The notes beneath the pieces are model-generated. The model saw only the letters and a program-made list of their open reading frames with translations. It was not told where the DNA came from and did not search any database. From contig JACRIR010000248.1 of NCBI GenBank assembly GCA_016215705.1, positions 1 through 42,967 of the forward strand: a stretch of 42,967 bases of DNA. The letters are read 5' to 3'. Positions 1-42,967 of the stretch are shown here, in pieces. Source of the DNA: Candidatus Poribacteria bacterium (GTDB lineage Bacteria > Abyssobacteria > SURF-5). The position numbers and the translations under genes are program-made. Positions within the stretch are counted from its first letter, which is position 1. Each line of letters opens with the position of its first letter.

Positions 1-100
1 CTAGATAACATAAAAGGAGAGAAATGTCAAGGAAAATCGTGACGCTGAGGGAAATTAGTCAGCAGAATGGAAATGAAATATAGTAAAAGGCCAAACACGA

Positions 101-125
101 GGGACACGATGAAGCATCGTGTCCC
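101..125. repeat. GGGACACGATG palindrome (family P1)
   Basis: An 11-bp perfect stem (101-111 with 115-125) encloses a 3-nt loop. It belongs to the dispersed palindrome family with core GGGGACACGATGC also found near 3528, 12513, 14355, 15920, 19002, 19056, 26995 and 32903. It lies just downstream of the stop of the cytochrome gene at 150-2891, but no T-tract follows in that gene's direction, so it is not a standard terminator. Confidence 0.85.
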
Positions 126-149
126 CAATTCTCGTGAAACTGCAGATTG

Positions 150-2891
150 CTATGGTTCAAACTGGTCGAACAAGGGTTGAAGCAGCGGGAGTCCGGCCGC
201 CGACCTACCACCAGCGCCGACCGCTGGGACGCGCGAGATTTCTTCGCATTGTTTTGCGCCGCCTATGACGAACTTGTTACAATCGCCGATGATACCGATT
301 TCGTCACCCTTTGCGCCATTGAGCAGGAACAGCTCGGGATGATCGAAAGGCGCGGATTCGTTCTTGACGCGTGGATCGGTGAGCGCCAACAAGAACGAAA
401 TCAGGGCTTCTTCTTTTTCCTCGTTCATGCCCGGGATAACGTCAATCAATGGCGCCAGATTGTCAATGTTTTCTTCGTGGAAGTCGCCGCCGCGCACATA
501 GAAATCGACTACTTGCCGCAAGCTTGCGATTCCGCCATTGTGGAAGTAGGGCGCGGTAAGCTCTACGTTCCGCAGAGACGGTGTCTTAAAAGCGCCGTCG
601 ACCGCCACTCTGTCGAGGTCACATGATTCCTCGCAGGGCAGTTCGGGGACATACTGAGCGATTTCGGGCGGCAAGAGTCCATCGCGTTGCAGCAACGCCA
701 TACGCGAGAACGACAGCGGGTAGCCAAAAGCGCCGGTCCCGCCCTTGCCGATATCCTCGTCAGTCGGCCTGACGCCAAGGTTGTAATAGCCTGTGTCGTA
801 GAAGGCTTCGCCGACGGCCATTCCCATGCGCTCGATCAAGCCTTCCAACGTGAACACGAGTTGCCCGCGGATTTCGCCCTCGGGATAGGCGGCGGTTTCA
901 ACGGTGATATAGGCGTTTCCCTTCATCAACGCTTCAATCGCCTGGGACATGCTTATCACCGCCTCGCTCGGGATGAAATCAAGCGCGGTAAGGGTGCCGG
1001 TCAGTTGGATCGAGAAGGCCGTGTTCGAGAGGACAAACATGACCGGGCCGTTTTCTCTGGCGGCGCCGTAATGAATCCTGGCGCCTGTCACGTCGGCGAT
1101 GTTTCGCACTTTCAGGAAATAGGAAATGAGCGAACGCTTCGAGTCAACGTTCAAGACCGCGTCTCCGCTCGCAGAAGTCGCCACGGGGGGAACCACTTGA
1201 ATTCCGCTCAAAGGCGAATCAATGGGCAGAACGGCTTCCACCAGCAAATGGCCGCGTATCTCGCCTTCCGGGTGGGCGAGCGTGGTTATATTTGCATAGG
1301 TCTGGCCGTCCAACATGGCGTTTATCACGTCGTCGAGTGTGTTGATTCCCGGAGCGGGGATGAGATCGGACTGGTTCAAGGTTCCGGTCAACTGGGTGTC
1401 AAAACCCTGGTTCGTCAAGACAAAGAGGGCCGGTCCGTTCTCACCCGGGTTTCCAAGATTGATCGTCGCGCCCGTTATTCCGGAGATGTTGACGACCTCA
1501 ACTTCGAATTCGATCTGTGTGCGAGCGGGATTGAATATGAGACTCGTCTCCCCGCTGGCAGCGGTCGCAACCGGCGGGATTTCCTGGTTGCCGCTCATAT
1601 TTGCCACCATTCCCAGCGGTTCGGGTGGATGGACGGTGGCCGTAACCGTAGCGATCGTAAATTCGGGGCCGCCGTGGCAGAATACGCATCTGCCGGTCGT
1701 GAGGAAAACCTCGAGGCCTTCCAGTTGTTGCTCGTTTAGCGCGGCAGTCTGCCCTTCCTGGTATCGGTCAAAGGGAGTGTCGTTCGATACGAGGGTCGCC
1801 TCATAGGCCTGAACGGCCAGTCCGAAGAACAAAGCGAAGTTGGCCTCCATCTGCGTGTACTCGTTAGCGGCCAGCGCGCGGGGAGGCAACGGCGCAATCT
1901 GGCGAAGGCCGCTTGCGTCGATCGTTACAATTTGATTTGTGTTCTGCCAGAATTGCGACCTGAATGCCTTCTTAATCATGTCTGAATAATTAGGTGTCTT
2001 AAGGCCGCGAAGCCCTTGCGCCTGGCCGTTTTTCAGAGTGGCGCGGGAATACCGGCCGAGCAATTGGTCTTGCGTATGCACGAGTTGCTTCGCGAGCGGC
2101 CTCAACCGCACCATTTTCTTTCCAATATCGGCAAATGCGCGACCGCTAAACGCCATCTCGACGTCGCTCATCGGCGGGCCGACAGCTTGCGAAGCAAGGC
2201 TCGAGTCGGGAAGTCGCACCAATTGCTCCTGCAACAAGCCGTTCACATCTTTGAATACTCCGTTTGTCGTGTCCGTAGGTCCAACCGGATTCACACCATT
2301 GAACACGTTGTTTGCGCGCCCGTCCCAGAAATTGGCGAAATTGAAGACGGCGTTAATGACGGAGGGAGCGTTTCGCCCTGTAGACTGTCTGACATTCACG
2401 CCATTCACATTAAAGATGGGGTCCGAAACGGGTTTTCCCGCTTCCACCGAACTGCCGGGACGTATGGCGACAAAATCATGACGAAAGACCCCCTGCGAGC
2501 CAGCCACGTCGTTGCTGTCGAAGAGGACATCCGAATGGCGATCATTCGGGTTTGAGAGTTGGTGGAACGGAAAATCATCCGTCTGGAGAGTATGATTGGG
2601 CAGATCGACCTCGAATTGCTGGTCGCCGGCGGCGAGGCCGGGACTGAGTTGATTCTTGAGACGGCTGTCGGCTCCGGCGTTGAAATGGCAGGAGGCGCAG
2701 GCGGTAATTCCGTCGCTTCCGACCTGCATGTCCCAGAACAGGGCTTTGCCCAATTCGATGGCGGCGACCTCATTCTGAACAAAATCAGCCAAATTCGGAG
2801 GCTTCGGAGTGGGAATTGTTTTCAGTGGCGCAGGCGCAAAGGGGTTTGTGGGGAAATCAGCGCCGCAGAGCGACATCACCAAGGCTATCAT
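150..2891 (-). CDS. Diheme cytochrome c peroxidase/MauG-like protein with two CHRD domains
   Basis: A large secreted c-type cytochrome of 913 residues from the chosen start. Heme motifs are CASCH (65-69) and CVFCH (402-406). The peroxidase/MauG signatures FWDGRA (188-193) and the C-terminal KTPSLRNVELTAPYFHNGG (769-787) are intact. Between the second heme and the C-terminal part sit two CHRD domains (about 434-551 and 563-679), each ending in PEGEIRG. The family reduces peroxide or oxidises a periplasmic or surface partner; the substrate here is unknown. The ATG at 2891 is chosen because AGGAG lies 7 nt upstream. It leaves only a very short hydrophobic leader (MIALVMSLCG), and the frame stays open upstream to 3188 through repeat sequence, so the start is uncertain. 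It is the last gene of module 1, after the secreted protein at 3667-4902, and paralogous to 9202-12087 and 20733-23633. Confidence 0.88.
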   Translation of the reverse strand: MIALVMSLCGADFPTNPFAPAPLKTIPTPKPPNLADFVQNEVAAIELGKALFWDMQVGSDGITACASCHFNAGADSRLKNQLSPGLAAGDQQFEVDLPNHTLQTDDFPFHQLSNPNDRHSDVLFDSNDVAGSQGVFRHDFVAIRPGSSVEAGKPVSDPIFNVNGVNVRQSTGRNAPSVINAVFNFANFWDGRANNVFNGVNPVGPTDTTNGVFKDVNGLLQEQLVRLPDSSLASQAVGPPMSDVEMAFSGRAFADIGKKMVRLRPLAKQLVHTQDQLLGRYSRATLKNGQAQGLRGLKTPNYSDMIKKAFRSQFWQNTNQIVTIDASGLRQIAPLPPRALAANEYTQMEANFALFFGLAVQAYEATLVSNDTPFDRYQEGQTAALNEQQLEGLEVFLTTGRCVFCHGGPEFTIATVTATVHPPEPLGMVANMSGNQEIPPVATAASGETSLIFNPARTQIEFEVEVVNISGITGATINLGNPGENGPALFVLTNQGFDTQLTGTLNQSDLIPAPGINTLDDVINAMLDGQTYANITTLAHPEGEIRGHLLVEAVLPIDSPLSGIQVVPPVATSASGDAVLNVDSKRSLISYFLKVRNIADVTGARIHYGAARENGPVMFVLSNTAFSIQLTGTLTALDFIPSEAVISMSQAIEALMKGNAYITVETAAYPEGEIRGQLVFTLEGLIERMGMAVGEAFYDTGYYNLGVRPTDEDIGKGGTGAFGYPLSFSRMALLQRDGLLPPEIAQYVPELPCEESCDLDRVAVDGAFKTPSLRNVELTAPYFHNGGIASLRQVVDFYVRGGDFHEENIDNLAPLIDVIPGMNEEKEEALISFLLALTDPRVKNESAPFDHPELFLLNGAKGDEIGIIGDCNKFVIGGAKQCEEISRVPAVGAGGRSAAGLPLLQPLFDQFEP

Positions 2892-2907
2892 GGCGGCGCT
2901 CCTAATG

Positions 2908-2942
2908 AAAAGGGGAAAGATGAAAGGAACAGGGCGAAAGGG
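2908..2942 (+). repeat. Purine-rich GGCGAAAGG repeat (family F1), solo arm
   Basis: It is a purine-rich stretch ending in GGGCGAAAGGG, related to the inverted arms of the four-helix-bundle elements at 27957-28408 and 31414-31579. Read on the minus strand it lies in frame just ahead of the likely cytochrome start and would encode FPFRPVPFIFPLF, so it may add hydrophobic residues to the leader if translation begins upstream. Confidence 0.65.
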
Positions 2943-3189
2943 AAAAACCGAAGAAGAAGAGGGAATACCTTGCTCCGATCTTGTCGGAGGTCGCAATGAT
3001 CGCGGGGGGGGCGCGCTTTCTTTCGCAGTCAATCTGCCGCGCGTAGGTCGCACGCTCCGAAGAAAGAGGCGAAAGGCGAAAAGAGAGTTACGAGTTGCGA
3101 GTCGCGAGTCGCGAGTCGGGATTTGGGAAACAGGGAAATGGAACCGACTAGACTGAAACTTCATTTTCTTCCTCCTACCAGGAAACATC

Positions 3190-3227
3190 TTAATTGAGGA
3201 TACCGTGCCGCATAGCGTCCCAATTAA
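3190..3227. repeat. Imperfect long palindrome, degenerate P1 copy
   Basis: Perfect TTAATTG/CAATTAA outer arms enclose a decayed GGATACCGTGC/GCATAGCGTCC core. It looks like a diverged member of the GGGGACACGATGC palindrome family. Confidence 0.6.
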
Positions 3228-3376
3228 AGGTAACTGCGTTTCCTTTGCAATTAACCCCCGCGCGATGGGATCGGCTGCTCCGGGCGCCGAGCTTCAACGC
3301 GGCGTCGATTCAGGCGTGGGGTTGATTCTTTCTCGATTCTGCGTGAAACCTGCTTATTATATTATATAATTTATCT

Positions 3377-3411
3377 GAATTATCCTATAGGCTATACGTA
3401 GAAGTACCCAA
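3377..3411 (-). promoter_or_regulatory. Candidate NarL-type activated promoter for the cytochrome at 150-2891
   Basis: On the minus strand a TTGGGTA heptamer (complement of TACCCAA, 3405-3411) is followed after 22 nt by TAATTC (3377-3382), a possible -10 box. The same layout occurs at 7644-7678, 12201-12234 and 18059-18092. The heptamer differs from the NarL consensus TACYYMT in its last base. The leader to 2891 would be about 480 nt, which is long. Confidence 0.4.
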
Positions 3412-3527
3412 TTTCATTATGGGCCAATTTGCTTATTAGCCGGCACAAGGGGGATGGCGTCGGGGGTGAGGGGGCGCATGGCGCTTGCTTCAGAAACTGC
3501 GGCCATGCCCGGGTTCCGAATCCCGTC

Positions 3528-3566
3528 TAATCGGGGACACCGTGCGACAAACGGTGTCCCCGATTA
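3528..3566. repeat. P1 palindrome, 16-bp perfect stem
   Basis: 3528-3543 pairs perfectly with 3551-3566 around a 7-nt loop. The core is GGGGACACCGT, so two positions differ from the commonest copy and both are compensated on the other arm. Confidence 0.85.
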
Positions 3567-3589
3567 AGGCGGGTATTGAATCAACCGCT

Positions 3590-3607
3590 TTGCGAATGAA
3601 TTCGCAA
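3590..3607. repeat. TTGCGAATgaATTCGCAA palindrome (family P3)
   Basis: 8-bp arms surround a GA spacer. Close copies occur at 23867-23884 and, inside the NorD-like coding sequence, at 29090-29105. A variant with GCGCAAT arms is at 3640-3655. Confidence 0.7.
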
Positions 3608-3666
3608 GCGCCTTCCGAATAAATCGGCGCCCACGAATAGCGCAATGAATTGCGCCCCACAGATTA

Positions 3667-4902
3667 CTACAGTTTGTCTACCGACAGCGGCCTGGTGGCA
3701 GAACCACCCAGAGACGACTGGACTGTAATGAACGGCGGAGGCGTGGTGATGCCCCCGTTAAAGAGAATCTGTCCATCTACGAGGTTGCCTATACCAACGG
3801 CTGTCAGGACTGCCGACGGATCGCTCGACTTCGCCCTTATAAGGAGGCGCTGGCCGGTGGAGTCGTATGCGTATGCCGAGATGTTGACCTCGTCCGTGAG
3901 AGGCACGCTAAGGGTCGTGGGCGGATTGCCTACCGGCGTCGCGGTGACGGAAACAGTGGCAGGCAAAGTGACGGCGCCCGTTCTAGTGATATGAGCGTAG
4001 GCTCTGCCGGAGTTCATCGTCATGAGCGCCGGAGTCGGAGTGATCGTTGGGCCGAGGTCGACCGTGGCGACATTGGCCGGATCGGTGAGCGCGAACACGT
4101 CGATCGACACTCCCTGCGCGGTGCGGGTGAAAGTGGCGCGTTCGAGGACAAGTCCTGCCGGAACAGCGCCGGAGAAGACCTGCCCTTGCACGGCAAACAG
4201 ATTTGTCTCTACGACACGGCCGCCAAGGCCATCAAGGTTGGAACCGGGCGGGCCGACAACGCGGAAGAGGTTGTTGCCGGTCGGGCTACCCGTGACGGTG
4301 GAGTCAACGAGCGGGTTGCCGACAAAGCCCGCGGGCGCTGCAGGCGCCACAGCGGTGAGGAAGGGTCCCACGTCGCCTGCGAGAGCGGACGCGAAATTAG
4401 GCGTCGGCAGACCTATGTCCGTTGTGAAGTTGATGGCGCGAATACCGGCCGGAACGTTTTGGAATACTTCCGTCCCAAACGGATGGACGACGGTATAGGT
4501 GCCGGCAACCGGAGTGTCTATCCGGATGCGGACGCGGCTGAAGACAAGTTGGGTTCCATCCGCCGGATTTCCGTCGGCGCTGGCGAATGCGGCTTCCAAC
4601 GCCAAGACGAGCAGAGCGTTGCCTGACGGAATATTTATGAGAGAATCGGCGCTCCAGTAGAAGGCTTCTGCGCCGAAGCCGATTTGTTGCGAGAAGGCGT
4701 TCCCCGGAATGGGGGGATCAGCGACACAGTTTAAGGCATCGAGGCACAACTGAAGCGAAAGCCCCGTTCCGTCCTGATACCAGAGGGGGAACCCGTTTTG
4801 CGGGTTTGTGGGACCGACGGCAGCGAGGGCCGCCAGCGCCGCATGCGAGCAACTGAAAATCAGCATGACAGCAAGCATTATTACTGACACTTTCCTCAAC
4901 AT
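3667..4902 (-). CDS. Secreted protein of unknown function (paralogue of 23892-25145)
   Basis: The protein has 411 residues from the ATG at 4902, which is preceded by GGAGG at a 9-nt spacing. The N-terminus MLRKVSVIMLAVMLIFSCSHA is a clear signal peptide, perhaps cleaved after AALA. The mature part starts AAVGPTNPQNGFPLWYQDG and carries an early Cys pair (CLDALNC). The rest is rich in small, polar and beta-prone residues, with repeated TLPATVSVT and TAVGIG-like strands that suggest beta-sandwich folds. I do not recognise the family and see no heme or metal motif. It is about 60 percent or more identical by eye to 23892-25145. In both places it lies directly upstream of a CHRD-bearing cytochrome, so the two products probably work together at the cell surface or in the periplasm. 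Confidence 0.85.
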   Translation of the reverse strand: MLRKVSVIMLAVMLIFSCSHAALAALAAVGPTNPQNGFPLWYQDGTGLSLQLCLDALNCVADPPIPGNAFSQQIGFGAEAFYWSADSLINIPSGNALLVLALEAAFASADGNPADGTQLVFSRVRIRIDTPVAGTYTVVHPFGTEVFQNVPAGIRAINFTTDIGLPTPNFASALAGDVGPFLTAVAPAAPAGFVGNPLVDSTVTGSPTGNNLFRVVGPPGSNLDGLGGRVVETNLFAVQGQVFSGAVPAGLVLERATFTRTAQGVSIDVFALTDPANVATVDLGPTITPTPALMTMNSGRAYAHITRTGAVTLPATVSVTATPVGNPPTTLSVPLTDEVNISAYAYDSTGQRLLIRAKSSDPSAVLTAVGIGNLVDGQILFNGGITTPPPFITVQSSLGGSATRPLSVDKL

Positions 4903-5212
4903 TTTCCTTTTCCTCCAAATGTTAGTTTTCACTGATCACGATGTAATTCACAGAACCACTATTCGTTCGGCGATAATCCCACCTCCTCCCGCATAAGAAG
5001 GGGAAAAGATGAAAGGAACAAGGCGAAAGGGAGATTCTTCGCTTCGCTCAGAATGACATTAGGGGTCATACCCTCGCTTCATCTTTCTTGCGCAATTGAC
5101 CACAAGCCCAGCGTGGTCAGGCGCTCCTAATGGTGTTAGAATTTGCATTGTTACCCTTCGTGCGGGCGACTCACCGAGTCGCCCCTATGTTTGTTCTTCA
5201 GTCCAAGATCGG
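4903..5212. other. Intergenic region with three repeat types
   Basis: No gene seen. It contains a GGCGAAAGG-type purine repeat (about 4999-5031), directly abutting a GATTCTTCGCTTCGCTCAGAATGAC motif (about 5033-5057) that recurs inverted near 14054-14078, and a GGGCGACTC/GAGTCGCCC palindrome (5164-5184). Confidence 0.6.
5164..5184. repeat. GGGCGACTC/GAGTCGCCC palindrome (family P2)
   Basis: 9-bp arms (5164-5172, 5176-5184) with a 3-nt loop, followed by CCTATG. A related copy with core CGACTCGCGAGTCG lies at 41743-41756. Confidence 0.7.
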
Positions 5213-7267
5213 TTACGGTTGGAACTGGTTCACGGGACTTTGGAGCGGAGACAGCCCGATTCCGAGCCGGCCGAAGGTTCCCACTGCTTGGACTCGGAAC
5301 GCTTGTTCACATTGTCTGAAACCGGCCTGCACGATCACCTCGCAGTCTCCGACCACGTTATTTTCGTTTCCACGAGCGCCATTCGGGACAAACAATTCCG
5401 GATGGTCGAACGGAGCGCCTTCGTTGCGGACGCGGTCGTCGGTGAGCGCAATGAAGAACGCGACGAGAGCATTCTTCTTGTCTTCACTGCCGATCAACTG
5501 ACCGATTTCGTTTATGTCCGGGTCCAGGTCAGCGACATTCGCCTCGGGGAAATTGCCTCCCCGCGCATAGAAATCCACGACTTGTCTGAGAGTCGCCATT
5601 CCACCGTTATGCATGTAGGGCGGAGTGAGATCGAGGTTGCGCAGACCGGGGGTCTTCACTGCCCCGTCGACGGCCACTCTGTCCGGAGGATTGGGTGTTC
5701 CGGGCGGCAGGTCGGGAACAAACGCAGCCAAGCCGGCCGGGAGTTGTCCGTCGCGCTTCATTATTGCAAGCCTTGAGAACGAGAGCGGGAACCCGAACCC
5801 GTCGAGTCCGCCTCTGCCGATGTCTTCGGCGGTCGGTCTGACACTGATGTTGTGCATTCCGAGGTCGATGAAGGCGCTGCCCTGGGTCATGTCAATCAGA
5901 CTGATGGGCGAGCCCTCGGCCGCGATTGCGGTAAACGTATGGTTGGAGAACTCGGCGCCGCTGTGGCACTCGGAGCACATGGTTCCGCCGGAAGTAAAGA
6001 TGCCGAGTCCATCTTTTTCCTGGGCGGAAAGCGCGCTGGCATTTCCTGCGAGGTAGCGATCGACGCGCGAGTCGTCGGAGACAAGAGTTGATTCGTACAT
6101 CTGGACTGCGAGCCCCCAGAAGAATGCGAAGTTGGCTTCCATCTGTGTGAACTCATTCGCGGCCAGAGGGCCACCAGGATTGGGAGCGATCTCGCGAACG
6201 CCATCGTTTATCACAACGATCTGTGCGGTGTTATTCCAGAACCTGGGCTGGAAGGCGGCCTGGATCATCTGGGGATAAGTGGAAGTGAGCCCGCGCAGGC
6301 CCGTTGCGCGGTCCCGCGCGTCCAGTTTAGCCCTCGAGAGGGCGCCCAGCACGCTGTCTTGCGGATGAACAAGCTGCTTGTCGAGCGGTCTCAGAGCCAG
6401 CATCTTCTTGCCAAGGTCGGGCCACGTACGGCCGCCGAATGACATCTCGAAGGGGCTGAGCGGAGGGCCGACCGCTTGCGAGGCCAGGCTCGAATTGATT
6501 ATTCTCACGAGTTGTTCCTCCAGGGTTCCGCCATTATTCACAAATACGCCGTTCTGGAGGTCGGACGGCCCGAACGGATTGTTACCGTTGAAGATGTTAT
6601 TTGCGCGGCCATCCCAGAAATTGTTGAAATTGAACACGGCGTTTATCGCGGTCGGTGTGTTCCGAGGTTCGACGCGCCGGATGGTGACACCGTTGACGTT
6701 AAACACGGGATCGTCCAAGGGTGTCCCTACATCCGTTGCGTTACCGGGATTGACCGCCTCGAACTGGGTCAGGAACACGCCTTGTGATGAAGCGACGTCG
6801 TTGCTGTCGGATATCACGGCAGAGAGATGGTCATCCGGGTCTGCCAACTTGTGGAAGGGGAAGTTCGCGAGGTTCAGGACATGGTTGGGGCCGCCGGTCT
6901 GGAATGTTTCGTCGCCGGCATTCAGGCCCGGGCTCAGTTGATTCTTGAACCGCCTGCCGTCGGCGCCCGCCACGAAATGGCATGTAGCGCAAGCCTGGAT
7001 GCCGTCGCTCCCGACCTGCATATCCCAGAAGAGGGCCTTGCCGAGAGCTATGGAAGCGTCGCGGTCGGCGACATAGCTCGCAAGGTCCGGCGGCTCAGGG
7101 ATGGGAACCTGGCTGAGGGGCGGCGGGTTCGCGGCAAATGCTGAGCCTAGCATGAAGCCGGCCAGAGATAACGATGCAAGCAGGATCGCCGCGAAGGTCT
7201 TCGTGCTGCGTGGACGTTTCGACTTGACGAAAGGCCCATCCAATCCACATAAGTGCGACTTGAACAT
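5213..7267 (-). CDS. Large diheme cytochrome c peroxidase/MauG-like protein
   Basis: The protein has 684 residues, with AAAGGAGG placed 8 nt before the ATG at 7267. A signal peptide spans roughly residues 22-46 (TFAAILLASLSLAGFMLGSAFA). The two c-heme sites are CATCH (93-97) and CSECH (431-435). NFWDGRA (216-222) and, near the C-terminus, LRNLDLTPPYMHNGG are classic peroxidase-family signatures. Unlike its three relatives in the window it has no CHRD domains: the sequence passes straight from the second heme into the C-terminal part. It is about twice as long as typical CcpA or MauG, the size class of surface-associated members. It is the first structural gene after the kinase/regulator pair at 7747-9079. 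Substrate unknown. Confidence 0.9.
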   Translation of the reverse strand: MFKSHLCGLDGPFVKSKRPRSTKTFAAILLASLSLAGFMLGSAFAANPPPLSQVPIPEPPDLASYVADRDASIALGKALFWDMQVGSDGIQACATCHFVAGADGRRFKNQLSPGLNAGDETFQTGGPNHVLNLANFPFHKLADPDDHLSAVISDSNDVASSQGVFLTQFEAVNPGNATDVGTPLDDPVFNVNGVTIRRVEPRNTPTAINAVFNFNNFWDGRANNIFNGNNPFGPSDLQNGVFVNNGGTLEEQLVRIINSSLASQAVGPPLSPFEMSFGGRTWPDLGKKMLALRPLDKQLVHPQDSVLGALSRAKLDARDRATGLRGLTSTYPQMIQAAFQPRFWNNTAQIVVINDGVREIAPNPGGPLAANEFTQMEANFAFFWGLAVQMYESTLVSDDSRVDRYLAGNASALSAQEKDGLGIFTSGGTMCSECHSGAEFSNHTFTAIAAEGSPISLIDMTQGSAFIDLGMHNISVRPTAEDIGRGGLDGFGFPLSFSRLAIMKRDGQLPAGLAAFVPDLPPGTPNPPDRVAVDGAVKTPGLRNLDLTPPYMHNGGMATLRQVVDFYARGGNFPEANVADLDPDINEIGQLIGSEDKKNALVAFFIALTDDRVRNEGAPFDHPELFVPNGARGNENNVVGDCEVIVQAGFRQCEQAFRVQAVGTFGRLGIGLSPLQSPVNQFQP

Positions 7268-7746
7268 GACTAAATCCTCCTTTTGATGTCAAATAAGCCT
7301 CTGACTTCTCTTTTTGATAGAGTAGTATTGCCCGAAAGAAAAACCTGCTTGCTCGGATTTGTGCCTATCCCTATGAGTGCGCATGCGGTCGAAAGAGCAC
7401 GCGTGCGTGTGGGGAGGAAGCACTCGTCCTTGCCGGCGGAGCCCTGTTGCTTTCATCTCTTGAATACATGATTGCTTTAGTTTGCTGCTTTATGCGAATT
7501 GCCTAGCTGGCTGATTGATATCGAGGTCTTTTCGAGCATTCTTGAAAAGCTGTCCGCAAAGCGGCTGATTCGTGCGATTTGGCCCATGTGTTGATACAAG
7601 CATAAGATAAAATGACTCTAATTGGTTCAGAATTCTATCCAGGATTGTACCAATTTTTTACTGAGTAGAAATACCTATTGAGAGGGACGAGTTTGTAGCA
7701 GCGCGCCCAGGAGTTGGCCGAGAATCGAAAGTCCAACGCCCAAGAA
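7268..7746. other. Intergenic region with one promoter candidate, no gene
   Basis: It lies between the truncated regulator and the cytochrome at 5213-7267. Nothing protein-like is convincing. The only structured signal I see is the TACCTAT promoter candidate at 7644-7678. A remnant of the missing regulator C-terminus is not recognisable here. Confidence 0.6.
7644..7678 (-). promoter_or_regulatory. Candidate NarL-type activated promoter for 5213-7267
   Basis: On the minus strand ATAGGTA (complement of TACCTAT, 7672-7678) is followed after 22 nt by TACAAT (7644-7649). TACCTAT fits the NarL heptamer consensus TACYYMT. The site lies between the truncated regulator and the cytochrome gene, so it can only serve the cytochrome. 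The leader would be about 370 nt. Confidence 0.5.
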
Positions 7747-8106
7747 TCAACAGAAGGATTCAGATGTTCGCGGGCATATGGGAATCCGCGCGGAGGCGTG
7801 GAGAGGCGGCCGCGCCTCCAGCACATGAAACATGTATTCTTTTCTCTTGTGCATGGTGAGAACCAGGACTTTCACTCCCGGCTTGCTCATTTTGATTTGG
7901 CGGGTCGCTTCGATTCCGCCGAGTTTGGGCATGGAAATATCGAGTATGACCATTTCCGGTGTCGCGCCCTTCAATATTTCAAGAAGCTCGAGACCGTCGC
8001 CTGCCTCCTCCGTCACGACCATGTTATCCGACCCATCGATAATTTTCTTTAATCCGCGCCTGAGCAGGATGTGATCGTCAGCCAGTATGATGCGGTATGG
8101 ATTCAT
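7747..8106 (-). pseudogene. Truncated NarL/FixJ response regulator (receiver domain only)
   Basis: The 119-residue product has a normal receiver start, the acidic pair D10/D11, the phospho-acceptor D56 (VILDISMP) and LVLTMHKRKEYMFHVLEA. It matches the intact regulator at 18281-18946 until residue 98, then turns into unrelated RPPLHASARIP and stops. The rest of the receiver and the whole LuxR-type HTH are missing. The break coincides with a GGAGGCG/CGCCTCC palindrome (7792-7798 with 7813-7819). The ATG at 8106 has GGAGG at good spacing and overlaps the kinase gene by 29 nt, so the pair was once a normal operon. It may be dead, or may act as a phosphate sink without DNA binding. Confidence 0.85.
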
Positions 8107-9079
8107 TGGTCACTGCCTCCGGATTAATGGGAACGGCCAACTCTATTCTGGTTCCTTTTCCTTCATGACTAGTTACGGCAAGAGAGCCTCCCAGCATCTT
8201 CACCCGTTGGCGCATAGCCGTCAAACCTATACCGCCACCGGGACGGGTGGTCTCGGCCTGTTTAGTGTCGAATCCCTTTCCGTCGTCTTCGATCCGGAAC
8301 ACAACTTCGCGCTCGTTGTTCGCGACTACAACGGACACACGGGAGGCGTCGCCGTGTTTCCCCGCGTTTGTGAACGCTTCCTGAAAAATCCTATATAGCA
8401 GAATCTGATTTCTTTCCGGAAACAAGTGATCGATTGCGTTCATTTCGAAGAGAATTCTTGTGTCCGAATGTCTGGAAAAATCCCGTGCCAGCGATTTAAG
8501 CGCGGCGGTCAGTCCGAGGTCCTCGAGCAGGGCAGGGCTCAAGTCATGCGACAGTCTCCGGACATTTTCAACGATCTGATCGACAAAGCGTAGGACCTCG
8601 TCGCAATCCTCTTTCAGCGCGGCGCGGTTGTGTCCCAATTTCTTTGCGATGGATCGGATATGGAGTTTCAGCACCATCAGGGCCTGGCCCAATTCGTCGT
8701 GGAGTTCATATGATATCCTCTTGCGCTCTGTTTCCTGCGCAGTAAGCAGGTGTGAAGACAGAGATTGAAGCTTGTTCTCCGATTCCCTGAGTTCCGTCGT
8801 TCGTTCTTGGACCCGTCTTTCCAGTTGCGCGCGCGCTTCACACAACGCCTGTTCCACGCGCCTGCGTTGTGTGAACAGTCGGGAAACTGTGACGCCGAAC
8901 AAAATAAAGAGGGCCAGGATTACTGAGCGAATATAGGCCTCATGGCGTGGCATTCTCAGGATGAGAAGGCCCAGAAACGTGCCGGGATAAAAGAAGAGAT
9001 AGTCCAAAATTGCGTCAATGATCCAAGCGAGAAGTCCGAGGATTATTGACGAAGCGATTATTTTGGATTCGGTTTTCAT
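8078..9079 (-). CDS. NarL-family sensor histidine kinase
   Basis: The protein has 333 residues from the ATG at 9079; an in-frame TTG lies at 9088. The N-terminal 70 residues form two hydrophobic segments around FFYPGTF and PRHEAYIR, an architecture shared by all three kinases in the window. A coiled-coil linker (RRVEQALCEARAQLERRVQERTTELRESE) leads to the HisKA_3 box YELHDELGQAL and an HATPase domain with EAFTNAGKHG (N box), EDDGKGFD (G1) and GGIGLTAM (G2). The enzyme should autophosphorylate on the box His and pass the phosphate to a NarL-type regulator. Its own regulator (7747-8106) is truncated, so it may signal through the intact one at 18281-18946. The stimulus is unknown; no periplasmic ligand domain is visible. 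Confidence 0.92.
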   Translation of the reverse strand: MKTESKIIASSIILGLLAWIIDAILDYLFFYPGTFLGLLILRMPRHEAYIRSVILALFILFGVTVSRLFTQRRRVEQALCEARAQLERRVQERTTELRESENKLQSLSSHLLTAQETERKRISYELHDELGQALMVLKLHIRSIAKKLGHNRAALKEDCDEVLRFVDQIVENVRRLSHDLSPALLEDLGLTAALKSLARDFSRHSDTRILFEMNAIDHLFPERNQILLYRIFQEAFTNAGKHGDASRVSVVVANNEREVVFRIEDDGKGFDTKQAETTRPGGGIGLTAMRQRVKMLGGSLAVTSHEGKGTRIELAVPINPEAVTNESIPHHTG

Positions 9080-9201
9080 ACACAACAAAGAAGCTCATTC
9101 ACGGTCCTGCCGTCTGCAATGCCGCAGACGTGGTCATGCACTGAGAATGATGCGTGGCTTCCGACCCTTGACCTTCGACTTTGCGCTCTTTGTGTTTCCG
9201 C

Positions 9202-12087
9202 CTATTCCTGGAACTGGTCTACAACGCTCTGGAGCGGCGCATAGCCTGCCCACGTGCGGCCGTATTGGCCTATGGCCGGGATTTGCATCACCCGCTCGCA
9301 CTGTCTGAAGCCGCCGAGTCCGATGACATCACAGTCGCCGCTGATGAGTGTTTCGTCTCCCTTCGCGCCGTTCGGGACAAACAACTGTGGATGATCGAAC
9401 GGCGCCGACTCGTCCTTCACGCGCTCGTCGGTGAGCGCAAGCATGAAGGCAACGAGAGCATCCTTTTGGGCATCGGTCAAATTGAGTTCATTGATATCCG
9501 GGTCAAGGTCATCGATGTTCTCATCGTGGAAGTCGCCGCCCCGGTCATAGAAATCCACTACTTGTCTTATGGTGGCCGCTCCGCCGTTGTGGAAGTAGGG
9601 CGGCGTCAACTCGAGATTGCGGAGGCCGGGAACCTTAAACGCGCCATCGCGATTTACTCTGTCCGGCGGGTTGGACTGACCGGCCGGCAGGTTCGGGACA
9701 AACCGGGCGAGTTCGGGCGGCAGGAGGCCGTCGTCCTTCATCATCGCCAGTTCCGCGAATGAGAGCGGGAACCCGAACGGGTCGCTTCCACCTCGGCCGA
9801 GGTCTTCCTCACTTGGCCTGACACCGATGTTGTACATTCCATCGTCATAAAACGCGCGACCCACGGCCATGGTCATCAATTCGATGGGTCTCACGGACCC
9901 AGGGGGCAGCGGCAGGATTTGCCCACGGACTTCACCGTCCGGGTGAGTAGCGGAATGAACGTCGACGTATAGTGAGCCGTTATTCATCGCGTTTATTACA
10001 TCATTGAAGTTCGCAATTCCGGGTGCCGGAATGAGGTCGTCCAAGCCAACGGCGCCGATCAGGGGGCTCCCGAAGGCTCCCGAGGTTAGTTCGAAAATGG
10101 CGGGGCCGTTCTCGCCGGGCAGACCCGAATGAACATGGGCTCCCTCAAGATCGGCAATATTGCTGACATCGAGCCGGAAATCGATTGTTCTGATCGCCGG
10201 GTTAATAGTCAGGTCAGCGAGGCCGCTTCCGGTCGTGCTCACAGGCGGCGCTACTTGCGCGCCGTTCATGGTTGCCTGGAAGTTCGGAATATCAAGGAGC
10301 AACTGGCCGCGGATTTCACCTGCCCGCCTGGTTAGGGTGCGCACATTGACGTATGTGTTGCCTGCGATCATCGCGTCGAGCGCCTGGTCAAAAGTGGCAA
10401 GGCCGCCGGCGGGAATGAAATCAGCCGTAGTCAACGTGCCGGTCAACAGTCCGGTAAAATCCGCGCGAGAGAGAGTGAATATGACCGGACCGTTTTCGTT
10501 GGCAGCGCCGACATGAATGTGCGCGCCTGTTATGTCTCTGATATTCTGCACCTGAAGGTCGAAGATAATACTCTCCCGGAGAGGAGTGATTGCGACTAAG
10601 GCGCTTCCGCTCGCGCTCGTTTGGACGGGTGGAACTTCCTGGTCTCCGAACAAACCCGCCACCAGGTCAATCGCCTGGGGACCAATCACCTGGCCCAAGA
10701 TTCCCGAGACGGCGTGATTCGTGAATTCCGGTCCTCGATGGCAGTTAAAGCACTTACCCTGACCGTTAAATATTCGAAGTCCTTCCTGCTCTTGCGCGGT
10801 AAGCGCCGTGGTGTCCCCCAGCGTGAAGCGGTCGAAGGGGGTGTCGTCCGAGACGAGCGTCGATTCATACATCTGCAGCGCCAATCCGAAGAAAAGGGAG
10901 AAGTTAGCTTCCATTTGCGTGAACTCGCCGGCTTGCAGCGGTCGCTTCGGGCGCGCCATGATGCGCGGAATACCGTTCGCAAGTTGGAATCGTCTCGGCT
11001 CTCCGGCGGTAGCGACGTTTGCAGATGTGGCTTTGTTCGAGAATGTGAGTATCTGGGTTGTATTGTTCCAATACTTGGGCTGAAACGCGGCCTGGATCAA
11101 TTCGGTGTAGGTGACATTGAGTCCTCGTTGGCCGGTCGCCCTGCCGCGCGAGTCCGTCGTAGCATTTGAAAAACTGCCCAATGCGCTGTCGAGAGGGTGG
11201 ACAAGCTGCTTGGCGAGAGGCTGTAATGAAAACATTTTCTTGCCGAGATCCGCAAACGTGCGGCCTGCGAACGACATCTCGAAGTCGCTCAGCGGCGGGC
11301 CGACAGCCTGAGAGGCAAGGCTCGAGTTTTCCAGCCGAACACTTTCTTCCTCGAGAACGCCATTGTTATTGACAAATACGCCATTCAGCGTATCGGATGG
11401 GCCAAAAGGGTTCACTCCGTTGAAGATGTTGTTGGCGCGGCCATCCCAAAAGTTCGTGAAATTGAAGACAGCATTGATCACGGTCGGTGTATTCCGGGGC
11501 TCGACGCGCCGTATGGTGACGCCTCCGACGTTGAAGACAGGGTCGGCCAGCGGAGTCCCGATGTCCGTAGAATTCCCTGGAGTGATTCCAACAAAGTCGT
11601 GGAGGAACACGCCTTGTGAGGACGAGACGTCGTTGCTGTCGGAGAGCAACTCCGAGAACCTGTTGTCCGGGTCCGCGAGTTTATGAAACGGGAAGTCTGC
11701 GATGTTCAAAACATGATTCGGGCCGCCGATCTGAAAAGTCTGATCGCCGGCGGGAAGTCCCGGCGACAGTTGGTTCTTGCCGCGGCGGCCGTCGGCTCCC
11801 GCTGCGAAATGGCAACTCGCGCACGCCTGGACGCCGTCGCTGCCGACCTGCATGTCCCAGTACAATGCTTTGCCCAGGACAAACGCGACATTGCGGTCAC
11901 GAATGAAGTCACCGAGATTCGCCGGCTCGGGTATAGGAACCTGCGAGAGAGATTGAGAGGATGCTATCCCCGAGAGGAAAGCCGTCAGAACTGCGAATGC
12001 GATTATGAGTACGCCGACGGGCTTTGCGTCAAGAGATAATTGAGAACGCATCCTATTTTCCTTCTTTGTTTTTGCGATGCACAACAT
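9202..12087 (-). CDS. Diheme cytochrome c peroxidase/MauG-like protein with two CHRD domains
   Basis: The protein has 961 residues, with AGGAGG 5 nt before the ATG at 12087; an internal ATG at residue 13 is an alternative. A hydrophobic signal segment lies at about 24-45 (VGVLIIAFAVLTAFLSGIASS). Heme motifs are CASCH (89-93) and CFNCH (446-450), with NFWDGRA (212-218) between them. The CHRD domains (about 481-597 and 608-726) are the best preserved in the window: both keep HxHxG (HIHVG, HVHSG), ENGPVIF or ENGPAIF, and GEIRGQ or GEVRGQ endings. The C-terminus has LRNLELTPPYFHNGG. It is the last gene of module 2, downstream of the peroxidase at 12703-13947, but has its own candidate promoter at 12201-12234. 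A peroxidase-type enzyme with an extracellular binding insert is likely; the substrate is unknown. Confidence 0.9.
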   Translation of the reverse strand: MLCIAKTKKENRMRSQLSLDAKPVGVLIIAFAVLTAFLSGIASSQSLSQVPIPEPANLGDFIRDRNVAFVLGKALYWDMQVGSDGVQACASCHFAAGADGRRGKNQLSPGLPAGDQTFQIGGPNHVLNIADFPFHKLADPDNRFSELLSDSNDVSSSQGVFLHDFVGITPGNSTDIGTPLADPVFNVGGVTIRRVEPRNTPTVINAVFNFTNFWDGRANNIFNGVNPFGPSDTLNGVFVNNNGVLEEESVRLENSSLASQAVGPPLSDFEMSFAGRTFADLGKKMFSLQPLAKQLVHPLDSALGSFSNATTDSRGRATGQRGLNVTYTELIQAAFQPKYWNNTTQILTFSNKATSANVATAGEPRRFQLANGIPRIMARPKRPLQAGEFTQMEANFSLFFGLALQMYESTLVSDDTPFDRFTLGDTTALTAQEQEGLRIFNGQGKCFNCHRGPEFTNHAVSGILGQVIGPQAIDLVAGLFGDQEVPPVQTSASGSALVAITPLRESIIFDLQVQNIRDITGAHIHVGAANENGPVIFTLSRADFTGLLTGTLTTADFIPAGGLATFDQALDAMIAGNTYVNVRTLTRRAGEIRGQLLLDIPNFQATMNGAQVAPPVSTTGSGLADLTINPAIRTIDFRLDVSNIADLEGAHVHSGLPGENGPAIFELTSGAFGSPLIGAVGLDDLIPAPGIANFNDVINAMNNGSLYVDVHSATHPDGEVRGQILPLPPGSVRPIELMTMAVGRAFYDDGMYNIGVRPSEEDLGRGGSDPFGFPLSFAELAMMKDDGLLPPELARFVPNLPAGQSNPPDRVNRDGAFKVPGLRNLELTPPYFHNGGAATIRQVVDFYDRGGDFHDENIDDLDPDINELNLTDAQKDALVAFMLALTDERVKDESAPFDHPQLFVPNGAKGDETLISGDCDVIGLGGFRQCERVMQIPAIGQYGRTWAGYAPLQSVVDQFQE

Positions 12088-12200
12088 GATAGCCTCCTAG
12101 TGAAGTATTGCGTAGTGCGGCAGGGCGTATGCGAGCGCTCTGCGTGTCGAGTCACCGCTGCCGATTCACGAAAGTTATTCCTAACTATACATTTGCTCAA

Positions 12201-12234
12201 ATATTATGCCTTTGCTATTGTGACAAATACCTAT
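12201..12234 (-). promoter_or_regulatory. Candidate NarL-type activated promoter for 9202-12087
   Basis: On the minus strand ATAGGTA (complement of TACCTAT, 12228-12234) precedes TAATAT (12201-12206) by 21 nt. The segment GTCACAATAGC between them resembles TTGACAATAGC at the same place in the site at 18059-18092, so the two promoters are related over about 20 nt. A partial inverted ATAGG lies at 12241-12245. The leader to the start codon is about 107 nt. Confidence 0.55.
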
Positions 12235-12512
12235 TTTGCGATAGGAAGGAATACATATGTGGTTAAGTCGAAGGTCGGAAGAGTACGGTTTATGGTTTAT
12301 GGTTCATGGTTTGCGGGAAGAAGTGATGAGGAACAGATTACGAGAGTGAAGAGAGAAGAAGTTTGGGGTCCGGGGTTTGGGGTTTGGATTCTCTATAAAT
12401 GGGGGTGAGGAAGCTGTCTCGTGGTCATGGATGCAATGCGAGCGCGCAGCACGCCGTGCCCCCACGGCCCATTAGATAGAAATCCCCTGGAATCCATAAA
12501 TAGTGGCGGCAG

Positions 12513-12551
12513 AAAATGGGGGACACGATGCCGCATCGTGTCCCCCATTTT
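12513..12551. repeat. P1 palindrome, 18-bp perfect stem
   Basis: 12513-12530 pairs perfectly with 12534-12551, loop CCG. The outer arms AAAATG/CATTTT differ from other copies yet remain complementary. Confidence 0.9.
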
Positions 12552-12702
12552 CGTATCCCTCTCTGCAAATGAGGGCGAGAGAAAATATAATCCACATACG
12601 ATTCTTGGCCGCAGTTTACCGGATGTCTCTCACATCCTGGTCTTGCTCCCTTCTGCCGTTTCGTTCGCAGCGCATTCTTGGCCACAGTTTGTCGAATGGC
12701 TC

Positions 12703-13947
12703 TCACATCCCGCATCCGCCGCCACCCATGCCTCCGCCACCGCCACCGCAGCATCCGCCTCCGTCGGTCAGCGTGAGCATGAAGGCTACAATGGCGTCGA
12801 CCTCTGATTCTGTCAGGCCGAGATTGCCGAGTTCATCGACGTTCATGTTCTGTGGCGCCTCAGCGTCGGGCCAGCCCGCGACGTCTCTTGTGTTGTAGAA
12901 ATCCACGATGTCTTTCAGGGTTGGGAAGTAGCCATTGTGCCCGTAGGGCGCCGTGATGGCGACGTTGCGGAGCGACGGGACTTTGTGCTTTCCGTTTTGG
13001 TCCGCGTAATTCGCGTCGCCGAAGAGCGGCGAGCCGCTCAAGTAGTCTTTCTTAAGGAATCCGCCCAATCCGTAATCAGTCGGGTTGTCCAAAAGCAGGG
13101 GATTCTTGGGGATGCCTACGTTGTCATAGGTAAAATCGGTGAGCATCGGCGGGATTCCACCGGGCTCGCCGGTCGTCAAGTGGCAAGCGGAGCAGTTGCC
13201 CTTGGTATTGAAGAGCGCCAGCCCCTCTAATTGTTGTGCATTGAGAATGCCTTGTGGAATCCCTGGAGGCAAAGGCAAGCCGATAAGGCTCACGTCTATG
13301 CCCCGGTTTTTGCATTCCATCCAGAACTGGTCGAACTTCGAGCTGAATCTGCTTAAGTCCTTCGATCTTTCATATGCTGCGATCGCTTTGGCTATGTTGT
13401 CATAGGCTGTATCTACGTTGTTTAACGAGTTTGTGCCGAAGACTTGCTTGAACAATGAAGCATAGCATGATTTCTTTACGACATTCACGACAGCCGCCTT
13501 GTTAGGCATGGCCATCTCGAGCGGATTCAGAAACGGCCCCTGCGCTTGCTCGGCAAGGGGGTCTGCGAGCCGCGTGTGTCCCGTGGCCCGCCCATCCCAG
13601 AAAAGGCCGCCTACGTACAAGCCTTCCGTATCATCCCAGCCGAGCACGGGGCTAAAGCCCGCATATGCCGCCGTGGGAGCATTGCGTCCGCCCTTGCTGA
13701 CTCCGTCTGAGCCGGTAGACACGACGCTGTCGTATGGGTCGGCGGTATTGGCGGGGTCTGCGAATCCGGCCATGGGATGATGACAACTCGAGCAGGATTG
13801 ATTCTTGTGCAGCGACAGATTTCTGTCCTGGAAGAGGTGTTTCCCGAGCATTTCGATGTTGGAAAGCCCCATCGCTGCAAATGAGTAGCTTGAAGACATC
13901 AATAGCAGCAAGAGTGTGAGGCACAGTAAGGGTTTTACGCGGGCCAT
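12703..13947 (-). CDS. Cytochrome c peroxidase family diheme protein with Gly/Cys-rich tail
   Basis: The protein has 414 residues from the ATG at 13947, preceded by AAAAGGAGA at about 8 nt; an open frame upstream to 14295 is repeat sequence. The signal peptide is MARVKPLLCLTLLLLLMSSSYSFA. Heme motifs are CSSCH (52-56) and CSACH (252-256), with FWDGRA (116-121) and KVPSLRNVAITAPYGHNG (322-339). This is the ordinary size of bacterial diheme peroxidases. The last 18 residues are unusual: after LTLTD the chain is almost pure Gly with Cys399, Cys400 and Cys412. That tail could bind metal, form disulfides or anchor the protein, and it is not part of the family core. It follows the two multicopper-oxidase-like genes in module 2. 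Confidence 0.9.
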   Translation of the reverse strand: MARVKPLLCLTLLLLLMSSSYSFAAMGLSNIEMLGKHLFQDRNLSLHKNQSCSSCHHPMAGFADPANTADPYDSVVSTGSDGVSKGGRNAPTAAYAGFSPVLGWDDTEGLYVGGLFWDGRATGHTRLADPLAEQAQGPFLNPLEMAMPNKAAVVNVVKKSCYASLFKQVFGTNSLNNVDTAYDNIAKAIAAYERSKDLSRFSSKFDQFWMECKNRGIDVSLIGLPLPPGIPQGILNAQQLEGLALFNTKGNCSACHLTTGEPGGIPPMLTDFTYDNVGIPKNPLLLDNPTDYGLGGFLKKDYLSGSPLFGDANYADQNGKHKVPSLRNVAITAPYGHNGYFPTLKDIVDFYNTRDVAGWPDAEAPQNMNVDELGNLGLTESEVDAIVAFMLTLTDGGGCCGGGGGGMGGGGCGM

Positions 13948-14394
13948 GGTGTTTTCTCCTTTTCCTCTCGATAACCGGTTTACGGTCCACGGTTTGCGGT
14001 CTGCGGTCTGCGGTCTACACGGCATGTCGCCCAAAAGGGATAGACTATTTGTCATTCTGAGCGAAGCGAAGAATCTCCTCCGGGATGCAGAAATTTGCAG
14101 CAAAATGTGAGAGTCTTCGTCATTTGGGTACGACCCTTTGCTCCTTAGAATGACAATCCCGATTCGGCTATAAACCCGAGTCTCATTCGGGTAACGAGCA
14201 ACGCAGTTCGCGGTTGGGGAAAAGCGGGGACGCGATGTCACATCATGTTTCCGTTTTTCCCGGGAATCTGAACCAGACAGCTCTGCACAGAACATTGAGA
14301 AAACATCTCGTCTGAAATTGTGCGAATAAGGACAGCCCCGAAGTACGAAAAATCGGGGACACCATACGGCATGGTGTCCCCAGTTCTCTGTTTG
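13948..14394. other. Intergenic region of repeats
   Basis: No gene. It holds GGTTTACGGTCCACGG/GGTCTGCGGTCTGCGG-type simple repeats (about 13976-14018), a TCATTCTGAGCGAAGCGAAG motif (about 14054-14073, inverted relative to 5033-5057), a decayed P1 palindrome (14225-14253) and a good P1 palindrome (14355-14381). Confidence 0.6.
14355..14381. repeat. P1 palindrome, GGGGACACCAT form
   Basis: An 11-bp perfect stem (14355-14365 with 14371-14381). It lies just downstream of the multicopper-oxidase-like gene at 14395-15852, but no T-run follows on the minus strand. Confidence 0.8.
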
Positions 14395-15852
14395 TCAGGT
14401 TGTTATGTTAATGGGAATCCGTGCGGTCATCAGGCGTCTGCCGGGACCGGCGGTGTTGCTCTGTGTATCCAGGAACTCGACGAAGGCAAAGCCGCTGAAC
14501 GGCCTGCCGGACCTCGTGATTGCGTCGAAACGCCGGGCGGTGCTGAGCAGTATTGGTCTTCCGGCGGGAAGCAAGAAGGCCGTGTTGTAATTCCCGAAGG
14601 GCGGCACGCCGAGGGCGCGGCCGTCAAAGGCTATGATCGCCACAGGAATCGGGAAAGTGACCCTGGCGTAGTTGTACGCCGCATCGAGGCACCGGATTAG
14701 TATGGTCTGGTTAACACGAGCGTTAATCGCGACCTGGGTGCCGGAGATGCCGCTCATCAGTGCAGGGGGTATTTCCCCATCCGGGAGGCCGCCTCCAGCA
14801 GGTGGCGCGCCCGCAGGGTTGATAGTGCCAATACCGGTGCCGCCACGGTCAATCCGTGCAGCCGGCACAGGGACGCCCGTGATAAACCAGTAGTCCGCGT
14901 TGTAGTCGTGAAAGAACCCGCGGAAAAATTCATCGTTGACACCGGGCTGGTTGCCATGCTTGGGGAAGAATGCCCTTGGGTCCGGCGCAAAGTCGCTCCA
15001 GACGGAGTCCCTATCGTCGCACACCCACACCGCTTCGACATCATAGGGCACGGTGTAGGCATGGGGGTCTCCGTTTTCGACCCCGACCGGAGTGCCCTTG
15101 GTGAACCCGGGGAACGGGTTGGGCCTGCCGGTGACGACAGGATCGAGATTGCATTGGACCCTATGCAGTCCATCGGTTCCGGCGCCGATGGGAATATCAT
15201 TAAGCTCTACAGTGCCATCCGGGTTTATTGAGTCAATCGAGGCGAAATAGGCGTCGGGCGCCTCGAAGATCATTGCGCCGTACAGACCGTATTCAAAGTG
15301 CTGAACCGTATTCCGGTGGCAGTGGTAGAAATAGAAGCCCATGAAGTTGGGCTGCCACTGATACGTATAGTTGCCGAGTTCCATCGAGCAGTGTCCTACG
15401 CCGTCGTTTATCGGGGTGGGCTCGATGCCGTGCCAATGGATGGTGTGCGGCGGCGGCCCGTGGCCCAGCGTTGCTCCATGAAAGATCGCTCCACGTGGCA
15501 TGCGAAGAGTGGCAGCGGGAAAGTTGCCGTTGCCGGTAGAAGGATTGTCCTGGTCTCTGAAGAGGAAGAAGTTCAGGAGTTTGCCGTCCCACCCGGGCAG
15601 TTGCATGCCGTGCATCAGGTCTCTCTGTACAGTGTGTGGAACACTGACCTGACTGTGGTAACCTGCAGCCAGCATCACTTCGGGCACGGGATTGGCCCTC
15701 GTTCCCAGCGGAAGGTTTTCCAAGTCGAGGAGCTCAGGTGTCGGGGGACTCTCATTGGGCGGATCGAACATCTTGGCCCATAGCCCGGTCTCCCCGGCAG
15801 GATGTTCCACGGATCTGCGAGGAATCAGATTTTCGGGATTCGCGACTGACAT
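14395..15852 (-). CDS. Multicopper-oxidase-like protein carrying only the domain-1 copper motifs
   Basis: The protein has 485 residues from the ATG at 15852. Cupredoxin domain 1 has HTIHWHGIEPT (H139 and H141) and FYFYHCHRNTVQHFEYGLYG (H177, H179, H185). These match multicopper oxidase motifs I and II, half of the trinuclear ligands. The C-terminal half resembles a copper-free domain 2 (VNQTILIRCLDAAYNYARVTF, IIAFDGRAL). The chain then ends: no HPxHLH or HCHxxxHxxxGM motif follows. No signal peptide is visible. The gene directly upstream (15967-17592) has the missing domain-3 motif and a Tat leader, so the two may assemble as one split oxidase and be exported together. The gap of 114 nt contains a P1 palindrome. 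A stand-alone enzyme cannot be ruled out. Confidence 0.82.
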   Translation of the reverse strand: MSVANPENLIPRRSVEHPAGETGLWAKMFDPPNESPPTPELLDLENLPLGTRANPVPEVMLAAGYHSQVSVPHTVQRDLMHGMQLPGWDGKLLNFFLFRDQDNPSTGNGNFPAATLRMPRGAIFHGATLGHGPPPHTIHWHGIEPTPINDGVGHCSMELGNYTYQWQPNFMGFYFYHCHRNTVQHFEYGLYGAMIFEAPDAYFASIDSINPDGTVELNDIPIGAGTDGLHRVQCNLDPVVTGRPNPFPGFTKGTPVGVENGDPHAYTVPYDVEAVWVCDDRDSVWSDFAPDPRAFFPKHGNQPGVNDEFFRGFFHDYNADYWFITGVPVPAARIDRGGTGIGTINPAGAPPAGGGLPDGEIPPALMSGISGTQVAINARVNQTILIRCLDAAYNYARVTFPIPVAIIAFDGRALGVPPFGNYNTAFLLPAGRPILLSTARRFDAITRSGRPFSGFAFVEFLDTQSNTAGPGRRLMTARIPINITT

Positions 15853-15919
15853 ATGCTTTTTCCTTTCTTGAGAGCGCAGATTGCTGCGCCTGTACGGGCA
15901 ATTGCACTCGGATTCGTCC

Positions 15920-15958
15920 GGAATCGGGGACATGATGAGACATCATGTCCCCGATTCC
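15920..15958. repeat. P1 palindrome, 18-bp perfect stem, GGGGACATGATG form
   Basis: 15920-15937 pairs with 15941-15958 around AGA. The core change from CACG to CATG is compensated on the opposite arm. It sits between the two multicopper-oxidase-like genes, where a transcript would form a strong hairpin. Confidence 0.9.
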
Positions 15959-15966
15959 GTGGCTCA

Positions 15967-17592
15967 TTACATGTTCATTATCTCCGGGAACGGAGGCAGG
16001 GGGCCGGCAGCAGCTTGCGGGCTCACATTCGGATTGGGCCCGAAGACTTCCGGTATGTTCGGGAAGCTCAGTACGCCGCCGGGTAGATTACCGTCGGCAT
16101 TGCGGTCACCCGTGAAATTCATTCCTGCGATCAACCCGAGGTTGTAGTTGCCGCCCTGGGCAGTCTGGCTCGGTTCCGAATGGTCGTGCATCGGGAAACA
16201 CAGAGGCGACAACTGCACATGTATCGGGTTAACTCCTGCCATGGTTCCCACTCTTGGGATAGCCATGAACATCTCTTGCGTCGGCGGCCACGTGGCCACT
16301 CCCGGCGGAGTATCTCCTGCCGCCACTTCTTCTCCCACCATGATCACGCCGAAATTGGGTATGGGGGTCGGGTCTACGGGAAGCGGGACCTCGAGGTCAG
16401 CGCGTCCGATGCCTTTGTTGTTGGGAACATCCGGAGGCCGCATGTATGGGTTCAGCCAATCCCATGTGTCCAGAGGTTTCGATGTGAAGGTGTCTATCCA
16501 GATATGATTGTCCCTTTGGCCCGGGAGCACGTCCTGTGCGCTGAACTGATTGTTGACGGCCAACACATACACGTGGTTTGCGTGGATATGCATGGAGTGA
16601 CACCACAGCCCTGCGTTGAGAACCCGGATGATACAGGGTTCGCCGACGCGGAGGTTCGGGCATACGAACGGGCTATTGTGGGAGAAATGTCCGGACTGGC
16701 CGCTAATGGTGAAGTATTCCGGCGTGTTGTTTTCCACCGGGGCCTTGTTTGCCCCTTGGGTGATGAGTGGGTCATTCAGGAATTTATCAAGGAAAGTTTG
16801 CGCCGGATAGTTCACGCCCGGATTGTTAAATGAGAATATCCCCACTTCCTGGAACAGCAGCGGGCTGGGCTGATGCAGCAGCCAGATATACTGCCGGAAA
16901 GCAGGAGTGGCAGGGAAGGGAGCGGGATTAGCGGCGCCCTCGCCCCAAGCAAGCCCGGGCCACCACGGCTTTGCGCCCAAATCGGCGAACAACTGCGCCA
17001 TTCTCGGATTGGCGGTAACATCAGCAGCGCCATAAGGTGTTCCATTGGCCGGATTGGGCATGACGATGAAAGCGCCATGCAGACCCATTACACGGTTCAC
17101 CGGCGCATTCAGGTCGTCATAATAGAGATAGCTTCCCGCCGAACCAGCCGGCAATGTGAACCTGAGAGTTGTTGTCGTAGGCGTCGCCGGAGTGCCTGCG
17201 GCCATTGTGCTGCTGGTGAACGGCCCCAAACCGGGGAACTTAGCCTCCATGGACGGAATTGCGAAGCGATGTGCAGTGGGAAGATTATTTCTCAGATTGA
17301 TCGTGATGGTGTCTCCCTCGAAGGCGAAGATAGTGGGCCCGGGGACCTCGGCATCGATGGCCGGGGCTGTCGACTTAAAAAGCCAGAAGTAGCATTCCGC
17401 ATTGTTTGCGGCGTTGTGGGTCACCATCTCTTTGACCCCATCCATCAGTGCGAGATTGAGGGTCTGGGTTGCAGCGATAACAGCATTACTTTTAGCGAGC
17501 CAGCGTGGCACTTTAGGCCCCACCACAATGGCCGCCGCGCCGCCCAGCCCGTGCGAGATAAACTCACGTCTATCCATTCCTCTTTCTTTCAT
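15967..17592 (-). CDS. Tat-exported multicopper-oxidase-like protein carrying the domain-3 copper motif
   Basis: The protein has 541 residues from the ATG at 17592, with GGAGG 5 nt upstream. The leader MDRREFISHGLGGAAAIVVG is twin-arginine (R8, R9). The cupredoxin part at 84-180 has GPTIFAFEGDTITINLRNNL, but motif I is lost (AHRFAIP instead of HWHG) and motif II reads YLYYDDLNAPVNRVMGLHG, without its HxH. Further on, CHSMHIHANHVYVL (331-344; H332, H335, H337, H340) matches motif III. FPMHDHSEP (H469, H471) is the likely motif IV, with Asp in place of the type-1 Cys. It therefore holds the half that the neighbour at 14395-15852 lacks. It is the first structural gene after the intact kinase/regulator pair. 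Confidence 0.82.
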   Translation of the reverse strand: MKERGMDRREFISHGLGGAAAIVVGPKVPRWLAKSNAVIAATQTLNLALMDGVKEMVTHNAANNAECYFWLFKSTAPAIDAEVPGPTIFAFEGDTITINLRNNLPTAHRFAIPSMEAKFPGLGPFTSSTMAAGTPATPTTTTLRFTLPAGSAGSYLYYDDLNAPVNRVMGLHGAFIVMPNPANGTPYGAADVTANPRMAQLFADLGAKPWWPGLAWGEGAANPAPFPATPAFRQYIWLLHQPSPLLFQEVGIFSFNNPGVNYPAQTFLDKFLNDPLITQGANKAPVENNTPEYFTISGQSGHFSHNSPFVCPNLRVGEPCIIRVLNAGLWCHSMHIHANHVYVLAVNNQFSAQDVLPGQRDNHIWIDTFTSKPLDTWDWLNPYMRPPDVPNNKGIGRADLEVPLPVDPTPIPNFGVIMVGEEVAAGDTPPGVATWPPTQEMFMAIPRVGTMAGVNPIHVQLSPLCFPMHDHSEPSQTAQGGNYNLGLIAGMNFTGDRNADGNLPGGVLSFPNIPEVFGPNPNVSPQAAAGPLPPFPEIMNM

Positions 17593-17768
17593 AACTGCCT
17601 CCATCTTTGAGGGACCGGTCCGAGCTTCGGGTCCGTCCCTGCCCCAATTAGTGACCTCCGACATTTCTTGAGCGACAAACCCCCACTTCAGGTTTGTGCT
17701 TGAAGCCGATATCGAGCTTTAGGTGAATCCTCCGCGCATGCCCACCCGTGTCACCACCTCCCAAAAGA

Positions 17769-17801
17769 TAGGCGAAAGGCGAAAGGAACAAGGCGAAAGG
17801 G
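17769..17801 (+). repeat. F1 repeat, solo TAGGCGAAAGG arm
   Basis: It begins TAGGCGAAAGGCGAAAGG and ends AGGCGAAAGGG, like the left arms of the four-helix-bundle elements, but has no attached gene and no inverted partner. Confidence 0.75.
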
Positions 17802-18058
17802 AAGGATTCAAAAAGAAGAAAACCAGCTTGTTTCTGGTTTCGAACCTCACTTTTCTTCCCCAAACCACCCGGCCAAATCGTACTCGTGGCCAACCGTGAA
17901 GATATGTCCAGTTGCCGGTGCAAACCCGTTTACAATCATTTATTTTGTATCGAGGTGTTTTTTTGTCTTTGTTCATACGGGCCAACTAGGTCTTGCTGTG
18001 TTTTTTGCCGTCAGTCAATGGTAAAGAACGCTGCATCTAATAGGATATAATTACTCCA

Positions 18059-18115
18059 ATTTATCTTGCACGCTATTGTCAAAAGTACCTATTTCATATA
18101 GGTAGAAATGCCTAT
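18059..18115 (-). promoter_or_regulatory. Candidate NarL-type activated promoter with three heptamers
   Basis: On the minus strand a heptamer complementary to TACCTAT (18086-18092) lies 21 nt upstream of ATAAAT (18059-18064). A second heptamer in inverted orientation (18098-18104) makes a TACCTAT-5-ATAGGTA pair, and a third, TGCCTAT, lies at 18109-18115. TACYYMT heptamers in inverted pairs are the known NarL target. The site sits between the intact regulator gene and the multicopper oxidase genes and would drive the latter with a leader of about 460 nt. Confidence 0.58.
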
Positions 18116-18280
18116 TCATAAAAAGCACCGCTTCCGAGCTAAAGGGCAAGATCCGAAAAGGAAGGATGAATTACGGGGGAAGGATGATAGACAGAAGAGA
18201 GCAAGATGAAAAAAGGCTGTGGTGAGCCAAGTGTTGTGCGTTGAAAATTCAAGGGTAGGGGGACTATTGCTCATAGCTCA

Positions 18281-18946
18281 TCATTGCATCATGTCAGTAT
18301 CCGATGCGTAGCCTCTGCGGATTGCGTATTTAACGAGGTCCGCCACGTTACGTATGTTCAACCGTTTGGCGATACTGGCGCGGTGATGCTCGACGGTGCG
18401 AATGCTGATAAAGAGCTCAGAGGCAATCTCTTTGCTGGATTTCCCTTCGGTCAGGAGTTTCAAAACGTCCTTTTCGCGGTCCGTCAGGCAATCGAGTCGT
18501 GGCTTGTCGTTGCGGCGGCAAGTCTCGACCAGGTCGGTGGTCAGTTCCTTGAGAAAGGAAGGTGAGACATATGTTTTGCCGTTGCGGATTGTCTCGACAG
18601 CGGAGAGAAGCTCTGTGTCCGTGTCTTCTTTCAAGAGGTATCCATCAGCGCCTGCGGCAAGCGCTCGATAGAAATATTCTCTCCTTCTGTGCATGGTCAA
18701 GATCAGCACCTTTATGGCGGGGTGGTTCTGCTTGATTCTTTGTGTTGTTTCAATTCCCCCGAGGCATGGCATACTGAGGTCGACGATGGTCATGTCGGCA
18801 GGAGTGTGGTCGAGTAAGGCAAGAAGCTCAAGGCCGTCACCTGCCTGGGCGACAACGGCCATGCCATCGAATTCGTCTATGATTCTCTTTATTCCCATTC
18901 TCAGCAGGGCGTGGTCGTCAGCAAGCATAATGCGATAGGAACTCAT
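18281..18946 (-). CDS. NarL/FixJ-family response regulator
   Basis: The protein has 221 residues from the ATG at 18946, with a strong AGGAGG at 8 nt; the open frame upstream is palindrome sequence. The receiver has D10/D11, phospho-acceptor D56 (TIVDLSMP), LILTMHRRRE and K near GYLLKED. A LuxR-type HTH follows (LTDREKDVLKLLTEGKSSKEIA, then ISIRTVEHHRASI). It is the only intact response regulator in the window, while three related kinases are present. This makes it the best candidate to read all of them and to bind the shared TACCTAT heptamers. It lies 151 nt downstream of its kinase, separated by two P1 palindromes. Confidence 0.95.
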   Translation of the reverse strand: MSSYRIMLADDHALLRMGIKRIIDEFDGMAVVAQAGDGLELLALLDHTPADMTIVDLSMPCLGGIETTQRIKQNHPAIKVLILTMHRRREYFYRALAAGADGYLLKEDTDTELLSAVETIRNGKTYVSPSFLKELTTDLVETCRRNDKPRLDCLTDREKDVLKLLTEGKSSKEIASELFISIRTVEHHRASIAKRLNIRNVADLVKYAIRRGYASDTDMMQ

Positions 18947-19001
18947 TATCTCAGCCTCCTTTTCTCGGTTTTCGCTTCGCAAATTCCGCAAAATATCCTC
19001 G

Positions 19002-19040
19002 GAAAGTGGGGACACGATGCCGCATCGTGTCCCCACTTTC
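19002..19040. repeat. P1 palindrome, 19-bp perfect stem
   Basis: 19002-19020 pairs perfectly with 19022-19040 around one base. It lies between the kinase and regulator genes; the next copy begins 16 nt further on. Confidence 0.92.
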
Positions 19041-19055
19041 TCCAATGCCGTGTTC

Positions 19056-19098
19056 GCAAATGCGGGGACACCATGCGGCATGGTGTCCCCGGATTTGC
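19056..19098. repeat. P1 palindrome, GGGGACACCATGC form
   Basis: A 14-bp perfect inner stem (19063-19076 with 19078-19091) is extended by GCAAAT/ATTTGC after one mismatch. The distal arm touches the stop codon of the kinase gene. Confidence 0.9.
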
Positions 19099-20120
19099 TA
19101 GGCCGGAACTGCAAGGGCTATTTTTGTCCCTTTTCCCGGCTCGCTTGAGATTTTAAGAGAAGCGCCCAGCATGCGGGCGCGCTCGTCCATAGCCTCGAGC
19201 CCCAAGCCCTTGTCCCCGGCATATACGGCTTTAACCTTTTGGACGTCGAAACCTTTTCCGTTATCTTCCACAAAAAAGAGTGACCCTCCGCAGTCACGGC
19301 AGGCGCGGATTGAAACGCGGCTGGCCTGAGCGTGTTTTCCTATATTGGACAGCGCCTCCTGGAAAATTCTGTAGACAATCAGGTGAGACTTGCGCGCGAA
19401 CAGGTTATCGACTTCGTCGATATCAAGCAATACATCTATGTTGCAGTGCGCAGCGAAATCCTCGACGAGGGACCGGATTGCGCACACGAGCCCGAGGTCT
19501 TCGAGGGTCGAGGGGGTCAGATCGTGGGAAAGCCTGCGAAGGCTTTCGATAATCTGATTTGCGCATTTCTGGGCTGCTTCGATGTCGGTCTTAACGGATT
19601 GCCTCTCTTCGCACAGCTTATTCTCGACCGCCCGCAATTCCAGTTTCAGCAAAGTCGTGATTTGCCCCAGATCGTCATGTAATTCCAGCGCAATTCTCCT
19701 CCGCTCCCGCTCCTGGGCGGTAAGGAGATGGCCGGACAGGAGTCGAAGTCTTTTTTCGGATTCCCGCAACTCATTTTCCATTCGCTTGCGTTGCGTCATT
19801 TCTCGTTCGAGAAGGGTGTTGGCTGCCGATAGGCTGGCAGTCCTCTCCTCGACGCGTTCTTCCAGTTTGTCACGAGACTCTCGCAACGCGTCTTCCGCTC
19901 GTATACGCGCGGAAAGCAGGTTGGACGCTATTATCCCGAATCCTCCAAACAGGAGCAGGATGAATGATCGAATATAGAGTTCATGGTGGGGCACTCCCCA
20001 CAGAAGCAACTGAAAAAAAGAGCCTCGGTAAAAGATGAAATAATCCGCCCCGGCGTCGATCAGCCAGGCGAAGAGCCCCATGACGAGCGACAGGATGAAA
20101 ATACTTGATCCGGTCTTCAT
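19098..20120 (-). CDS. NarL-family sensor histidine kinase
   Basis: The protein has 340 residues. Two N-terminal membrane segments flank FIFYRGSFF and PHHELYIRSF. A coiled coil (about 75-130) follows, then the HisKA_3 box LELHDDLGQITTL, LRRLSHDLTPSTLEDLGL, and an HATPase with EALSNIGKHA, EDNGKGFD and GLGLEAM. It has the same layout as 8078-9079 and 25573-26667. Its partner is the intact regulator immediately downstream. No extracytoplasmic sensor domain is visible, so the signal is probably sensed in or at the membrane. Confidence 0.94.
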   Translation of the reverse strand: MKTGSSIFILSLVMGLFAWLIDAGADYFIFYRGSFFQLLLWGVPHHELYIRSFILLLFGGFGIIASNLLSARIRAEDALRESRDKLEERVEERTASLSAANTLLEREMTQRKRMENELRESEKRLRLLSGHLLTAQERERRRIALELHDDLGQITTLLKLELRAVENKLCEERQSVKTDIEAAQKCANQIIESLRRLSHDLTPSTLEDLGLVCAIRSLVEDFAAHCNIDVLLDIDEVDNLFARKSHLIVYRIFQEALSNIGKHAQASRVSIRACRDCGGSLFFVEDNGKGFDVQKVKAVYAGDKGLGLEAMDERARMLGASLKISSEPGKGTKIALAVPA

Positions 20121-20170
20121 TGCATTCTCTGACAGACTCTGTCTAGGTCAAGTTAATTTTGTTGGTATCT

Positions 20171-20198
20171 GTAAGGGCACGGCGCGCCGTGCCCCTAC
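20171..20198. repeat. GGGCACGGCG/CGCCGTGCCC palindrome (family P4)
   Basis: A 28-bp palindrome with one mismatch per arm. A perfect copy lies at 20664-20693. Each is followed on the plus strand by TTGACAGCACACTAG or TTGACAGAACACTAG (20233-20247, 20712-20726), so the two are copies of a larger unit on either side of the small ORF at 20244-20459. Confidence 0.85.
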
Positions 20199-20243
20199 GA
20201 AGAACCAAGCGCCAATACCCGCACATTTTGTATTGACAGCACA

Positions 20244-20459
20244 CTAGTTACCTATGCTTTCTTCTCTGCTCGTGAGGCAATTCCGATACAGGTCCTCTGG
20301 CCACCGCAGAATCTGCGCGGGCGTCATCACCGCTTTGTTCCTTCTCTCTTCTTCGGGACGCGGGGAACGTGCGACGTCAGTGGCCGAAGCGCGCGGATTC
20401 TCCGGTATGCTTTCAGTGAGAGGTTTCATTTCTTGTTCTTGTTCTTGTTCGCTTGTCAT
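20244..20459 (-). CDS. Small hypothetical protein
   Basis: The product has 71 residues, starts MTSEQEQEQEMKPLTESIP and is highly charged, with MTPAQILRWPEDLYRNCLTSREE at its end. No signal peptide, membrane segment or known motif is visible. An AGGGGGA lies about 7 nt before the ATG at 20459, which supports translation. It lies between two copies of a miniature repeat, and its stop codon falls inside one copy. It could be a real small gene at the end of module 3 or a chance frame; I do not recognise it. Confidence 0.4.
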   Translation of the reverse strand: MTSEQEQEQEMKPLTESIPENPRASATDVARSPRPEEERRNKAVMTPAQILRWPEDLYRNCLTSREESIGN

Positions 20460-20638
20460 TGTCGAATCCCCCTAATTGAATGTGCTAGTACTGTGTTTCC
20501 TAGATAACATGCATTAATTCGGCGGCGCTAATAGCATGCATTGATCCGGCGACGTCCCCCCTTTGCAAAGGGGGGTAAGGGAGGATTTAGAACATTTACT
20601 CCCAAGGGCTTCTGTGACTCCTTAAATCCCCCTTTAGA

Positions 20639-20726
20639 GAGTGTCCCGTAATTGTTGATCAACTGTAGGGGCACGGCGCGCCGTGCCCCTACAGGAACCG
20701 ACAAAACAGAGTTGACAGAACACTAG
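20639..20726. mobile_element. Miniature inverted-repeat element with a perfect 30-bp central palindrome
   Basis: The left end reads AGTGTCCCGTAATTGTTG and the right end, on the other strand, AGTGTTCTGTCAACTCTG. These are imperfect terminal inverted repeats that share AGTGT-C-GT-A. The centre (20664-20693) is a perfect 30-bp palindrome. The left 20 bases recur exactly at 34770-34789 inside the DUF2723 gene. The AGTGT ends preceded by A or TA recall IS630-type elements, but no transposase is present and a target duplication is not clear. Confidence 0.55.
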
Positions 20727-20732
20727 CCCCCT

Positions 20733-23633
20733 TTATGGTTGAAACGGGTTGAATATCGGACCCAGCGGCGGGAGGCCGGCGGCGGGCCGACCGCCTGCGC
20801 CGACCGGCGGAATCCGTAGGATTCCTTCGCACTGTTTGAAACCACCGATGCGGAACAATCCGCAATCGCCGATAATCTGTGTTTCGTCTCCTCTCGCGCC
20901 ATTGGGCACGAATATTTCCGGATGGTCGAACGGCGCTATCTCATTGCGCACGCGATCGTCGGTAAGCGCCAACAGGAATGAGACCAGGGCGTTTTTCCTT
21001 TCCGCCGTCATGTTGGGGATAACGGCTATGAACGGCGACAGATTGTCGATATTCTCGTCGCGGAAGTTTCCCCCGCGCGTGTAGAAATCCACTGACTGCC
21101 TCACGGTTGCCATGCCGCCGTCCCGGTTATAGGGGCCGGTCAGCTCGACATTGCGAAGGGTCGGCGTCTTGATGGCGCCGTCAACAGCGACCCTGTCGAG
21201 GTCGCACGGAGTCCTGCAAGGCAGGTCCGGCGTATATTGCGCGATTTCGGGCGGCAGCAATCCCTGACTCTTGAGGAGGGCGCGGCGAGAGAATGAGAGC
21301 GGATAGCCGAACGGGTCGGTCCCGCCTCTGCCGATGTCCTCGAAAGTCGGTCTCACTGCGATATTGTAATAGCCAGTATCGTAGAAGGCCTCGCCCACAG
21401 TCATTGCCATTCGCTCGATGGCAGCTTCTGCTGCCAGCGCCAGCGGCCCGCGAATCTCGCCCTCGGGATGGGCGGCGGTTTGCACGACGACATAGGTCTT
21501 TCCGCTTATGATCGCGTCAATTACTTCGGCCATACTGGCCGCTCCAGCAGTCGGGATAAGGTTGGCTTCGCTAAGAGTTCCGGCAAACGGACTCACGAAA
21601 GCCGTGTTCGCGAGGACGAAGATGGCAGGTCCGTTTTCACCGGGCAGGCCAAGATGCATGGTTGCGCCGGTAACGCCGGTTATGTTTTTTGTTCTGAGTC
21701 CGTAAGAAATGAGTTGTTTGTCCGCGTCGATAGTGACGATAGCGTTGCCGGTCGCGGCGGTAGTAACAGGAGGAACGATCCGGTCGCCAAGCAGGACGGA
21801 ATCGAAAGTCAAGAGGGTGTCATTCAGTAGATGGCCGCGTATCTCGCCTGCCGGATGGGCGGCGGTGGCAATGTTGACATAGGTGTCGCCATTCTTCATC
21901 GCATTGATCGCATCGGCAAGGGTGGCGATGCCGGGGGCCGGAATGAGGTCAGTCTGAGTCAACGTCCCCGTCAATCGGGTAATGAAGCCCGTATTCGTAA
22001 GAACGAAGATGACGGGCCCGTTTTCTGTCGTAGAGCCGAGATGGACAGTTGCGCCGGTGACGCCGGCTATGTTTGCCGCCTCGATCTCGAACGCAATCTG
22101 AGTCAGCGCAGCATCAAATATGAGGCCGGCTTTCCCGCTGGCGGCAGTCGCAACGGGAGGCACTTCCTGTTGGCCGCTCATGTTCGCGATCACCCCCGGC
22201 GGCTCCAGGATCAGGCCTGCCGTGGCCGAGACTGAAGCGAGAGTGAATTCAGGACCGCCGTGGCAGTTTATGCACCTGCCGTCAAACAAGAAGATGTCGA
22301 GACCTTCGAGTTGCTGTGCGGTCAGCGCCGTAGTATCTCCTTCTTGATACTTGTCGAACGGCGTGTTATCCGAGACGAGGGTGCTCTCATACATTTGGAT
22401 GGCTAGGCCGAAGAATAGAGAGAAGTTGGCTTCCATTTGCGTATATTCGTTAGAGGCGAGCGGGCGGGCGGGGCGTCGCACAACTTGCCGTATTCCATCT
22501 CCATATCGGAACGAGCGGGGGTCTTGCGTTTCGGGGCGGTGGATATCTTCCGTGCCGGGTGCAAATCTGATCATCTGGCTGGTGTTCTGCCAGTATTCCG
22601 GTCTGAAAGCGGTTGTAATCAGGTGGCGGTACGTGACATTGAGCCCGCGCTGTCCCTTAACTTTTCCCTGCGCATCCAGGAAGGCGCTGGAGTAGATGCC
22701 CAAGAAGCTGTCGAGGGGATGAACCAACTGTTTTGCAAGCGGCCTGAGCAGCAGCATTTTCTTTCCGATATCGGCAAAGGGGCGACCCGTGAAAGACATC
22801 TCGAAGTCGCTCATAGGGGGACCGACGGCCTGTGAGGCGAGGCTTGAGTTGGGAATTCGCACAAGGCGCTCCTGCAACGTTCCATTCACATTCACGAATA
22901 CGCCGTCGGTCAGGTCTGACGGTCCGAACGGATTAACGCCATTGAACACTTGATTGGCGCGCCCATTCATAAAATTTTCAAAATTGAAGACGGCATTGAT
23001 TACCGTGGGAGCATTTCGCGGCTCGACACGGCGAAGGTTGACGCCATCGAGGTTGAATACCGGATCAAAGATCGGAAAGCCTGATTCGATTGAGCCACCG
23101 GGTCGAATAGCGGTGAAATTGTGAAGGAGGACACCCTGTGACGAAACGATATCGTTGCTGTCCGAAATCACGGTTGAATACTGATCATCCGGATTTGACA
23201 ACTTATGGAAAGGGAAATCACTAAACTGCAAAGTCTGGTTGGGCAGTCCGGTCTGAAAAGTTTCGTCGCCCGCGAGAAGTCCGGGGTTGAGTTGGTTTTT
23301 GAGGCGATTATCCGCCCCCGCGTGGAAATGGCAACTCGCGCACGCCGCTATGCCGTCGCTGCCGACCTGCATATCCCAGTAGAGGGCTTTGCCCAGCGCT
23401 ATGGCTGCGCTTTCATTCTGAACAAAGTCAGCAAGATTGGGCGGTTTCGGAACAGGAATTGTTTTCAGCGACGGAGGAGCGAATGGGTGTGTAGGGAAGT
23501 CAAAGCCGGAAACCACGCATGCCAGGATTATGGTTATTGACAATAGAATCCACGGTTCTCTTTCATTCCGGCCGGATGATGGGATTTGTTCACTTTGCGC
23601 AAGCGGGCTGCCCTTCTTAGCTTCGTTCCTCAT
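20733..23633 (-). CDS. Diheme cytochrome c peroxidase/MauG-like protein with two CHRD domains, partly degenerate signatures
   Basis: The protein has 966 residues from the ATG at 23633, with a GGAGGAGAGG about 11 nt upstream. A hydrophobic leader is at about 28-43 (PWILLSITIILACVVSG). Heme motifs are CASCH (98-102) and CINCH (453-457). CHRD-like domains span about 485-602 and 614-731 and end in AGEIRGH and EGEIRGP. It is closest to 150-2891; both begin DFPT(N/H)PFAP after the leader. Two family signatures are altered: NFWDGRA is NFMNGRA (220-226), and PYFHNGG is PYNRDGG near the C-terminus. The heme sites are intact, so binding is likely but activity may differ. It follows the secreted protein at 23892-25145, as the paralogue pair does in module 1. 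Confidence 0.88.
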   Translation of the reverse strand: MRNEAKKGSPLAQSEQIPSSGRNEREPWILLSITIILACVVSGFDFPTHPFAPPSLKTIPVPKPPNLADFVQNESAAIALGKALYWDMQVGSDGIAACASCHFHAGADNRLKNQLNPGLLAGDETFQTGLPNQTLQFSDFPFHKLSNPDDQYSTVISDSNDIVSSQGVLLHNFTAIRPGGSIESGFPIFDPVFNLDGVNLRRVEPRNAPTVINAVFNFENFMNGRANQVFNGVNPFGPSDLTDGVFVNVNGTLQERLVRIPNSSLASQAVGPPMSDFEMSFTGRPFADIGKKMLLLRPLAKQLVHPLDSFLGIYSSAFLDAQGKVKGQRGLNVTYRHLITTAFRPEYWQNTSQMIRFAPGTEDIHRPETQDPRSFRYGDGIRQVVRRPARPLASNEYTQMEANFSLFFGLAIQMYESTLVSDNTPFDKYQEGDTTALTAQQLEGLDIFLFDGRCINCHGGPEFTLASVSATAGLILEPPGVIANMSGQQEVPPVATAASGKAGLIFDAALTQIAFEIEAANIAGVTGATVHLGSTTENGPVIFVLTNTGFITRLTGTLTQTDLIPAPGIATLADAINAMKNGDTYVNIATAAHPAGEIRGHLLNDTLLTFDSVLLGDRIVPPVTTAATGNAIVTIDADKQLISYGLRTKNITGVTGATMHLGLPGENGPAIFVLANTAFVSPFAGTLSEANLIPTAGAASMAEVIDAIISGKTYVVVQTAAHPEGEIRGPLALAAEAAIERMAMTVGEAFYDTGYYNIAVRPTFEDIGRGGTDPFGYPLSFSRRALLKSQGLLPPEIAQYTPDLPCRTPCDLDRVAVDGAIKTPTLRNVELTGPYNRDGGMATVRQSVDFYTRGGNFRDENIDNLSPFIAVIPNMTAERKNALVSFLLALTDDRVRNEIAPFDHPEIFVPNGARGDETQIIGDCGLFRIGGFKQCEGILRIPPVGAGGRPAAGLPPLGPIFNPFQP

Positions 23634-23792
23634 GACGGTTGAGTCCTCTCCTCCCGGGCAAAACCTGATTTATGGTTTAGGGTTCAGGTCTAGGGACGCG
23701 GGAATCGGTTTCAGGTTCCAAGTTTCTCGTTGAATTTCAAGGACGCCAGTATCCTTTTTCTTTTTTTCTCCTTATCTTTTTGACATGCGGAG

Positions 23793-23824
23793 GCGCATCC
23801 GCGCTTTTGAGAGCGCGGATGCGC
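23793..23824. repeat. GCGCATCCGCGCT/AGCGCGGATGCGC palindrome
   Basis: A 13-bp perfect stem with a 6-nt loop, between the unknown secreted protein and the CHRD cytochrome of module 3. No T-tract follows on the minus strand; a T-rich run precedes it on the plus strand (about 23754-23782), which read on the minus strand is an A-rich stretch after the hairpin. Confidence 0.75.
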
Positions 23825-23866
23825 ACGCAGGTTTGGTTCACTGATGTTGACTCAACCATTTGTGTT

Positions 23867-23884
23867 GTGCGAATGAATTCGCAC
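23867..23884. repeat. GTGCGAATgaATTCGCAC palindrome (family P3)
   Basis: 8-bp arms with a GA spacer, followed by CCACGAAT as at 3631-3638. It sits 7 nt beyond the stop of the secreted protein gene at 23892-25145. Confidence 0.75.
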
Positions 23885-23891
23885 CCACGAA

Positions 23892-25145
23892 TCACTGTAT
23901 TTTGTCGACTGTCAGCGCCTTAGTGGCGGAACCGCCGGCCGAGGATTGAACCGTAATGCTCGGCGGAGGCGTTGTGATGCCCGCGTTAAAGAGTATCTGG
24001 CCATTGACCAGGGGACCAATACCCACGGCGGTGAGCGTCGGGGCCGGAGTTGCCGTATCACTCGACTTCGCCCGTATCAGGAGTCGCTGGCCGGTAGAGT
24101 CGTATGCGTAGGCGGTGATGTTGACTTCGTCAACCAGTGGCTTGGTAAGGGTCGTCGGCGGATTGCCTACCGGTGTCGAGGTTACGGAGACAGTTGCCGG
24201 CAGAGTGACTGCGCCCGTCCTGGTGACATGAGCATAGGCTCTCCCGGAATTCAACGTCATGGCAACAGGTGTCGGAGTGATTGTCGCCCCGAGGTCCAAT
24301 GTAGCAGTATTGGTCGGATCGGTAAGCGCGAAGACGTCAATCGCGACTCCCTGCGCATTGCGAGTGTAAGTGGCGCGCTCGATGACAAGGTTCGCCGGAA
24401 CAGCGCCCGTGAAAATCTTGCCTTGCACCGCAAAGAGGTCCGTCTGCACCGTGGTGCCGCCAAGTCCGTCAAGATTAGAACCCGCAGGGCCCTGGACGCG
24501 GAAGAAGTTGTTGCCGGTCGGGCTGCCCGTGACGGTCTGGTCAACCAGAGGGTTTCCAACGAAGCCCAGAGGGGCCGCAGGCGCAACAGCGGTGAGGAAT
24601 GGTCCGACGTCGCCGCTCAAAGCGACATTGAAGGCCGGAGTAACAGCGCCTATGTCAACGGTGGAATTGATGGCGTTCGGCCCTGCTACTACATTCGTGA
24701 AAACTTCCGTGCCGAACGGATGCGTCACAACATATGTGCCGTTGACAGGGGCATCAATCCTTATGCGGAGCCGGCTGAACACAAACTGGTCTCCATTAAG
24801 CGGGTCTCCAAGACCCCAGGAGGATTCCAGCGCCAGGACAAGGATGGCACTGCCGGACGGTATGGTGATAAGGGAGTCGGCGCTCCAATAGAAAGCTTCC
24901 GAGCCGAAGCCGACTTGTTGCGAGAAAGCATTTCCAGCAATCGGCGGGTCGAATGCGCACACTCCGTTCACACCATCACCATCGAGACACATCTCCAGCG
25001 CCAAACCGGCGCCGTCCTGGTAGAAAAGTGGGAACCCGTTTTGCGGGTTGACGGGGCCCACGGCCGCGAGGGCCGCGAAAGCCGAGTGTGAAAGGCCGAT
25101 AACCAACATGACGGCCAGCATGATTAACGAGACTTTCCTAAACAT
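23892..25145 (-). CDS. Secreted protein of unknown function (paralogue of 3667-4902)
   Basis: The protein has 417 residues from the ATG at 25145, which has GGGAGG about 9 nt upstream; an earlier ATG at 25169 lacks this. Signal peptide MFRKVSLIMLAVMLVIGLSHSAFA. The mature protein begins AAVGPVNPQNGFPLFYQDG and has Cys in CLDGDGVNGVC. It shares long blocks with the module 1 paralogue: NAFSQQVGFG, FYWSADSLI, HPFGTEVF, GDVGPFLTAVAPAAP, SPTGNNFFRV, GRAYAHVTRTGAVTLPATVSVT. A beta-rich, extracellular or periplasmic fold is likely. Function unknown; the constant position before a CHRD cytochrome suggests a partner or anchoring role. Confidence 0.86.
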   Translation of the reverse strand: MFRKVSLIMLAVMLVIGLSHSAFAALAAVGPVNPQNGFPLFYQDGAGLALEMCLDGDGVNGVCAFDPPIAGNAFSQQVGFGSEAFYWSADSLITIPSGSAILVLALESSWGLGDPLNGDQFVFSRLRIRIDAPVNGTYVVTHPFGTEVFTNVVAGPNAINSTVDIGAVTPAFNVALSGDVGPFLTAVAPAAPLGFVGNPLVDQTVTGSPTGNNFFRVQGPAGSNLDGLGGTTVQTDLFAVQGKIFTGAVPANLVIERATYTRNAQGVAIDVFALTDPTNTATLDLGATITPTPVAMTLNSGRAYAHVTRTGAVTLPATVSVTSTPVGNPPTTLTKPLVDEVNITAYAYDSTGQRLLIRAKSSDTATPAPTLTAVGIGPLVNGQILFNAGITTPPPSITVQSSAGGSATKALTVDKIQ

Positions 25146-25572
25146 TTTGTTTTTCCTCCCTGCATTCATTGATACACCGCGTTAGTTTCCTTTGACCACA
25201 ATGAACTCAAACATCCTTTTGTTCGCTTGCCGGTAACTTCACCTCCTCCCGAATCAAGAAAGTTTCGCTCGGATTCGCGTTGGCCGTTTGAAGGCGTTGT
25301 ATGCGGATTGTAGCCTTCCGGGCGGCCTTTCCAATTAGACCGTTTTTGTCTCATTATTATGCAAATTTTTTTAGCGCACCAAGCACGCTCTGTCTCTGCC
25401 CGAAAGAACATGGCGTCAAAGGAGTCAGCGGAATCGAGAATAAACGACGTGCAATAATGCGCGAGGGTGGTCATTTCTCTTACCCGGTTTTATATGTTCT
25501 CTCCGGAAATTCCGGTGTGAGTAATTATACTAACCCAAATATAGCACTGTTTCGCATAGGCGCAAGGGGGAA
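25146..25572. other. Intergenic region between kinase and secreted protein gene
   Basis: No convincing gene. The only promoter-like element I see is TATAAT on the minus strand (complement of 25524-25529), with no good -35 and no TACCTAT heptamer at the spacing found elsewhere. A 102-codon frame at 25166-25474 has no recognisable features and no strong ribosome binding site. Confidence 0.5.
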
Positions 25573-26667
25573 TTACGGGTTTTTCTTGGTCGTCGCGTCT
25601 TTTGTCTCGATCTTTTCGTCTGTGTTCGTCTGAGCGGTCTCAGACTGAATCGGGAAGGCCAGGGATATTCTGGTTCCTTTTTCGGGGGCGCTCGATATTT
25701 CGAGAGCGCCGTCGAGCATGCGGGCGCGCTCGTTCATGGTGGCGAGGCCGAGGCTTGCGCCGGCGCGGCAGCGCGCTTCTGCCTGCTTCATATCGAATCC
25801 CCTTCCGTCGTCTTCGACTCGAATGACAGCATGGGTATTCCGGACCGTGAAGATTATGGAAATATGCGCAGCCCGCGCGTGTTTTTCAACGTTTGTAAGC
25901 GCCTCCTGAAAAATCCTGTAGATGATGATTTGGAGGTTTCGAGGGAAAAGATGGTCCACTTCCTCCATTTCAACTGATATCTTTGCGCAAGAGTGTTTTC
26001 CGAAGTCATTGACAAGCTTGCGAAGCGCGGCAGAGAGGCCAAGGTCCTCAAGGATGCAGGGGCTTAGGTCGTGTGACAGCCTGCGGATGTTGTCGATGGT
26101 CTGGTCAATATATCGAAGCGTCTCTTCGAAATCTCTTTTCAAGTCCGCTTGGTCATCGCGCAGTCGCTTCTCGTATGATTTCAACTGGAGTTTCAGGACG
26201 CTCAGCGATTGTCCGAGGTCGTCGTGCAACTCGAGCGAAATACGCCGACGCTCGGTTTCCTGCGCGTTCATGAGGCGGAAAGAGAGTTGGTGCAGTTTCT
26301 TCTCGGATTCCCGCAATTCGGCCTCAGCGCGATTGCGCACGATTATCTCCTGTCTGAGAAGCTGGTTGGAATCGAAAAGCTCAGCGGTGCGCTCTACGAC
26401 TCGTTTCTCGAGTTCGCCATGAGCCACCTGGAGGTCCTCCTGGATTCGATCTCGCTGCGCAACCATGCGTGACATCACTATGCCGAACCCGGTGAGGACA
26501 CCGATAAAGAGCAGCCGCATGTATATCTCGTCGCTTGGCAGGCGCAAGATCAGCGAACCGAGGAACGCATCTTTGTGAAAGATCAGGGTATCCATCACGG
26601 AGTCAATGATCCACGAGAACAATCCGAACACTATCGAGAACATAATGATTGTGTTTTTGGCCTTCAT
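25573..26667 (-). CDS. NarL-family sensor histidine kinase, no adjacent regulator
   Basis: The protein has 364 residues, with GAAGGAG about 11 nt before the ATG. Two membrane segments surround IFHKDAFLGSLI and PSDEIYMR, as in the other two kinases. A coiled coil leads to the HisKA_3 box LELHDDLGQSL, IRRLSHDLSPCILEDLGL, and an HATPase with EALTNVEKHA, EDDGRGFD and GLATMNERARML. A charged tail follows the catalytic domain (SETAQTNTDEKIETKDATTKK). Unlike the two other modules there is no regulator gene next to it: the next gene is the secreted protein at 23892-25145. It may phosphorylate the regulator at 18281-18946. Confidence 0.93.
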   Translation of the reverse strand: MKAKNTIIMFSIVFGLFSWIIDSVMDTLIFHKDAFLGSLILRLPSDEIYMRLLFIGVLTGFGIVMSRMVAQRDRIQEDLQVAHGELEKRVVERTAELFDSNQLLRQEIIVRNRAEAELRESEKKLHQLSFRLMNAQETERRRISLELHDDLGQSLSVLKLQLKSYEKRLRDDQADLKRDFEETLRYIDQTIDNIRRLSHDLSPCILEDLGLSAALRKLVNDFGKHSCAKISVEMEEVDHLFPRNLQIIIYRIFQEALTNVEKHARAAHISIIFTVRNTHAVIRVEDDGRGFDMKQAEARCRAGASLGLATMNERARMLDGALEISSAPEKGTRISLAFPIQSETAQTNTDEKIETKDATTKKNP

Positions 26668-27068
26668 GGCTGCCAGAACTCCTTCCCATACAGGCGGCCC
26701 CCAGAACCGTATCTTTACCTAATATGGCTTACTTTTGAAAAAGGTTCAAGTAATTGACGCTTCTGATTGGGTCATTTGCAGAAGAACAACGGAAGTCATT
26801 CCTACGAAATCCGGAATCCGGACACATTGGCCACAAGAAGTGGATTCCTGCTTTCGCAGGAATGACAAGAAGAAAAGCGGGAATGAGAAGAAGAAGGGTG
26901 GGAACTACAAGCAGAAGGGCGTGGTTGACATTGCATTGGAGAGCAGATAATATTTTCGTAGGGGCAGTTAATCGGGGACGTCATGTGACATGACGCATAA
27001 TTGGGGACACGATGCAGCATCGTGTCCCCAATTATGCATCCTTATTCCAGGAGGTTCGAGGTAAACTC
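26668..27068. other. Divergent intergenic region with two palindrome types
   Basis: It separates the minus-strand redox cluster from the plus-strand genes. It holds an ATTCCTGC/GCAGGAAT hairpin within a longer GTCATTCC-type inverted repeat (core 26844-26863), a half P1 copy (about 26974-26995), and a 21-bp-stem P1 palindrome (26995-27037). No gene seen. Confidence 0.65.
26995..27037. repeat. P1 palindrome, 21-bp perfect stem
   Basis: 26995-27015 pairs perfectly with 27017-27037 around one base. It ends 31 nt before the start codon of the AAA ATPase gene and would form a stable hairpin in its leader. Confidence 0.93.
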
Positions 27069-27956
27069 ATGGCTGAAAAAGACGTGGAGAAGTTTGGCGG
27101 AGTGGAGCGGTTTTTCGAGGAGCATTTCTTCGCTGAGGAGCCGTATTATTTGCCGATTCGAGATGAGGTGGAGATATTCCGAGCGGCGTTCCTGATGAGA
27201 TTGCCGCTCCTCCTGAAGGGGCCGACCGGCTGCGGCAAGACGCGGTTCGTCGAGTACATGGCCTACACGCTGCAGCAGGAGCGCATCCGGCAGGGTCACG
27301 AATCGCAAGATGAGGTTTCTTCCCCGCTCATCACAGTGGCTTGCCACGAAGATTTGAGCGCAAGTGATCTGGTGGGCCGGTATCTGCTCAAGGGCGAGGA
27401 GACCGTTTGGATCGATGGGCCTCTGACGCGCGCGGTCAAGGTCGGAGCTATCTGTTATCTGGACGAAATCGTCGAGGCGCGCAAGGACACGACCGTCCTC
27501 ATTCATCCGCTGGCTGATTACCGCAGGATATTGCCGGTCGAGAAGAAGGGACAAATGATACAGGCGCACGAAAACTTCCTGCTTGTCATTTCCTATAATC
27601 CGGGCTATCAGAGTTCGCTCAAGAATCTCAAGCACAGCACGCGCCAGCGTTTTATCGCAATAGATTTCGATTATCCGCCGAGGGAGGCGGAAGCCCGAAT
27701 CATTGCGCATGAGAGCGGTGTGGACGCGCGCGCATCGGAGGAACTGGCGCTGCTCGGGGAAAAGGTAAGGCGCTTGCGCGACCACGGCCTCGAAGAGGGC
27801 GTGAGCACACGCCTGCTGATATACGCCGGCAAGTTGATGGTTTCGGGCATCGCCTCGCGGCGGGCATGCGAACTGGCCGTGGCCAAGGCGATAACGGATG
27901 ATCATGAGATTGAGCGAGCGGTCGAGGAAATGATCAGGAGTATATTTGAAAAATGA
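27069..27956 (+). CDS. MoxR-type AAA+ ATPase of the CbbQ/NirQ/NorQ family
   Basis: The protein has 295 residues from the ATG at 27069, with GAGG about 8 nt upstream. Walker A is GPTGCGKT (51-58) and Walker B ICYLDE (128-133). [21 protein letters not shown] is the family's signature block after Walker B. This family works with a VWA-domain partner as a chaperone that activates or loads cofactors into an enzyme (nitric oxide reductase for NorQ-NorD, Rubisco for CbbQ-CbbO). Its VWA partner is the gene at 28456-30828, but a four-helix-bundle element has been inserted between them. No norBC or Rubisco gene lies in the window, so the client is unknown. Confidence 0.93.
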
Positions 27957-28408
27957 TAGGCGAAAGGGCAAAGGCGAAAGGGAGAGCAATGGGGAAGCGG
28001 GAGAGGTTTGAGGACTTGATTGTTTGGCAGAAGAGCATGGACTTGGCTGTGACCGTCTATCACATCTGCCAAAAAGGGGCTTTGTCAAAGGACTGGGGGC
28101 TCCGAGACCAATTGCGGAGAGCTGCGATATCTGTTCCCGCAAACATCGCAGAGGGTTACGAGCGGGGCAGCCGCAAAGAGTACATCCAATTCTTGAAAAT
28201 CGCGAAGGGCTCCATCGGTGAGCTCAGATGTCTTTTTCAGCTTGCGAATCGTGTGGAGCACATTGAAAGCCAGACTGCTACGCCACTCATCGAAAATTCT
28301 GCGGAGGTATCGAGAATTTTGAAAGCAATGATGCGATCACTCGAAGAGAAGAAGGATTGATCCTTTTCTTGATTACCCTTTCGCCTTTGCCCTTTCGCCT
28401 TTCGCCTC
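27957..28408 (+). mobile_element. Four-helix-bundle element with perfect 25-nt inverted repeats
   Basis: The left arm 27958-27982 (AGGCGAAAGGGCAAAGGC, continuing GAAAGGG) is perfectly inverted at 28376-28400; a further TTCGCCT extends the right arm. The arms enclose one gene of 123 codons. The left arm follows the stop codon of the upstream AAA ATPase without a gap, and its last bases give the GGGAG that serves as ribosome binding site for the enclosed gene. A shorter copy, with the same gene start, the same right arm and an internal deletion, lies at 31414-31579. No transposase is visible, so movement would need help in trans. Confidence 0.75.
27989..28360 (+). CDS. Four-helix bundle protein (S23/IVS-type)
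   Basis: The product has 123 residues from the ATG at 27989 and starts MGKRERFEDLIVWQKSMDL. The RFEDLIVWQKSM opening, the RDQLRRAAISVPANIAEGYERGS block and a final helix (EVSRILKAMMRSLEEK) are hallmarks of the four-helix bundle family first seen as proteins encoded in 23S rRNA intervening sequences; the Avd protein of diversity-generating retroelements has the same fold. The molecular role is not established; nucleic-acid binding is the usual suggestion. Here the gene is bounded by inverted repeats and interrupts a conserved AAA-VWA gene pair, which points to mobility. Neither an rRNA gene nor a reverse transcriptase is near. Confidence 0.92.
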   Translation: MGKRERFEDLIVWQKSMDLAVTVYHICQKGALSKDWGLRDQLRRAAISVPANIAEGYERGSRKEYIQFLKIAKGSIGELRCLFQLANRVEHIESQTATPLIENSAEVSRILKAMMRSLEEKKD

Positions 28409-28455
28409 TTGCGATTCGCGGCTTGTGACCCGTTGCGGTCAGAAAGGCTTTTGAA

Positions 28456-30828
28456 TTGGATAAGTCGCCCCCGACAGTGCGGCTTGCGGAAGTCAGCCGG
28501 CTGTTGCAACTGTATTGCGCTGCGGCCACCGGAAAACCGTTGCGCATAAGGAGCACCGAAGAAGCGCCGCGCGAGTTTGTGCGTGAGGGCCATCACCTGC
28601 CGCTCACCGATGGGAAGACCATTTACCTGCCGAATTTTATAGAGAAACACCTATCGCGCGAGGAAAATTTTGCAGAGTATAAAGTGTATGCGGCGCACCA
28701 GGCGGGGTATATCGAGTTCGGCACGTTCGAGCTGGATATTGATGTTGTAATCGATCATCCGGTCTTCAGCGCATTTGAGGAACAGGCGGCAACAGTCGAC
28801 CCTGAGGCGATAGTCTCGCATTACGATCTGTTCTTCATGCTTTTCAAGGAGTCTCAACTGGCTCGCGACATTTTCTTTGCAATCGAGGACGGGCGTGTTG
28901 ATTACAGGCTGCGAGAGATGTATCGAGGGCTGGCGGCCGACATGGAAAAGGTCGCTCGCGCTTCGCTCGAAGGAAGAGCGGTGGCAGGCTCGCTTCCGCT
29001 CAGAGAAGCCCTCGTGGAAGCGCTGACCCGCTTATCCATCACCGGAAAGATTGACGAATCGTTTCTGGAAAAGTTCATGGTCGTTCCCATGCGAATGAAT
29101 TCGCACTTACAGCGAGAAGAGATCGACGAATCACTCCCCGAAAAGCTATTGCCTCTTTACCGGCGCATCTGCGGGCTGTTCGCGCGTGTGCTGAGCCACA
29201 GCGCAACCGTGACCGATTCCGCAGTTGCGACCGCGCGCGTGTATTTATTGCTCGGCTCTCTTCCGAATGTTTCATTTGGCTCGCCGTTCCTTGATTCGGC
29301 AACAAGAGGGACCGGCCATGCGGAGTCCGAGAGAATGCAGCATGGTATCCCTGCCGGGCGGGGCGTTCCGGAAAGTGAACCACTCCCCTACCGAGCCTCT
29401 CAGCCCGTAGCTTTCCGCGGGCAGACAAGACCGGAACTCGTTCAGCTTGAGAATGCGATAGAACTCTTAAAGGAAGCGGTCGTGACTCAGGAGGATTCCG
29501 GCGCAGCGCTCACGCACGACTTGCTCGAGATGCTCTTGAAGCGGGTGGTAAAAATTAAGATAAGTCAAATGACCGCGAAAGAACTTGCCGAGACATCCGG
29601 CCTGTTTATTACCGACCTCCGTGGCGTCCTGCAGGAGAAAATCGGCGAACTGTCTCCCGATGCGCGGAAGAGACTTGCAAAGCTATTAGACCGCGCTTCA
29701 GTGGCAAAGGGTAAGACCGAAGATTCGTCTCGTGTTTTCTTCTATGACGAGTGGGATTATCTTAGCGGTGACTATCGGCCGCGTTGGTGCCGGCTGCGCG
29801 AGATTTCGCTCGAGGGGGAATCGAGCGCGATTGTCTCCCAAATCCAGAAAGAGCAGGCAGCGTTGATAGCAGCCGTTAGGCGAAGTTTCCAGCGGATACG
29901 TCCCGAAATGCTCCGAAAGGTGAAACGGCTTCGAAGCGGCGAAGAGATCGAGTTGAACGACGCGATCGAAGCGGTGCTCGATCGTCGAGCCGGTCTCACT
30001 CCGTCGGAGAGGGTCTACCAGAAGCGTGACCGGCGCATGCGCGATGTCGCAACGGTCTTTCTCCTGGACTTGAGCGCATCGACCGACGAGTGGATTGTGG
30101 AAGAGCCCCTGCATGAGAGCGGCGGGCCCCGCCACGGCGGGGCATCACGCTCCGCGCTTTTCGGGTATTTCTCGCTGGATGCCGGCTCGGAGCGCGCGGC
30201 CATGAGGGGGAACACCCCGGCGAATTCTCCGCCAAACGGCGCAACCCCGGGAGGCGCGGTCTCGAGCGGCGCGCGCGATTTCTCACCACCGGATAGAGCA
30301 ATGCGCGTGATTGACATCGAGCGTGAGGCTCTTGTTGTCATGGCTGAAGCACTCGAGAGCCTGGGGGACATGTACGCGATATACGGTTTCTCCGGTTACG
30401 GCCGCGAAAATGTGGAATTCTTCGTGATCAAGGATTTTTCGGAAAAATTCTCCGAGCGGGCGCGTCGCCGCATCGGCGCAATCAAGCCGCAGAAAAGCAC
30501 GCGTATGGGACCGGCTATCCGGCACGCAATGCAAAAGCTTGTCGCAACTGATTGCCGACTCAAAGCGCTCATACTTTTGAGCGACGGATATCCACAGGAT
30601 TACGACTACGGACCTGACAGAACGAGCCGGGACTACGGCCTCCATGACACGACGGTGGCTCTGCGGGAAGCGCGCAAGAAGAAGGTGCACACATTCTGTG
30701 TGACGGTCGATCAGGCCGGCAACGACTATTTGCGCGCCATGTGCGGCGGGGAGAATTACCTCGTTGTGAAGAGACCGAGCGCGCTGCCGAAGATATTGCC
30801 GCGAGTGTATAGGGGATTGACAATCTGA
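28456..30828 (+). CDS. NorD/CbbO-like VWA-domain protein
   Basis: The protein has 790 residues. The start is a TTG at 28456 with AAAGG about 8 nt upstream. The N-terminal two-thirds is the helical NorD-type region. The C-terminal VWA domain has the metal-binding MIDAS residues DLSAST (538-543), the Thr in TRMGPAIRH (about 684) and the Asp in LLSDGYPQD (about 708), followed by the family block GLHDTTVALREAR. It is the partner of the ATPase at 27069-27956. Oddities: a Gly/Pro/Ser-rich stretch of about 65 residues (about 551-615, DNA 30108-30300, with a GCCCCGCC/GGCGGGGC hairpin at 30126-30143) interrupts the VWA domain right after the first MIDAS motif. A P3 palindrome at 29090-29105 encodes RMNSH. 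The MIDAS set remains complete. Confidence 0.9.
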   Translation: MDKSPPTVRLAEVSRLLQLYCAAATGKPLRIRSTEEAPREFVREGHHLPLTDGKTIYLPNFIEKHLSREENFAEYKVYAAHQAGYIEFGTFELDIDVVIDHPVFSAFEEQAATVDPEAIVSHYDLFFMLFKESQLARDIFFAIEDGRVDYRLREMYRGLAADMEKVARASLEGRAVAGSLPLREALVEALTRLSITGKIDESFLEKFMVVPMRMNSHLQREEIDESLPEKLLPLYRRICGLFARVLSHSATVTDSAVATARVYLLLGSLPNVSFGSPFLDSATRGTGHAESERMQHGIPAGRGVPESEPLPYRASQPVAFRGQTRPELVQLENAIELLKEAVVTQEDSGAALTHDLLEMLLKRVVKIKISQMTAKELAETSGLFITDLRGVLQEKIGELSPDARKRLAKLLDRASVAKGKTEDSSRVFFYDEWDYLSGDYRPRWCRLREISLEGESSAIVSQIQKEQAALIAAVRRSFQRIRPEMLRKVKRLRSGEEIELNDAIEAVLDRRAGLTPSERVYQKRDRRMRDVATVFLLDLSASTDEWIVEEPLHESGGPRHGGASRSALFGYFSLDAGSERAAMRGNTPANSPPNGATPGGAVSSGARDFSPPDRAMRVIDIEREALVVMAEALESLGDMYAIYGFSGYGRENVEFFVIKDFSEKFSERARRRIGAIKPQKSTRMGPAIRHAMQKLVATDCRLKALILLSDGYPQDYDYGPDRTSRDYGLHDTTVALREARKKKVHTFCVTVDQAGNDYLRAMCGGENYLVVKRPSALPKILPRVYRGLTI

Positions 30829-30987
30829 ATATTTTGGATTTTCGATTTTGCATTTTGGATTTGAAGAAAACCTTTGTGTTGGGCAGTTCGAAACATTGTT
30901 CGCATATTTGAGGTGGAGCGATCTGCCAGGATACTCTTCAATAAGCTAGTTCTTTGCGCTCTTTGGGTCTTTGCGGTTTAATTGCTT

Positions 30988-31416
30988 ATGAATGCTGAAG
31001 GAATCGTGCTGGCGGTGGGCGCGGTCATACGGGACCGGGAAGGCCGAATACTGCTTGTGCGGCATCGCCGCGAAAGAGGGGGATTCTGGCAGGGAAAGTG
31101 GATTTGTCCGGGCGGGAAACTGGCGCCGGGTGAGACACTTGCCGAGGGCGCGCTGCGCGAGGTTCTCGAGGAGACACATCTCCGTATCAGGCTCGGGCGG
31201 ATTCTGGCGCCTTTTGAAAGAATCGTGCGGGAGAATGGCGGCGTGACGCTGCATGTGGTTTACGTGGATTTTCTGGCTGATTTGATAGAGGGCGACCTTG
31301 AGCCGGATGATGACGTCGGTGAGGCCGAATGGTGGGACGACGAGACGCTGCGCGAGCGGTGGGATGAATTACATGAGGACACGCAGCGGCTGCTGTCGCA
31401 GGCAGACATAACATAG
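30988..31416 (+). CDS. NUDIX hydrolase
   Basis: The product has 142 residues from the ATG at 30988; an in-frame TTG at 30982 is possible, and no clear ribosome binding site is seen. The NUDIX box is complete: G43-x5-E49-x7-R57-E58-V-L-E61-E62 in GGKLAPGETLAEGALREVLEE. This gives a metal-dependent pyrophosphohydrolase of nucleoside diphosphate derivatives; the N-terminal layout (AVGAVIRDREGRILLVRHRR, FWQGKWICPGG) is that of MutT/8-oxo-dGTPase-like members, but the substrate cannot be told. Its TAG stop codon is the first three bases of the deleted four-helix-bundle element. Confidence 0.9.
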   Translation: MNAEGIVLAVGAVIRDREGRILLVRHRRERGGFWQGKWICPGGKLAPGETLAEGALREVLEETHLRIRLGRILAPFERIVRENGGVTLHVVYVDFLADLIEGDLEPDDDVGEAEWWDDETLRERWDELHEDTQRLLSQADIT

Positions 31417-31579
31417 GCGAAAGGCGAAAGGGAGAACGATGGGGAAACGGAAGCGCTTCGAGGACTTGATTGTTTGGCAGAACAGCATGGATCTGGCTGC
31501 GAACGTCTATCGGCTCTGCCAAAGAGAGGCCTCTTTCTTGGTTCGCCCTTTCGCCTTTGCCCTTTCGCCTTTCGCCTAT
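31414..31579 (+). mobile_element. Internally deleted copy of the four-helix-bundle element (miniature form)
   Basis: The left arm begins TAGGCGAAAGGCGAAAGGG (31414-31432). The right arm 31546-31570 is identical to 28376-28400, and the shared sequence continues TTCGCCT. Between them lie the first 31 or so codons of the four-helix-bundle gene (about 85 percent identical to 27989-28080), joined straight to the right arm. Total length is about 166 bp against 452 bp for the full copy. It sits between the NUDIX and coaE genes; its left end is the stop codon of the first, and it ends about 11 nt before the ribosome binding site of the second. Confidence 0.75.
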
Positions 31580-31609
31580 TTGCAACGGAAAGGAGTTGAG
31601 CTTGACTGA
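31439..31609 (+). pseudogene. Truncated four-helix bundle gene in the miniature element
   Basis: The 56-codon frame starts MGKRKRFEDLIVWQNSMDL, aligned with the intact product at 27989-28360, and departs after LCQREAS. The remainder (RPFAFALSPFAY) is translated right-arm repeat. Helices 2-4 are gone, so a normal bundle cannot form. The frame overlaps the coaE start by a few bases. Confidence 0.8.
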
Positions 31610-32213
31610 AGCCAGAATGAAACCTGTGGTGGGGTTGACGGGCGGGATAGGCGCCGGTAAGAGCACCGTCTCGCAAATCTTCTCGCGTCTGGGGGCCGTG
31701 ATCATAGACGCGGACAAGGTGGGCCACCGAATCATACTGCCCGGAGGAAAGGCGTACGACGCCGTTATCCGCGAGTTTGGCCGAGAGATTGTCGAGCCTG
31801 ACGGCACAATCAGCCGCAAGCGACTTGGAGCAATCGTGTTTTCCGATCATGAGAAACTGAAGCGGCTCGATTCCATCATGCACCCGATGATGGCCGAGAC
31901 CATGGCCGAAGAGATCGCCTCACTAAGAAGAATAGCGGCCGCGGACTCCGTGATTGTTCTTGAGGCGGCAGTCCTGATCGAGGCCGGATGGGACAGCCTT
32001 GTCGACCAGGTTTGGGTGGTTGTTTCGGACACGGAACGCGTCGTCGAGAGGCTGGCCGTGAGAAACAAGCTCTCCCGTGAGGAGGTCATGAAACGCATGG
32101 GGGCGCAGATTTCCGATGAAGAAAGGTTGAAACACGCCGACGTCGTGATCACGAACCACGGCTCGTTCGCGGAGATGGAGAAACAGGTGCTCGCGGCATG
32201 GGAAAAACTATAG
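31602..32213 (+). CDS. coaE: Dephospho-CoA kinase
   Basis: The product has 203 residues from a TTG at 31602, which has AAAGGAG 6 nt upstream; an ATG at 31617 is the alternative. It catalyses the last step of coenzyme A synthesis, ATP-dependent phosphorylation of dephospho-CoA. The P-loop is GGIGAGKST (14-22), followed by the family motifs IDADKVGH, LGAIVFSDHEKLKRLDSIMHP and VLIEAGWDSLVDQVWVV. Length is typical (about 200). The upstream miniature element ends just before the ribosome binding site, so the gene probably depends on transcription across the element. Its stop codon touches another F1 repeat. Confidence 0.95.
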   Translation: MTEARMKPVVGLTGGIGAGKSTVSQIFSRLGAVIIDADKVGHRIILPGGKAYDAVIREFGREIVEPDGTISRKRLGAIVFSDHEKLKRLDSIMHPMMAETMAEEIASLRRIAAADSVIVLEAAVLIEAGWDSLVDQVWVVVSDTERVVERLAVRNKLSREEVMKRMGAQISDEERLKHADVVITNHGSFAEMEKQVLAAWEKL

Positions 32214-32246
32214 AAGGCGAAAGACGAAAGGAGCAAGGCGAAAGGG
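32211..32246 (+). repeat. F1 repeat arm starting at the coaE stop codon
   Basis: The TAG of coaE begins the repeat (TAGAAGGCGAAAGACGAAAGG, ending AGGCGAAAGGG). It is the third F1 copy in the window that abuts or contains a stop codon. Confidence 0.75.
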
Positions 32247-32476
32247 AAGAAGCGAGAATGAGGGAAAATGGGGAACAATGGGGGATTTAAGAAGCGCCAG
32301 CGAGACCGCCTCTTATAATTATCAAAAAGAAAAAGAAACTTTGGGAACACGAATGTCATCCCGCGAAACGCGGGACACAAGGCGCGAGACGAACTACACA
32401 AATGAAAAAGAAGAGTTGGATCACGAATGACGCCAATTATACGAATTGCAAATGAACGATAGAGAGGACTCTTGGG

Positions 32477-34816
32477 TTGGTGAATGAATCTTCGCGATGC
32501 AACAATAGGGTTGTCAGACGAATTCTCCGCATGATTGTGGGCCGAATTCTCCCCCCTCTCTTCGTGTTCCTGGCAAGCTTGACCGTCTATGTCTGCACGA
32601 TGCCGCCGGACATCGCCGCAGTCGGCTACGCCGCTGACACACTGAAGTTCCAATATATCGGCAAGGTTTTCGGCACGCCGCACTTCGGGTATCCCACCTA
32701 CATGTTCCTGAACATAATCGTCAGCCGGCTGCCTGTCTTCAATCTCGCATATCGGCTAAACCTGCTTTCCGCGGTGCTTGCTTCGGCGACACTCGTCGTG
32801 CTCTATTTCATAGTCTTGTCTGTCCTTGACAAGAGGAGATGCGGGGACCGTCCGGCAATTCGTCAGAAGGGCGCAGATTGCACCGCAAGGGCGCAGACCT
32901 ATCCCCATAATTCGGGGACACGATGCGGCATCGTGTCCCCGAATTATGGGGGCATCGTATCCCCGAATCATGGGAGGTCCAATCCACAAGCAGGCGCTCT
33001 CCAGTCAAACGGTCCACAGATGGACGATTCACAAGCAAGCGATGCGCAAACACTCCGAATGCAAACAGACAATTCATTGTCCGACAGGCTTATTGCCGTT
33101 GCGTGCGCCCTTCTGTTCGGGGTCACGTACACCTTCTGGGAGAATTCGATAATAGCCGAGGTGTATTCACTGCACACGCTGTTTATGTGCGGGGTGATGT
33201 TGCTGATGCTGCATTGGGAGGAAAGCCGAAGGCCGCTGTTCTATTACTTTGCATGTCTCGTATACGCTGTCAGCTTCGGGAATCATCTTGTCGGAATAAC
33301 GATGCTGCCCGCGCTGGTGTATTGGACTCTTGCGGTCGATCATACGATTCTGTTCAAGAAAAGGACATATCTCCTCATCGCATTATTCATCCTCCTCGGA
33401 ATGGCGCAATATGGATACGTGCTTGCGAGGTCGCGCCAGGTTCCACCGCAAGAGAAGGTCTTTCAGTATTGGCCCTATTTCGAGGACTTCGGCAAGACGC
33501 ATCTGGAGAGTTATGCGCGATCCGTTCCTGAACTGCTCAACGTGGTTTCGGGAGGAGGATGGAGAAACCGCCTCGCGCAGTATTCTCCGGCGAAGCCTGA
33601 TTTCAAAGATCGACTACCCTTGTTCTACAACCTCTTTCTTCTTCAGTACAGTCCCGCGGGTCTGATTCTTGGAGCAACTGGAATCGCCTTCTCATTTCTG
33701 AAGCGCCGCCGACGTGCGATCTTCTTTTCGCTGTTGTTGGCGGCGCACATGGCTTTCGTGGTGACATGGGGCGTGCCCGGAATAGACGTTCACGTTATCC
33801 CCGCGTATCTTATACTGGCCATATTCATCGCGCACAACGACAACTTCTTCCGGACGGCATGGGTCGAACAGCGTCCGGTCGTTCGCCGAATAGGACGGGC
33901 GTGCCTCGTGGCCCTGCTTGCCGCGCTCATAGTATTCTTGACTCTGACGCGTTATCGAAGGCTTGACCAGAGCAAGAATGTCTGGCTCGCGGATATGCTT
34001 GAAACTGCGATTCCGAGGATTCCGGACAACTCCATCATTTTCACGAACCATGTTTATGCGACCGCATTCTGGCAGAAGCTCTATGGCGAAGACGCCCGCC
34101 CCGGCGTCCGAATCACGGTACATCCCATCTGGACGATTTGCCGCGAAGATCTTGTTTATGCGCTCAGGCGCTACCAGAATGTGTTCTATTTCCTGGACGA
34201 ACCATACTGGGGGGCGCTTGCCGAAATGGGAATCGATTTTGAGATTCGGAACTTCTCGAGTCTAAGTCTGGGCAGCTTCCTTTCCGGATTCGAGCCCGGC
34301 GAAATCGTCGCCTCGTATGCGGTTGTCGAAGAGGAAGACACAGCACGCGAAGCGCCAACACCTCCCTTTCCTAACGGAGAGTCTGCACCCCCCTTTCTCA
34401 ACGGAAGATTTACGCCTCCCTTTCTTAACGGAAAGCCTGTACCCCCCTTTCGTGAAGGGGGGATGGGGGGATTTAGCATCCTCGGACTTCTTGAAAGGAA
34501 CGGAAGCATCCGTATTCTCATGACGACGCGTGGGGCTTTCTCCTTGAGGAAAGGCGCTGAGGTTGGGGGAATCAAGCTCCCTGTTGACATAAGAGTTGCG
34601 CCTGGCGAGACTATATATATTGATGGAGTAGATTGCTCTCGGTACAGGAAACGTAATAATCTGGTCGTGCTCGATCCTGTCAGTGGAAAAGTGAAAGCGA
34701 TGGTTTATGTGGATTGGATGCGCGGAACAGCCGTTGACCCCGCCTATGCGCTGCTGGTCAGAGGGACAAAGAGAGTGTCCCGTAATTGTGATTCCGAGGG
34801 CGCAATGACGGATTAA
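32477..34816 (+). CDS. DUF2723 (POMT/TMEM260-like) polytopic membrane protein with repeat insertions
   Basis: The protein has 779 residues from TTG 32477 (AGAGAGGA about 9 nt upstream); GTG 32480 is equivalent. The N-terminal part matches the DUF2723 pattern: MPPDIAAVGYAADT, HFGYPTYMFLN, LAYRLNLLSAV. Many membrane helices follow, with a soluble C-terminal part. Relatives look like GT-C glycosyltransferases of surface glycans or proteins. Three non-family segments are visible: a perfect P1 hairpin in frame (DNA 32903-32951, about residues 143-158, within a hydrophilic loop up to about 205); four 9-residue repeats beginning PPF (629-664); and a C-terminal end formed by a miniature-element end (34770-34789). 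All keep the frame open, so the protein tolerates them, or the gene is decaying. Confidence 0.85.
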   Translation: MVNESSRCNNRVVRRILRMIVGRILPPLFVFLASLTVYVCTMPPDIAAVGYAADTLKFQYIGKVFGTPHFGYPTYMFLNIIVSRLPVFNLAYRLNLLSAVLASATLVVLYFIVLSVLDKRRCGDRPAIRQKGADCTARAQTYPHNSGTRCGIVSPNYGGIVSPNHGRSNPQAGALQSNGPQMDDSQASDAQTLRMQTDNSLSDRLIAVACALLFGVTYTFWENSIIAEVYSLHTLFMCGVMLLMLHWEESRRPLFYYFACLVYAVSFGNHLVGITMLPALVYWTLAVDHTILFKKRTYLLIALFILLGMAQYGYVLARSRQVPPQEKVFQYWPYFEDFGKTHLESYARSVPELLNVVSGGGWRNRLAQYSPAKPDFKDRLPLFYNLFLLQYSPAGLILGATGIAFSFLKRRRRAIFFSLLLAAHMAFVVTWGVPGIDVHVIPAYLILAIFIAHNDNFFRTAWVEQRPVVRRIGRACLVALLAALIVFLTLTRYRRLDQSKNVWLADMLETAIPRIPDNSIIFTNHVYATAFWQKLYGEDARPGVRITVHPIWTICREDLVYALRRYQNVFYFLDEPYWGALAEMGIDFEIRNFSSLSLGSFLSGFEPGEIVASYAVVEEEDTAREAPTPPFPNGESAPPFLNGRFTPPFLNGKPVPPFREGGMGGFSILGLLERNGSIRILMTTRGAFSLRKGAEVGGIKLPVDIRVAPGETIYIDGVDCSRYRKRNNLVVLDPVSGKVKAMVYVDWMRGTAVDPAYALLVRGTKRVSRNCDSEGAMTD
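32903..32975. repeat. P1 palindrome, 24-bp perfect stem, inside a coding sequence
   Basis: 32903-32926 pairs perfectly with 32928-32951 around one base, the longest stem of the family in the window. A partial second copy follows (32953-32975). It is translated as NSGTRCGIVSPNYGG within the DUF2723 protein. Confidence 0.95.
34361..34468 (+). repeat. Four 27-bp tandem repeats in frame (PPF repeats)
   Basis: Units at 34361, 34388, 34415 and 34442 encode PPFPNGESA, PPFLNGRFT, PPFLNGKPV and PPFREGGMG. The last unit extends into GAAGGGGGGATGGGGGGATTT, the same type of sequence as 20554-20597 and 35190-35220. Confidence 0.9.
34770..34789. repeat. Solo end of the miniature element, at the 3' end of the DUF2723 gene
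   Basis: Twenty bases are identical to 20636-20655, the left end of the element at 20639-20726. The DUF2723 frame reads through it and stops 27 bases later. Confidence 0.7.
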
Positions 34817-34844
34817 GAAATGGGAGAATACGGTCTAGTTCGAT

Positions 34845-34874
34845 TTGACGCAGTCGTCGGACTCATGATATATT
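34845..34874 (+). promoter_or_regulatory. Sigma-70-type promoter for the YkgJ-family gene
   Basis: TTGACG (34845-34850), an 18-nt spacer and TATATT (34869-34874) lie about 38 nt before the ATG at 34912. Confidence 0.6.
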
Positions 34875-34911
34875 AAAATGATTTTGAATCGAGCAAGGAG
34901 AGACTTGTGCT

Positions 34912-35163
34912 ATGGCCGGCGTGGATGCGAGAGCGTTGGGGCTGAAAATCCAGAGGACGTTTACGTCCCTTCTTCCCGTTGACGAGGGTCGAAAAGGCTC
35001 GTGCCGCAGGTGCGGCCAATGCTGCAAATTAGCCTTTGATTGTCCGTTTTATGACGGAAAAGGATGTGTTGTCTATTCGTTGCGACCCCCGCAGTGCCGC
35101 AAATACCCGCGCACGAAGGAAGAGTCTATCGTGCAGGATTGCGGCTTCATTTTCGGCGACTGA
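34912..35163 (+). CDS. Small YkgJ-type Cys-cluster protein
   Basis: The product has 83 residues from the ATG at 34912, with AAGGAG 11 nt upstream and a good promoter before it. The motif CRRCGQCCKLAFDCPFYDGKGCVVY followed by PPQCRKYP gives eight or so conserved Cys, the pattern of the YkgJ (CxxCGxCC) family, thought to bind zinc or an iron-sulfur cluster. A further Cys occurs at QDCGF. The function is unknown. It is not obviously in an operon with carB: about 200 nt of repeats separate them. Confidence 0.8.
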   Translation: MAGVDARALGLKIQRTFTSLLPVDEGRKGSCRRCGQCCKLAFDCPFYDGKGCVVYSLRPPQCRKYPRTKEESIVQDCGFIFGD

Positions 35164-35189
35164 ATCGTCACGGATTTGTACGACAAATC

Positions 35190-35313
35190 CCCCCTACCCC
35201 CCCCTTTTTATAAAGGGGGGATACTGCGTTTTCCCTTTGGATAAAAGGGGAATATTGCATTTCCCTTTGCATAAAGGGGGATACTGCATTTCCCCTTTGG
35301 AAAAGGGCGATGG
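35190..35313. repeat. AAAGGGGG-type repeat block with 30-bp tandem units
   Basis: A CCCCCCCTTTTTATAAAGGGGGG hairpin is followed by three tandem units of 30-31 bp (35210-35240, 35241-35270, 35271-35300; pattern ATAAAGGGGGATACTGCATT then TCCCTTTGG) and a partial fourth. It lies in the carB leader. Related sequence is at 20554-20635 and in the DUF2723 gene. Confidence 0.85.
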
Positions 35314-35360
35314 AGATTTTGCGAGCGGGGGATGGAGATTCTACGAGCGATTGACTTTCA

Positions 35361-38645
<3,285 letters not shown>

Positions 38646-38677
38646 AAACCGCGAAATGGCGACCCGCCGTAGATGGC

Positions 38678-38707
38678 TTGACTGTCAGTTACTTAGCCTT
38701 GTATAAT
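38678..38707 (+). promoter_or_regulatory. Sigma-70-type promoter for the ABC transporter operon
   Basis: TTGACT (38678-38683), an 18-nt spacer and a perfect TATAAT (38702-38707). It lies 66 nt before the ATG at 38774 and just after carB. Confidence 0.75.
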
Positions 38708-38773
38708 TAACTCTTGGCTTTTCCTGCCCAAGTCTCGGGAGTCGAGGTATCTAAACTCGGAGAACAGAGTATT

Positions 38774-39736
38774 ATGCCAGCAGCAATTGAAATCATCAAT
38801 CTAACGAAGACCTATCGCTCACTGTTCGGCCTGCGGCAGGTAACCGCAGTGGACAATCTCAACCTTCATGTCGATGAAGGAGAGGTGTTCGGTTTCCTCG
38901 GGCCGAATGGCGCCGGAAAGACGACCACGATAAAGATTCTGCTCGGCATCCTTTACCCGAGCTCGGGCGAGTGCAAGCTTTTCGGAGAGCAATTCACCTC
39001 GAGCAGCGCTTTTGCTCCCGAAACAGCCGATAGCAGGCTGAAGGCGAGTATCGGTTATCTGCCTGAAGGGCCGTATTTTCACGAGTTTCTTACCGGCCGG
39101 GAAGTTCTTGCGTTTTACGGACGGCTGTATGGTCTGGGTGGGCAGAATCTCAAGAAACGAATCAGTGAGACACTCGAGATTGTCGGAATGGAATACGCCG
39201 CTGACCGTCTCGTGCAGCACTACTCGAAGGGGATGCGTCAGCGTGTAGGATTGGCGCAAGCCCTCTTGAGCGATCCCAAGCTCCTGATCCTCGATGAGCC
39301 GACCGTGGGCCTTGACCCGATAGCCCGGCGCGAGATAAGAGATTTACTGTTGAAGTTAAAGGGTCTCGGCAAGACGCTTTTCATCTGTTCGCACGAGCTG
39401 AGCGAAGTCGAGATGGTTTGTGAGAGAATAGGGATAGTCAATCACGGCAAACTGATAAAGTATGGCAAGCTTGTGGACCTGGCTTTCAAGGACCGAGCGG
39501 TGGAAATCCATGTTGCGTCTCTATCCGATGAGACCCGCAAGAAGCTCGAGGCCCTCAACTGCATCACGGGGAAACACGAGACGGGGCTAACCAGTATCCG
39601 TCTGCCGGCGCGGCAGGCGGTTTATGACGTGCTGGATGTTTTGAAAGCAAGTTCGACGGACGTTGTAGAGGTTCTTTCGCAGAAAGAGAGTTTGGAGGAT
39701 TTGTTCATTCGCACCGTCAAGGAGGAAGTCGCGTGA
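38774..39736 (+). CDS. ABC transporter ATP-binding protein
   Basis: The product has 320 residues from the ATG at 38774 (CGGAGAA about 9 nt upstream). Walker A is GPNGAGKTT, the signature is YSKGMRQRVGLAQALL, Walker B is LLILDEPTVGLDP, and the switch His is in CSHELSEVE. The C-terminal extension after about residue 230 is typical of CcmA/NatA/DrrA-type subunits. The gene overlaps the next by 4 nt (GTGA), so it is translationally coupled to the permease at 39733-40530. It probably exports or extrudes a substrate; the cargo is unknown. Confidence 0.95.
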   Translation: MPAAIEIINLTKTYRSLFGLRQVTAVDNLNLHVDEGEVFGFLGPNGAGKTTTIKILLGILYPSSGECKLFGEQFTSSSAFAPETADSRLKASIGYLPEGPYFHEFLTGREVLAFYGRLYGLGGQNLKKRISETLEIVGMEYAADRLVQHYSKGMRQRVGLAQALLSDPKLLILDEPTVGLDPIARREIRDLLLKLKGLGKTLFICSHELSEVEMVCERIGIVNHGKLIKYGKLVDLAFKDRAVEIHVASLSDETRKKLEALNCITGKHETGLTSIRLPARQAVYDVLDVLKASSTDVVEVLSQKESLEDLFIRTVKEEVA

Positions 39737-40530
39737 ATTCCATCGTCATCGGGCTCAATGCGTATCGAGAATCAATCAGAAAGAAGACCCTCATCGCGTT
39801 TCTTCTCTTCGCGATGCTCGTGATAGGAACCTCGACCTTCTTGACCGTCCTCTCACCCGGCGAAGAGATCAAGATGGTGAAGGACGTATGCTTAAGTTCA
39901 ATATCTTTCTTCGGGATGCTCATAGCGGTGTTCGGGGCGGGGGCATTAATACCTCAGGAGACTGATAACAGGACCATCCACACGATCTTGTCGAAGCCCA
40001 TGAGGCGAATCACGTATCTTCTGGGGAAATACCTTGGCGCACAGCTCACGATACTGTTAAACCTCGGCCTGATGGCGGTTCTGTTTCTGGTGATCCTGTA
40101 TTTACAGTCGAGGCGATATGTGGATGAATCGCAGGCGCCTTTTTCCGCCACGGCGCTGGTAACCATGAAAGCGATGGTCCTCGTGTTCTTCGAGATGCTT
40201 GTGCTTTCCGCGCTTGCGCTTGCGGTCTCGACACTTTCGACATCGGCGACGCTTCCGGTGATAGTCGGCATATTCATTTACATTGTGGGCCATTCGGTCA
40301 ACTATCTCAAGAACCTCAGCGAGCATGCTCCCTCCGAGTTCATGTCGATTATTATCAGGCAGTTCTACCTGATACTTCCGAATTTCAGCAACTTCTACCT
40401 GAGGAATCAGTTGATACATAACGATCCTTATGTTCCGCAGGGCATACTGAAGCTGTTCGCTTATGCGTTCTTGTATGCGGCTTTCGGATTGCTGATAGCG
40501 TATTTGTTGTTCCGGAAAAAGGATATGTGA
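39733..40530 (+). CDS. ABC-2-type transporter permease
   Basis: The product has 265 residues, starting at GTG 39733 inside the stop region of the ATP-binding gene. About six hydrophobic helices are visible (for example FLLFAMLVIGTSTFLTVL, FFGMLIAVFGAGALI, LTILLNLGLMAVLFLVILYL, FAYAFLYAAFGLLIAYLLF). The segment IPQETDNRTIHTILSKPMRRITYLLGKYLG is the cytoplasmic coupling motif typical of ABC-2 family permeases. It forms the membrane part of the transporter with the preceding gene. Confidence 0.93.
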   Translation: MNSIVIGLNAYRESIRKKTLIAFLLFAMLVIGTSTFLTVLSPGEEIKMVKDVCLSSISFFGMLIAVFGAGALIPQETDNRTIHTILSKPMRRITYLLGKYLGAQLTILLNLGLMAVLFLVILYLQSRRYVDESQAPFSATALVTMKAMVLVFFEMLVLSALALAVSTLSTSATLPVIVGIFIYIVGHSVNYLKNLSEHAPSEFMSIIIRQFYLILPNFSNFYLRNQLIHNDPYVPQGILKLFAYAFLYAAFGLLIAYLLFRKKDM

Positions 40531-40536
40531 TTAGCC

Positions 40537-41622
40537 ATGAAAAGTTGGAAAGAATGGTTGGCGTTCGGCGCTCTTGCGCTTGCATTCCTGATCCCCATAT
40601 CCTTGCTCCAAAGCGGCATCGACGGAGATGAGGCGCGAGTGCTGTTCCTGAGATGGATCGACAACCAGGAGGCTTATGAAGGGCAACTACTGCAGAAGAT
40701 TACCGGCGGGACGGATGACCGGACTGTCGAAGAGAAGGACTTATTTAAGAACGTTGAGGATGTCGGAGAGTCGCTGAACTCGGGTTTCAGACGGCTTTCC
40801 GTCAGGGAGAAGTGGAATACCCTGCACAACCGTCAATTCGAGCCATTCTACGAACAGTTTCAGCGACTCGCCGGACAGGCCAAAATCAAGGCTGTCGAGG
40901 GCCAGATTGAGTGGTCGAATCCGGACGTGAGCGCCAACGTGGGAGCGCTGGTTCTCGGTTTCAGAAAACTTGTTGCGGATTTGCTCTGGCTCAAGGTGGA
41001 CCAGTACTGGCATCTCGGCATGGTTCAGAGAATGCTCCCCGCGATGGAGACGGTGGTTACGCTCGACCCGCATTTCATCGAGGCATACGCGCTCGGGGCC
41101 TGGCATCTCGCATACAATGTGACGGTAATGTTCCATTCGCTCGATGAGAAAATGAAATACATCGACCAGGGCATCCATCTCCTGGAGAAAGGGATAAAGA
41201 GTAATCCACGCAATTCCAAGCTTTATGCAGAACTTGGTTTCACGATCTATTTCCGGAAGATGGGCGACTGGGAAAAAGCCGCCTATTACCTTGGCGAAGC
41301 CACAAAATATGAGCATGAACCGTGGGTCGAACGCGCATATGCTCTCTCCCTCGAGCGACTGCTTCAGGAAGAAAAGGCTCTTGCGGTTCTCGAGGACTAT
41401 GACCGAAGGCATCCCGAACTCGTGATGCAGCAGTTATCGATGGCCCGGCTCCGGAAGAAACTGGAAGCCCGCCAGGTCGAGAAGGACGGCGACCTCGAAC
41501 ATGCTTTGAGAATCTGGGATTTCCTCAGAACCGATGATCCGGGCGACGTCGTTGCCCCCAAGGAATTCTTGCGGATCAAGCATCTACTGAGTGAGCAGCA
41601 TCGCGGCGCCTCGCGAGACTAA
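40537..41622 (+). CDS. Membrane-anchored TPR-like protein of the ABC operon
   Basis: The product has 361 residues, 6 nt after the permease stop. One N-terminal membrane helix (WLAFGALALAFLIPISLL) is followed by a soluble part rich in TPR-like helices, for example PHFIEAYALGAWHLAYN, GIHLLEKGIKSNPRNSKLYAELGFTIY and WEKAAYYLGEATKYEHEPWVERAYALSLERLLQ. Such proteins usually act as scaffolds. Its position makes it a likely accessory of the ABC transporter. The family name is not recognised. Confidence 0.85.
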   Translation: MKSWKEWLAFGALALAFLIPISLLQSGIDGDEARVLFLRWIDNQEAYEGQLLQKITGGTDDRTVEEKDLFKNVEDVGESLNSGFRRLSVREKWNTLHNRQFEPFYEQFQRLAGQAKIKAVEGQIEWSNPDVSANVGALVLGFRKLVADLLWLKVDQYWHLGMVQRMLPAMETVVTLDPHFIEAYALGAWHLAYNVTVMFHSLDEKMKYIDQGIHLLEKGIKSNPRNSKLYAELGFTIYFRKMGDWEKAAYYLGEATKYEHEPWVERAYALSLERLLQEEKALAVLEDYDRRHPELVMQQLSMARLRKKLEARQVEKDGDLEHALRIWDFLRTDDPGDVVAPKEFLRIKHLLSEQHRGASRD

Positions 41623-41742
41623 CTCACTCACCCTGCAACCGACTCTCGATCGCCCTGGCCCACGTCCGGATTCGCATCTGCAAGCCTCGGCGCATGATTC
41701 TAAATTGTGGGACGTTTCGATATCCATCCGTACTTTGTAGGA

Positions 41743-41756
41743 CGACTCGCGAGTCG
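41743..41756. repeat. CGACTCGCGAGTCG palindrome (family P2)
   Basis: A perfect 14-bp palindrome flanked by GTAGGA and CCTCTATG, related to the copy at 5164-5184. It lies in the 184-nt gap before yggS, about 50 nt from the start codon. Confidence 0.75.
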
Positions 41757-41806
41757 CCTCTATGAGGTAAGCCAAGAACCTCTACCGGGCCGGTCGTTAG
41801 CGCACA

Positions 41807-42487
41807 ATGAGCATAAAGACAAATCTTGAGCGTTTGCGCGGGCGAATAGAAAGCGCCGCTGAGCGGGCAGGGCGTAATCCTGCCGACATAAAGCTGGTGG
41901 CGGTGACAAAAACAGTGGGCGTCGACAAGATAAAGGAAGCCATTGACTGCGGCGCCCGGCACATCGGCGAGAGCAGGGTTCTTGAGGCGGCGGAAAAGCA
42001 ACCCTCAATAGGACGGTCGGTCGAGTGGCACATGGTGGGGCATCTCCAATCGCGGAAGGCGAAGCAGGCGGTCGAGTTATTCGACATGATCCAATCGATC
42101 GAGAGCATCTCCGTAGCGGATGCGCTCGAGAGAAGATGCTCGGAGATGGGGCGAATCATGCGCGTGCTAGTCGAGGTGAACACTTCGGGTGAGCAGCAGA
42201 AAAACGGCGTTTCGCCCGAGGAAGCGGAATCATTGATTCGCCGGATTGCGGCAAGACGGAGCTTGCGCATAGAGGGTCTGATGACGATGGCCGCGCTCTC
42301 GGCGGAGCCTGAGCAGGCCCGGCCTTCTTTCCGGCTGCTGCGCGAGTTGGCGGAACGTCTCAGAGAGAAGGACATCGAAGGGGTCCGCCTCGATGTTCTT
42401 TCAATGGGCATGAGTGGCGACTTCGAGATTGCAGTAGAGGAAGGCGCGACGATGCTGCGGATCGGGACTGCGATATTCGCGGAATAG
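41807..42487 (+). CDS. yggS: PLP homeostasis protein, YggS/PLPBP family
   Basis: The product has 226 residues, the typical length. LVAVTKT carries the Lys that binds pyridoxal phosphate; GARHIGESRVLEA, WHMVGHLQSRKAK, LVEVNTSGEQQKNGVSPEE, GLMTMAA and LSMGMSGDFEIAVEEGATMLRIGTAIF are the family blocks (a TIM-barrel like alanine racemase, but without racemase activity). It buffers PLP and amino-acid pools. No strong ribosome binding site is visible before the ATG at 41807. It precedes pheS on the same strand. Confidence 0.96.
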   Translation: MSIKTNLERLRGRIESAAERAGRNPADIKLVAVTKTVGVDKIKEAIDCGARHIGESRVLEAAEKQPSIGRSVEWHMVGHLQSRKAKQAVELFDMIQSIESISVADALERRCSEMGRIMRVLVEVNTSGEQQKNGVSPEEAESLIRRIAARRSLRIEGLMTMAALSAEPEQARPSFRLLRELAERLREKDIEGVRLDVLSMGMSGDFEIAVEEGATMLRIGTAIFAE

Positions 42488-42505
42488 ACTGATGGCGGCA
42501 TCGGC

Positions 42506-42524
42506 CGGGCGGGCAGTCCGCCCG
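42506..42524. other. GC hairpin in the pheS leader
   Basis: CGGGCGG (42506-42512) pairs with CCGCCCG (42518-42524) around GCAGT. It lies between yggS and pheS. No T-run follows, so it is not a standard terminator; an attenuator role is possible but unproven. Confidence 0.4.
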
Positions 42525-42568
42525 AGGGTATTATCAGTCCTGCCGTCAGTGGAACGAGGTCTCTGAAT

Positions 42569-42967
42569 ATGAAAGAAGAACTGGAAAAGCTAAGGACAGA
42601 GGCGTTTGCGAGAATCGAGCAATGCGGTGATCTCTCGCAACTGAGACAACTCGAGGTCGATTATCTGGGCCGCAAAGGGGCCATCACGAGAGTGCTTCGC
42701 CAAATGGGATCGGTTCCTCCGGAGGAACGCGCCACATTAGGCAAACTTGCGAACGAGCTGAAGGCGGAGATACAGAAAGCAATTGACGCAAGATACGAAA
42801 GTTTTGAAAAAACGGAAAGAGAGAGAAGACTCCGGATTGAAAGCGCGGATGTCACGCTGCCGGGTATCAGGCCCGAGATCGGCCATTTACACCCCATCAC
42901 GATTGTCTTTGACGAGGTTCGCAGGATATTCGAGGGGCTGGGGTTCCAGGTAGCGACGGGGCCGGAG
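42569..42967 (+). CDS. pheS: Phenylalanine-tRNA ligase alpha subunit, N-terminal part
   Basis: 133 codons from the ATG at 42569 to the window end; the gene continues beyond. MKEELEKLRTEAFARIEQ and a long coiled-coil region come first, then the family pattern LEVDYLGRKGAIT and, before the catalytic domain, VTLPGIRPEIGHLHPI followed by DEVRRIFEGLGF. It attaches phenylalanine to tRNA-Phe together with PheT, expected just downstream. GAACGAGG upstream is a weak ribosome binding site. Confidence 0.95.
   Translation, partial: MKEELEKLRTEAFARIEQCGDLSQLRQLEVDYLGRKGAITRVLRQMGSVPPEERATLGKLANELKAEIQKAIDARYESFEKTERERRLRIESADVTLPGIRPEIGHLHPITIVFDEVRRIFEGLGFQVATGPE

Follow-up and report, generated by a model that had tools for sequence, protein, structure and literature searches.

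The window, by which we mean the whole 42,967-nucleotide stretch of DNA that was analysed, encodes three HisKA_3 kinases, a pair of copper proteins and, as further secreted products, five diheme proteins and two copies of a protein of no named family (hereinafter designated USP; USP1 and USP3). All of these genes lie on the minus strand. A first-pass annotation had already placed three kinases with like sensors among secreted redox genes on one strand, and all of the genes it named lie at or near their reported positions; its description of the modules missed the response regulators as well as the CHRD domains in the second module. The features are as follows.

25573..26667 (−): HK3, HisKA_3 sensor kinase with a two-helix N-terminal sensor (Pfam, alignment)
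23892..25169 (−): USP3, secreted Ig-like protein, all-beta, without a named family (Pfam/NCBIfam negative, signal peptide by eye, AF2, fold matches)
20733..23633 (−): CHRD-diheme 3, large MauG-type, two CHRD domains (Pfam, alignment)
19098..20120 (−): HK2, HisKA_3 sensor kinase, sensor type as HK3 (Pfam)
18281..19114 (−): RR2, NarL-type response regulator, receiver and GerE (Pfam)
15967..17664 (−): McoB, probable half of a split multicopper oxidase (MCO) (Pfam, ligand motifs, profile match)
14395..15933 (−): McoA, probable other half of the split MCO (Pfam, ligand motifs, profile match)
12703..14295 (−): short MauG-like diheme protein (CXXCH motifs, Pfam, MauG alignment)
9202..12087 (−): CHRD-diheme 2, large MauG-type, two CHRD domains (Pfam, alignment)
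8078..9088 (−): HK1, HisKA_3 sensor kinase, sensor type as HK3 (Pfam)
7747..8106 (−): RR1, receiver domain only, truncated (domain search, tblastn)
5213..7267 (−): large diheme enzyme of the MauG type, no CHRD (Pfam, alignment)
3667..4932 (−): USP1, 75% identical to USP3 (sequence comparison)
150..3188 (−): CHRD-diheme 1, large MauG-type, two CHRD domains (Pfam, alignment)

In the order of transcription, the first block comprises HK3, USP3 and CHRD-diheme 3, the second HK2, RR2, McoB, McoA, the short diheme protein and CHRD-diheme 2, and the third HK1, RR1, the large diheme enzyme without CHRD, USP1 and CHRD-diheme 1. The borders between modules are soft, because HK1 begins just 113 bases after CHRD-diheme 2. 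Pfam detects no exopolysaccharide genes in the window. A palindromic intergenic repeat was considered as an operator of the cluster and ruled out, as it has 357 matches genome-wide.

The three kinases share 46–49% mutual identity. HK2 and RR2, whose genes overlap (the true start of RR2 is probably near 18946), form a whole pair with the HisKA_3 and HATPase domains of the kinase and the receiver and GerE domains of the regulator that characterize NarL/HisKA_3 two-component systems. Unlike such systems, the cluster combines three kinases with one whole and one truncated regulator: tblastn finds no GerE remnant downstream of RR1 and no regulator gene beside HK3. The 5.47-Mb genome encodes only five sensors of the window-kinase type. 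Because three of these lie here and a fourth adjoins the one large diheme gene that the genome carries outside the window (contig C77), the clustering of kinases with diheme genes exceeds chance. A kinase-regulator-diheme group is present at that fourth locus too, and the same gene order recurs, with a different sensor, in a distant genome (G287), lending some support to a link between the kinase-regulator pair and the diheme gene. The sensor itself, which the first-pass annotation took to head each module, is rejected as a mark of the system: it is missing at all of the best 80 of 447 related diheme loci, and although it occurs in 19/289 other genomes, 14 sampled stretches elsewhere (15/28 sensor matches) carry no diheme, MCO or USP gene. 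Across these loci and sampled stretches, the sensor reads as a general module unlinked to the system.

Diheme enzymes, CHRD insertions and USP

All five window diheme proteins have two CXXCH motifs and match PF03150 above its curated cut-off, placing them in the CCP_MauG superfamily. The four large ones are 53–64% identical and form one clade (support 0.894) in a tree of 85 sequences; 86 were aligned, and the short diheme protein was left out of the tree for coverage. An axial Tyr occupies the column of MauG Tyr294 in 85/85 large members, and the short protein, aligned to MauG over its length, has Tyr at the same position. The interheme Trp (MauG Trp93) is kept in 79/85 large members and in four of the five window proteins, being replaced by Met in CHRD-diheme 3, and the acid-base Glu is present in most. 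The spacing between hemes is 332–354 residues in the large family versus 195 in the short protein. Two open reading frames have atypical N-terminal parts: that of the short protein is repeat-derived, with the mature part beginning at about residue 120, and the first 95 or so residues of CHRD-diheme 1 are not common to the other copies.

Judged by this predicted Tyr ligand, the window diheme proteins are of the MauG type, the four large ones belonging to a large subfamily that has no name, and the label "peroxidase-type" given to all five in the first-pass annotation should be replaced accordingly. Classical bacterial cytochrome c peroxidases have a Met ligand at that heme and are ruled out by the Tyr in all five. 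The proteins resemble MauG and BthA in their two c-hemes, axial Tyr and, in most, acid-base Glu, and most also have the interheme Trp of MauG; they fall short of the MauG equivalog TIGR03791 (59–100 bits, cut-off 443.85). MauG acts in TTQ biosynthesis; the window, by contrast, has no mau genes, the partners here being the split MCO and USP with its Ig-like fold. Another likeness is MbnH/MbnP, in which the di-heme enzyme MbnH oxidises a Trp of its partner, with a MauG-type enzyme likewise beside a secreted partner protein. The MbnH family TIGR04039 is the best NCBIfam match, yet its scores (98–122 bits) lie under the cut-off of 362.85, and the USP alignment reveals no invariant Trp or Tyr to mark a MauG-type substrate. 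A BthA study (PMC6405878) states that Tyr-His ligation accompanies bis-Fe(IV) chemistry and that BthA lacks the interheme Trp (Ser257 instead) and retains peroxidase activity.

CHRD-diheme 1, 2 and 3 carry two CHRD domains each, which in CHRD-diheme 3 follow heme 2 and precede the axial Tyr. Such insertions occur in none of the best 80 of the 447 related loci and are seen only in this window; likewise, the pairing of USP with a CHRD-bearing cytochrome, to which the first-pass annotation drew attention, was found only here, the diheme protein elsewhere having no CHRD. To our knowledge, the bacterial role of the CHRD domain is unsettled, and the window system places it inside an enzyme, where it may act as a binding or positioning domain.

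USP matches no Pfam or NCBIfam family and has no match in a PDB search. The AF2 model of USP3 (mean pLDDT 78.7) gives fold matches to Ig-like or adhesin-like proteins, and USP could be a matrix or surface protein serving as substrate or scaffold. It is present without heme or MCO genes in two genomes (G110 and G228). A weak USP-like match also occurs in the window's own genome, at C67:13088-13369.

Copper ligands of McoA and McoB

McoA retains the domain 1 motifs HTIHWHG and YFYHCHRNTVQHFEYGL, corresponding to the type 1 (T1) site and half of the trinuclear site, and has lost the domain 2 ligands. McoB has the reverse pattern, with domain 1 ligands lost and SMHIHANH and PMHDHSEPSQ in domain 2. 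These complementary motifs are kept in 8/8 McoA and 7/7 McoB sequences (the McoB genes at loci L021 and L029 were read from the full ORF listing), and the split oxidase recurs on a plasmid of Indioceanicola profundi. McoB bears a Tat motif (RREFI), found in 6/6 sequences with an N-terminus; neither a signal peptide nor a Tat motif is seen on McoA. In profile comparisons, McoA and McoB match the two domains of the two-domain laccase 2zwn, the match of McoB domain 2 being weak; the AF2 prediction for McoB (mean pLDDT 39) yields no usable model.

Since the copper ligands are complementary and there is one Tat signal, we read McoA and McoB as a single enzyme, probably a two-domain MCO split over two genes, and the "two copper proteins" counted in the first-pass annotation would then be one, its counts of two unknown secreted proteins and five diheme proteins being upheld. 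In the two-domain laccase class, according to one report (PMC13151041), two protomers form the trinuclear site. The window pair has the cupredoxin domains of type C enzymes (2zwn, 3g5w), and jointly it has their ligands, with T1 and half of the trinuclear site in a D1-type N-terminal domain and the other half in a D2-type domain. Type C enzymes, however, hold both ligand sets on one homotrimer-forming polypeptide, whereas here two gene products share out the ligands, each having lost those that the other keeps, and there is one Tat signal for both.

The operon in other bacteria

Relatives of the large diheme protein were examined at the best 80 of 447 loci, to which all locus counts refer and 16 of which are shorter than 10 kb. 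In other phyla, the split oxidase, the large diheme enzyme and USP lie in one compact same-strand operon: among these 80 loci, 12 have USP, 7 the MCO pair and 5 both. USP is not seen at 68 and McoA not at 72, all 37 cyanobacterial loci being among them. Exopolysaccharide-export genes are neighbours at 5/43 of the non-cyanobacterial loci, and the large MauG-like branch as a whole ranges from cyanobacteria to Verrucomicrobia. Base rates in other genomes are about 1% or less (USP 3/289, McoB 1/385, large diheme protein 2–3/385), and the chance estimate for linkage assumes 3.0 Mb per genome.

The window is that conserved operon, duplicated and partly dispersed. The four-copy clade and the linkage of the parts in other phyla bear out the earlier idea of one secreted oxidation system that was duplicated. 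Three separate, specialised modules are rejected, because operons elsewhere unite the same parts as one unit, and the modules here look like fragments of one ancestral operon. That unrelated secreted redox genes became neighbours by chance, the parts occurring independently and meeting only in this genome, is highly improbable: the system is indeed absent from the same-family genomes G001 and G002, and the CHRD fusion and the sensor are not common to the best 80 loci, but across several phyla USP, the diheme enzyme and the split MCO are found linked far more often than base rates would give.

Proposed function and alternatives

We tentatively favour, at somewhat short of an even chance, a locally duplicated extracytoplasmic oxidation operon whose split MCO, MauG-type enzymes and USP act on surface or matrix polymers. 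McoA would supply the T1 site, and McoA and McoB would each contribute half of the trinuclear site; O2 would therefore be reduced where the two proteins meet, and the pair may fold in the cytoplasm and exit together through Tat on the signal of McoB. The large MauG-type enzymes, with a Tyr-His heme and acid-base Glu, would be driven by peroxide into a high-valent state that takes electrons from aromatic or phenolic groups, and the system would oxidise surface or matrix polymers, probably cross-linking or modifying them. NarL-type kinase-regulator pairs would switch the modules, and HK1 and HK3, without an intact partner, may feed RR2.

The polymers might instead be environmental phenolics or other matter (lignin-like material, humics, polyisoprene) oxidised for food or detoxification, with USP binding the polymer. 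The laccase-type, two-domain relatives of the MCO are in keeping with this, and binding is a conceivable role for a secreted protein with an Ig-like fold; against it, the window encodes neither a glycoside hydrolase nor aromatic catabolism, and the RoxA-like rubber oxygenase model PF21419 reaches 19.8 bits in one window protein, under its cut-off of 26.7, leaving this reading rather unlikely. Also unlikely is a more specific proposal, a two-enzyme extracellular "tanning" machine. In it, an MCO with a trinuclear site made by two different proteins, which share one Tat signal for export, and giant MauG-type enzymes, some with CHRD domains, would oxidise aromatic residues of a dedicated Ig-like matrix protein, and the cell surface would thereby gain cross-links or cofactors derived from protein.

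We doubt that the system oxidises Mn(II) or Fe(II) on the cell surface in the manner of MCO-dependent manganese oxidation. The Leptothrix mof operon comprises an MCO, an isomerase and a cytochrome; here as there, an MCO adjoins c-type cytochromes, and at locus L019 a PPIC-type isomerase lies between USP and the diheme gene. The mof MCO is a single chain, however, and we know of no USP or MauG-type enzyme in that operon. We found no relation of the window MCO to manganese-oxidase MCOs and no metal-specific gene in the window, and MauG-type enzymes have no known role in such oxidation.

A defence function, with kinase-controlled peroxidases and an oxidase clearing H2O2 and O2 outside the cytoplasm, is very unlikely. 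It accords with the PF03150 proteins and with the activity retained by BthA in the study cited above (PMC6405878), but the heme is Tyr-ligated rather than bearing the classical high-potential ligand, and detoxification needs neither very large inserts nor linkage to an Ig-like surface protein.

The superfamilies are already known, but searches of the open-licence PMC literature returned neither the conserved operon nor the division of the MCO copper ligands between two genes. Nor did they return anything relevant on CHRD with a cytochrome or MCO, MauG with an MCO, Tat-exported or heterodimeric MCOs, or diheme peroxidases with gene clusters. If the favoured oxidation operon is real, it would provide a heteromeric oxidase from nature whose copper site at the subunit interface can be tested, a possible partner for the unnamed MauG-like branch, and a handle on the role of surface or matrix oxidation in uncultured lineages.

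Composition of the oxidation system

Every gene named in the first-pass annotation is present in the window, which belongs to a 5.47-Mb genome (92% complete, 270 contigs). The genes form three minus-strand groups, listed in the direction of transcription:

Group 1, minus strand: HisKA_3 sensor kinase HK3, unknown secreted protein USP3, CHRD-diheme 3
Group 2, minus strand: HK2, response regulator RR2, McoB and McoA (two genes read as halves of a multicopper oxidase, MCO), short diheme protein, CHRD-diheme 2
Group 3, minus strand: HK1, RR1, large diheme protein without CHRD, USP1, CHRD-diheme 1

The NarL-type regulators had been overlooked. RR2 is whole, and RR1 (7747-8106), beside an intact kinase, looks like a degenerate or single-domain regulator: its receiver domain is cut short at about 98 residues, and no output domain follows it. 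Paralogue identity is 75% for USP1 and USP3, 53-64% for the large diheme proteins and 46-49% for the kinases.

All five diheme proteins pass PF03150, and all stay below the NCBIfam cut-offs. The short protein can be aligned with MauG along its whole length (E 3e-53), and MauG residues Tyr294, Trp93 and Glu113 (numbered by counting along the printed chains) are matched in it. Across the large diheme family, the Tyr294 position holds Tyr in 85/85 members and the Trp93 position holds Trp in 79/85 (Met in CHRD-diheme 3), while the Glu113 equivalent lies within columns at least 95% conserved. Passages of a study on BthA describe a bis-Fe(IV) state that accompanies Tyr-His ligation (PMC6405878). Judged from sequence, the five proteins are assigned as MauG/BthA-type enzymes. 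Three of them carry two CHRD domains between heme 2 and the Tyr, where the loop spans 391-396 residues versus no more than 171 in the remaining 83 sequences of the alignment; CHRD occurs in none of the related loci (best 80 of 447 relatives).

The four large diheme proteins of the window form one clade (support 0.894), in which CHRD-diheme 1 pairs with CHRD-diheme 3 (0.999) and CHRD-diheme 2 with the CHRD-less protein (0.987). Following duplication, then, CHRD was either lost, acquired on two occasions or swapped between copies. Two same-family genomes lack large diheme proteins, USP and the kinase sensor, and the system is thus accessory in this lineage. The lineage itself is isolated: among 97 relatives of the genome, only these two share its family and the remainder share the domain only.

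Between CHRD-diheme 3 and HK2, two 52-base inverted repeats (20147-20198 and 20665-20716; 85% complementary, 466 bases apart) are perhaps a small mobile element. At 27012-30828, a CbbQ/NorQ-type AAA gene and a VWA gene are divergent and flank a 23S rRNA-intervening-sequence-type protein. The 27-base palindrome GGGGACACNNTGNNNCANNGTGTCCCC, with complementarity kept at variable bases, has 357 matches in this genome (up to 1 mismatch) and none in either same-family genome; some copies overlap or extend ORF starts. These features suggest a dispersed repeat of the REP type that spread recently.

Palindrome copies: 100-126, 12519-12545, 14355-14381, 19008-19034, 19064-19090, 27003-27029, 32914-32940

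A probable multicopper oxidase divided over two genes

McoA carries HTIHWHG and YFxHCHxNTxxHFExG(L/M) in domain 1 (8/8 sequences) and has lost the His motifs of domain 2. McoB retains SxHxHxNH and PxHxHxExxQ in domain 2, and its domain 1 is without motifs (five aligned sequences, plus loci L021 and L029). In profile searches of the PDB, McoA matches domain 1 of 2zwn, a two-domain laccase, and of its relatives; McoB matches 2zwn domain 1 (ligands absent) and, weakly, domain 2. Both laccase domains are thereby matched, but here the copper motifs are divided over two genes. Parts of one report state that the trinuclear site of two-domain MCOs is built by two protomers and that type C enzymes hold T1 in the N-terminal domain (PMC13151041). 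On the simplest reading, a type C two-domain oxidase would have been duplicated, each copy then shrinking to one of two complementary halves. McoB has a Tat motif (6/6 sequences that have an N-terminus) and McoA has no visible signal, which suggests joint export of the two. Indioceanicola profundi, an alphaproteobacterium, carries the same split on a plasmid; its McoB partner bears the annotation "hypothetical protein" and differs from the other McoB sequences in having Cys in the last motif.

Linkage in other genomes

The diheme alignment was scanned against 84,980 species genomes, and the best 80 of 447 relatives were studied as loci. USP occurs in 12/80, McoA in 8/80 (one an edge fragment), McoB in 7/80, and USP together with the McoA/McoB pair in 5/80. 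USP, diheme, McoA and McoB are consecutive on a single strand in L025 and L034 and have one additional gene inserted in L021; in L029 the operon is cut at the contig edge, and further along L097 lie two diheme genes and two USP genes. Base rates in other genomes are 3/289 for USP, 1/385 for McoB and 2-3/385 for the large diheme protein, four more matching through the CHRD part only. Exopolysaccharide-export relatives occur in 5/43 non-cyanobacterial loci (Pfam check on two). Counted against the operon reading are the majority of the 80 diheme loci, including 37/37 cyanobacterial ones, which show neither USP nor MCO, and two genomes (G110, G228) with USP but no heme or MCO genes; the USP family is broader than the operon. 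The proposed duplicated extracytoplasmic oxidation system is real, as borne out by operon parts linked elsewhere and by the clade of window copies.

Beyond this genome, the proposal that a related sensor kinase heads each module is not borne out as worded. Kinase-regulator linkage recurs, whereas the sensor type does not. This sensor occurs five times in the genome: three times in the window, once on contig C77, next to a whole regulator and the genome's one large diheme gene outside the window, and once elsewhere.

Fourth module, L109 9291-13414 (C77): intact regulator and same-sensor kinase, with a large diheme gene facing them

The sensor is found in none of the 80 loci (best 80 of 447) and in 19/289 other genomes, where 14 stretches (15/28 matches) carry no system gene. 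Genome G287 repeats the window's succession: a HisKA_3 kinase of different sensor comes first, then a regulator with 52% identity to RR2, then a large diheme gene. The diheme protein that follows such a pair there (L198, C131 1-6285) exceeds 1300 residues and has an N-terminal extension.

In several loci a second secreted family, without whole-protein Pfam match, adjoins the large diheme gene; N-terminal stretches are alike by eye, and the grouping is a candidate one:

L020 6582-9497 and 12342-15269
L022 382-2769
L035 2471-4591
L036 4732-7350

The secreted protein and the proposed substrate

USP belongs to no family in Pfam or NCBIfam. Its AlphaFold2 model, built with 12 relatives as input, is all-beta (mean pLDDT 78.7); among solved structures it comes closest to the Bap C region (Z 8.6, rmsd 7.7, 139 aligned), and many further Ig-like adhesins and receptors match at Z 7-8. 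What these matches establish is limited to an Ig-like arrangement. Desulfuromonadales relatives have long tails, which we take to be dockerin-like candidates. Genome G110 (L161-L164) holds five USP-type domains, with no heme or MCO genes of the system's kind nearby.

For the biochemical role, our first choice would be oxidation of surface or matrix polymers, with environmental phenolics and metals as the main rival targets. The split oxidase is the most interesting part of the system.

Follow-up and report, generated by a model that had tools for sequence, protein, structure and literature searches.

To our knowledge, multicopper oxidases have otherwise been described as single chains or homomers. 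In three-domain laccases and CueO, motifs I to IV follow one another in a single chain and the type-1 Cys lies in motif IV. The copper nitrite reductase NirK is a two-domain protein of the same superfamily, with its type-1 site in domain 1 and its catalytic copper between protomers. A literature search, for which subscription journals were mostly out of reach, returned no multicopper oxidase with trinuclear-site ligands on two gene products, the only result being the fungal 'heterodimeric laccases'. Their likeness to the pair described here, two different subunits, is one of name only; the small subunit (e.g. of POXA3) is not a copper oxidase chain and has no copper ligands. Type C two-domain oxidases are homotrimers in which each chain carries both half-sites. 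According to the accessible text of PMC13151041, the type-1 copper site of type C enzymes lies in the N-terminal domain only, and the trinuclear site of two-domain oxidases is common to two chains. The manganese oxidase MnxG is a single six-domain chain in which motifs III/IV precede motifs I/II, as stated in the available part of PMC3618234. Its trinuclear site is placed between the second and third domains, and its type-1 site in domain 2 only, in the available part of PMC3600357.

In the window, by which we mean the whole 42,967-nucleotide stretch of DNA analysed, two neighboring genes on the minus strand divide the motifs of a multicopper oxidase between them (Table 1). Gene A comes first and gene B follows after 114 bases. 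The coordinates, lengths and motifs that a sequence-only reading had assigned to both genes held on re-check: the 541-residue A has motifs III and IV and a Tat leader, with AHRF and YYDD at the places of the lost motifs I and II, and the 485-residue B has motifs I and II and no leader. The same reading took the locus for one oxidase split over two genes. The motifs are indeed divided, but each chain is a whole two-domain protein and not half of a cut gene. We placed the starts at ATG 17592 for A, which opens with MDRREF followed by the hydrophobic stretch of a Tat-type leader, and at ATG 15852 for B. A purine-rich, Shine-Dalgarno-like stretch lies just 5′ of each start. The first in-frame ATGs give longer products of 565 and 512 residues, respectively; relatives align to the 541- and 485-residue starts. 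Pfam Cu-oxidase_3 was detected in domain 1 of B (E 8.9e-10) and, despite the lost copper ligands, in domain 1 of A (E 7.8e-10, at 99-204 of the 565-residue reading). The best profile matches of B were 3g5w and 2zwn (E 2e-17), which we take to be type C two-domain multicopper oxidases. NCBIfam scores of A and B were far under the curated cut-offs, and neither protein has the single-chain layout of three-domain laccases and CueO.

Table 1. Features of the A-B locus and its surroundings in the window (all on the minus strand)
Feature	Position	Strand	Remark
Gene A: two-domain cupredoxin protein, 541 aa, Tat leader, motifs III + IV	15967..17592	(-)	
Tat-type leader of A (MKERGMDRREFISHGLGGAAAIVVG...VIAA)	17470..17592	(-)	putative cleavage point
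Lost motif I of A: AHRFAIP, aligned to HTIHWHG of B	17254..17274	(-)	
Lost motif II of A: YYDD, aligned to YHCH of B	17113..17124	(-)	
Motif III of A: HSMHIH, two trinuclear-site His	16582..16599	(-)	HxH 35/35
Motif IV of A: HDH, two trinuclear-site His, Asp at type-1 Cys place	16180..16188	(-)	HxH 35/35
A-B intergenic stretch: one shared frame, TAA, TGA, TGA between genes	15853..15966	(-)	
Gene B: leaderless two-domain cupredoxin protein, 485 aa, motifs I + II, type-1 set	14395..15852	(-)	
Motif I of B: HTIHWH, type-1 His and two trinuclear-site His	15430..15447	(-)	35/35
Motif II of B: HCHRNTVQHFEYGL, type-1 Cys and His, axial Leu, two trinuclear-site His	15283..15324	(-)	35/35
Di-haem cytochrome (CCP/MauG family), directly downstream of B	12706..14295	(-)	Pfam CCP_MauG E 8.7e-37
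Large di-haem CCP_MauG cytochromes, two CHRD domains each	153-3293, 9202-12087, 20733-23633	(-)	
Two secreted proteins of one family (..AVGPxxPxNGFPLWYQD..)	3670-4935, 23895-25181	(-)	no Pfam match

Because the phylum of the window is represented by only three genomes, relatives were drawn from other phyla. A scan of public genome contigs for B returned seven loci, in records named Deltaproteobacteria, Phycisphaerae, Desulfuromonadales and Chloroflexi, and A lay directly upstream of B in 7/7. Whole-genome profile searches (E <= 1e-20) gave matches in 10/297, 1/400, 4/392 and 15/395 genomes, where the ten genomes of the first figure are all contained in the fifteen of the last and each search includes an already-matching centre genome. 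Three further loci came from plasmids, two of them in Indioceanicola profundi and one in Arthrobacter. The remaining plasmid matches were short first-domain pieces, among which only H13 and H3 were opened, and MnxG was not found in these two; a search for further homologues in viral contigs found none. When the 37 B-profile loci, window included, were read with their surroundings, 35 were A-B pairs with A directly upstream of B, distributed over at least five named phyla. The other two were a complete single-chain oxidase (L080) and a B-like first domain cut by the contig end (L081), which has no A in the preceding 6.2 kb and may be an ordinary oxidase; both were excluded from the A and B sets. 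One B (L007) was counted once, though an in-frame TGA at 9054-9056 of its locus, inside an otherwise intact gene, gives two rows; the same genome has four more A-B pairs.

The A profile, run against 24 genomes and matched in 21, yielded no convincing case of a lone A. Outside the pair loci, the profile matched a fragment at a contig edge (G1152:C137), the single-chain protein of G063 and, over the first domain only and with 42 bits, a possibly ordinary oxidase (G1141:C1:358025). Two of the unmatched genomes (G900 and G980) fell under the cut-off, yet divergent A proteins were seen there; none was seen in the third (G059). The co-occurrence of both genes across genomes, proposed earlier as a check, was thus found in 35/37 B-profile loci, and this strict pairing supports the earlier suggestion that both chains together form one enzyme.

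The motifs were divided identically in 35/35 pairs, indicating that the division is not due to chance. All 35 A proteins kept both His of motif III and both His of motif IV, and all 35 B proteins kept the full HxxHxH of motif I and HCH-x5-H of motif II. No HxH was present at the motif I/II places of A, nor at the motif III/IV places of B in the three rows inspected (window, L015 and L078); 6 of the B and 9 of the A proteins have scattered HxH at other places. In contrast to the chains of type C homotrimers, the two diverged chains therefore have one half-site each, as far as the B places were checked in those three rows. B also contains a complete type-1 set, namely the first His of HTIHWH, the Cys and His of HCH...H and a Leu at the axial place (Leu in 22 and Met in 13 of the 35), which makes it more than a motif I/II half. 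The full type-1 set was found in 0/35 A proteins. There, the middle residue of motif IV was D in 18, S in 8, C in 6, P in 2 and G in 1, the first (type-1) His of motif III was present in 26/35, and no His followed motif IV at the usual distance, with one His further on in L074. The six A proteins that keep HCH in motif IV may have a second copper site.

The Asp in motif IV, previously regarded as odd, is explained by the presence of the type-1 site in B, since two His then suffice for motif IV of A. In the A profile, this motif aligned with FHDHVDTH in 2zwn, a two-domain laccase of solved structure; the piece has no score alone but is in line with the two preceding aligned pieces. At its domain-2 motif IV, 2zwn also has HDH. 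The location of the type-1 set in domain 1 of B is another likeness to type C oxidases, and the ligand sets of A and B appear to divide as do domain 1 of one type C chain and domain 2 of another. Judged from these motifs, each chain appears to carry half of the oxygen-reducing copper site, and only the pair would be able to work.

The A and B profiles aligned collinearly along both domains, at E 4.5e-10 when built from 10 and 9 rows, respectively, and at E 5e-24 when built from 35 and 36. The single-chain oxidase L080, 405 residues from stop to stop, has all four motifs; A aligned to it over motifs III and IV (HSMHIH, then HCH; E 4e-24) and B over motifs I and II (HTIHFHG, HCHYQTIMHLEMG; E 1e-24). 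In a tree built from L080 and 30 sequences each of A and B, the A and B clades were each monophyletic, with support of 0.994 and 0.982, respectively. The separate clades and the collinearity indicate one duplication before the spread over these phyla. Distances among A and among B were correlated in 30 pairs (r 0.89; 0/2000 permutations as high, highest 0.32), to which shared inheritance also contributes. Five partial or frame-shifted loci (L009, L016, L067, L069 and L072) were left out of the tree and the distance test. Sequence comparison identifies both chains as paralogues of, and collinear with, a complete two-domain multicopper oxidase, and as complementary half-enzymes from one old duplication. 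On the Arthrobacter plasmid (L016, NZ_CP084562.1), A and B form one chain with a frame change inside B domain 1 (5940-6110): the two lie in overlapping frames, and the start of B domain 1 is read in the A frame. This is a fused form whose frame shift reflects either a sequencing error or a broken gene.

The N-terminus is included in 31/35 A rows, and all of these except the fused Arthrobacter protein (30/31) have a twin-arginine motif. No leader was recognizable after the likely start of any B, by eye or in a hydropathy scan. Some B N-termini contain an RR pair, which was not accepted as a second leader, since the stretch after it is polar rather than hydrophobic. In the only three B proteins scanned for additional domains, L010, L011 and L012 (3/35 pairs), carboxypeptidase-regulatory-like domains were found at the C-terminus. 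Such domains are usual in exported proteins, and their presence fits export of B. In L010 and L011 they precede a dockerin-like terminus. Tat co-export of leaderless partners has a known precedent in the accessible part of PMC4273604. The distribution of leaders thus supports the earlier proposal that the leaderless chain is co-exported.

Two-component regulators surround the pair in the window, as read from their translations, and five CCP_MauG di-haem cytochromes are encoded there, three of them with CHRD domains. On either side of A-B, the large CCP_MauG/CHRD cytochromes recur together with genes for histidine kinases and response regulators. Among the 35 loci, a neighbor with exactly two CxxCH was found in 11 (Pfam was checked for the window's only), the secreted family in 9 by motif search, and CusA-type and CusB-type pump genes in 8 each (examples supported by NCBIfam), all of these counts being lower bounds as flank lengths differ between loci. 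Members of the secreted family lie near A-B in several phyla, and one lies right after the fused Arthrobacter plasmid oxidase. In L068-L070, CusA/CusB-type pump genes follow directly downstream on the same strand. These mixed neighbors suggest candidate roles that may differ by lineage, metal detoxification in some and, in others, electron transfer along a chain that includes di-haem cytochromes. The di-haem cytochrome directly downstream of B is a possible functional partner of the pair.

Since the two window genes share one frame with stops between them, the locus might be taken for a single oxidase gene that was degraded or mis-assembled. However, each chain is complete, has two domains and has its own start and Shine-Dalgarno-like site, the split is present in 35 loci, and the chains are paralogues rather than successive parts of one oxidase. 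This explanation is refuted by the relatives and has practically no chance of being right. It is improbable, to a much lesser degree, that B is a stand-alone copper protein (a type-1 carrier or nitrite-reductase-like) and A a separate chaperone or scaffold, with no shared trinuclear site. B does hold a full type-1 set within itself, its domain 1 matches both oxidases and copper nitrite reductases, and some relatives have Cus-type metal pumps next to the pair. However, the four trinuclear-site His kept in 35/35 B proteins would be needless for a type-1 carrier, and exactly the other four are kept in 35/35 A proteins. The motif II of nitrite reductases is HCA, not HCH, which counts against a nitrite-reductase-like B. 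Both A and B resemble NirK in sequence, but HCH at motif II of B together with the four His of A points to a trinuclear rather than a single type-2 site.

The motif order along the operon, with A before B in 35/35 pairs, is the same as in MnxG, as is the position of the putative trinuclear site between the second and third domains, and the pair could for these reasons be a split form of that six-domain oxidase. We consider this very unlikely. The type-1 site of MnxG is in domain 2, whereas here it is in the next domain, B domain 1, and A shows Asp at the type-1 place. In addition, the pair comprises four domains on two chains instead of six on one, a comparison in which MnxG is set apart by its description only.

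In our assessment it is highly probable that A and B form a single extracytoplasmic multicopper oxidase of which each is an obligate subunit. Such an enzyme would descend from a two-domain type C oxidase with type-1 copper in domain 1 and trinuclear copper at the interface where domain 1 of a protomer meets domain 2 of its neighbor. After duplication, copy A would have lost the domain-1 ligands and copy B the domain-2 ligands, so that the only productive interface left would be that of A domain 2 with B domain 1. The pair would fold in the cytoplasm and exit via Tat on the A leader. In the copper-loaded enzyme, substrate electrons would enter at the type-1 copper in B and travel over the Cys-His bridge of that chain to a joint trinuclear cluster. 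Each chain would contribute four His to this cluster, at which O2 would be reduced to water. AlphaFold2 models, built from shallow alignments, had a pLDDT of 32.8 and a pTM of 0.31 for the read-through joined chain (15 rows) and of 36.0 and 0.34 for A alone (8 rows), too low to bear on assembly either way.

More tentatively, the pairs may constitute an undescribed heteromeric class of multicopper oxidases that arose when an oxidase was duplicated and each copy lost a different half of the active site, is inseparable in at least five phyla, and partly works with the di-haem MauG-type cytochrome and the large secreted family as an extracellular electron-transfer chain to O2; we hold this possible while leaning against it. 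Automatic annotation calls each half a 'multicopper oxidase domain protein', which masks that neither likely works alone. Independent mutation and mixing of the type-1 and oxygen-reducing halves would be feasible, and Tat co-export could be tested with the pair. With one trinuclear site seemingly divided between specialized paralogues, A-B would be a natural case of a homomer that became an obligate heteromer by complementary loss.

Follow-up and report, generated by a model that had tools for sequence, protein, structure and literature searches.

A tandem inverted repeat at oxidase promoters as putative operator of a NarL/FixJ-family response regulator

The locus and its two-component genes

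The window, that is, the whole stretch of DNA analysed (42,967 nt), is the entire contig C193 of a 5.47-Mb genome in 270 contigs, and the genome-wide counts given below rest on pattern searches of that genome. The genes that matter here are as follows, sites 1 to 4 being the shared promoter elements of the next section.

150..3188, minus strand: MauG-CHRD protein, behind site 1
5213..7267, minus strand: MauG-type di-haem protein, MbnH-like (below the cut-off), behind site 2
7747..8106, minus strand: truncated regulator paralogue, receiver to residue 98, 57% identical, no HTH
9202..12087, minus strand: MauG-CHRD protein, behind site 3
12703-14295: MauG-type di-haem protein, last listed gene of the site 4 unit (12703-17664)
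14395-15933: second Cu-oxidase_3 protein, after 15967..17664 in the site 4 unit
15967..17664, minus strand: multicopper oxidase (Cu-oxidase_3), first gene behind site 4
18281..18946, minus strand: NarL/FixJ-family response regulator, receiver plus GerE HTH, helix TVEHHRA; proposed binder
19098..20120, minus strand: HisKA_3 histidine kinase (profile match); presumed partner

The genome has many other regulators (63 response-regulator matches); within the window, 18281-18946 is the only intact one (receiver plus GerE). Its receiver scores 90.7 bits (Response_reg), with the acceptor Asp56 read from the sequence in IVDLSMP, and its C-terminal GerE HTH 68.1 bits (residues 153-208). Against the curated NarL model PRK10651 it reaches 126.8 bits, under the cut-off of 250, and by these profile scores it is a member of the NarL/FixJ family, not NarL proper. 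The closest solved relative by sequence is VraR (PDB 5hev, E 7.6e-33), whose recognition helix reads TVKTHVSN in place of TVEHHRAS.

Three paralogous HisKA_3 kinases, 46-49% identical, lie in the contig (8078-9088, 19098-20120 and 25573-26667); the window kinases match NarX/NarQ models in the catalytic part only, far below cut-off. After receiver residue 98 the sequence of the truncated regulator 7747-8106 becomes unrelated, and a search nearby found no HTH; the kinase that goes with it (8078-9088) is intact. No regulator adjoins kinase 25573-26667. Together, this orphan kinase and the truncated regulator may be a sign that part of the cluster is decaying.

Some other features were recorded in passing. 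The proteins of 3667-4932 and 23892-25169 are 75% identical to each other, have no Pfam match, and are each encoded upstream of a MauG-CHRD gene. Similar GC-rich inverted repeats of the GGGGACACGATGCCGCATCGTGTCCCC type, perhaps a dispersed palindromic element, are found in intergenic DNA at 19009-19040, 12512-12545 and 3533-3570. A gene for a 23S rRNA-intervening-sequence type protein (27953-28360) is flanked by a CbbQ/NorQ-type AAA gene and a VWA gene, although the window contains no rRNA.

An 18-bp dyad at four promoters

An initial annotation of this DNA had proposed that four promoters share the heptamer TACCTAT. It is exact on the plus strand at 7672-7678, 12228-12234 and 18086-18092, but 3405-3411 reads TACCCAA (2 mismatches). 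All four sites are intergenic and, as described there, lie on the minus strand, with MauG-type or multicopper-oxidase genes following at a distance of 129-410 nt, and the inverted pair at 18086-18104, with its inverted copy at 18098-18104, is exact; that pattern occurs without mismatch only this once in the 5.47-Mb genome. Abundance of the heptamer in the window is clearly not due to chance: six copies compare with 1.1 +/- 1.06 in shuffles (0 of 100 reach 6), and the intergenic DNA of the window alone holds five where 0.28 are expected (0 of 2000 shuffles). Copies at 13126 (inside a gene) and 20249 (no dyad match) were set aside.

As a description of the element, nonetheless, the heptamer is too short and in the wrong frame. 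In the direction of the genes TACCTAT reads ATAGGTA and forms the left half of an 18-bp dyad, ATAGGTA-N4-TACCTAT, present as follows.

3394..3411, minus strand: site 1 dyad, TTGGGTA-CTTC-TACGTAT, 11/14
7637..7654, minus strand: site 2 possible proximal half-site, ATTGGTA(-CAAT-CCTGGAT), 24 bp downstream of the dyad; without a right half, weak
7661..7678, minus strand: site 2 dyad, ATAGGTA-TTTC-TACTCAG
12217..12234, minus strand: site 3 proximal dyad, ATAGGTA-TTTG-TCACAAT, 24 bp from the distal dyad
12241..12258, minus strand: site 3 distal dyad, ATATGTA-TTCC-TTCCTAT, 12/14
18075..18092, minus strand: site 4 proximal dyad, ATAGGTA-CTTT-TGACAAT, left 7/7, right 4/7, 23 bp from the distal dyad
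18098..18115, minus strand: site 4 distal dyad, ATAGGCA-TTTC-TACCTAT, 13/14, ahead of the copper-oxidase unit

With the right arm held at exactly N4, 18 of the 28 positions match across the four main sites (P ~1e-5 against sampled intergenic heptamers). Dyads stand clearly in tandem at two of the window promoters (sites 3 and 4, 24 and 23 bp apart), where the upstream, distal copy is the better one and the right half of the proximal copy is weak (4-5 of 7 positions). Sites 1 and 2 are without a good second dyad, the upstream copy at site 1 (ATAAGCA-AATT-GGCCCAT) being degenerate (9/14) and 25 bp away. Searched with its centre as ATRGGTAYTTCTACCYAT, the dyad has 11 matches (<=3 mismatches) in 5.47 Mb, four of them in this contig; one of the 11, ACGGGTACTTCCACCCAT, lies 31 nt after the gene of the closest paralogous regulator, on contig C141.

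Two other definitions of the motif were abandoned. An early long motif without dyad symmetry, AWRGGTAYTTNTNACNNAT, gave 28 hits as against 41 for the reversed control, and thus no enrichment. The inside pair TACCTAT-N5-ATAGGTA was rejected as the unit because single sites such as that on C141 retain only the N4 dyad.

The first genes behind three of the sites are paralogous; the one that follows site 4 is unrelated. A comparison of the upstream regions found no other clear similarity among the four promoters, and the motif is therefore not the trace of a recent duplication. No site was found for the MauG-CHRD gene 20733-23633 or elsewhere in its module (20733-26667), so that the idea, advanced in the initial annotation, of all three modules forming one regulon is unsupported.

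Linkage of the dyad to a regulator subfamily

We built a scoring matrix from the window sites only and applied it to the 500 nt downstream of regulator homologues. Same-family relatives of the window genome in the comparison set were limited to two (G001 and G002), and MauG-CHRD homologue loci in named genomes were too diverged for footprinting. Three loci stood out, each with 0 of 300 shuffles: G387 (25.3), G266 (20.1) and C141 (16.7); the remaining homologues scored at or near background. G266 and G387 are genomes of another family in the same domain, with regulators that share 52 and 55% identity with that of the window; the C141 regulator is 60% identical and shares the recognition helix TVEHHRAS. 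Downstream of its regulator gene G387 carries ATAGGTA-GTTC-TACCTAT and then TTAGGTA-GTTA-TGCTCAT, and G266 carries TTAGGTA-GTTT-TACCTAT and then ATAGGTA-ATTA-CACTTAT. In both genomes the two dyads stand 24 bp apart, and hence the tandem arrangement seen at sites 3 and 4 recurs in a distant lineage, although there the genes that follow the dyads encode small secreted proteins instead of MauG or copper oxidases.

Among 42 distinct regulator loci, the TVEHHR helix occurs in four (window, C141, G266 and G387), and precisely these loci carry the dyad; the highest score among the remaining 38 is 12.4. The resulting P of 9e-5 for the link between helix and dyad, with the training locus excluded, is optimistic, since the score threshold was chosen after the data had been seen and the four loci amount to two related pairs. 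Independent cases are likewise few, because G266 and G387 are mutually related and C141 is a paralogue within the window genome. The linkage makes a NarL/FixJ-family regulator, as the initial annotation had supposed, the likely binder common to several transcription units.

Several near-matches were not counted. C77 (helix TVDWHR, ahead of a MauG gene) scored 12.2 with the window-only matrix, which is background; L059 (ahead of a PRC-barrel gene) reached 14.1 with a wider matrix, under which an unlinked control locus reached 14.5; G146 (helix TVENHR) has degenerate sites only. Chance may account for a one-mismatch dyad in the AT-rich genome G387 (TTAGGTA-ATTA-TACCTAT, L148 4963-4982, before the cytochrome c7-type gene at C170) and for further one-mismatch dyads there. 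A weak dyad (ACCCGTA-CTTC-TTCCCAT, L057 6987-7006) lies ahead of the only MauG locus that the window genome has outside the window, beside a regulator that is 49% identical and has the helix TVDWHR, possibly a diverged sister system.

Promoter position and regulatory interpretation

A -10 box had been placed 21-22 nt from the heptamer in the initial annotation, a placement that is not supported: one window site is without such a box, as are the homologous G266 and G387 promoters. At site 1 the proposed hexamer is TAATTC, which does not fit TANNNT, and at site 4 the hexamer at 18059-18064 is ATAAAT (minus strand), TAAATT requiring a 22-nt gap. The genome-wide scan suggested there, run as ATAGGTA-N20-23-TANNNT, returned seven matches, three of them within the 43-kb contig. 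Candidate -10 hexamers were instead predicted further downstream.

3361..3366, minus strand: site 1 candidate -10, TATAAT, 38 nt from the left half
7604..7609, minus strand: site 2 candidate -10, TATCTT, 38 nt from the possible proximal half-site
12184..12189, minus strand: site 3 candidate -10, TATAGT, 38 nt from the proximal left half
18042..18047, minus strand: site 4 candidate -10, TATCCT, 38 nt from the proximal left half

No set as good as TATAAT/TATCTT/TATAGT/TATCCT arose in 2000 shuffles with the best gap left free, the anchor at site 2 being a secondary half-site picked afterwards. G266 has a standard promoter (TTGTCA-N17-TATTAT) whose -35 directly adjoins the dyad and whose -10 lies at 33 nt, the position occupied by TAATAT in G387. 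The candidate gaps thus differ between lineages (33 vs 38 nt) and the -35 regions are poor; even so, boxes at 33 or 38 nt appear to fit better than those at 21-22 nt. By these candidates the centre of the proximal dyad would fall at -48.5 or -43.5. Either position is next to the -35 or farther upstream, as expected for an activator, and class II activation by the putative regulator is possible. The proposed promoters imply untranslated leaders of more than 300 nt before the start codons (17665-18041 and 7268-7603); an Rfam search of the window, leaders included, gave no match.

We consider it probable that ATAGGTA-N4-TACCTAT is the operator of the response regulator 18281-18946, through which four transcription units would be jointly activated. 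The neighbouring HisKA_3 kinase would phosphorylate the regulator, which would then dimerise on the 18-bp dyad; at two window promoters, and likewise in the two distant genomes, a pair of dimers would be arranged in tandem with a spacing of 23-24 bp, slightly more than two helix turns. Placed just upstream of a weak -35, they would recruit RNA polymerase, a role suggested by their position. One regulator would in this way govern four predicted units (150-3188, 5213-7267, 9202-12087 and 12703-17664) that encode extracytoplasmic di-haem (MauG/MbnH-like, CHRD) and multicopper oxidases. For one of these, the adjoining regulator copy has lost its DNA-binding domain, and that unit must therefore rely on the intact protein or on another factor.

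Other readings of the same dyads deserve weighing. They may be general to the regulator subfamily, with another paralogue, e.g. that of C141, controlling the window promoters alone or jointly; the C141 protein does have the same helix and its own dyad 31 nt downstream, but the best site adjoins the window's own regulator and outscores the C141 dyad (26.9 vs 16.7, by a matrix trained on the window sites), so we regard this as unlikely. The regulator might equally bind as described and repress, phosphorylation either releasing or strengthening the repression. Were the -10 at 21-22 nt, the proximal dyad would span about -40 to -23, across the -35 and spacer, and block RNA polymerase, and NarL itself is a repressor at some promoters (PMC4549865). 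Those boxes, however, are the ones that G266, G387 and one window site fail to conserve; the better hexamers downstream set the dyads upstream of the -35, and weak -35 regions are typical of activated promoters. Repression accordingly strikes us as rather improbable.

The initial annotation had equated the heptamers with the TACYYMT boxes of NarL, single or in 7-2-7 pairs. TACCTAT fits that consensus and the protein belongs to the right family, yet TACYYMT is at chance level in the window (15 vs 13.95 expected) and was dropped as a motif, the 7-2-7 pattern TACYYMT-N2-AKRRGTA matches just once there (<=2 mismatches, at 7672), and the regulator reaches only half of the NarL equivalog cut-off. 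The repeat unit is moreover inside-out, with TAC inside, the reverse of NarL, and a 4-bp spacer (7-4-7); we give this identity very little credence. Least credible of all is that the shared sequence was left behind by gene duplication or serves an alternative sigma factor as a -35-type element. The genes behind it are indeed related, paralogues making up three of the four first targets, but its dyad symmetry and tandem repetition, the unrelated gene behind site 4, the lack of homology outside the motif and the regulator linkage in other lineages all speak against this reading.

Binding by 18281-18946 followed by activation, the reading that we prefer, has parallels among known regulators, which we take as resemblance in working, not membership. 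NarL, likewise a receiver joined to a GerE-type HTH (Escherichia coli ogt, yeaR), binds as a dimer to an inverted repeat, TACCCCT-AA-AGGGGTA (PMC4549865), and at ogt occupies two operators at -44.5 and -77.5, one abutting the -35 (PMC7419079). Tandem spacing is 33 bp there and 23-24 bp here, however, TAC lies outside in TACYYMT-N2-AKRRGTA and inside in ATAGGTA-N4-TACCTAT, and no nitrate sensor was recognized in the window kinases. ComA of Bacillus subtilis, of the same HTH superfamily, recognizes TTGCGG-N4-CCGCAA, also an inverted repeat with a 4-nt spacer, followed towards the promoter by a more degenerate unit (PMC4797271); its half-site is different, and a direct repeat spaced by 5 nt forms its second unit, in place of the degenerate inverted repeat seen here.

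A small literature search found no described operator of sequence ATAGGTA-N4-TACCTAT. More tentatively, and as a possibility to which we give somewhat less than even weight, the NarL/FixJ subfamily with the TVEHHRA helix may read an undescribed tandem operator of this sequence (23-24 bp), and the surviving regulator may here have captured the promoter of a module that arose by duplication and whose regulator lost its DNA-binding domain, so that duplicated oxidase modules became joined in one regulon. A conserved operator for a well-known regulator family is an ordinary kind of bacterial switch; it is the sequence and context that are novel. An uncultured lineage thereby gains a concrete putative regulator-operator pair, for which a single protein and a single DNA fragment would suffice as an in vitro test, and a named putative regulon of secreted di-haem and copper oxidases. 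A recognition-helix sequence is also tied to the sequence of an operator, in a large family of regulators for which few specificities have been worked out.

What the first reader, a model, noticed from the sequence alone, without database searches (positions are those of the whole stretch)
27957..28408. A four-helix bundle gene framed by perfect 25-nt inverted repeats, inserted between an AAA ATPase and its VWA partner
Seen: arms 27958-27982 and 28376-28400 are exact inverted repeats that enclose a single 123-codon gene. The left arm starts directly after the upstream stop codon and supplies the ribosome binding site of the enclosed gene. Known: four-helix bundle (S23/IVS, Avd-like) proteins occur in rRNA intervening sequences and diversity-generating retroelements, and MoxR-VWA genes are normally adjacent. 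Inference: this is a mobile unit whose only protein is the four-helix bundle, an element type I do not recognise as described.
Basis: partly seen in the sequence, partly recalled or inferred. Interest (0 to 1): 0.85.

Follow-up and report, generated by a model that had tools for sequence, protein, structure and literature searches.

The report
Heptad-armed four-helix-bundle mobile gene unit
A tiny unit, made of one gene for a five-subunit helical protein framed by mirror-image arrays of a 7-letter repeat, inserts between bacterial genes; the same design, with a different 7-letter word each time, recurs across bacterial phyla and may explain many of the unexplained 7-letter repeats in bacterial genomes.

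Summary
The exact 25-nt inverted arms (27958-27982 / 28376-28400) are arrays of a 7-nt word (GGCGAAA/GGGCAAA) around one PF05635/TIGR02436 four-helix-bundle (fhb) gene. Across 173 fhb loci from many phyla, 65% have inverted arms against 5% of control genes, and their flanks repeat with period 7. An independent Gammaproteobacteria sample gives 24 of 29. The word differs between elements, even within one genome, matches left to right, and tracks the fhb protein (Mantel r 0.33, p<=0.0005), also across phyla. Empty sites exist: both family-level relatives have AAA-VWA without the unit, at least 40 Nitrospira genomes carry uninterrupted flanks where 3 carry a unit, and plasmid pairs show units inserted into cas10|cmr3 and other junctions. 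Arms start at the upstream stop codon (56/111 against 4.4% random). The host genome holds about 65 arrays, mostly solo, plus gene-less inverted pairs, one in this window. The protein is close to S23 pentamers and to retroelement Avd. I read it as a mobile cassette of which rRNA intervening sequences may be a special case. That the protein binds the arms, and what moves them, is inferred. No published description was found in the open-licence papers searched.

The parts
27955..27989 (+). Left arm: exact 25-nt core 27958-27982, heptad array GGCGAAA/GGGCAAA, starting 1 nt after the stop codon of the AAA gene and ending in GGGAGAG, a likely ribosome-binding site
27989..28360 (+). fhb gene: four-helix-bundle protein, PF05635/TIGR02436, 123 aa
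   Evidence: AF2 model pLDDT 95; closest solved structures 2gsc Z 19.5 and 2rld Z 17.9, then DGR Avd 8ub7 Z 14.4
28376..28407 (-). Right arm: exact 25-nt core 28376-28400, heptad array TTTCGCC/TTTGCCC
27012..27956 (+). Upstream host gene: MoxR-like CbbQ/NorQ-type AAA ATPase (interrupted pair)
   Evidence: PF07728 + PF08406
28456..30828 (+). Downstream host gene: VWA-domain partner; adjacent to the AAA gene without an insert in G001 and G002
31414..31577 (+). Internally deleted (MITE-like) copy between a NUDIX gene and a coaE-like (dephospho-CoA kinase) gene: left arm, first ~90 nt of the fhb gene (85% identity over the 111-nt left part), then right arm; 119 nt between the arrays
   Evidence: RNA hairpin z -4.1
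17771..17800 (+). Solo GGCGAAA array
32216..32245 (+). Solo GGCGAAA array starting 2 nt after the stop codon of the coaE-like gene
3068..3081 (+). Short solo GGCGAAA array, next to a second heptad array CGAGTCG (3091-3118)

Best explanation
The feature is one copy of a widespread, very small mobile cassette: a single gene for a pentameric four-helix-bundle protein, bracketed by inverted arrays of an element-specific 7-nt word. Shown: the one-gene-plus-arms architecture, the period of 7, co-variation of arms and protein, presence/absence at orthologous junctions, solo arms and deleted copies, and placement of arms directly 3' of stop codons with fixed polarity. Inferred: the pentamer (assembly taken from the homologues 2gsc and 2rld) recognises its own heptad word as an array, one unit per protomer or nearly so, in RNA or single-stranded DNA, much as its fold relative Avd works in the retroelement RNP. 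The complex protects and presents the hairpin cassette (and, in trans, arm-only copies) for insertion at exposed gene ends by host or foreign enzymes that this study does not identify. Ribosomal RNA intervening sequences would be copies that landed inside 23S genes.
For: Inverted arms: 76/111 loci against 8/746 shifted positions; 113/173 against 16/307 genes, and many of those control hits are themselves further fhb genes; independent Gammaproteobacteria 24/29. Period 7: lag-7/14/21/28 autocorrelation 0.447/0.403/0.388/0.343 against ~0.26 at other lags (same pattern). Arms track the protein: Mantel r 0.33; same-word fraction 0.1% below 20% identity, 34% at 60-80%, 100% above 80%; antisense control near zero; GGGTCAA/GGGGCAA shared by Omnitrophota, Zixibacteria, Cloacimonadota, Geobacter and Syntrophaceae. 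Different words in one genome: Desulfacinum, Brocadia, Nostoc. Empty sites. Arms abut stops: 56/111 against 4.4%; in the own genome 19/65 against 3.4%, opposite orientation 0/65. Polarity: G-skewed left arm in 93%. Solo arms and gene-less pairs. Fold.
Against: No insertion event was caught and exact ends are blurred by the repeats: any target duplication is at most about 3 nt. No catalytic domain is encoded. Reverse transcriptases do not co-occur with fhb (11/36 against 17/62, p 0.82), which speaks against an obligate RT helper. A quarter to a third of fhb loci score low for arms, although by eye most of these still carry heptads on at least one side. Protein-arm binding is untested. The published heptamers of Beggiatoaceae, Xanthomonas and cyanobacteria were not found as exact tandem copies beside sampled fhb genes, apart from Nostoc-like GGGGAYA.
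Confidence: 0.72

Rival explanations
1. Regulatory reading: fhb is a host regulator (for example translational) whose heptad arms are autoregulatory operators, and heptad arrays elsewhere are its targets; nothing transposes.
For: Arms overlap the ribosome-binding site; arms co-vary with the protein; solo arrays sit 3' of stop codons with fixed polarity. MacGregor 2015 proposed a regulatory role for TAACTGA heptamers (PMC4679880).
Against: Patchy presence at orthologous junctions, sharing of gene plus word across phyla, deletion copies with both ends kept, and several units with different words in one genome are mobile-element behaviour.
Confidence: 0.15
2. Non-autonomous passenger: fhb units are moved by a Y1/RAYT-type transposase or another enzyme in trans, and the fhb protein is only a cofactor or immunity factor.
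For: Genomes with fhb carry Y1 transposases more often (31/36 against 30/62, Fisher p 2e-4); RAYT-REP systems also leave solo repeats.
Against: RAYT genes in fhb-rich genomes have their own, non-heptad inverted arms (GGGGTCAGGTCT..., lag-7 autocorrelation 0.279). G095 has 10 fhb matches and no Y1 hit. The association is not corrected for phylogeny.
Confidence: 0.3
3. Slippage artefact: heptad arrays arise by polymerase slippage at gene ends, and fhb genes merely sit in such sequence.
For: Heptamers are reported as the commonest long simple repeats in many bacteria, with slippage proposed (discussed in PMC4679880 and PMC4692102).
Against: Slippage gives direct, not mirror-image, pairs; it cannot match the word left to right, vary it per unit within one genome, or couple it to the protein sequence.
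Confidence: 0.03
4. Retro-mobilisation: fhb, being Avd-like, guides a reverse transcriptase that copies the hairpin RNA into new sites.
For: Fold match to Avd in DGR RNP structures (Z 14.4); strong RNA hairpin (z -4.1 and -3.1); orientation-specific placement after stop codons.
Against: No RT co-occurrence. fhb-rich genomes G041, G055, G062 and G095 show no RVT_1 match.
Confidence: 0.1

Closest known systems
23S rRNA intervening sequences (IVS) with S23/IVP ORF (Leptospira, Coxiella)
   Same: Same protein family (PF05635), similar size (~430 nt), one ORF between terminal inverted repeats that form a long RNA stem (Coxiella: 28-bp stem, PMC4990558); long suspected to be mobile
   Different: Here outside rRNA, at protein-gene junctions; arms are 7-nt arrays specific to the element, with solo and deleted copies across the genome; no rRNA in the window
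RAYT transposase / REP-REPIN elements
   Same: One gene with inverted repeat arms, arms co-vary with the protein, solo arms dispersed between genes
   Different: RAYT is a catalytic Y1 (HUH) transposase with palindromic REPs; fhb has no catalytic domain and heptad arrays. RAYTs in the same genomes carry different arms
Avd of diversity-generating retroelements
   Same: Four-helix-bundle fold, Z about 14 to Avd in DGR RNPs
   Different: No RT, TR or VR; in G488 weak PF05635 matches are Avd-like genes of an 11-copy DGR, and the one read has no heptad arms
Heptanucleotide repeats: cyanobacterial STRR, Beggiatoaceae TAACTGA, Xanthomonas/Nostoc GGGAATC and GGGGAYT
   Same: 7-nt tandem arrays in intergenic space, often inverted pairs (70 in X. 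campestris, PMC4692102), spread unexplained
   Different: Not linked to a gene in the papers read; exact published words not found next to sampled fhb genes except Nostoc-like GGGGAYA

Membership tests
23S rRNA intervening sequence (IVS) | Lies inside a 23S rRNA gene | tested here: not met
   No rRNA in the window (Rfam gathering thresholds); the unit lies between AAA and VWA genes
23S rRNA intervening sequence (IVS) | Encodes PF05635 protein between terminal inverted repeats | tested here: met
23S rRNA intervening sequence (IVS) | Excised from RNA by RNase III | not testable with these tools
   A long stem is predicted; processing is untested
IS element with terminal inverted repeats | Encodes a transposase | tested here: not met
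   The only ORF inside is PF05635; fold is a four-helix bundle
IS element with terminal inverted repeats | Fixed-length target-site duplication | tested here: inconclusive
   Plasmid pairs allow at most ~3 nt (CTA, ATG); repeat ends are ambiguous
RAYT-REP | Y1/HUH transposase gene | tested here: not met
   RAYTs in fhb-rich genomes are separate and have other arms
RAYT-REP | Repeat arms co-vary with the encoded protein and occur as solo copies | tested here: met
Diversity-generating retroelement | RT with template/variable repeat pair | tested here: not met
   No RT among Pfam hits for the AAA, VWA, NUDIX and fhb proteins; RVT_1 matches in G000 lie on C221 and C52, not on this contig C193
MITE (non-autonomous deletion derivative) | Keeps both ends of a parent element, lacks its gene | tested here: met
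   31414-31577 and L363, L377, L389, L394; the parent here is the fhb unit

The most novel reading that the evidence does not exclude
PF05635 four-helix-bundle genes are the autonomous core of a previously unrecognised class of mobile element found across many bacterial phyla: the pentamer reads an array of its own 7-nt word and spreads cassettes and arm-only copies to gene 3' ends without a conventional transposase. It is the source of the long-unexplained heptanucleotide repeats of bacterial genomes, and rRNA intervening sequences are one of its special cases.
Probability: 0.45. Interest if true: 0.95.

Novelty: categorically new. Interest (0 to 1): 0.86.

Why it matters
It gives a widespread orphan protein family a concrete genomic context and a testable nucleic-acid target. 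It offers a source for heptanucleotide repeats, noted in cyanobacteria, Xanthomonas and Beggiatoaceae with no mechanism evident, and it links them to the rRNA intervening sequences, whose origin has been open since 1990. If the pentamer and its arms suffice for spread, this would be a mobile element without a known recombinase; if a helper is needed, the arms say which sequence it acts on. Each unit carries its own recognition word, which makes the protein-to-repeat code directly testable.

Tried and rejected
Insertion into a pre-existing tandem array was rejected: flanks would then be direct, not mirror-image. Genome-specific slippage was rejected: different words in one genome. An obligate RT helper is not supported. 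Orientation bias of the fhb gene relative to its neighbours: none (94/139 against 273/419). Defence or phage families: no match in PADLOC or PHROGs at E 0.01. Exact match of published heptamers next to fhb genes: none except Nostoc-like GGGGAYA. A test in Xanthomonas itself (X. campestris has both the 2GSC protein and GGGAATC arrays) could not be made: no named Xanthomonas genome was reachable, and the best relative among the 29 Gammaproteobacteria loci read was 52% identical. Elhai 2008 on small mobile repeats in cyanobacteria is not held. The gene-position test with stop-to-stop ORFs misassigned arrays as inside genes and was replaced. Ten literature searches (PMC open licences, no preprints) gave no paper linking PF05635 to heptad repeats; subscription papers and preprints are not covered.

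Full report
Observation. The 25-nt arms at 27958-27982 and 28376-28400 are exact reverse complements and enclose one 123-codon gene of PF05635/TIGR02436. The left arm starts 1 nt after the stop codon of a CbbQ/NorQ-type AAA gene; the VWA partner follows. The arms are tandem 7-nt units (GGCGAAA, GGGCAAA). The 25-mer has 0 expected occurrences in shuffles and four in the window at up to 3 mismatches.

A second copy lies 3 kb downstream, at 31414-31577 between a NUDIX gene and a coaE-like gene. It keeps the left arm, the start of the fhb gene (85% identity) and the right arm, but lacks the middle. Two solo arrays (17771, 32216) are also in the window. In 38 further regions of the genome plus the window I counted 65 arrays of this word, mostly solo, with gene-less inverted pairs at L363, L377, L389 and L394. 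The genome has only four PF05635 matches. One of them (L011) has quite different inverted heptads (ATGATGA).

Generality. I scored inverted similarity between 300-nt flanks of fhb genes. In 111 loci from many phyla 76 reach score 28, against 8 of 746 shifted positions. In 173 loci 113 do, against 16 of 307 other genes, and many of those 16 are fhb genes outside the query set. Flank autocorrelation peaks at 7, 14, 21 and 28. A fresh sample of 29 loci from Gammaproteobacteria gives 24 positives and lag-7 autocorrelation 0.447. By eye most low scorers still show heptads on at least one side.

Arms belong to the unit. The word differs among units of one genome yet matches between left and right (Desulfacinum, Brocadia, Nostoc). 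Over 100 loci, arm similarity rises with protein identity (Mantel r 0.33, p<=0.0005), from 0.1% sharing below 20% identity to 34% at 60-80%. The GGGTCAA/GGGGCAA word is shared by proteins of about 55-65% identity in Omnitrophota, Zixibacteria, Cloacimonadota, Geobacter and Syntrophaceae. The left arm is G-skewed in 93%, so the arms have polarity relative to the gene. These tests are not corrected for phylogeny.

Empty sites. Both family-level relatives have AAA and VWA adjacent without the insert. In Nitrospira 3 of 59 genomes hold a unit at one junction; at least 40 others carry both flanks close together without it, and one (L224) keeps most of the left-arm region without the gene; several carry other heptad-like inverted sequence at the same junction. 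On plasmids: Picosynechococcus PCC 7003 has the unit between cas10 and cmr3, PCC 7002 does not; Anabaena 90 and Pseudanabaena galeata have independent units between cas6 and cas4, while relatives lack fhb there; Nostoc ATCC 53789 carries units at two neighbouring junctions on sister plasmids that serve as each other's empty sites. Junction reading allows a duplication of about 3 nt at most (CTA, ATG), but repeat ends make this ambiguous.

Placement. The left arm's outer end lies within -8 to +20 nt of a same-strand stop codon in 56 of 111 units against 4.4% of random positions. In the own genome 19 of 65 arrays do so (within -5 to +15) against 3.4%, and none in the opposite orientation. Selection against insertions elsewhere may contribute to this. 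The fhb gene itself shows no orientation bias.

Protein. The AF2 model has pLDDT 95. The nearest solved structures are the S23 proteins 2gsc and 2rld, Z 19.5 and 17.9 (each with five chains in the entry; 2gsc is published as an assembly of five four-helix bundles, cited), then Avd in DGR ribonucleoproteins, Z 14.4, above unrelated helical bundles at 12.8 or below. In 40 aligned proteins 11 columns are invariant, including N52, E55, G56, R59 and E78. No catalytic family is recognised.

Mechanism. Shown: cassette architecture, period, co-variation, presence/absence, solo and deleted copies, placement. Inferred: the pentamer binds its heptad array and helps the hairpin spread in cis and trans. 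A helper is likely but unidentified. RT does not co-occur (p 0.82); Y1 transposases do (p 2e-4), uncorrected for phylogeny, and RAYTs have their own non-heptad arms. The nuclease family GxxExxY also co-occurs (p 5e-6) and has arms of its own, so these correlations may reflect genomes that tolerate many small elements.

Known context. rRNA intervening sequences carry the same protein family between terminal inverted repeats and have long been suspected of mobility (PMC4990558). Heptanucleotide repeats in Beggiatoaceae, cyanobacteria and Bacteroidetes have no evident mechanism of spread, and a repeat-binding protein as the mobile element was suggested as a possibility (PMC4679880). Xanthomonas GGGAATC repeats include about 70 inverted pairs and were not found associated with mobile elements (PMC4692102); that organism's XCC0516 is the 2gsc protein. 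I did not show that these published repeats come from fhb units; exact published words were not found next to sampled fhb genes, apart from Nostoc-like GGGGAYA. No paper linking PF05635 and heptads was found in the open-licence library; subscription papers and preprints were not searched.

Noticed in passing
L274-L303 (GxxExxY/PF13366 genes in 98 genomes): GxxExxY (PD-(D/E)XK) genes are also bracketed by inverted arms in 21 of 24 loci, of another kind (ACCACAGAGACACAGAG, CCGCAGATTACGCAGATTA; units near 8-9 nt, no period 7). Possibly a sister class of one-gene element with its own nuclease.
   Followed up: partly
L304-L322 (DUF559/PF04480 genes): DUF559 endonuclease-like genes have inverted CCCCCTTT...AAAGGGGG arms in 8 of 17 loci.
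   Followed up: partly
window 3091-3118, 12287-12312, 12361-12387, 13976-14018, 30831-30862: Five further heptad arrays with other words (CGAGTCG, GGTTTAT, GTTTGGG, CGGTCTG, ATTTTGG); the last begins 2 nt after the VWA stop codon.
   Followed up: no
L409-L411 (G488): A 1.5-Mb genome with 11 copies of a locus with an Avd-like gene; the copy read (L409) looks like a diversity-generating retroelement (variable-repeat gene end, Avd, start of a reverse transcriptase).
   Followed up: no
L401-L408 (G010): About eight copies of a divergent pair of PF05635 genes back to back, with ~7-nt repeat units downstream in the copy read (L402).
   Followed up: no
L418-L432 (G041 and others): RAYT-like Y1 transposases bracketed by inverted GGGGTCAGGTCT-type repeats, up to 19 Y1 matches in one genome.
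   Followed up: partly
L434 1097-2919: A group-II-intron-like reverse transcriptase directly upstream of an fhb gene.
   Followed up: no
window 27000-27032: Perfect 16-bp palindrome ATTGGGGACACGATGC/GCATCGTGTCCCCAAT just upstream of the AAA gene; 24-nt tandem repeats GGCATCGTATCCCCGAATCATGGG at 32927-32974.
   Followed up: no
L253, L255, L268: fhb units sit inside CRISPR-Cas operons (type I-D cas6|cas4 twice independently, type III-B cas10|cmr3 once) on cyanobacterial plasmids.
   Followed up: yes

Follow-up and report, generated by a model that had tools for sequence, protein, structure and literature searches.

A 166-base intergenic spacer in a Candidatus Poribacteria genome as the probable gene-less derivative of a mobile element with inverted heptamer arms

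Results

The DNA analysed here (the window) is a stretch of 42,967 nucleotides, contig C193 (JACRIR010000248.1) of a 5.47-Mb draft genome of Candidatus Poribacteria bacterium (GCA_016215705.1; G000). It holds two copies of a small element with inverted arms, both of which sit between protein genes and not inside an rRNA gene: a full copy at 27957-28409 and a deleted copy at 31414-31579, between a NUDIX gene and coaE. The arms are built from a degenerate 7-nt unit, GGCGAAA, and the window also carries unpaired arms. The features are as follows.

27957-27984, plus strand: full copy, left arm; the TGA stop (27954-27956) of a CbbQ-type AAA gene immediately precedes it
27989-28360, plus strand: full-length four-helix-bundle gene, 123 aa, PF05635 23S_rRNA_IVP / TIGR02436 (profile search)
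28376-28409, minus strand: right arm of the full copy
31414-31433, plus strand: left arm of the deleted copy, TAGGCGAAAGGCGAAAGGGA, whose TAG is the NUDIX stop codon (sequence; inverted match to the right arm; stem in the fold)
31439-31530, plus strand: what is left of the beginning of the four-helix-bundle gene (ATG and about 30 codons; 85% identity to 27989-28080)
31530-31545, plus strand: deletion junction and kept 3' leader (alignment, sequence reading)
31546-31579, minus strand: right arm of the deleted copy, a genome-wide repeat (BLAST, MAFFT)
32214-32246, plus strand: unpaired arm, directly after the coaE stop TAG (32211-32213)
17768-17801, plus strand: unpaired arm of the window-element family
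4992-5032, plus strand: unpaired, diverged arm of the window-element family
2903-2943, plus strand: unpaired, diverged arm of the window-element family

The full copy has a single gene, of the PF05635 family, between the left arm TAGGCGAAAGGGCAAAGGCGAAAGGGA and the inverted right arm, and this coding parent contains no transposase. Its protein scores far above the curated cut-offs of both PF05635 (E 1.2e-34, 119.1 bits, cut-off 33.8) and TIGR02436 (E 3e-34, 117.5 bits, cut-off 24). Its relatives in the PDB are 2gsc (XCC0516) and 2rld, with five chains in each deposition; XCC0516 is said to be a pentamer. There is also a weak similarity to Avd, the accessory protein of diversity-generating retroelements (DGR; NF033474, E 0.0064, 16.8 bits), which lies below the equivalog cut-off of 80; no reverse transcriptase was seen among the neighbouring genes examined, and no DGR variable repeat was identified beside the element. 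Both copies fold better than all of their shuffles (z -4.2 and -3.6), as is expected of any long inverted repeat, and window positions 27000-33000 gave no Rfam match. Elsewhere in the window, four large paralogous ORFs (684-1012 aa) lie on the minus strand at 150-12087 and 20733-23633, with DNA stretches 62-75% identical, and a perfect 29-nt inverted repeat, GGAGATTCTTCGCTTCGCTCAGAATGACA, occurs at 5030-5058 and 14050-14078, as well as inside an arm pair on contig C265 (around 56290).

The 166-base NUDIX-coaE spacer holds a remnant of such an arm-bounded element. From the full copy, the deleted one retains the left arm, the leader and the first ~30 codons, followed by the 3' end and right arm. 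With the full copy as query, a BLAST search of G000 gives matches at 31420-31530 (85% identity, 111 nt, E 1.3e-28) and at 31534-31580 (91%); in a MAFFT alignment the left arm, leader and ~30 codons of both copies are in register, and the right arm CCCTTTCGCCTTTGCCCTTTCGCCTTTCGCCT is identical at 32 of 32 positions (28376-28407 in the full copy, 31546-31577 in the deleted one). An earlier note on this DNA, made from the sequence alone, had described just this junction of a gene start to a right arm, and both methods confirm it. The interior loss that it put at about 290 bp is likewise real, with a corrected size of ~282 nt, roughly parent positions 28081-28362. The retained 3' part probably starts just past the parent stop codon, because CCTCTTTCTTGGTTCGCCC resembles the parent CCTTTTCTTGATTACCC.

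The deleted copy fills the spacer exactly. The NUDIX stop TAG (31414-31416) forms the first letters of its left arm, the AAGGAG ribosome-binding site of coaE (31590) lies 10 nt past the end of its right arm, and the remnant reads as an ORF of 56 codons that crosses the right arm and enters the coaE start. A profile search with the first 30 codons of this ORF gives no significant match in Pfam and weak ones to the NCBIfam S23 models (TIGR02436 14.2 bits, below the cut-off of 24). Of these 30 codons 13 differ between the two copies, five of the 13 synonymously; hence the copies are old relatives and not recent duplicates, and most of their divergence may predate the deletion. Judged by the alignments, the deleted copy is a real internal-deletion derivative, far beyond chance. 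The same BLAST search found no other deleted copy with a gene start in G000.

The arms themselves are a genome-wide repeat. In G000 about 85 arm sites lie on 58 contigs; about 75 are unpaired, and of the pairs 5 are convergent and none is divergent. The 34-nt right-arm sequence recurs at 97-100% identity on C225, C251, C246, C265 and other contigs. Hence the 32-nt identity, on which the earlier note had relied to connect the two window copies, says little about a link between these two, and we rejected the shared arm as proof of their kinship. Nor do discrete full and deleted size classes, proposed as a sign of mobility, appear within G000: the five convergent GGCGAAA pairs comprise one full copy, one deleted copy and three with unrelated interiors. 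The other two clear PF05635 genes of the genome are also flanked by inverted arms, built from different units (GTTTGAC-like on C157; GATGAAT-like on C178, read by eye).

Repeats of this kind might have come about with no mobility at all. Simple repeats grow by slippage, and the heptamer arrays could be intergenic products of that process, with a gene that once lay between two of them and with 31414-31579 as its decayed ortholog or paralog. In keeping with this, single arms are the majority of arm sites in G000 and the deletion is unique within the genome. The spacer has no counterpart for comparison in G001 and G002, of the same family as the window, in which CoaE is 33-37% identical and has no NUDIX neighbour, so that NUDIX-coaE synteny is absent. 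The 5 to 0 ratio of convergent to divergent pairs argues against slippage, as do results from other genomes given below, and we regard this account as quite improbable.

We then scored the flanks of 102 PF05635 genes, most of them from 80 named GTDB genomes of many phyla, for inverted complementarity. For 58% of the genes, a fraction that is no family-wide estimate, given that they were chosen for their resemblance to the window protein and a conserved motif, the score lies above the 99th percentile of mismatched flanks. Among control ORFs of the same loci 1.5% of 131 pass the threshold, as do 12% of the PF05635 flanks in direct orientation. Inverted arms are also present at 21 of 27 PF05635 loci in a second set of viral contigs and plasmids, and about 40% of the sampled PF05635 genes have no significant arms within 350 nt. 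The arms are genome-specific degenerate tandem arrays, with a period of 7 in 44/58 loci and of 8 in 12/58, and the left arm is G-rich in 55/58. Inverted arrays that surround one and the same protein family across many phyla are not something slippage produces. Two candidate readings were rejected: carriage by phages, with no match among 50,697 phage records, and a near-identical pair on Calothrix brevissima plasmids as a recent move, given that both members lie within one conserved gene neighbourhood. One genome, G010, has an unusual head-to-head layout, with ~19 partial PF05635 matches on C2, C3, C7, C12 and C13, many of which are paired back to back in divergent orientation at distances below 200 nt.

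The arms have a preferred place and strand. At 24 of 53 arm sites in G000 the G-rich strand comes just 3' of a co-directional stop codon, and at 3 the opposite is the case (p 5e-5). The left arm starts near a co-directional stop, mostly within ~15 nt, in 43/58 loci, and a convergent gene stands at the right arm in 19 (p 0.003). Survival in short operon spacers could explain the proximity to stop codons, although the orientation bias is not readily explained in this way.

Sites just 3' of stop codons, hairpin ends and dispersed single arms are also what a REP/RAYT or IS200/IS605-type system would leave, in which a Y1 transposase moves single-stranded DNA hairpins in trans. The window carries 7 copies of a REP-like palindrome distinct from the heptamer arms (for example GGGGACACGATGCGGCATCGTGTCCCC; 89-135, 12508-12554, 14344-14390, 15915-15961, 18997-19043, 26992-27038 and 32903-32949), and G000 has three matches to PF01797 (Y1/RAYT); from these palindromes and Y1 matches together, a REP/RAYT system is likely in this genome. 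As the mover of the armed elements it is highly improbable: their ends are tandem heptamer arrays and not a REP hairpin with a fixed tetranucleotide, and 15 of 34 carriers have no PF01797 match, among them 12 of the 13 Brucella carriers with the full element, for which reason we rejected Y1/RAYT as a general mover.

Two further explanations place the action at the RNA level. The element could be an RNA feature like the 23S rRNA intervening sequence (IVS), its arms acting as a transcript hairpin cut by RNase III, with mobility incidental or retro-mediated. Its anatomy equals that of the Coxiella IVS, the Avd similarity fits, and the G-rich arm strand of G000 reads in the sense direction immediately past stop codons (24 to 3). 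On the other side, the arm stems have no excess of G-U over A-C (61 vs 73, p 0.34), so that selection on an RNA hairpin of the sense strand is unsupported; the gene-less mini-elements and single arms are intergenic and not in rRNA; and the arm sequence is replaced wholesale from species to species. We hold this explanation to be unlikely, if worth keeping in mind. Somewhat less probable still is retro-mobility, in which a host reverse transcriptase, of the group II intron or DGR type, would copy the RNA of the element with the help of an Avd-like four-helix protein; the NF033474 match and the sense orientation of arm sites at stop codons speak for it, and we saw no poly-A tail or target-site duplication of the kind it would leave.

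Orthologous sites with and without the element are found in two groups. Among 35 Brucella/Ochrobactrum genomes 13 carry it (L269-L281; ~460 bp), and in others the empty site is a ~13-bp spacer, CAACGTC TGA CCGGTTCCAC ATG (CAACGTCTGACCGGTTCCACATG). The Brucella element spans from arm to arm, beginning at the stop codon; no target-site duplication can be resolved between filled and empty sites, which are ~13-20% diverged. Within orthologous Brucella elements the two arms co-vary (matched 23.4 vs mismatched 21.2, p about 0.05 by permutation, uncorrected for relatedness). The same holds for Flavobacterium (16.1 vs 13.2, reached by 0 of 5000 permutations, again uncorrected for relatedness), where ~25 sampled species have the element at a site upstream of nadD and the gene is missing there from others, two of which (L408, L410) have gene-less hairpins at this site. 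Slippage does not make units that are present or absent at orthologous sites. Each of the two sites could reflect one old gain and vertical descent, or partly losses. PF05635 subfamilies that are not orthologous and differ in their arms (L291, L301) lie, in two Flavobacterium species, downstream of seemingly the same gene, a shared location that suggests an insertion hot spot.

Gene-less forms of the element recur as well. In Brucella they are dispersed, with the structure [GGGGAATA]n-short loop-[CTCCCTTA]n; G078 has at least 7, including one at the orthologous site, in unrelated contexts, with identities of ~83-90% to the reference copy, for most of them ~85-90%. Dispersed hairpins with related loops are a further thing that slippage does not make. 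One locus, L305, looks by eye like a coding element reduced to its leader and 3' end, with the gene gone. The arms of L275, L280 and L281 contain AGGGCAGT, the octamer used in HOOF-Print VNTR typing of Brucella (PMC7589603, PMC9416531), which in L275 and L281 is the arm unit itself, and the loci typed in this way may be element arms. Internal deletions are found in two other genomes: in Flavobacterium L289 the first 33 domain residues are joined straight to an inverted right arm, an arrangement that, from its layout, is an independent parallel of the deleted copy in the window, and two loci of G056 have one and the same deletion, whose junction shows an overlap of 6 nt relative to the full copy. 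In G030 a truncated copy (L311) lies 1 kb from a full copy (L102; C4, 217-219 kb), with the left arm exactly shared and the other end of a different heptamer family, which suggests that it arose with arm recombination.

Some of these loci would also suit an exchange of cassettes, in which the arms recombine with resident arms, the sites stay in place while their cargo (the gene or a short loop) changes, and new sites seldom arise. At one Brucella site similar arms enclose different loops (L330/L331 vs L334/L337), the Flavobacterium nadD site has either the gene or a gene-less hairpin, and the truncated copy of G030 has one end from a second heptamer family. Such exchange, which we see as a minor possibility, leaves the first entry of arm pairs into 13-bp spacers unexplained.

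Discussion

At the level of sequence comparison, these data show that the arms bound a unit occurring with or without the gene, that Brucella and Flavobacterium have orthologous sites with and without this unit, and that gene-less mini-elements sharing the arm unit have been amplified in Brucella. The contention of the earlier note that the arms, not the protein, define the unit is borne out by these other taxa and by G056, and not by G000 alone. It follows from the inverted arms (58% vs 1.5%), the present/absent sites, the multicopy gene-less hairpins and the deletions with the same junction.

We consider it likely that 31414-31579 is a deleted, gene-less derivative of a mobile element with inverted arrays of a 7-nt unit and a PF05635 gene as its sole gene, moved by a route in which a hairpin is recognised in trans. 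The paired arms would form a hairpin, in single-stranded DNA or RNA, that serves as the substrate, and the four-helix protein, a relative of Avd, would bind or chaperone it. The strand-transfer enzyme would be supplied from elsewhere and, at least in Brucella, would not be a Y1/HUH transposase. Internal deletions would yield gene-less passengers such as 31414-31579, and lone arms would expand and contract by slippage, leaving scattered single arrays.

A broader and more tentative reading, a serious possibility that we stop short of calling likely, is that the S23/IVP proteins of PF05635 mark an undescribed, domain-wide class of elements with heptamer- or octamer-array ends, which move independently of Y1 transposases, the four-helix protein recognising the paired arms. 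Such elements could be the source of many repeats of this kind, among them the GGGAATC heptamers of Xanthomonas, the HOOF-Print octamer of Brucella and the heptamers of cyanobacteria, and the 23S rRNA IVS would be a special case that landed in rRNA. The origin of the latter has been called unclear (PMC4990558), and its ORF was once proposed to serve mobility (Ralph & McClelland 1993, as cited in PMC4990558). In Xanthomonas, 70-75 convergent inverted pairs per genome and no general association with mobile elements have been reported for GGGAATC (Rehm et al., PMC4692102); X. campestris ATCC 33913 has GGGAATC pairs as well as the protein XCC0516 (2gsc). Searches of the papers on heptamers and octamers (PMC4692102, PMC7589603, PMC9416531, PMC4679880) gave no link to S23 proteins, and in a literature search covering mainly open-access journal papers we found none tying S23, four-helix or IVP proteins to heptamer repeats; it turned up papers on the IVS and papers on heptamers, with nothing to join the two. 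If true, this reading would give one testable explanation for the role of S23/IVP proteins, the origin of the 23S rRNA IVS and the inverted heptamer repeats of unrelated bacteria, and possibly also for the octamer loci used in Brucella typing. It would also point to a type of bacterial mobile element with a changeable tandem unit, rather than a fixed sequence, at its ends.

Among known systems, the closest in anatomy is the 23S rRNA IVS of Leptospira and Coxiella, with inverted terminal repeats around a PF05635-type ORF, a length of ~430-460 nt and a patchy distribution; the Coxiella IVS is a 428-nt element with a 28-bp terminal inverted repeat and an S23 ORF, excised by RNase III (PMC4990558). 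However, elements of the window type lie between protein genes, their arms are tandem heptamer arrays that recur genome-wide, and gene-less derivatives exist. In this last respect they resemble MITEs, whose gene-less copies share inverted ends with a coding parent and arise by internal deletion, and they differ from MITEs in that the parent has no transposase and the ends are degenerate tandem arrays that vary between genomes; the number of gene-less copies is one in G000, many in Brucella and two loci in G056. With REP/RAYT systems they share dispersed intergenic hairpins near gene ends and a cognate protein gene, although that protein is a four-helix bundle and not a Y1 transposase, and Y1 genes are missing from many carriers. 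The four-helix protein has a weak family similarity to Avd of DGRs, and the GGGAATC repeats of Xanthomonas, AGGGCAGT of Brucella and the TAACTGA heptamer of Beggiatoaceae (PMC4679880) are alike in unit length and intergenic position. The window element is IVS-like and MITE-like, with a fair probability of belonging to a separate class.
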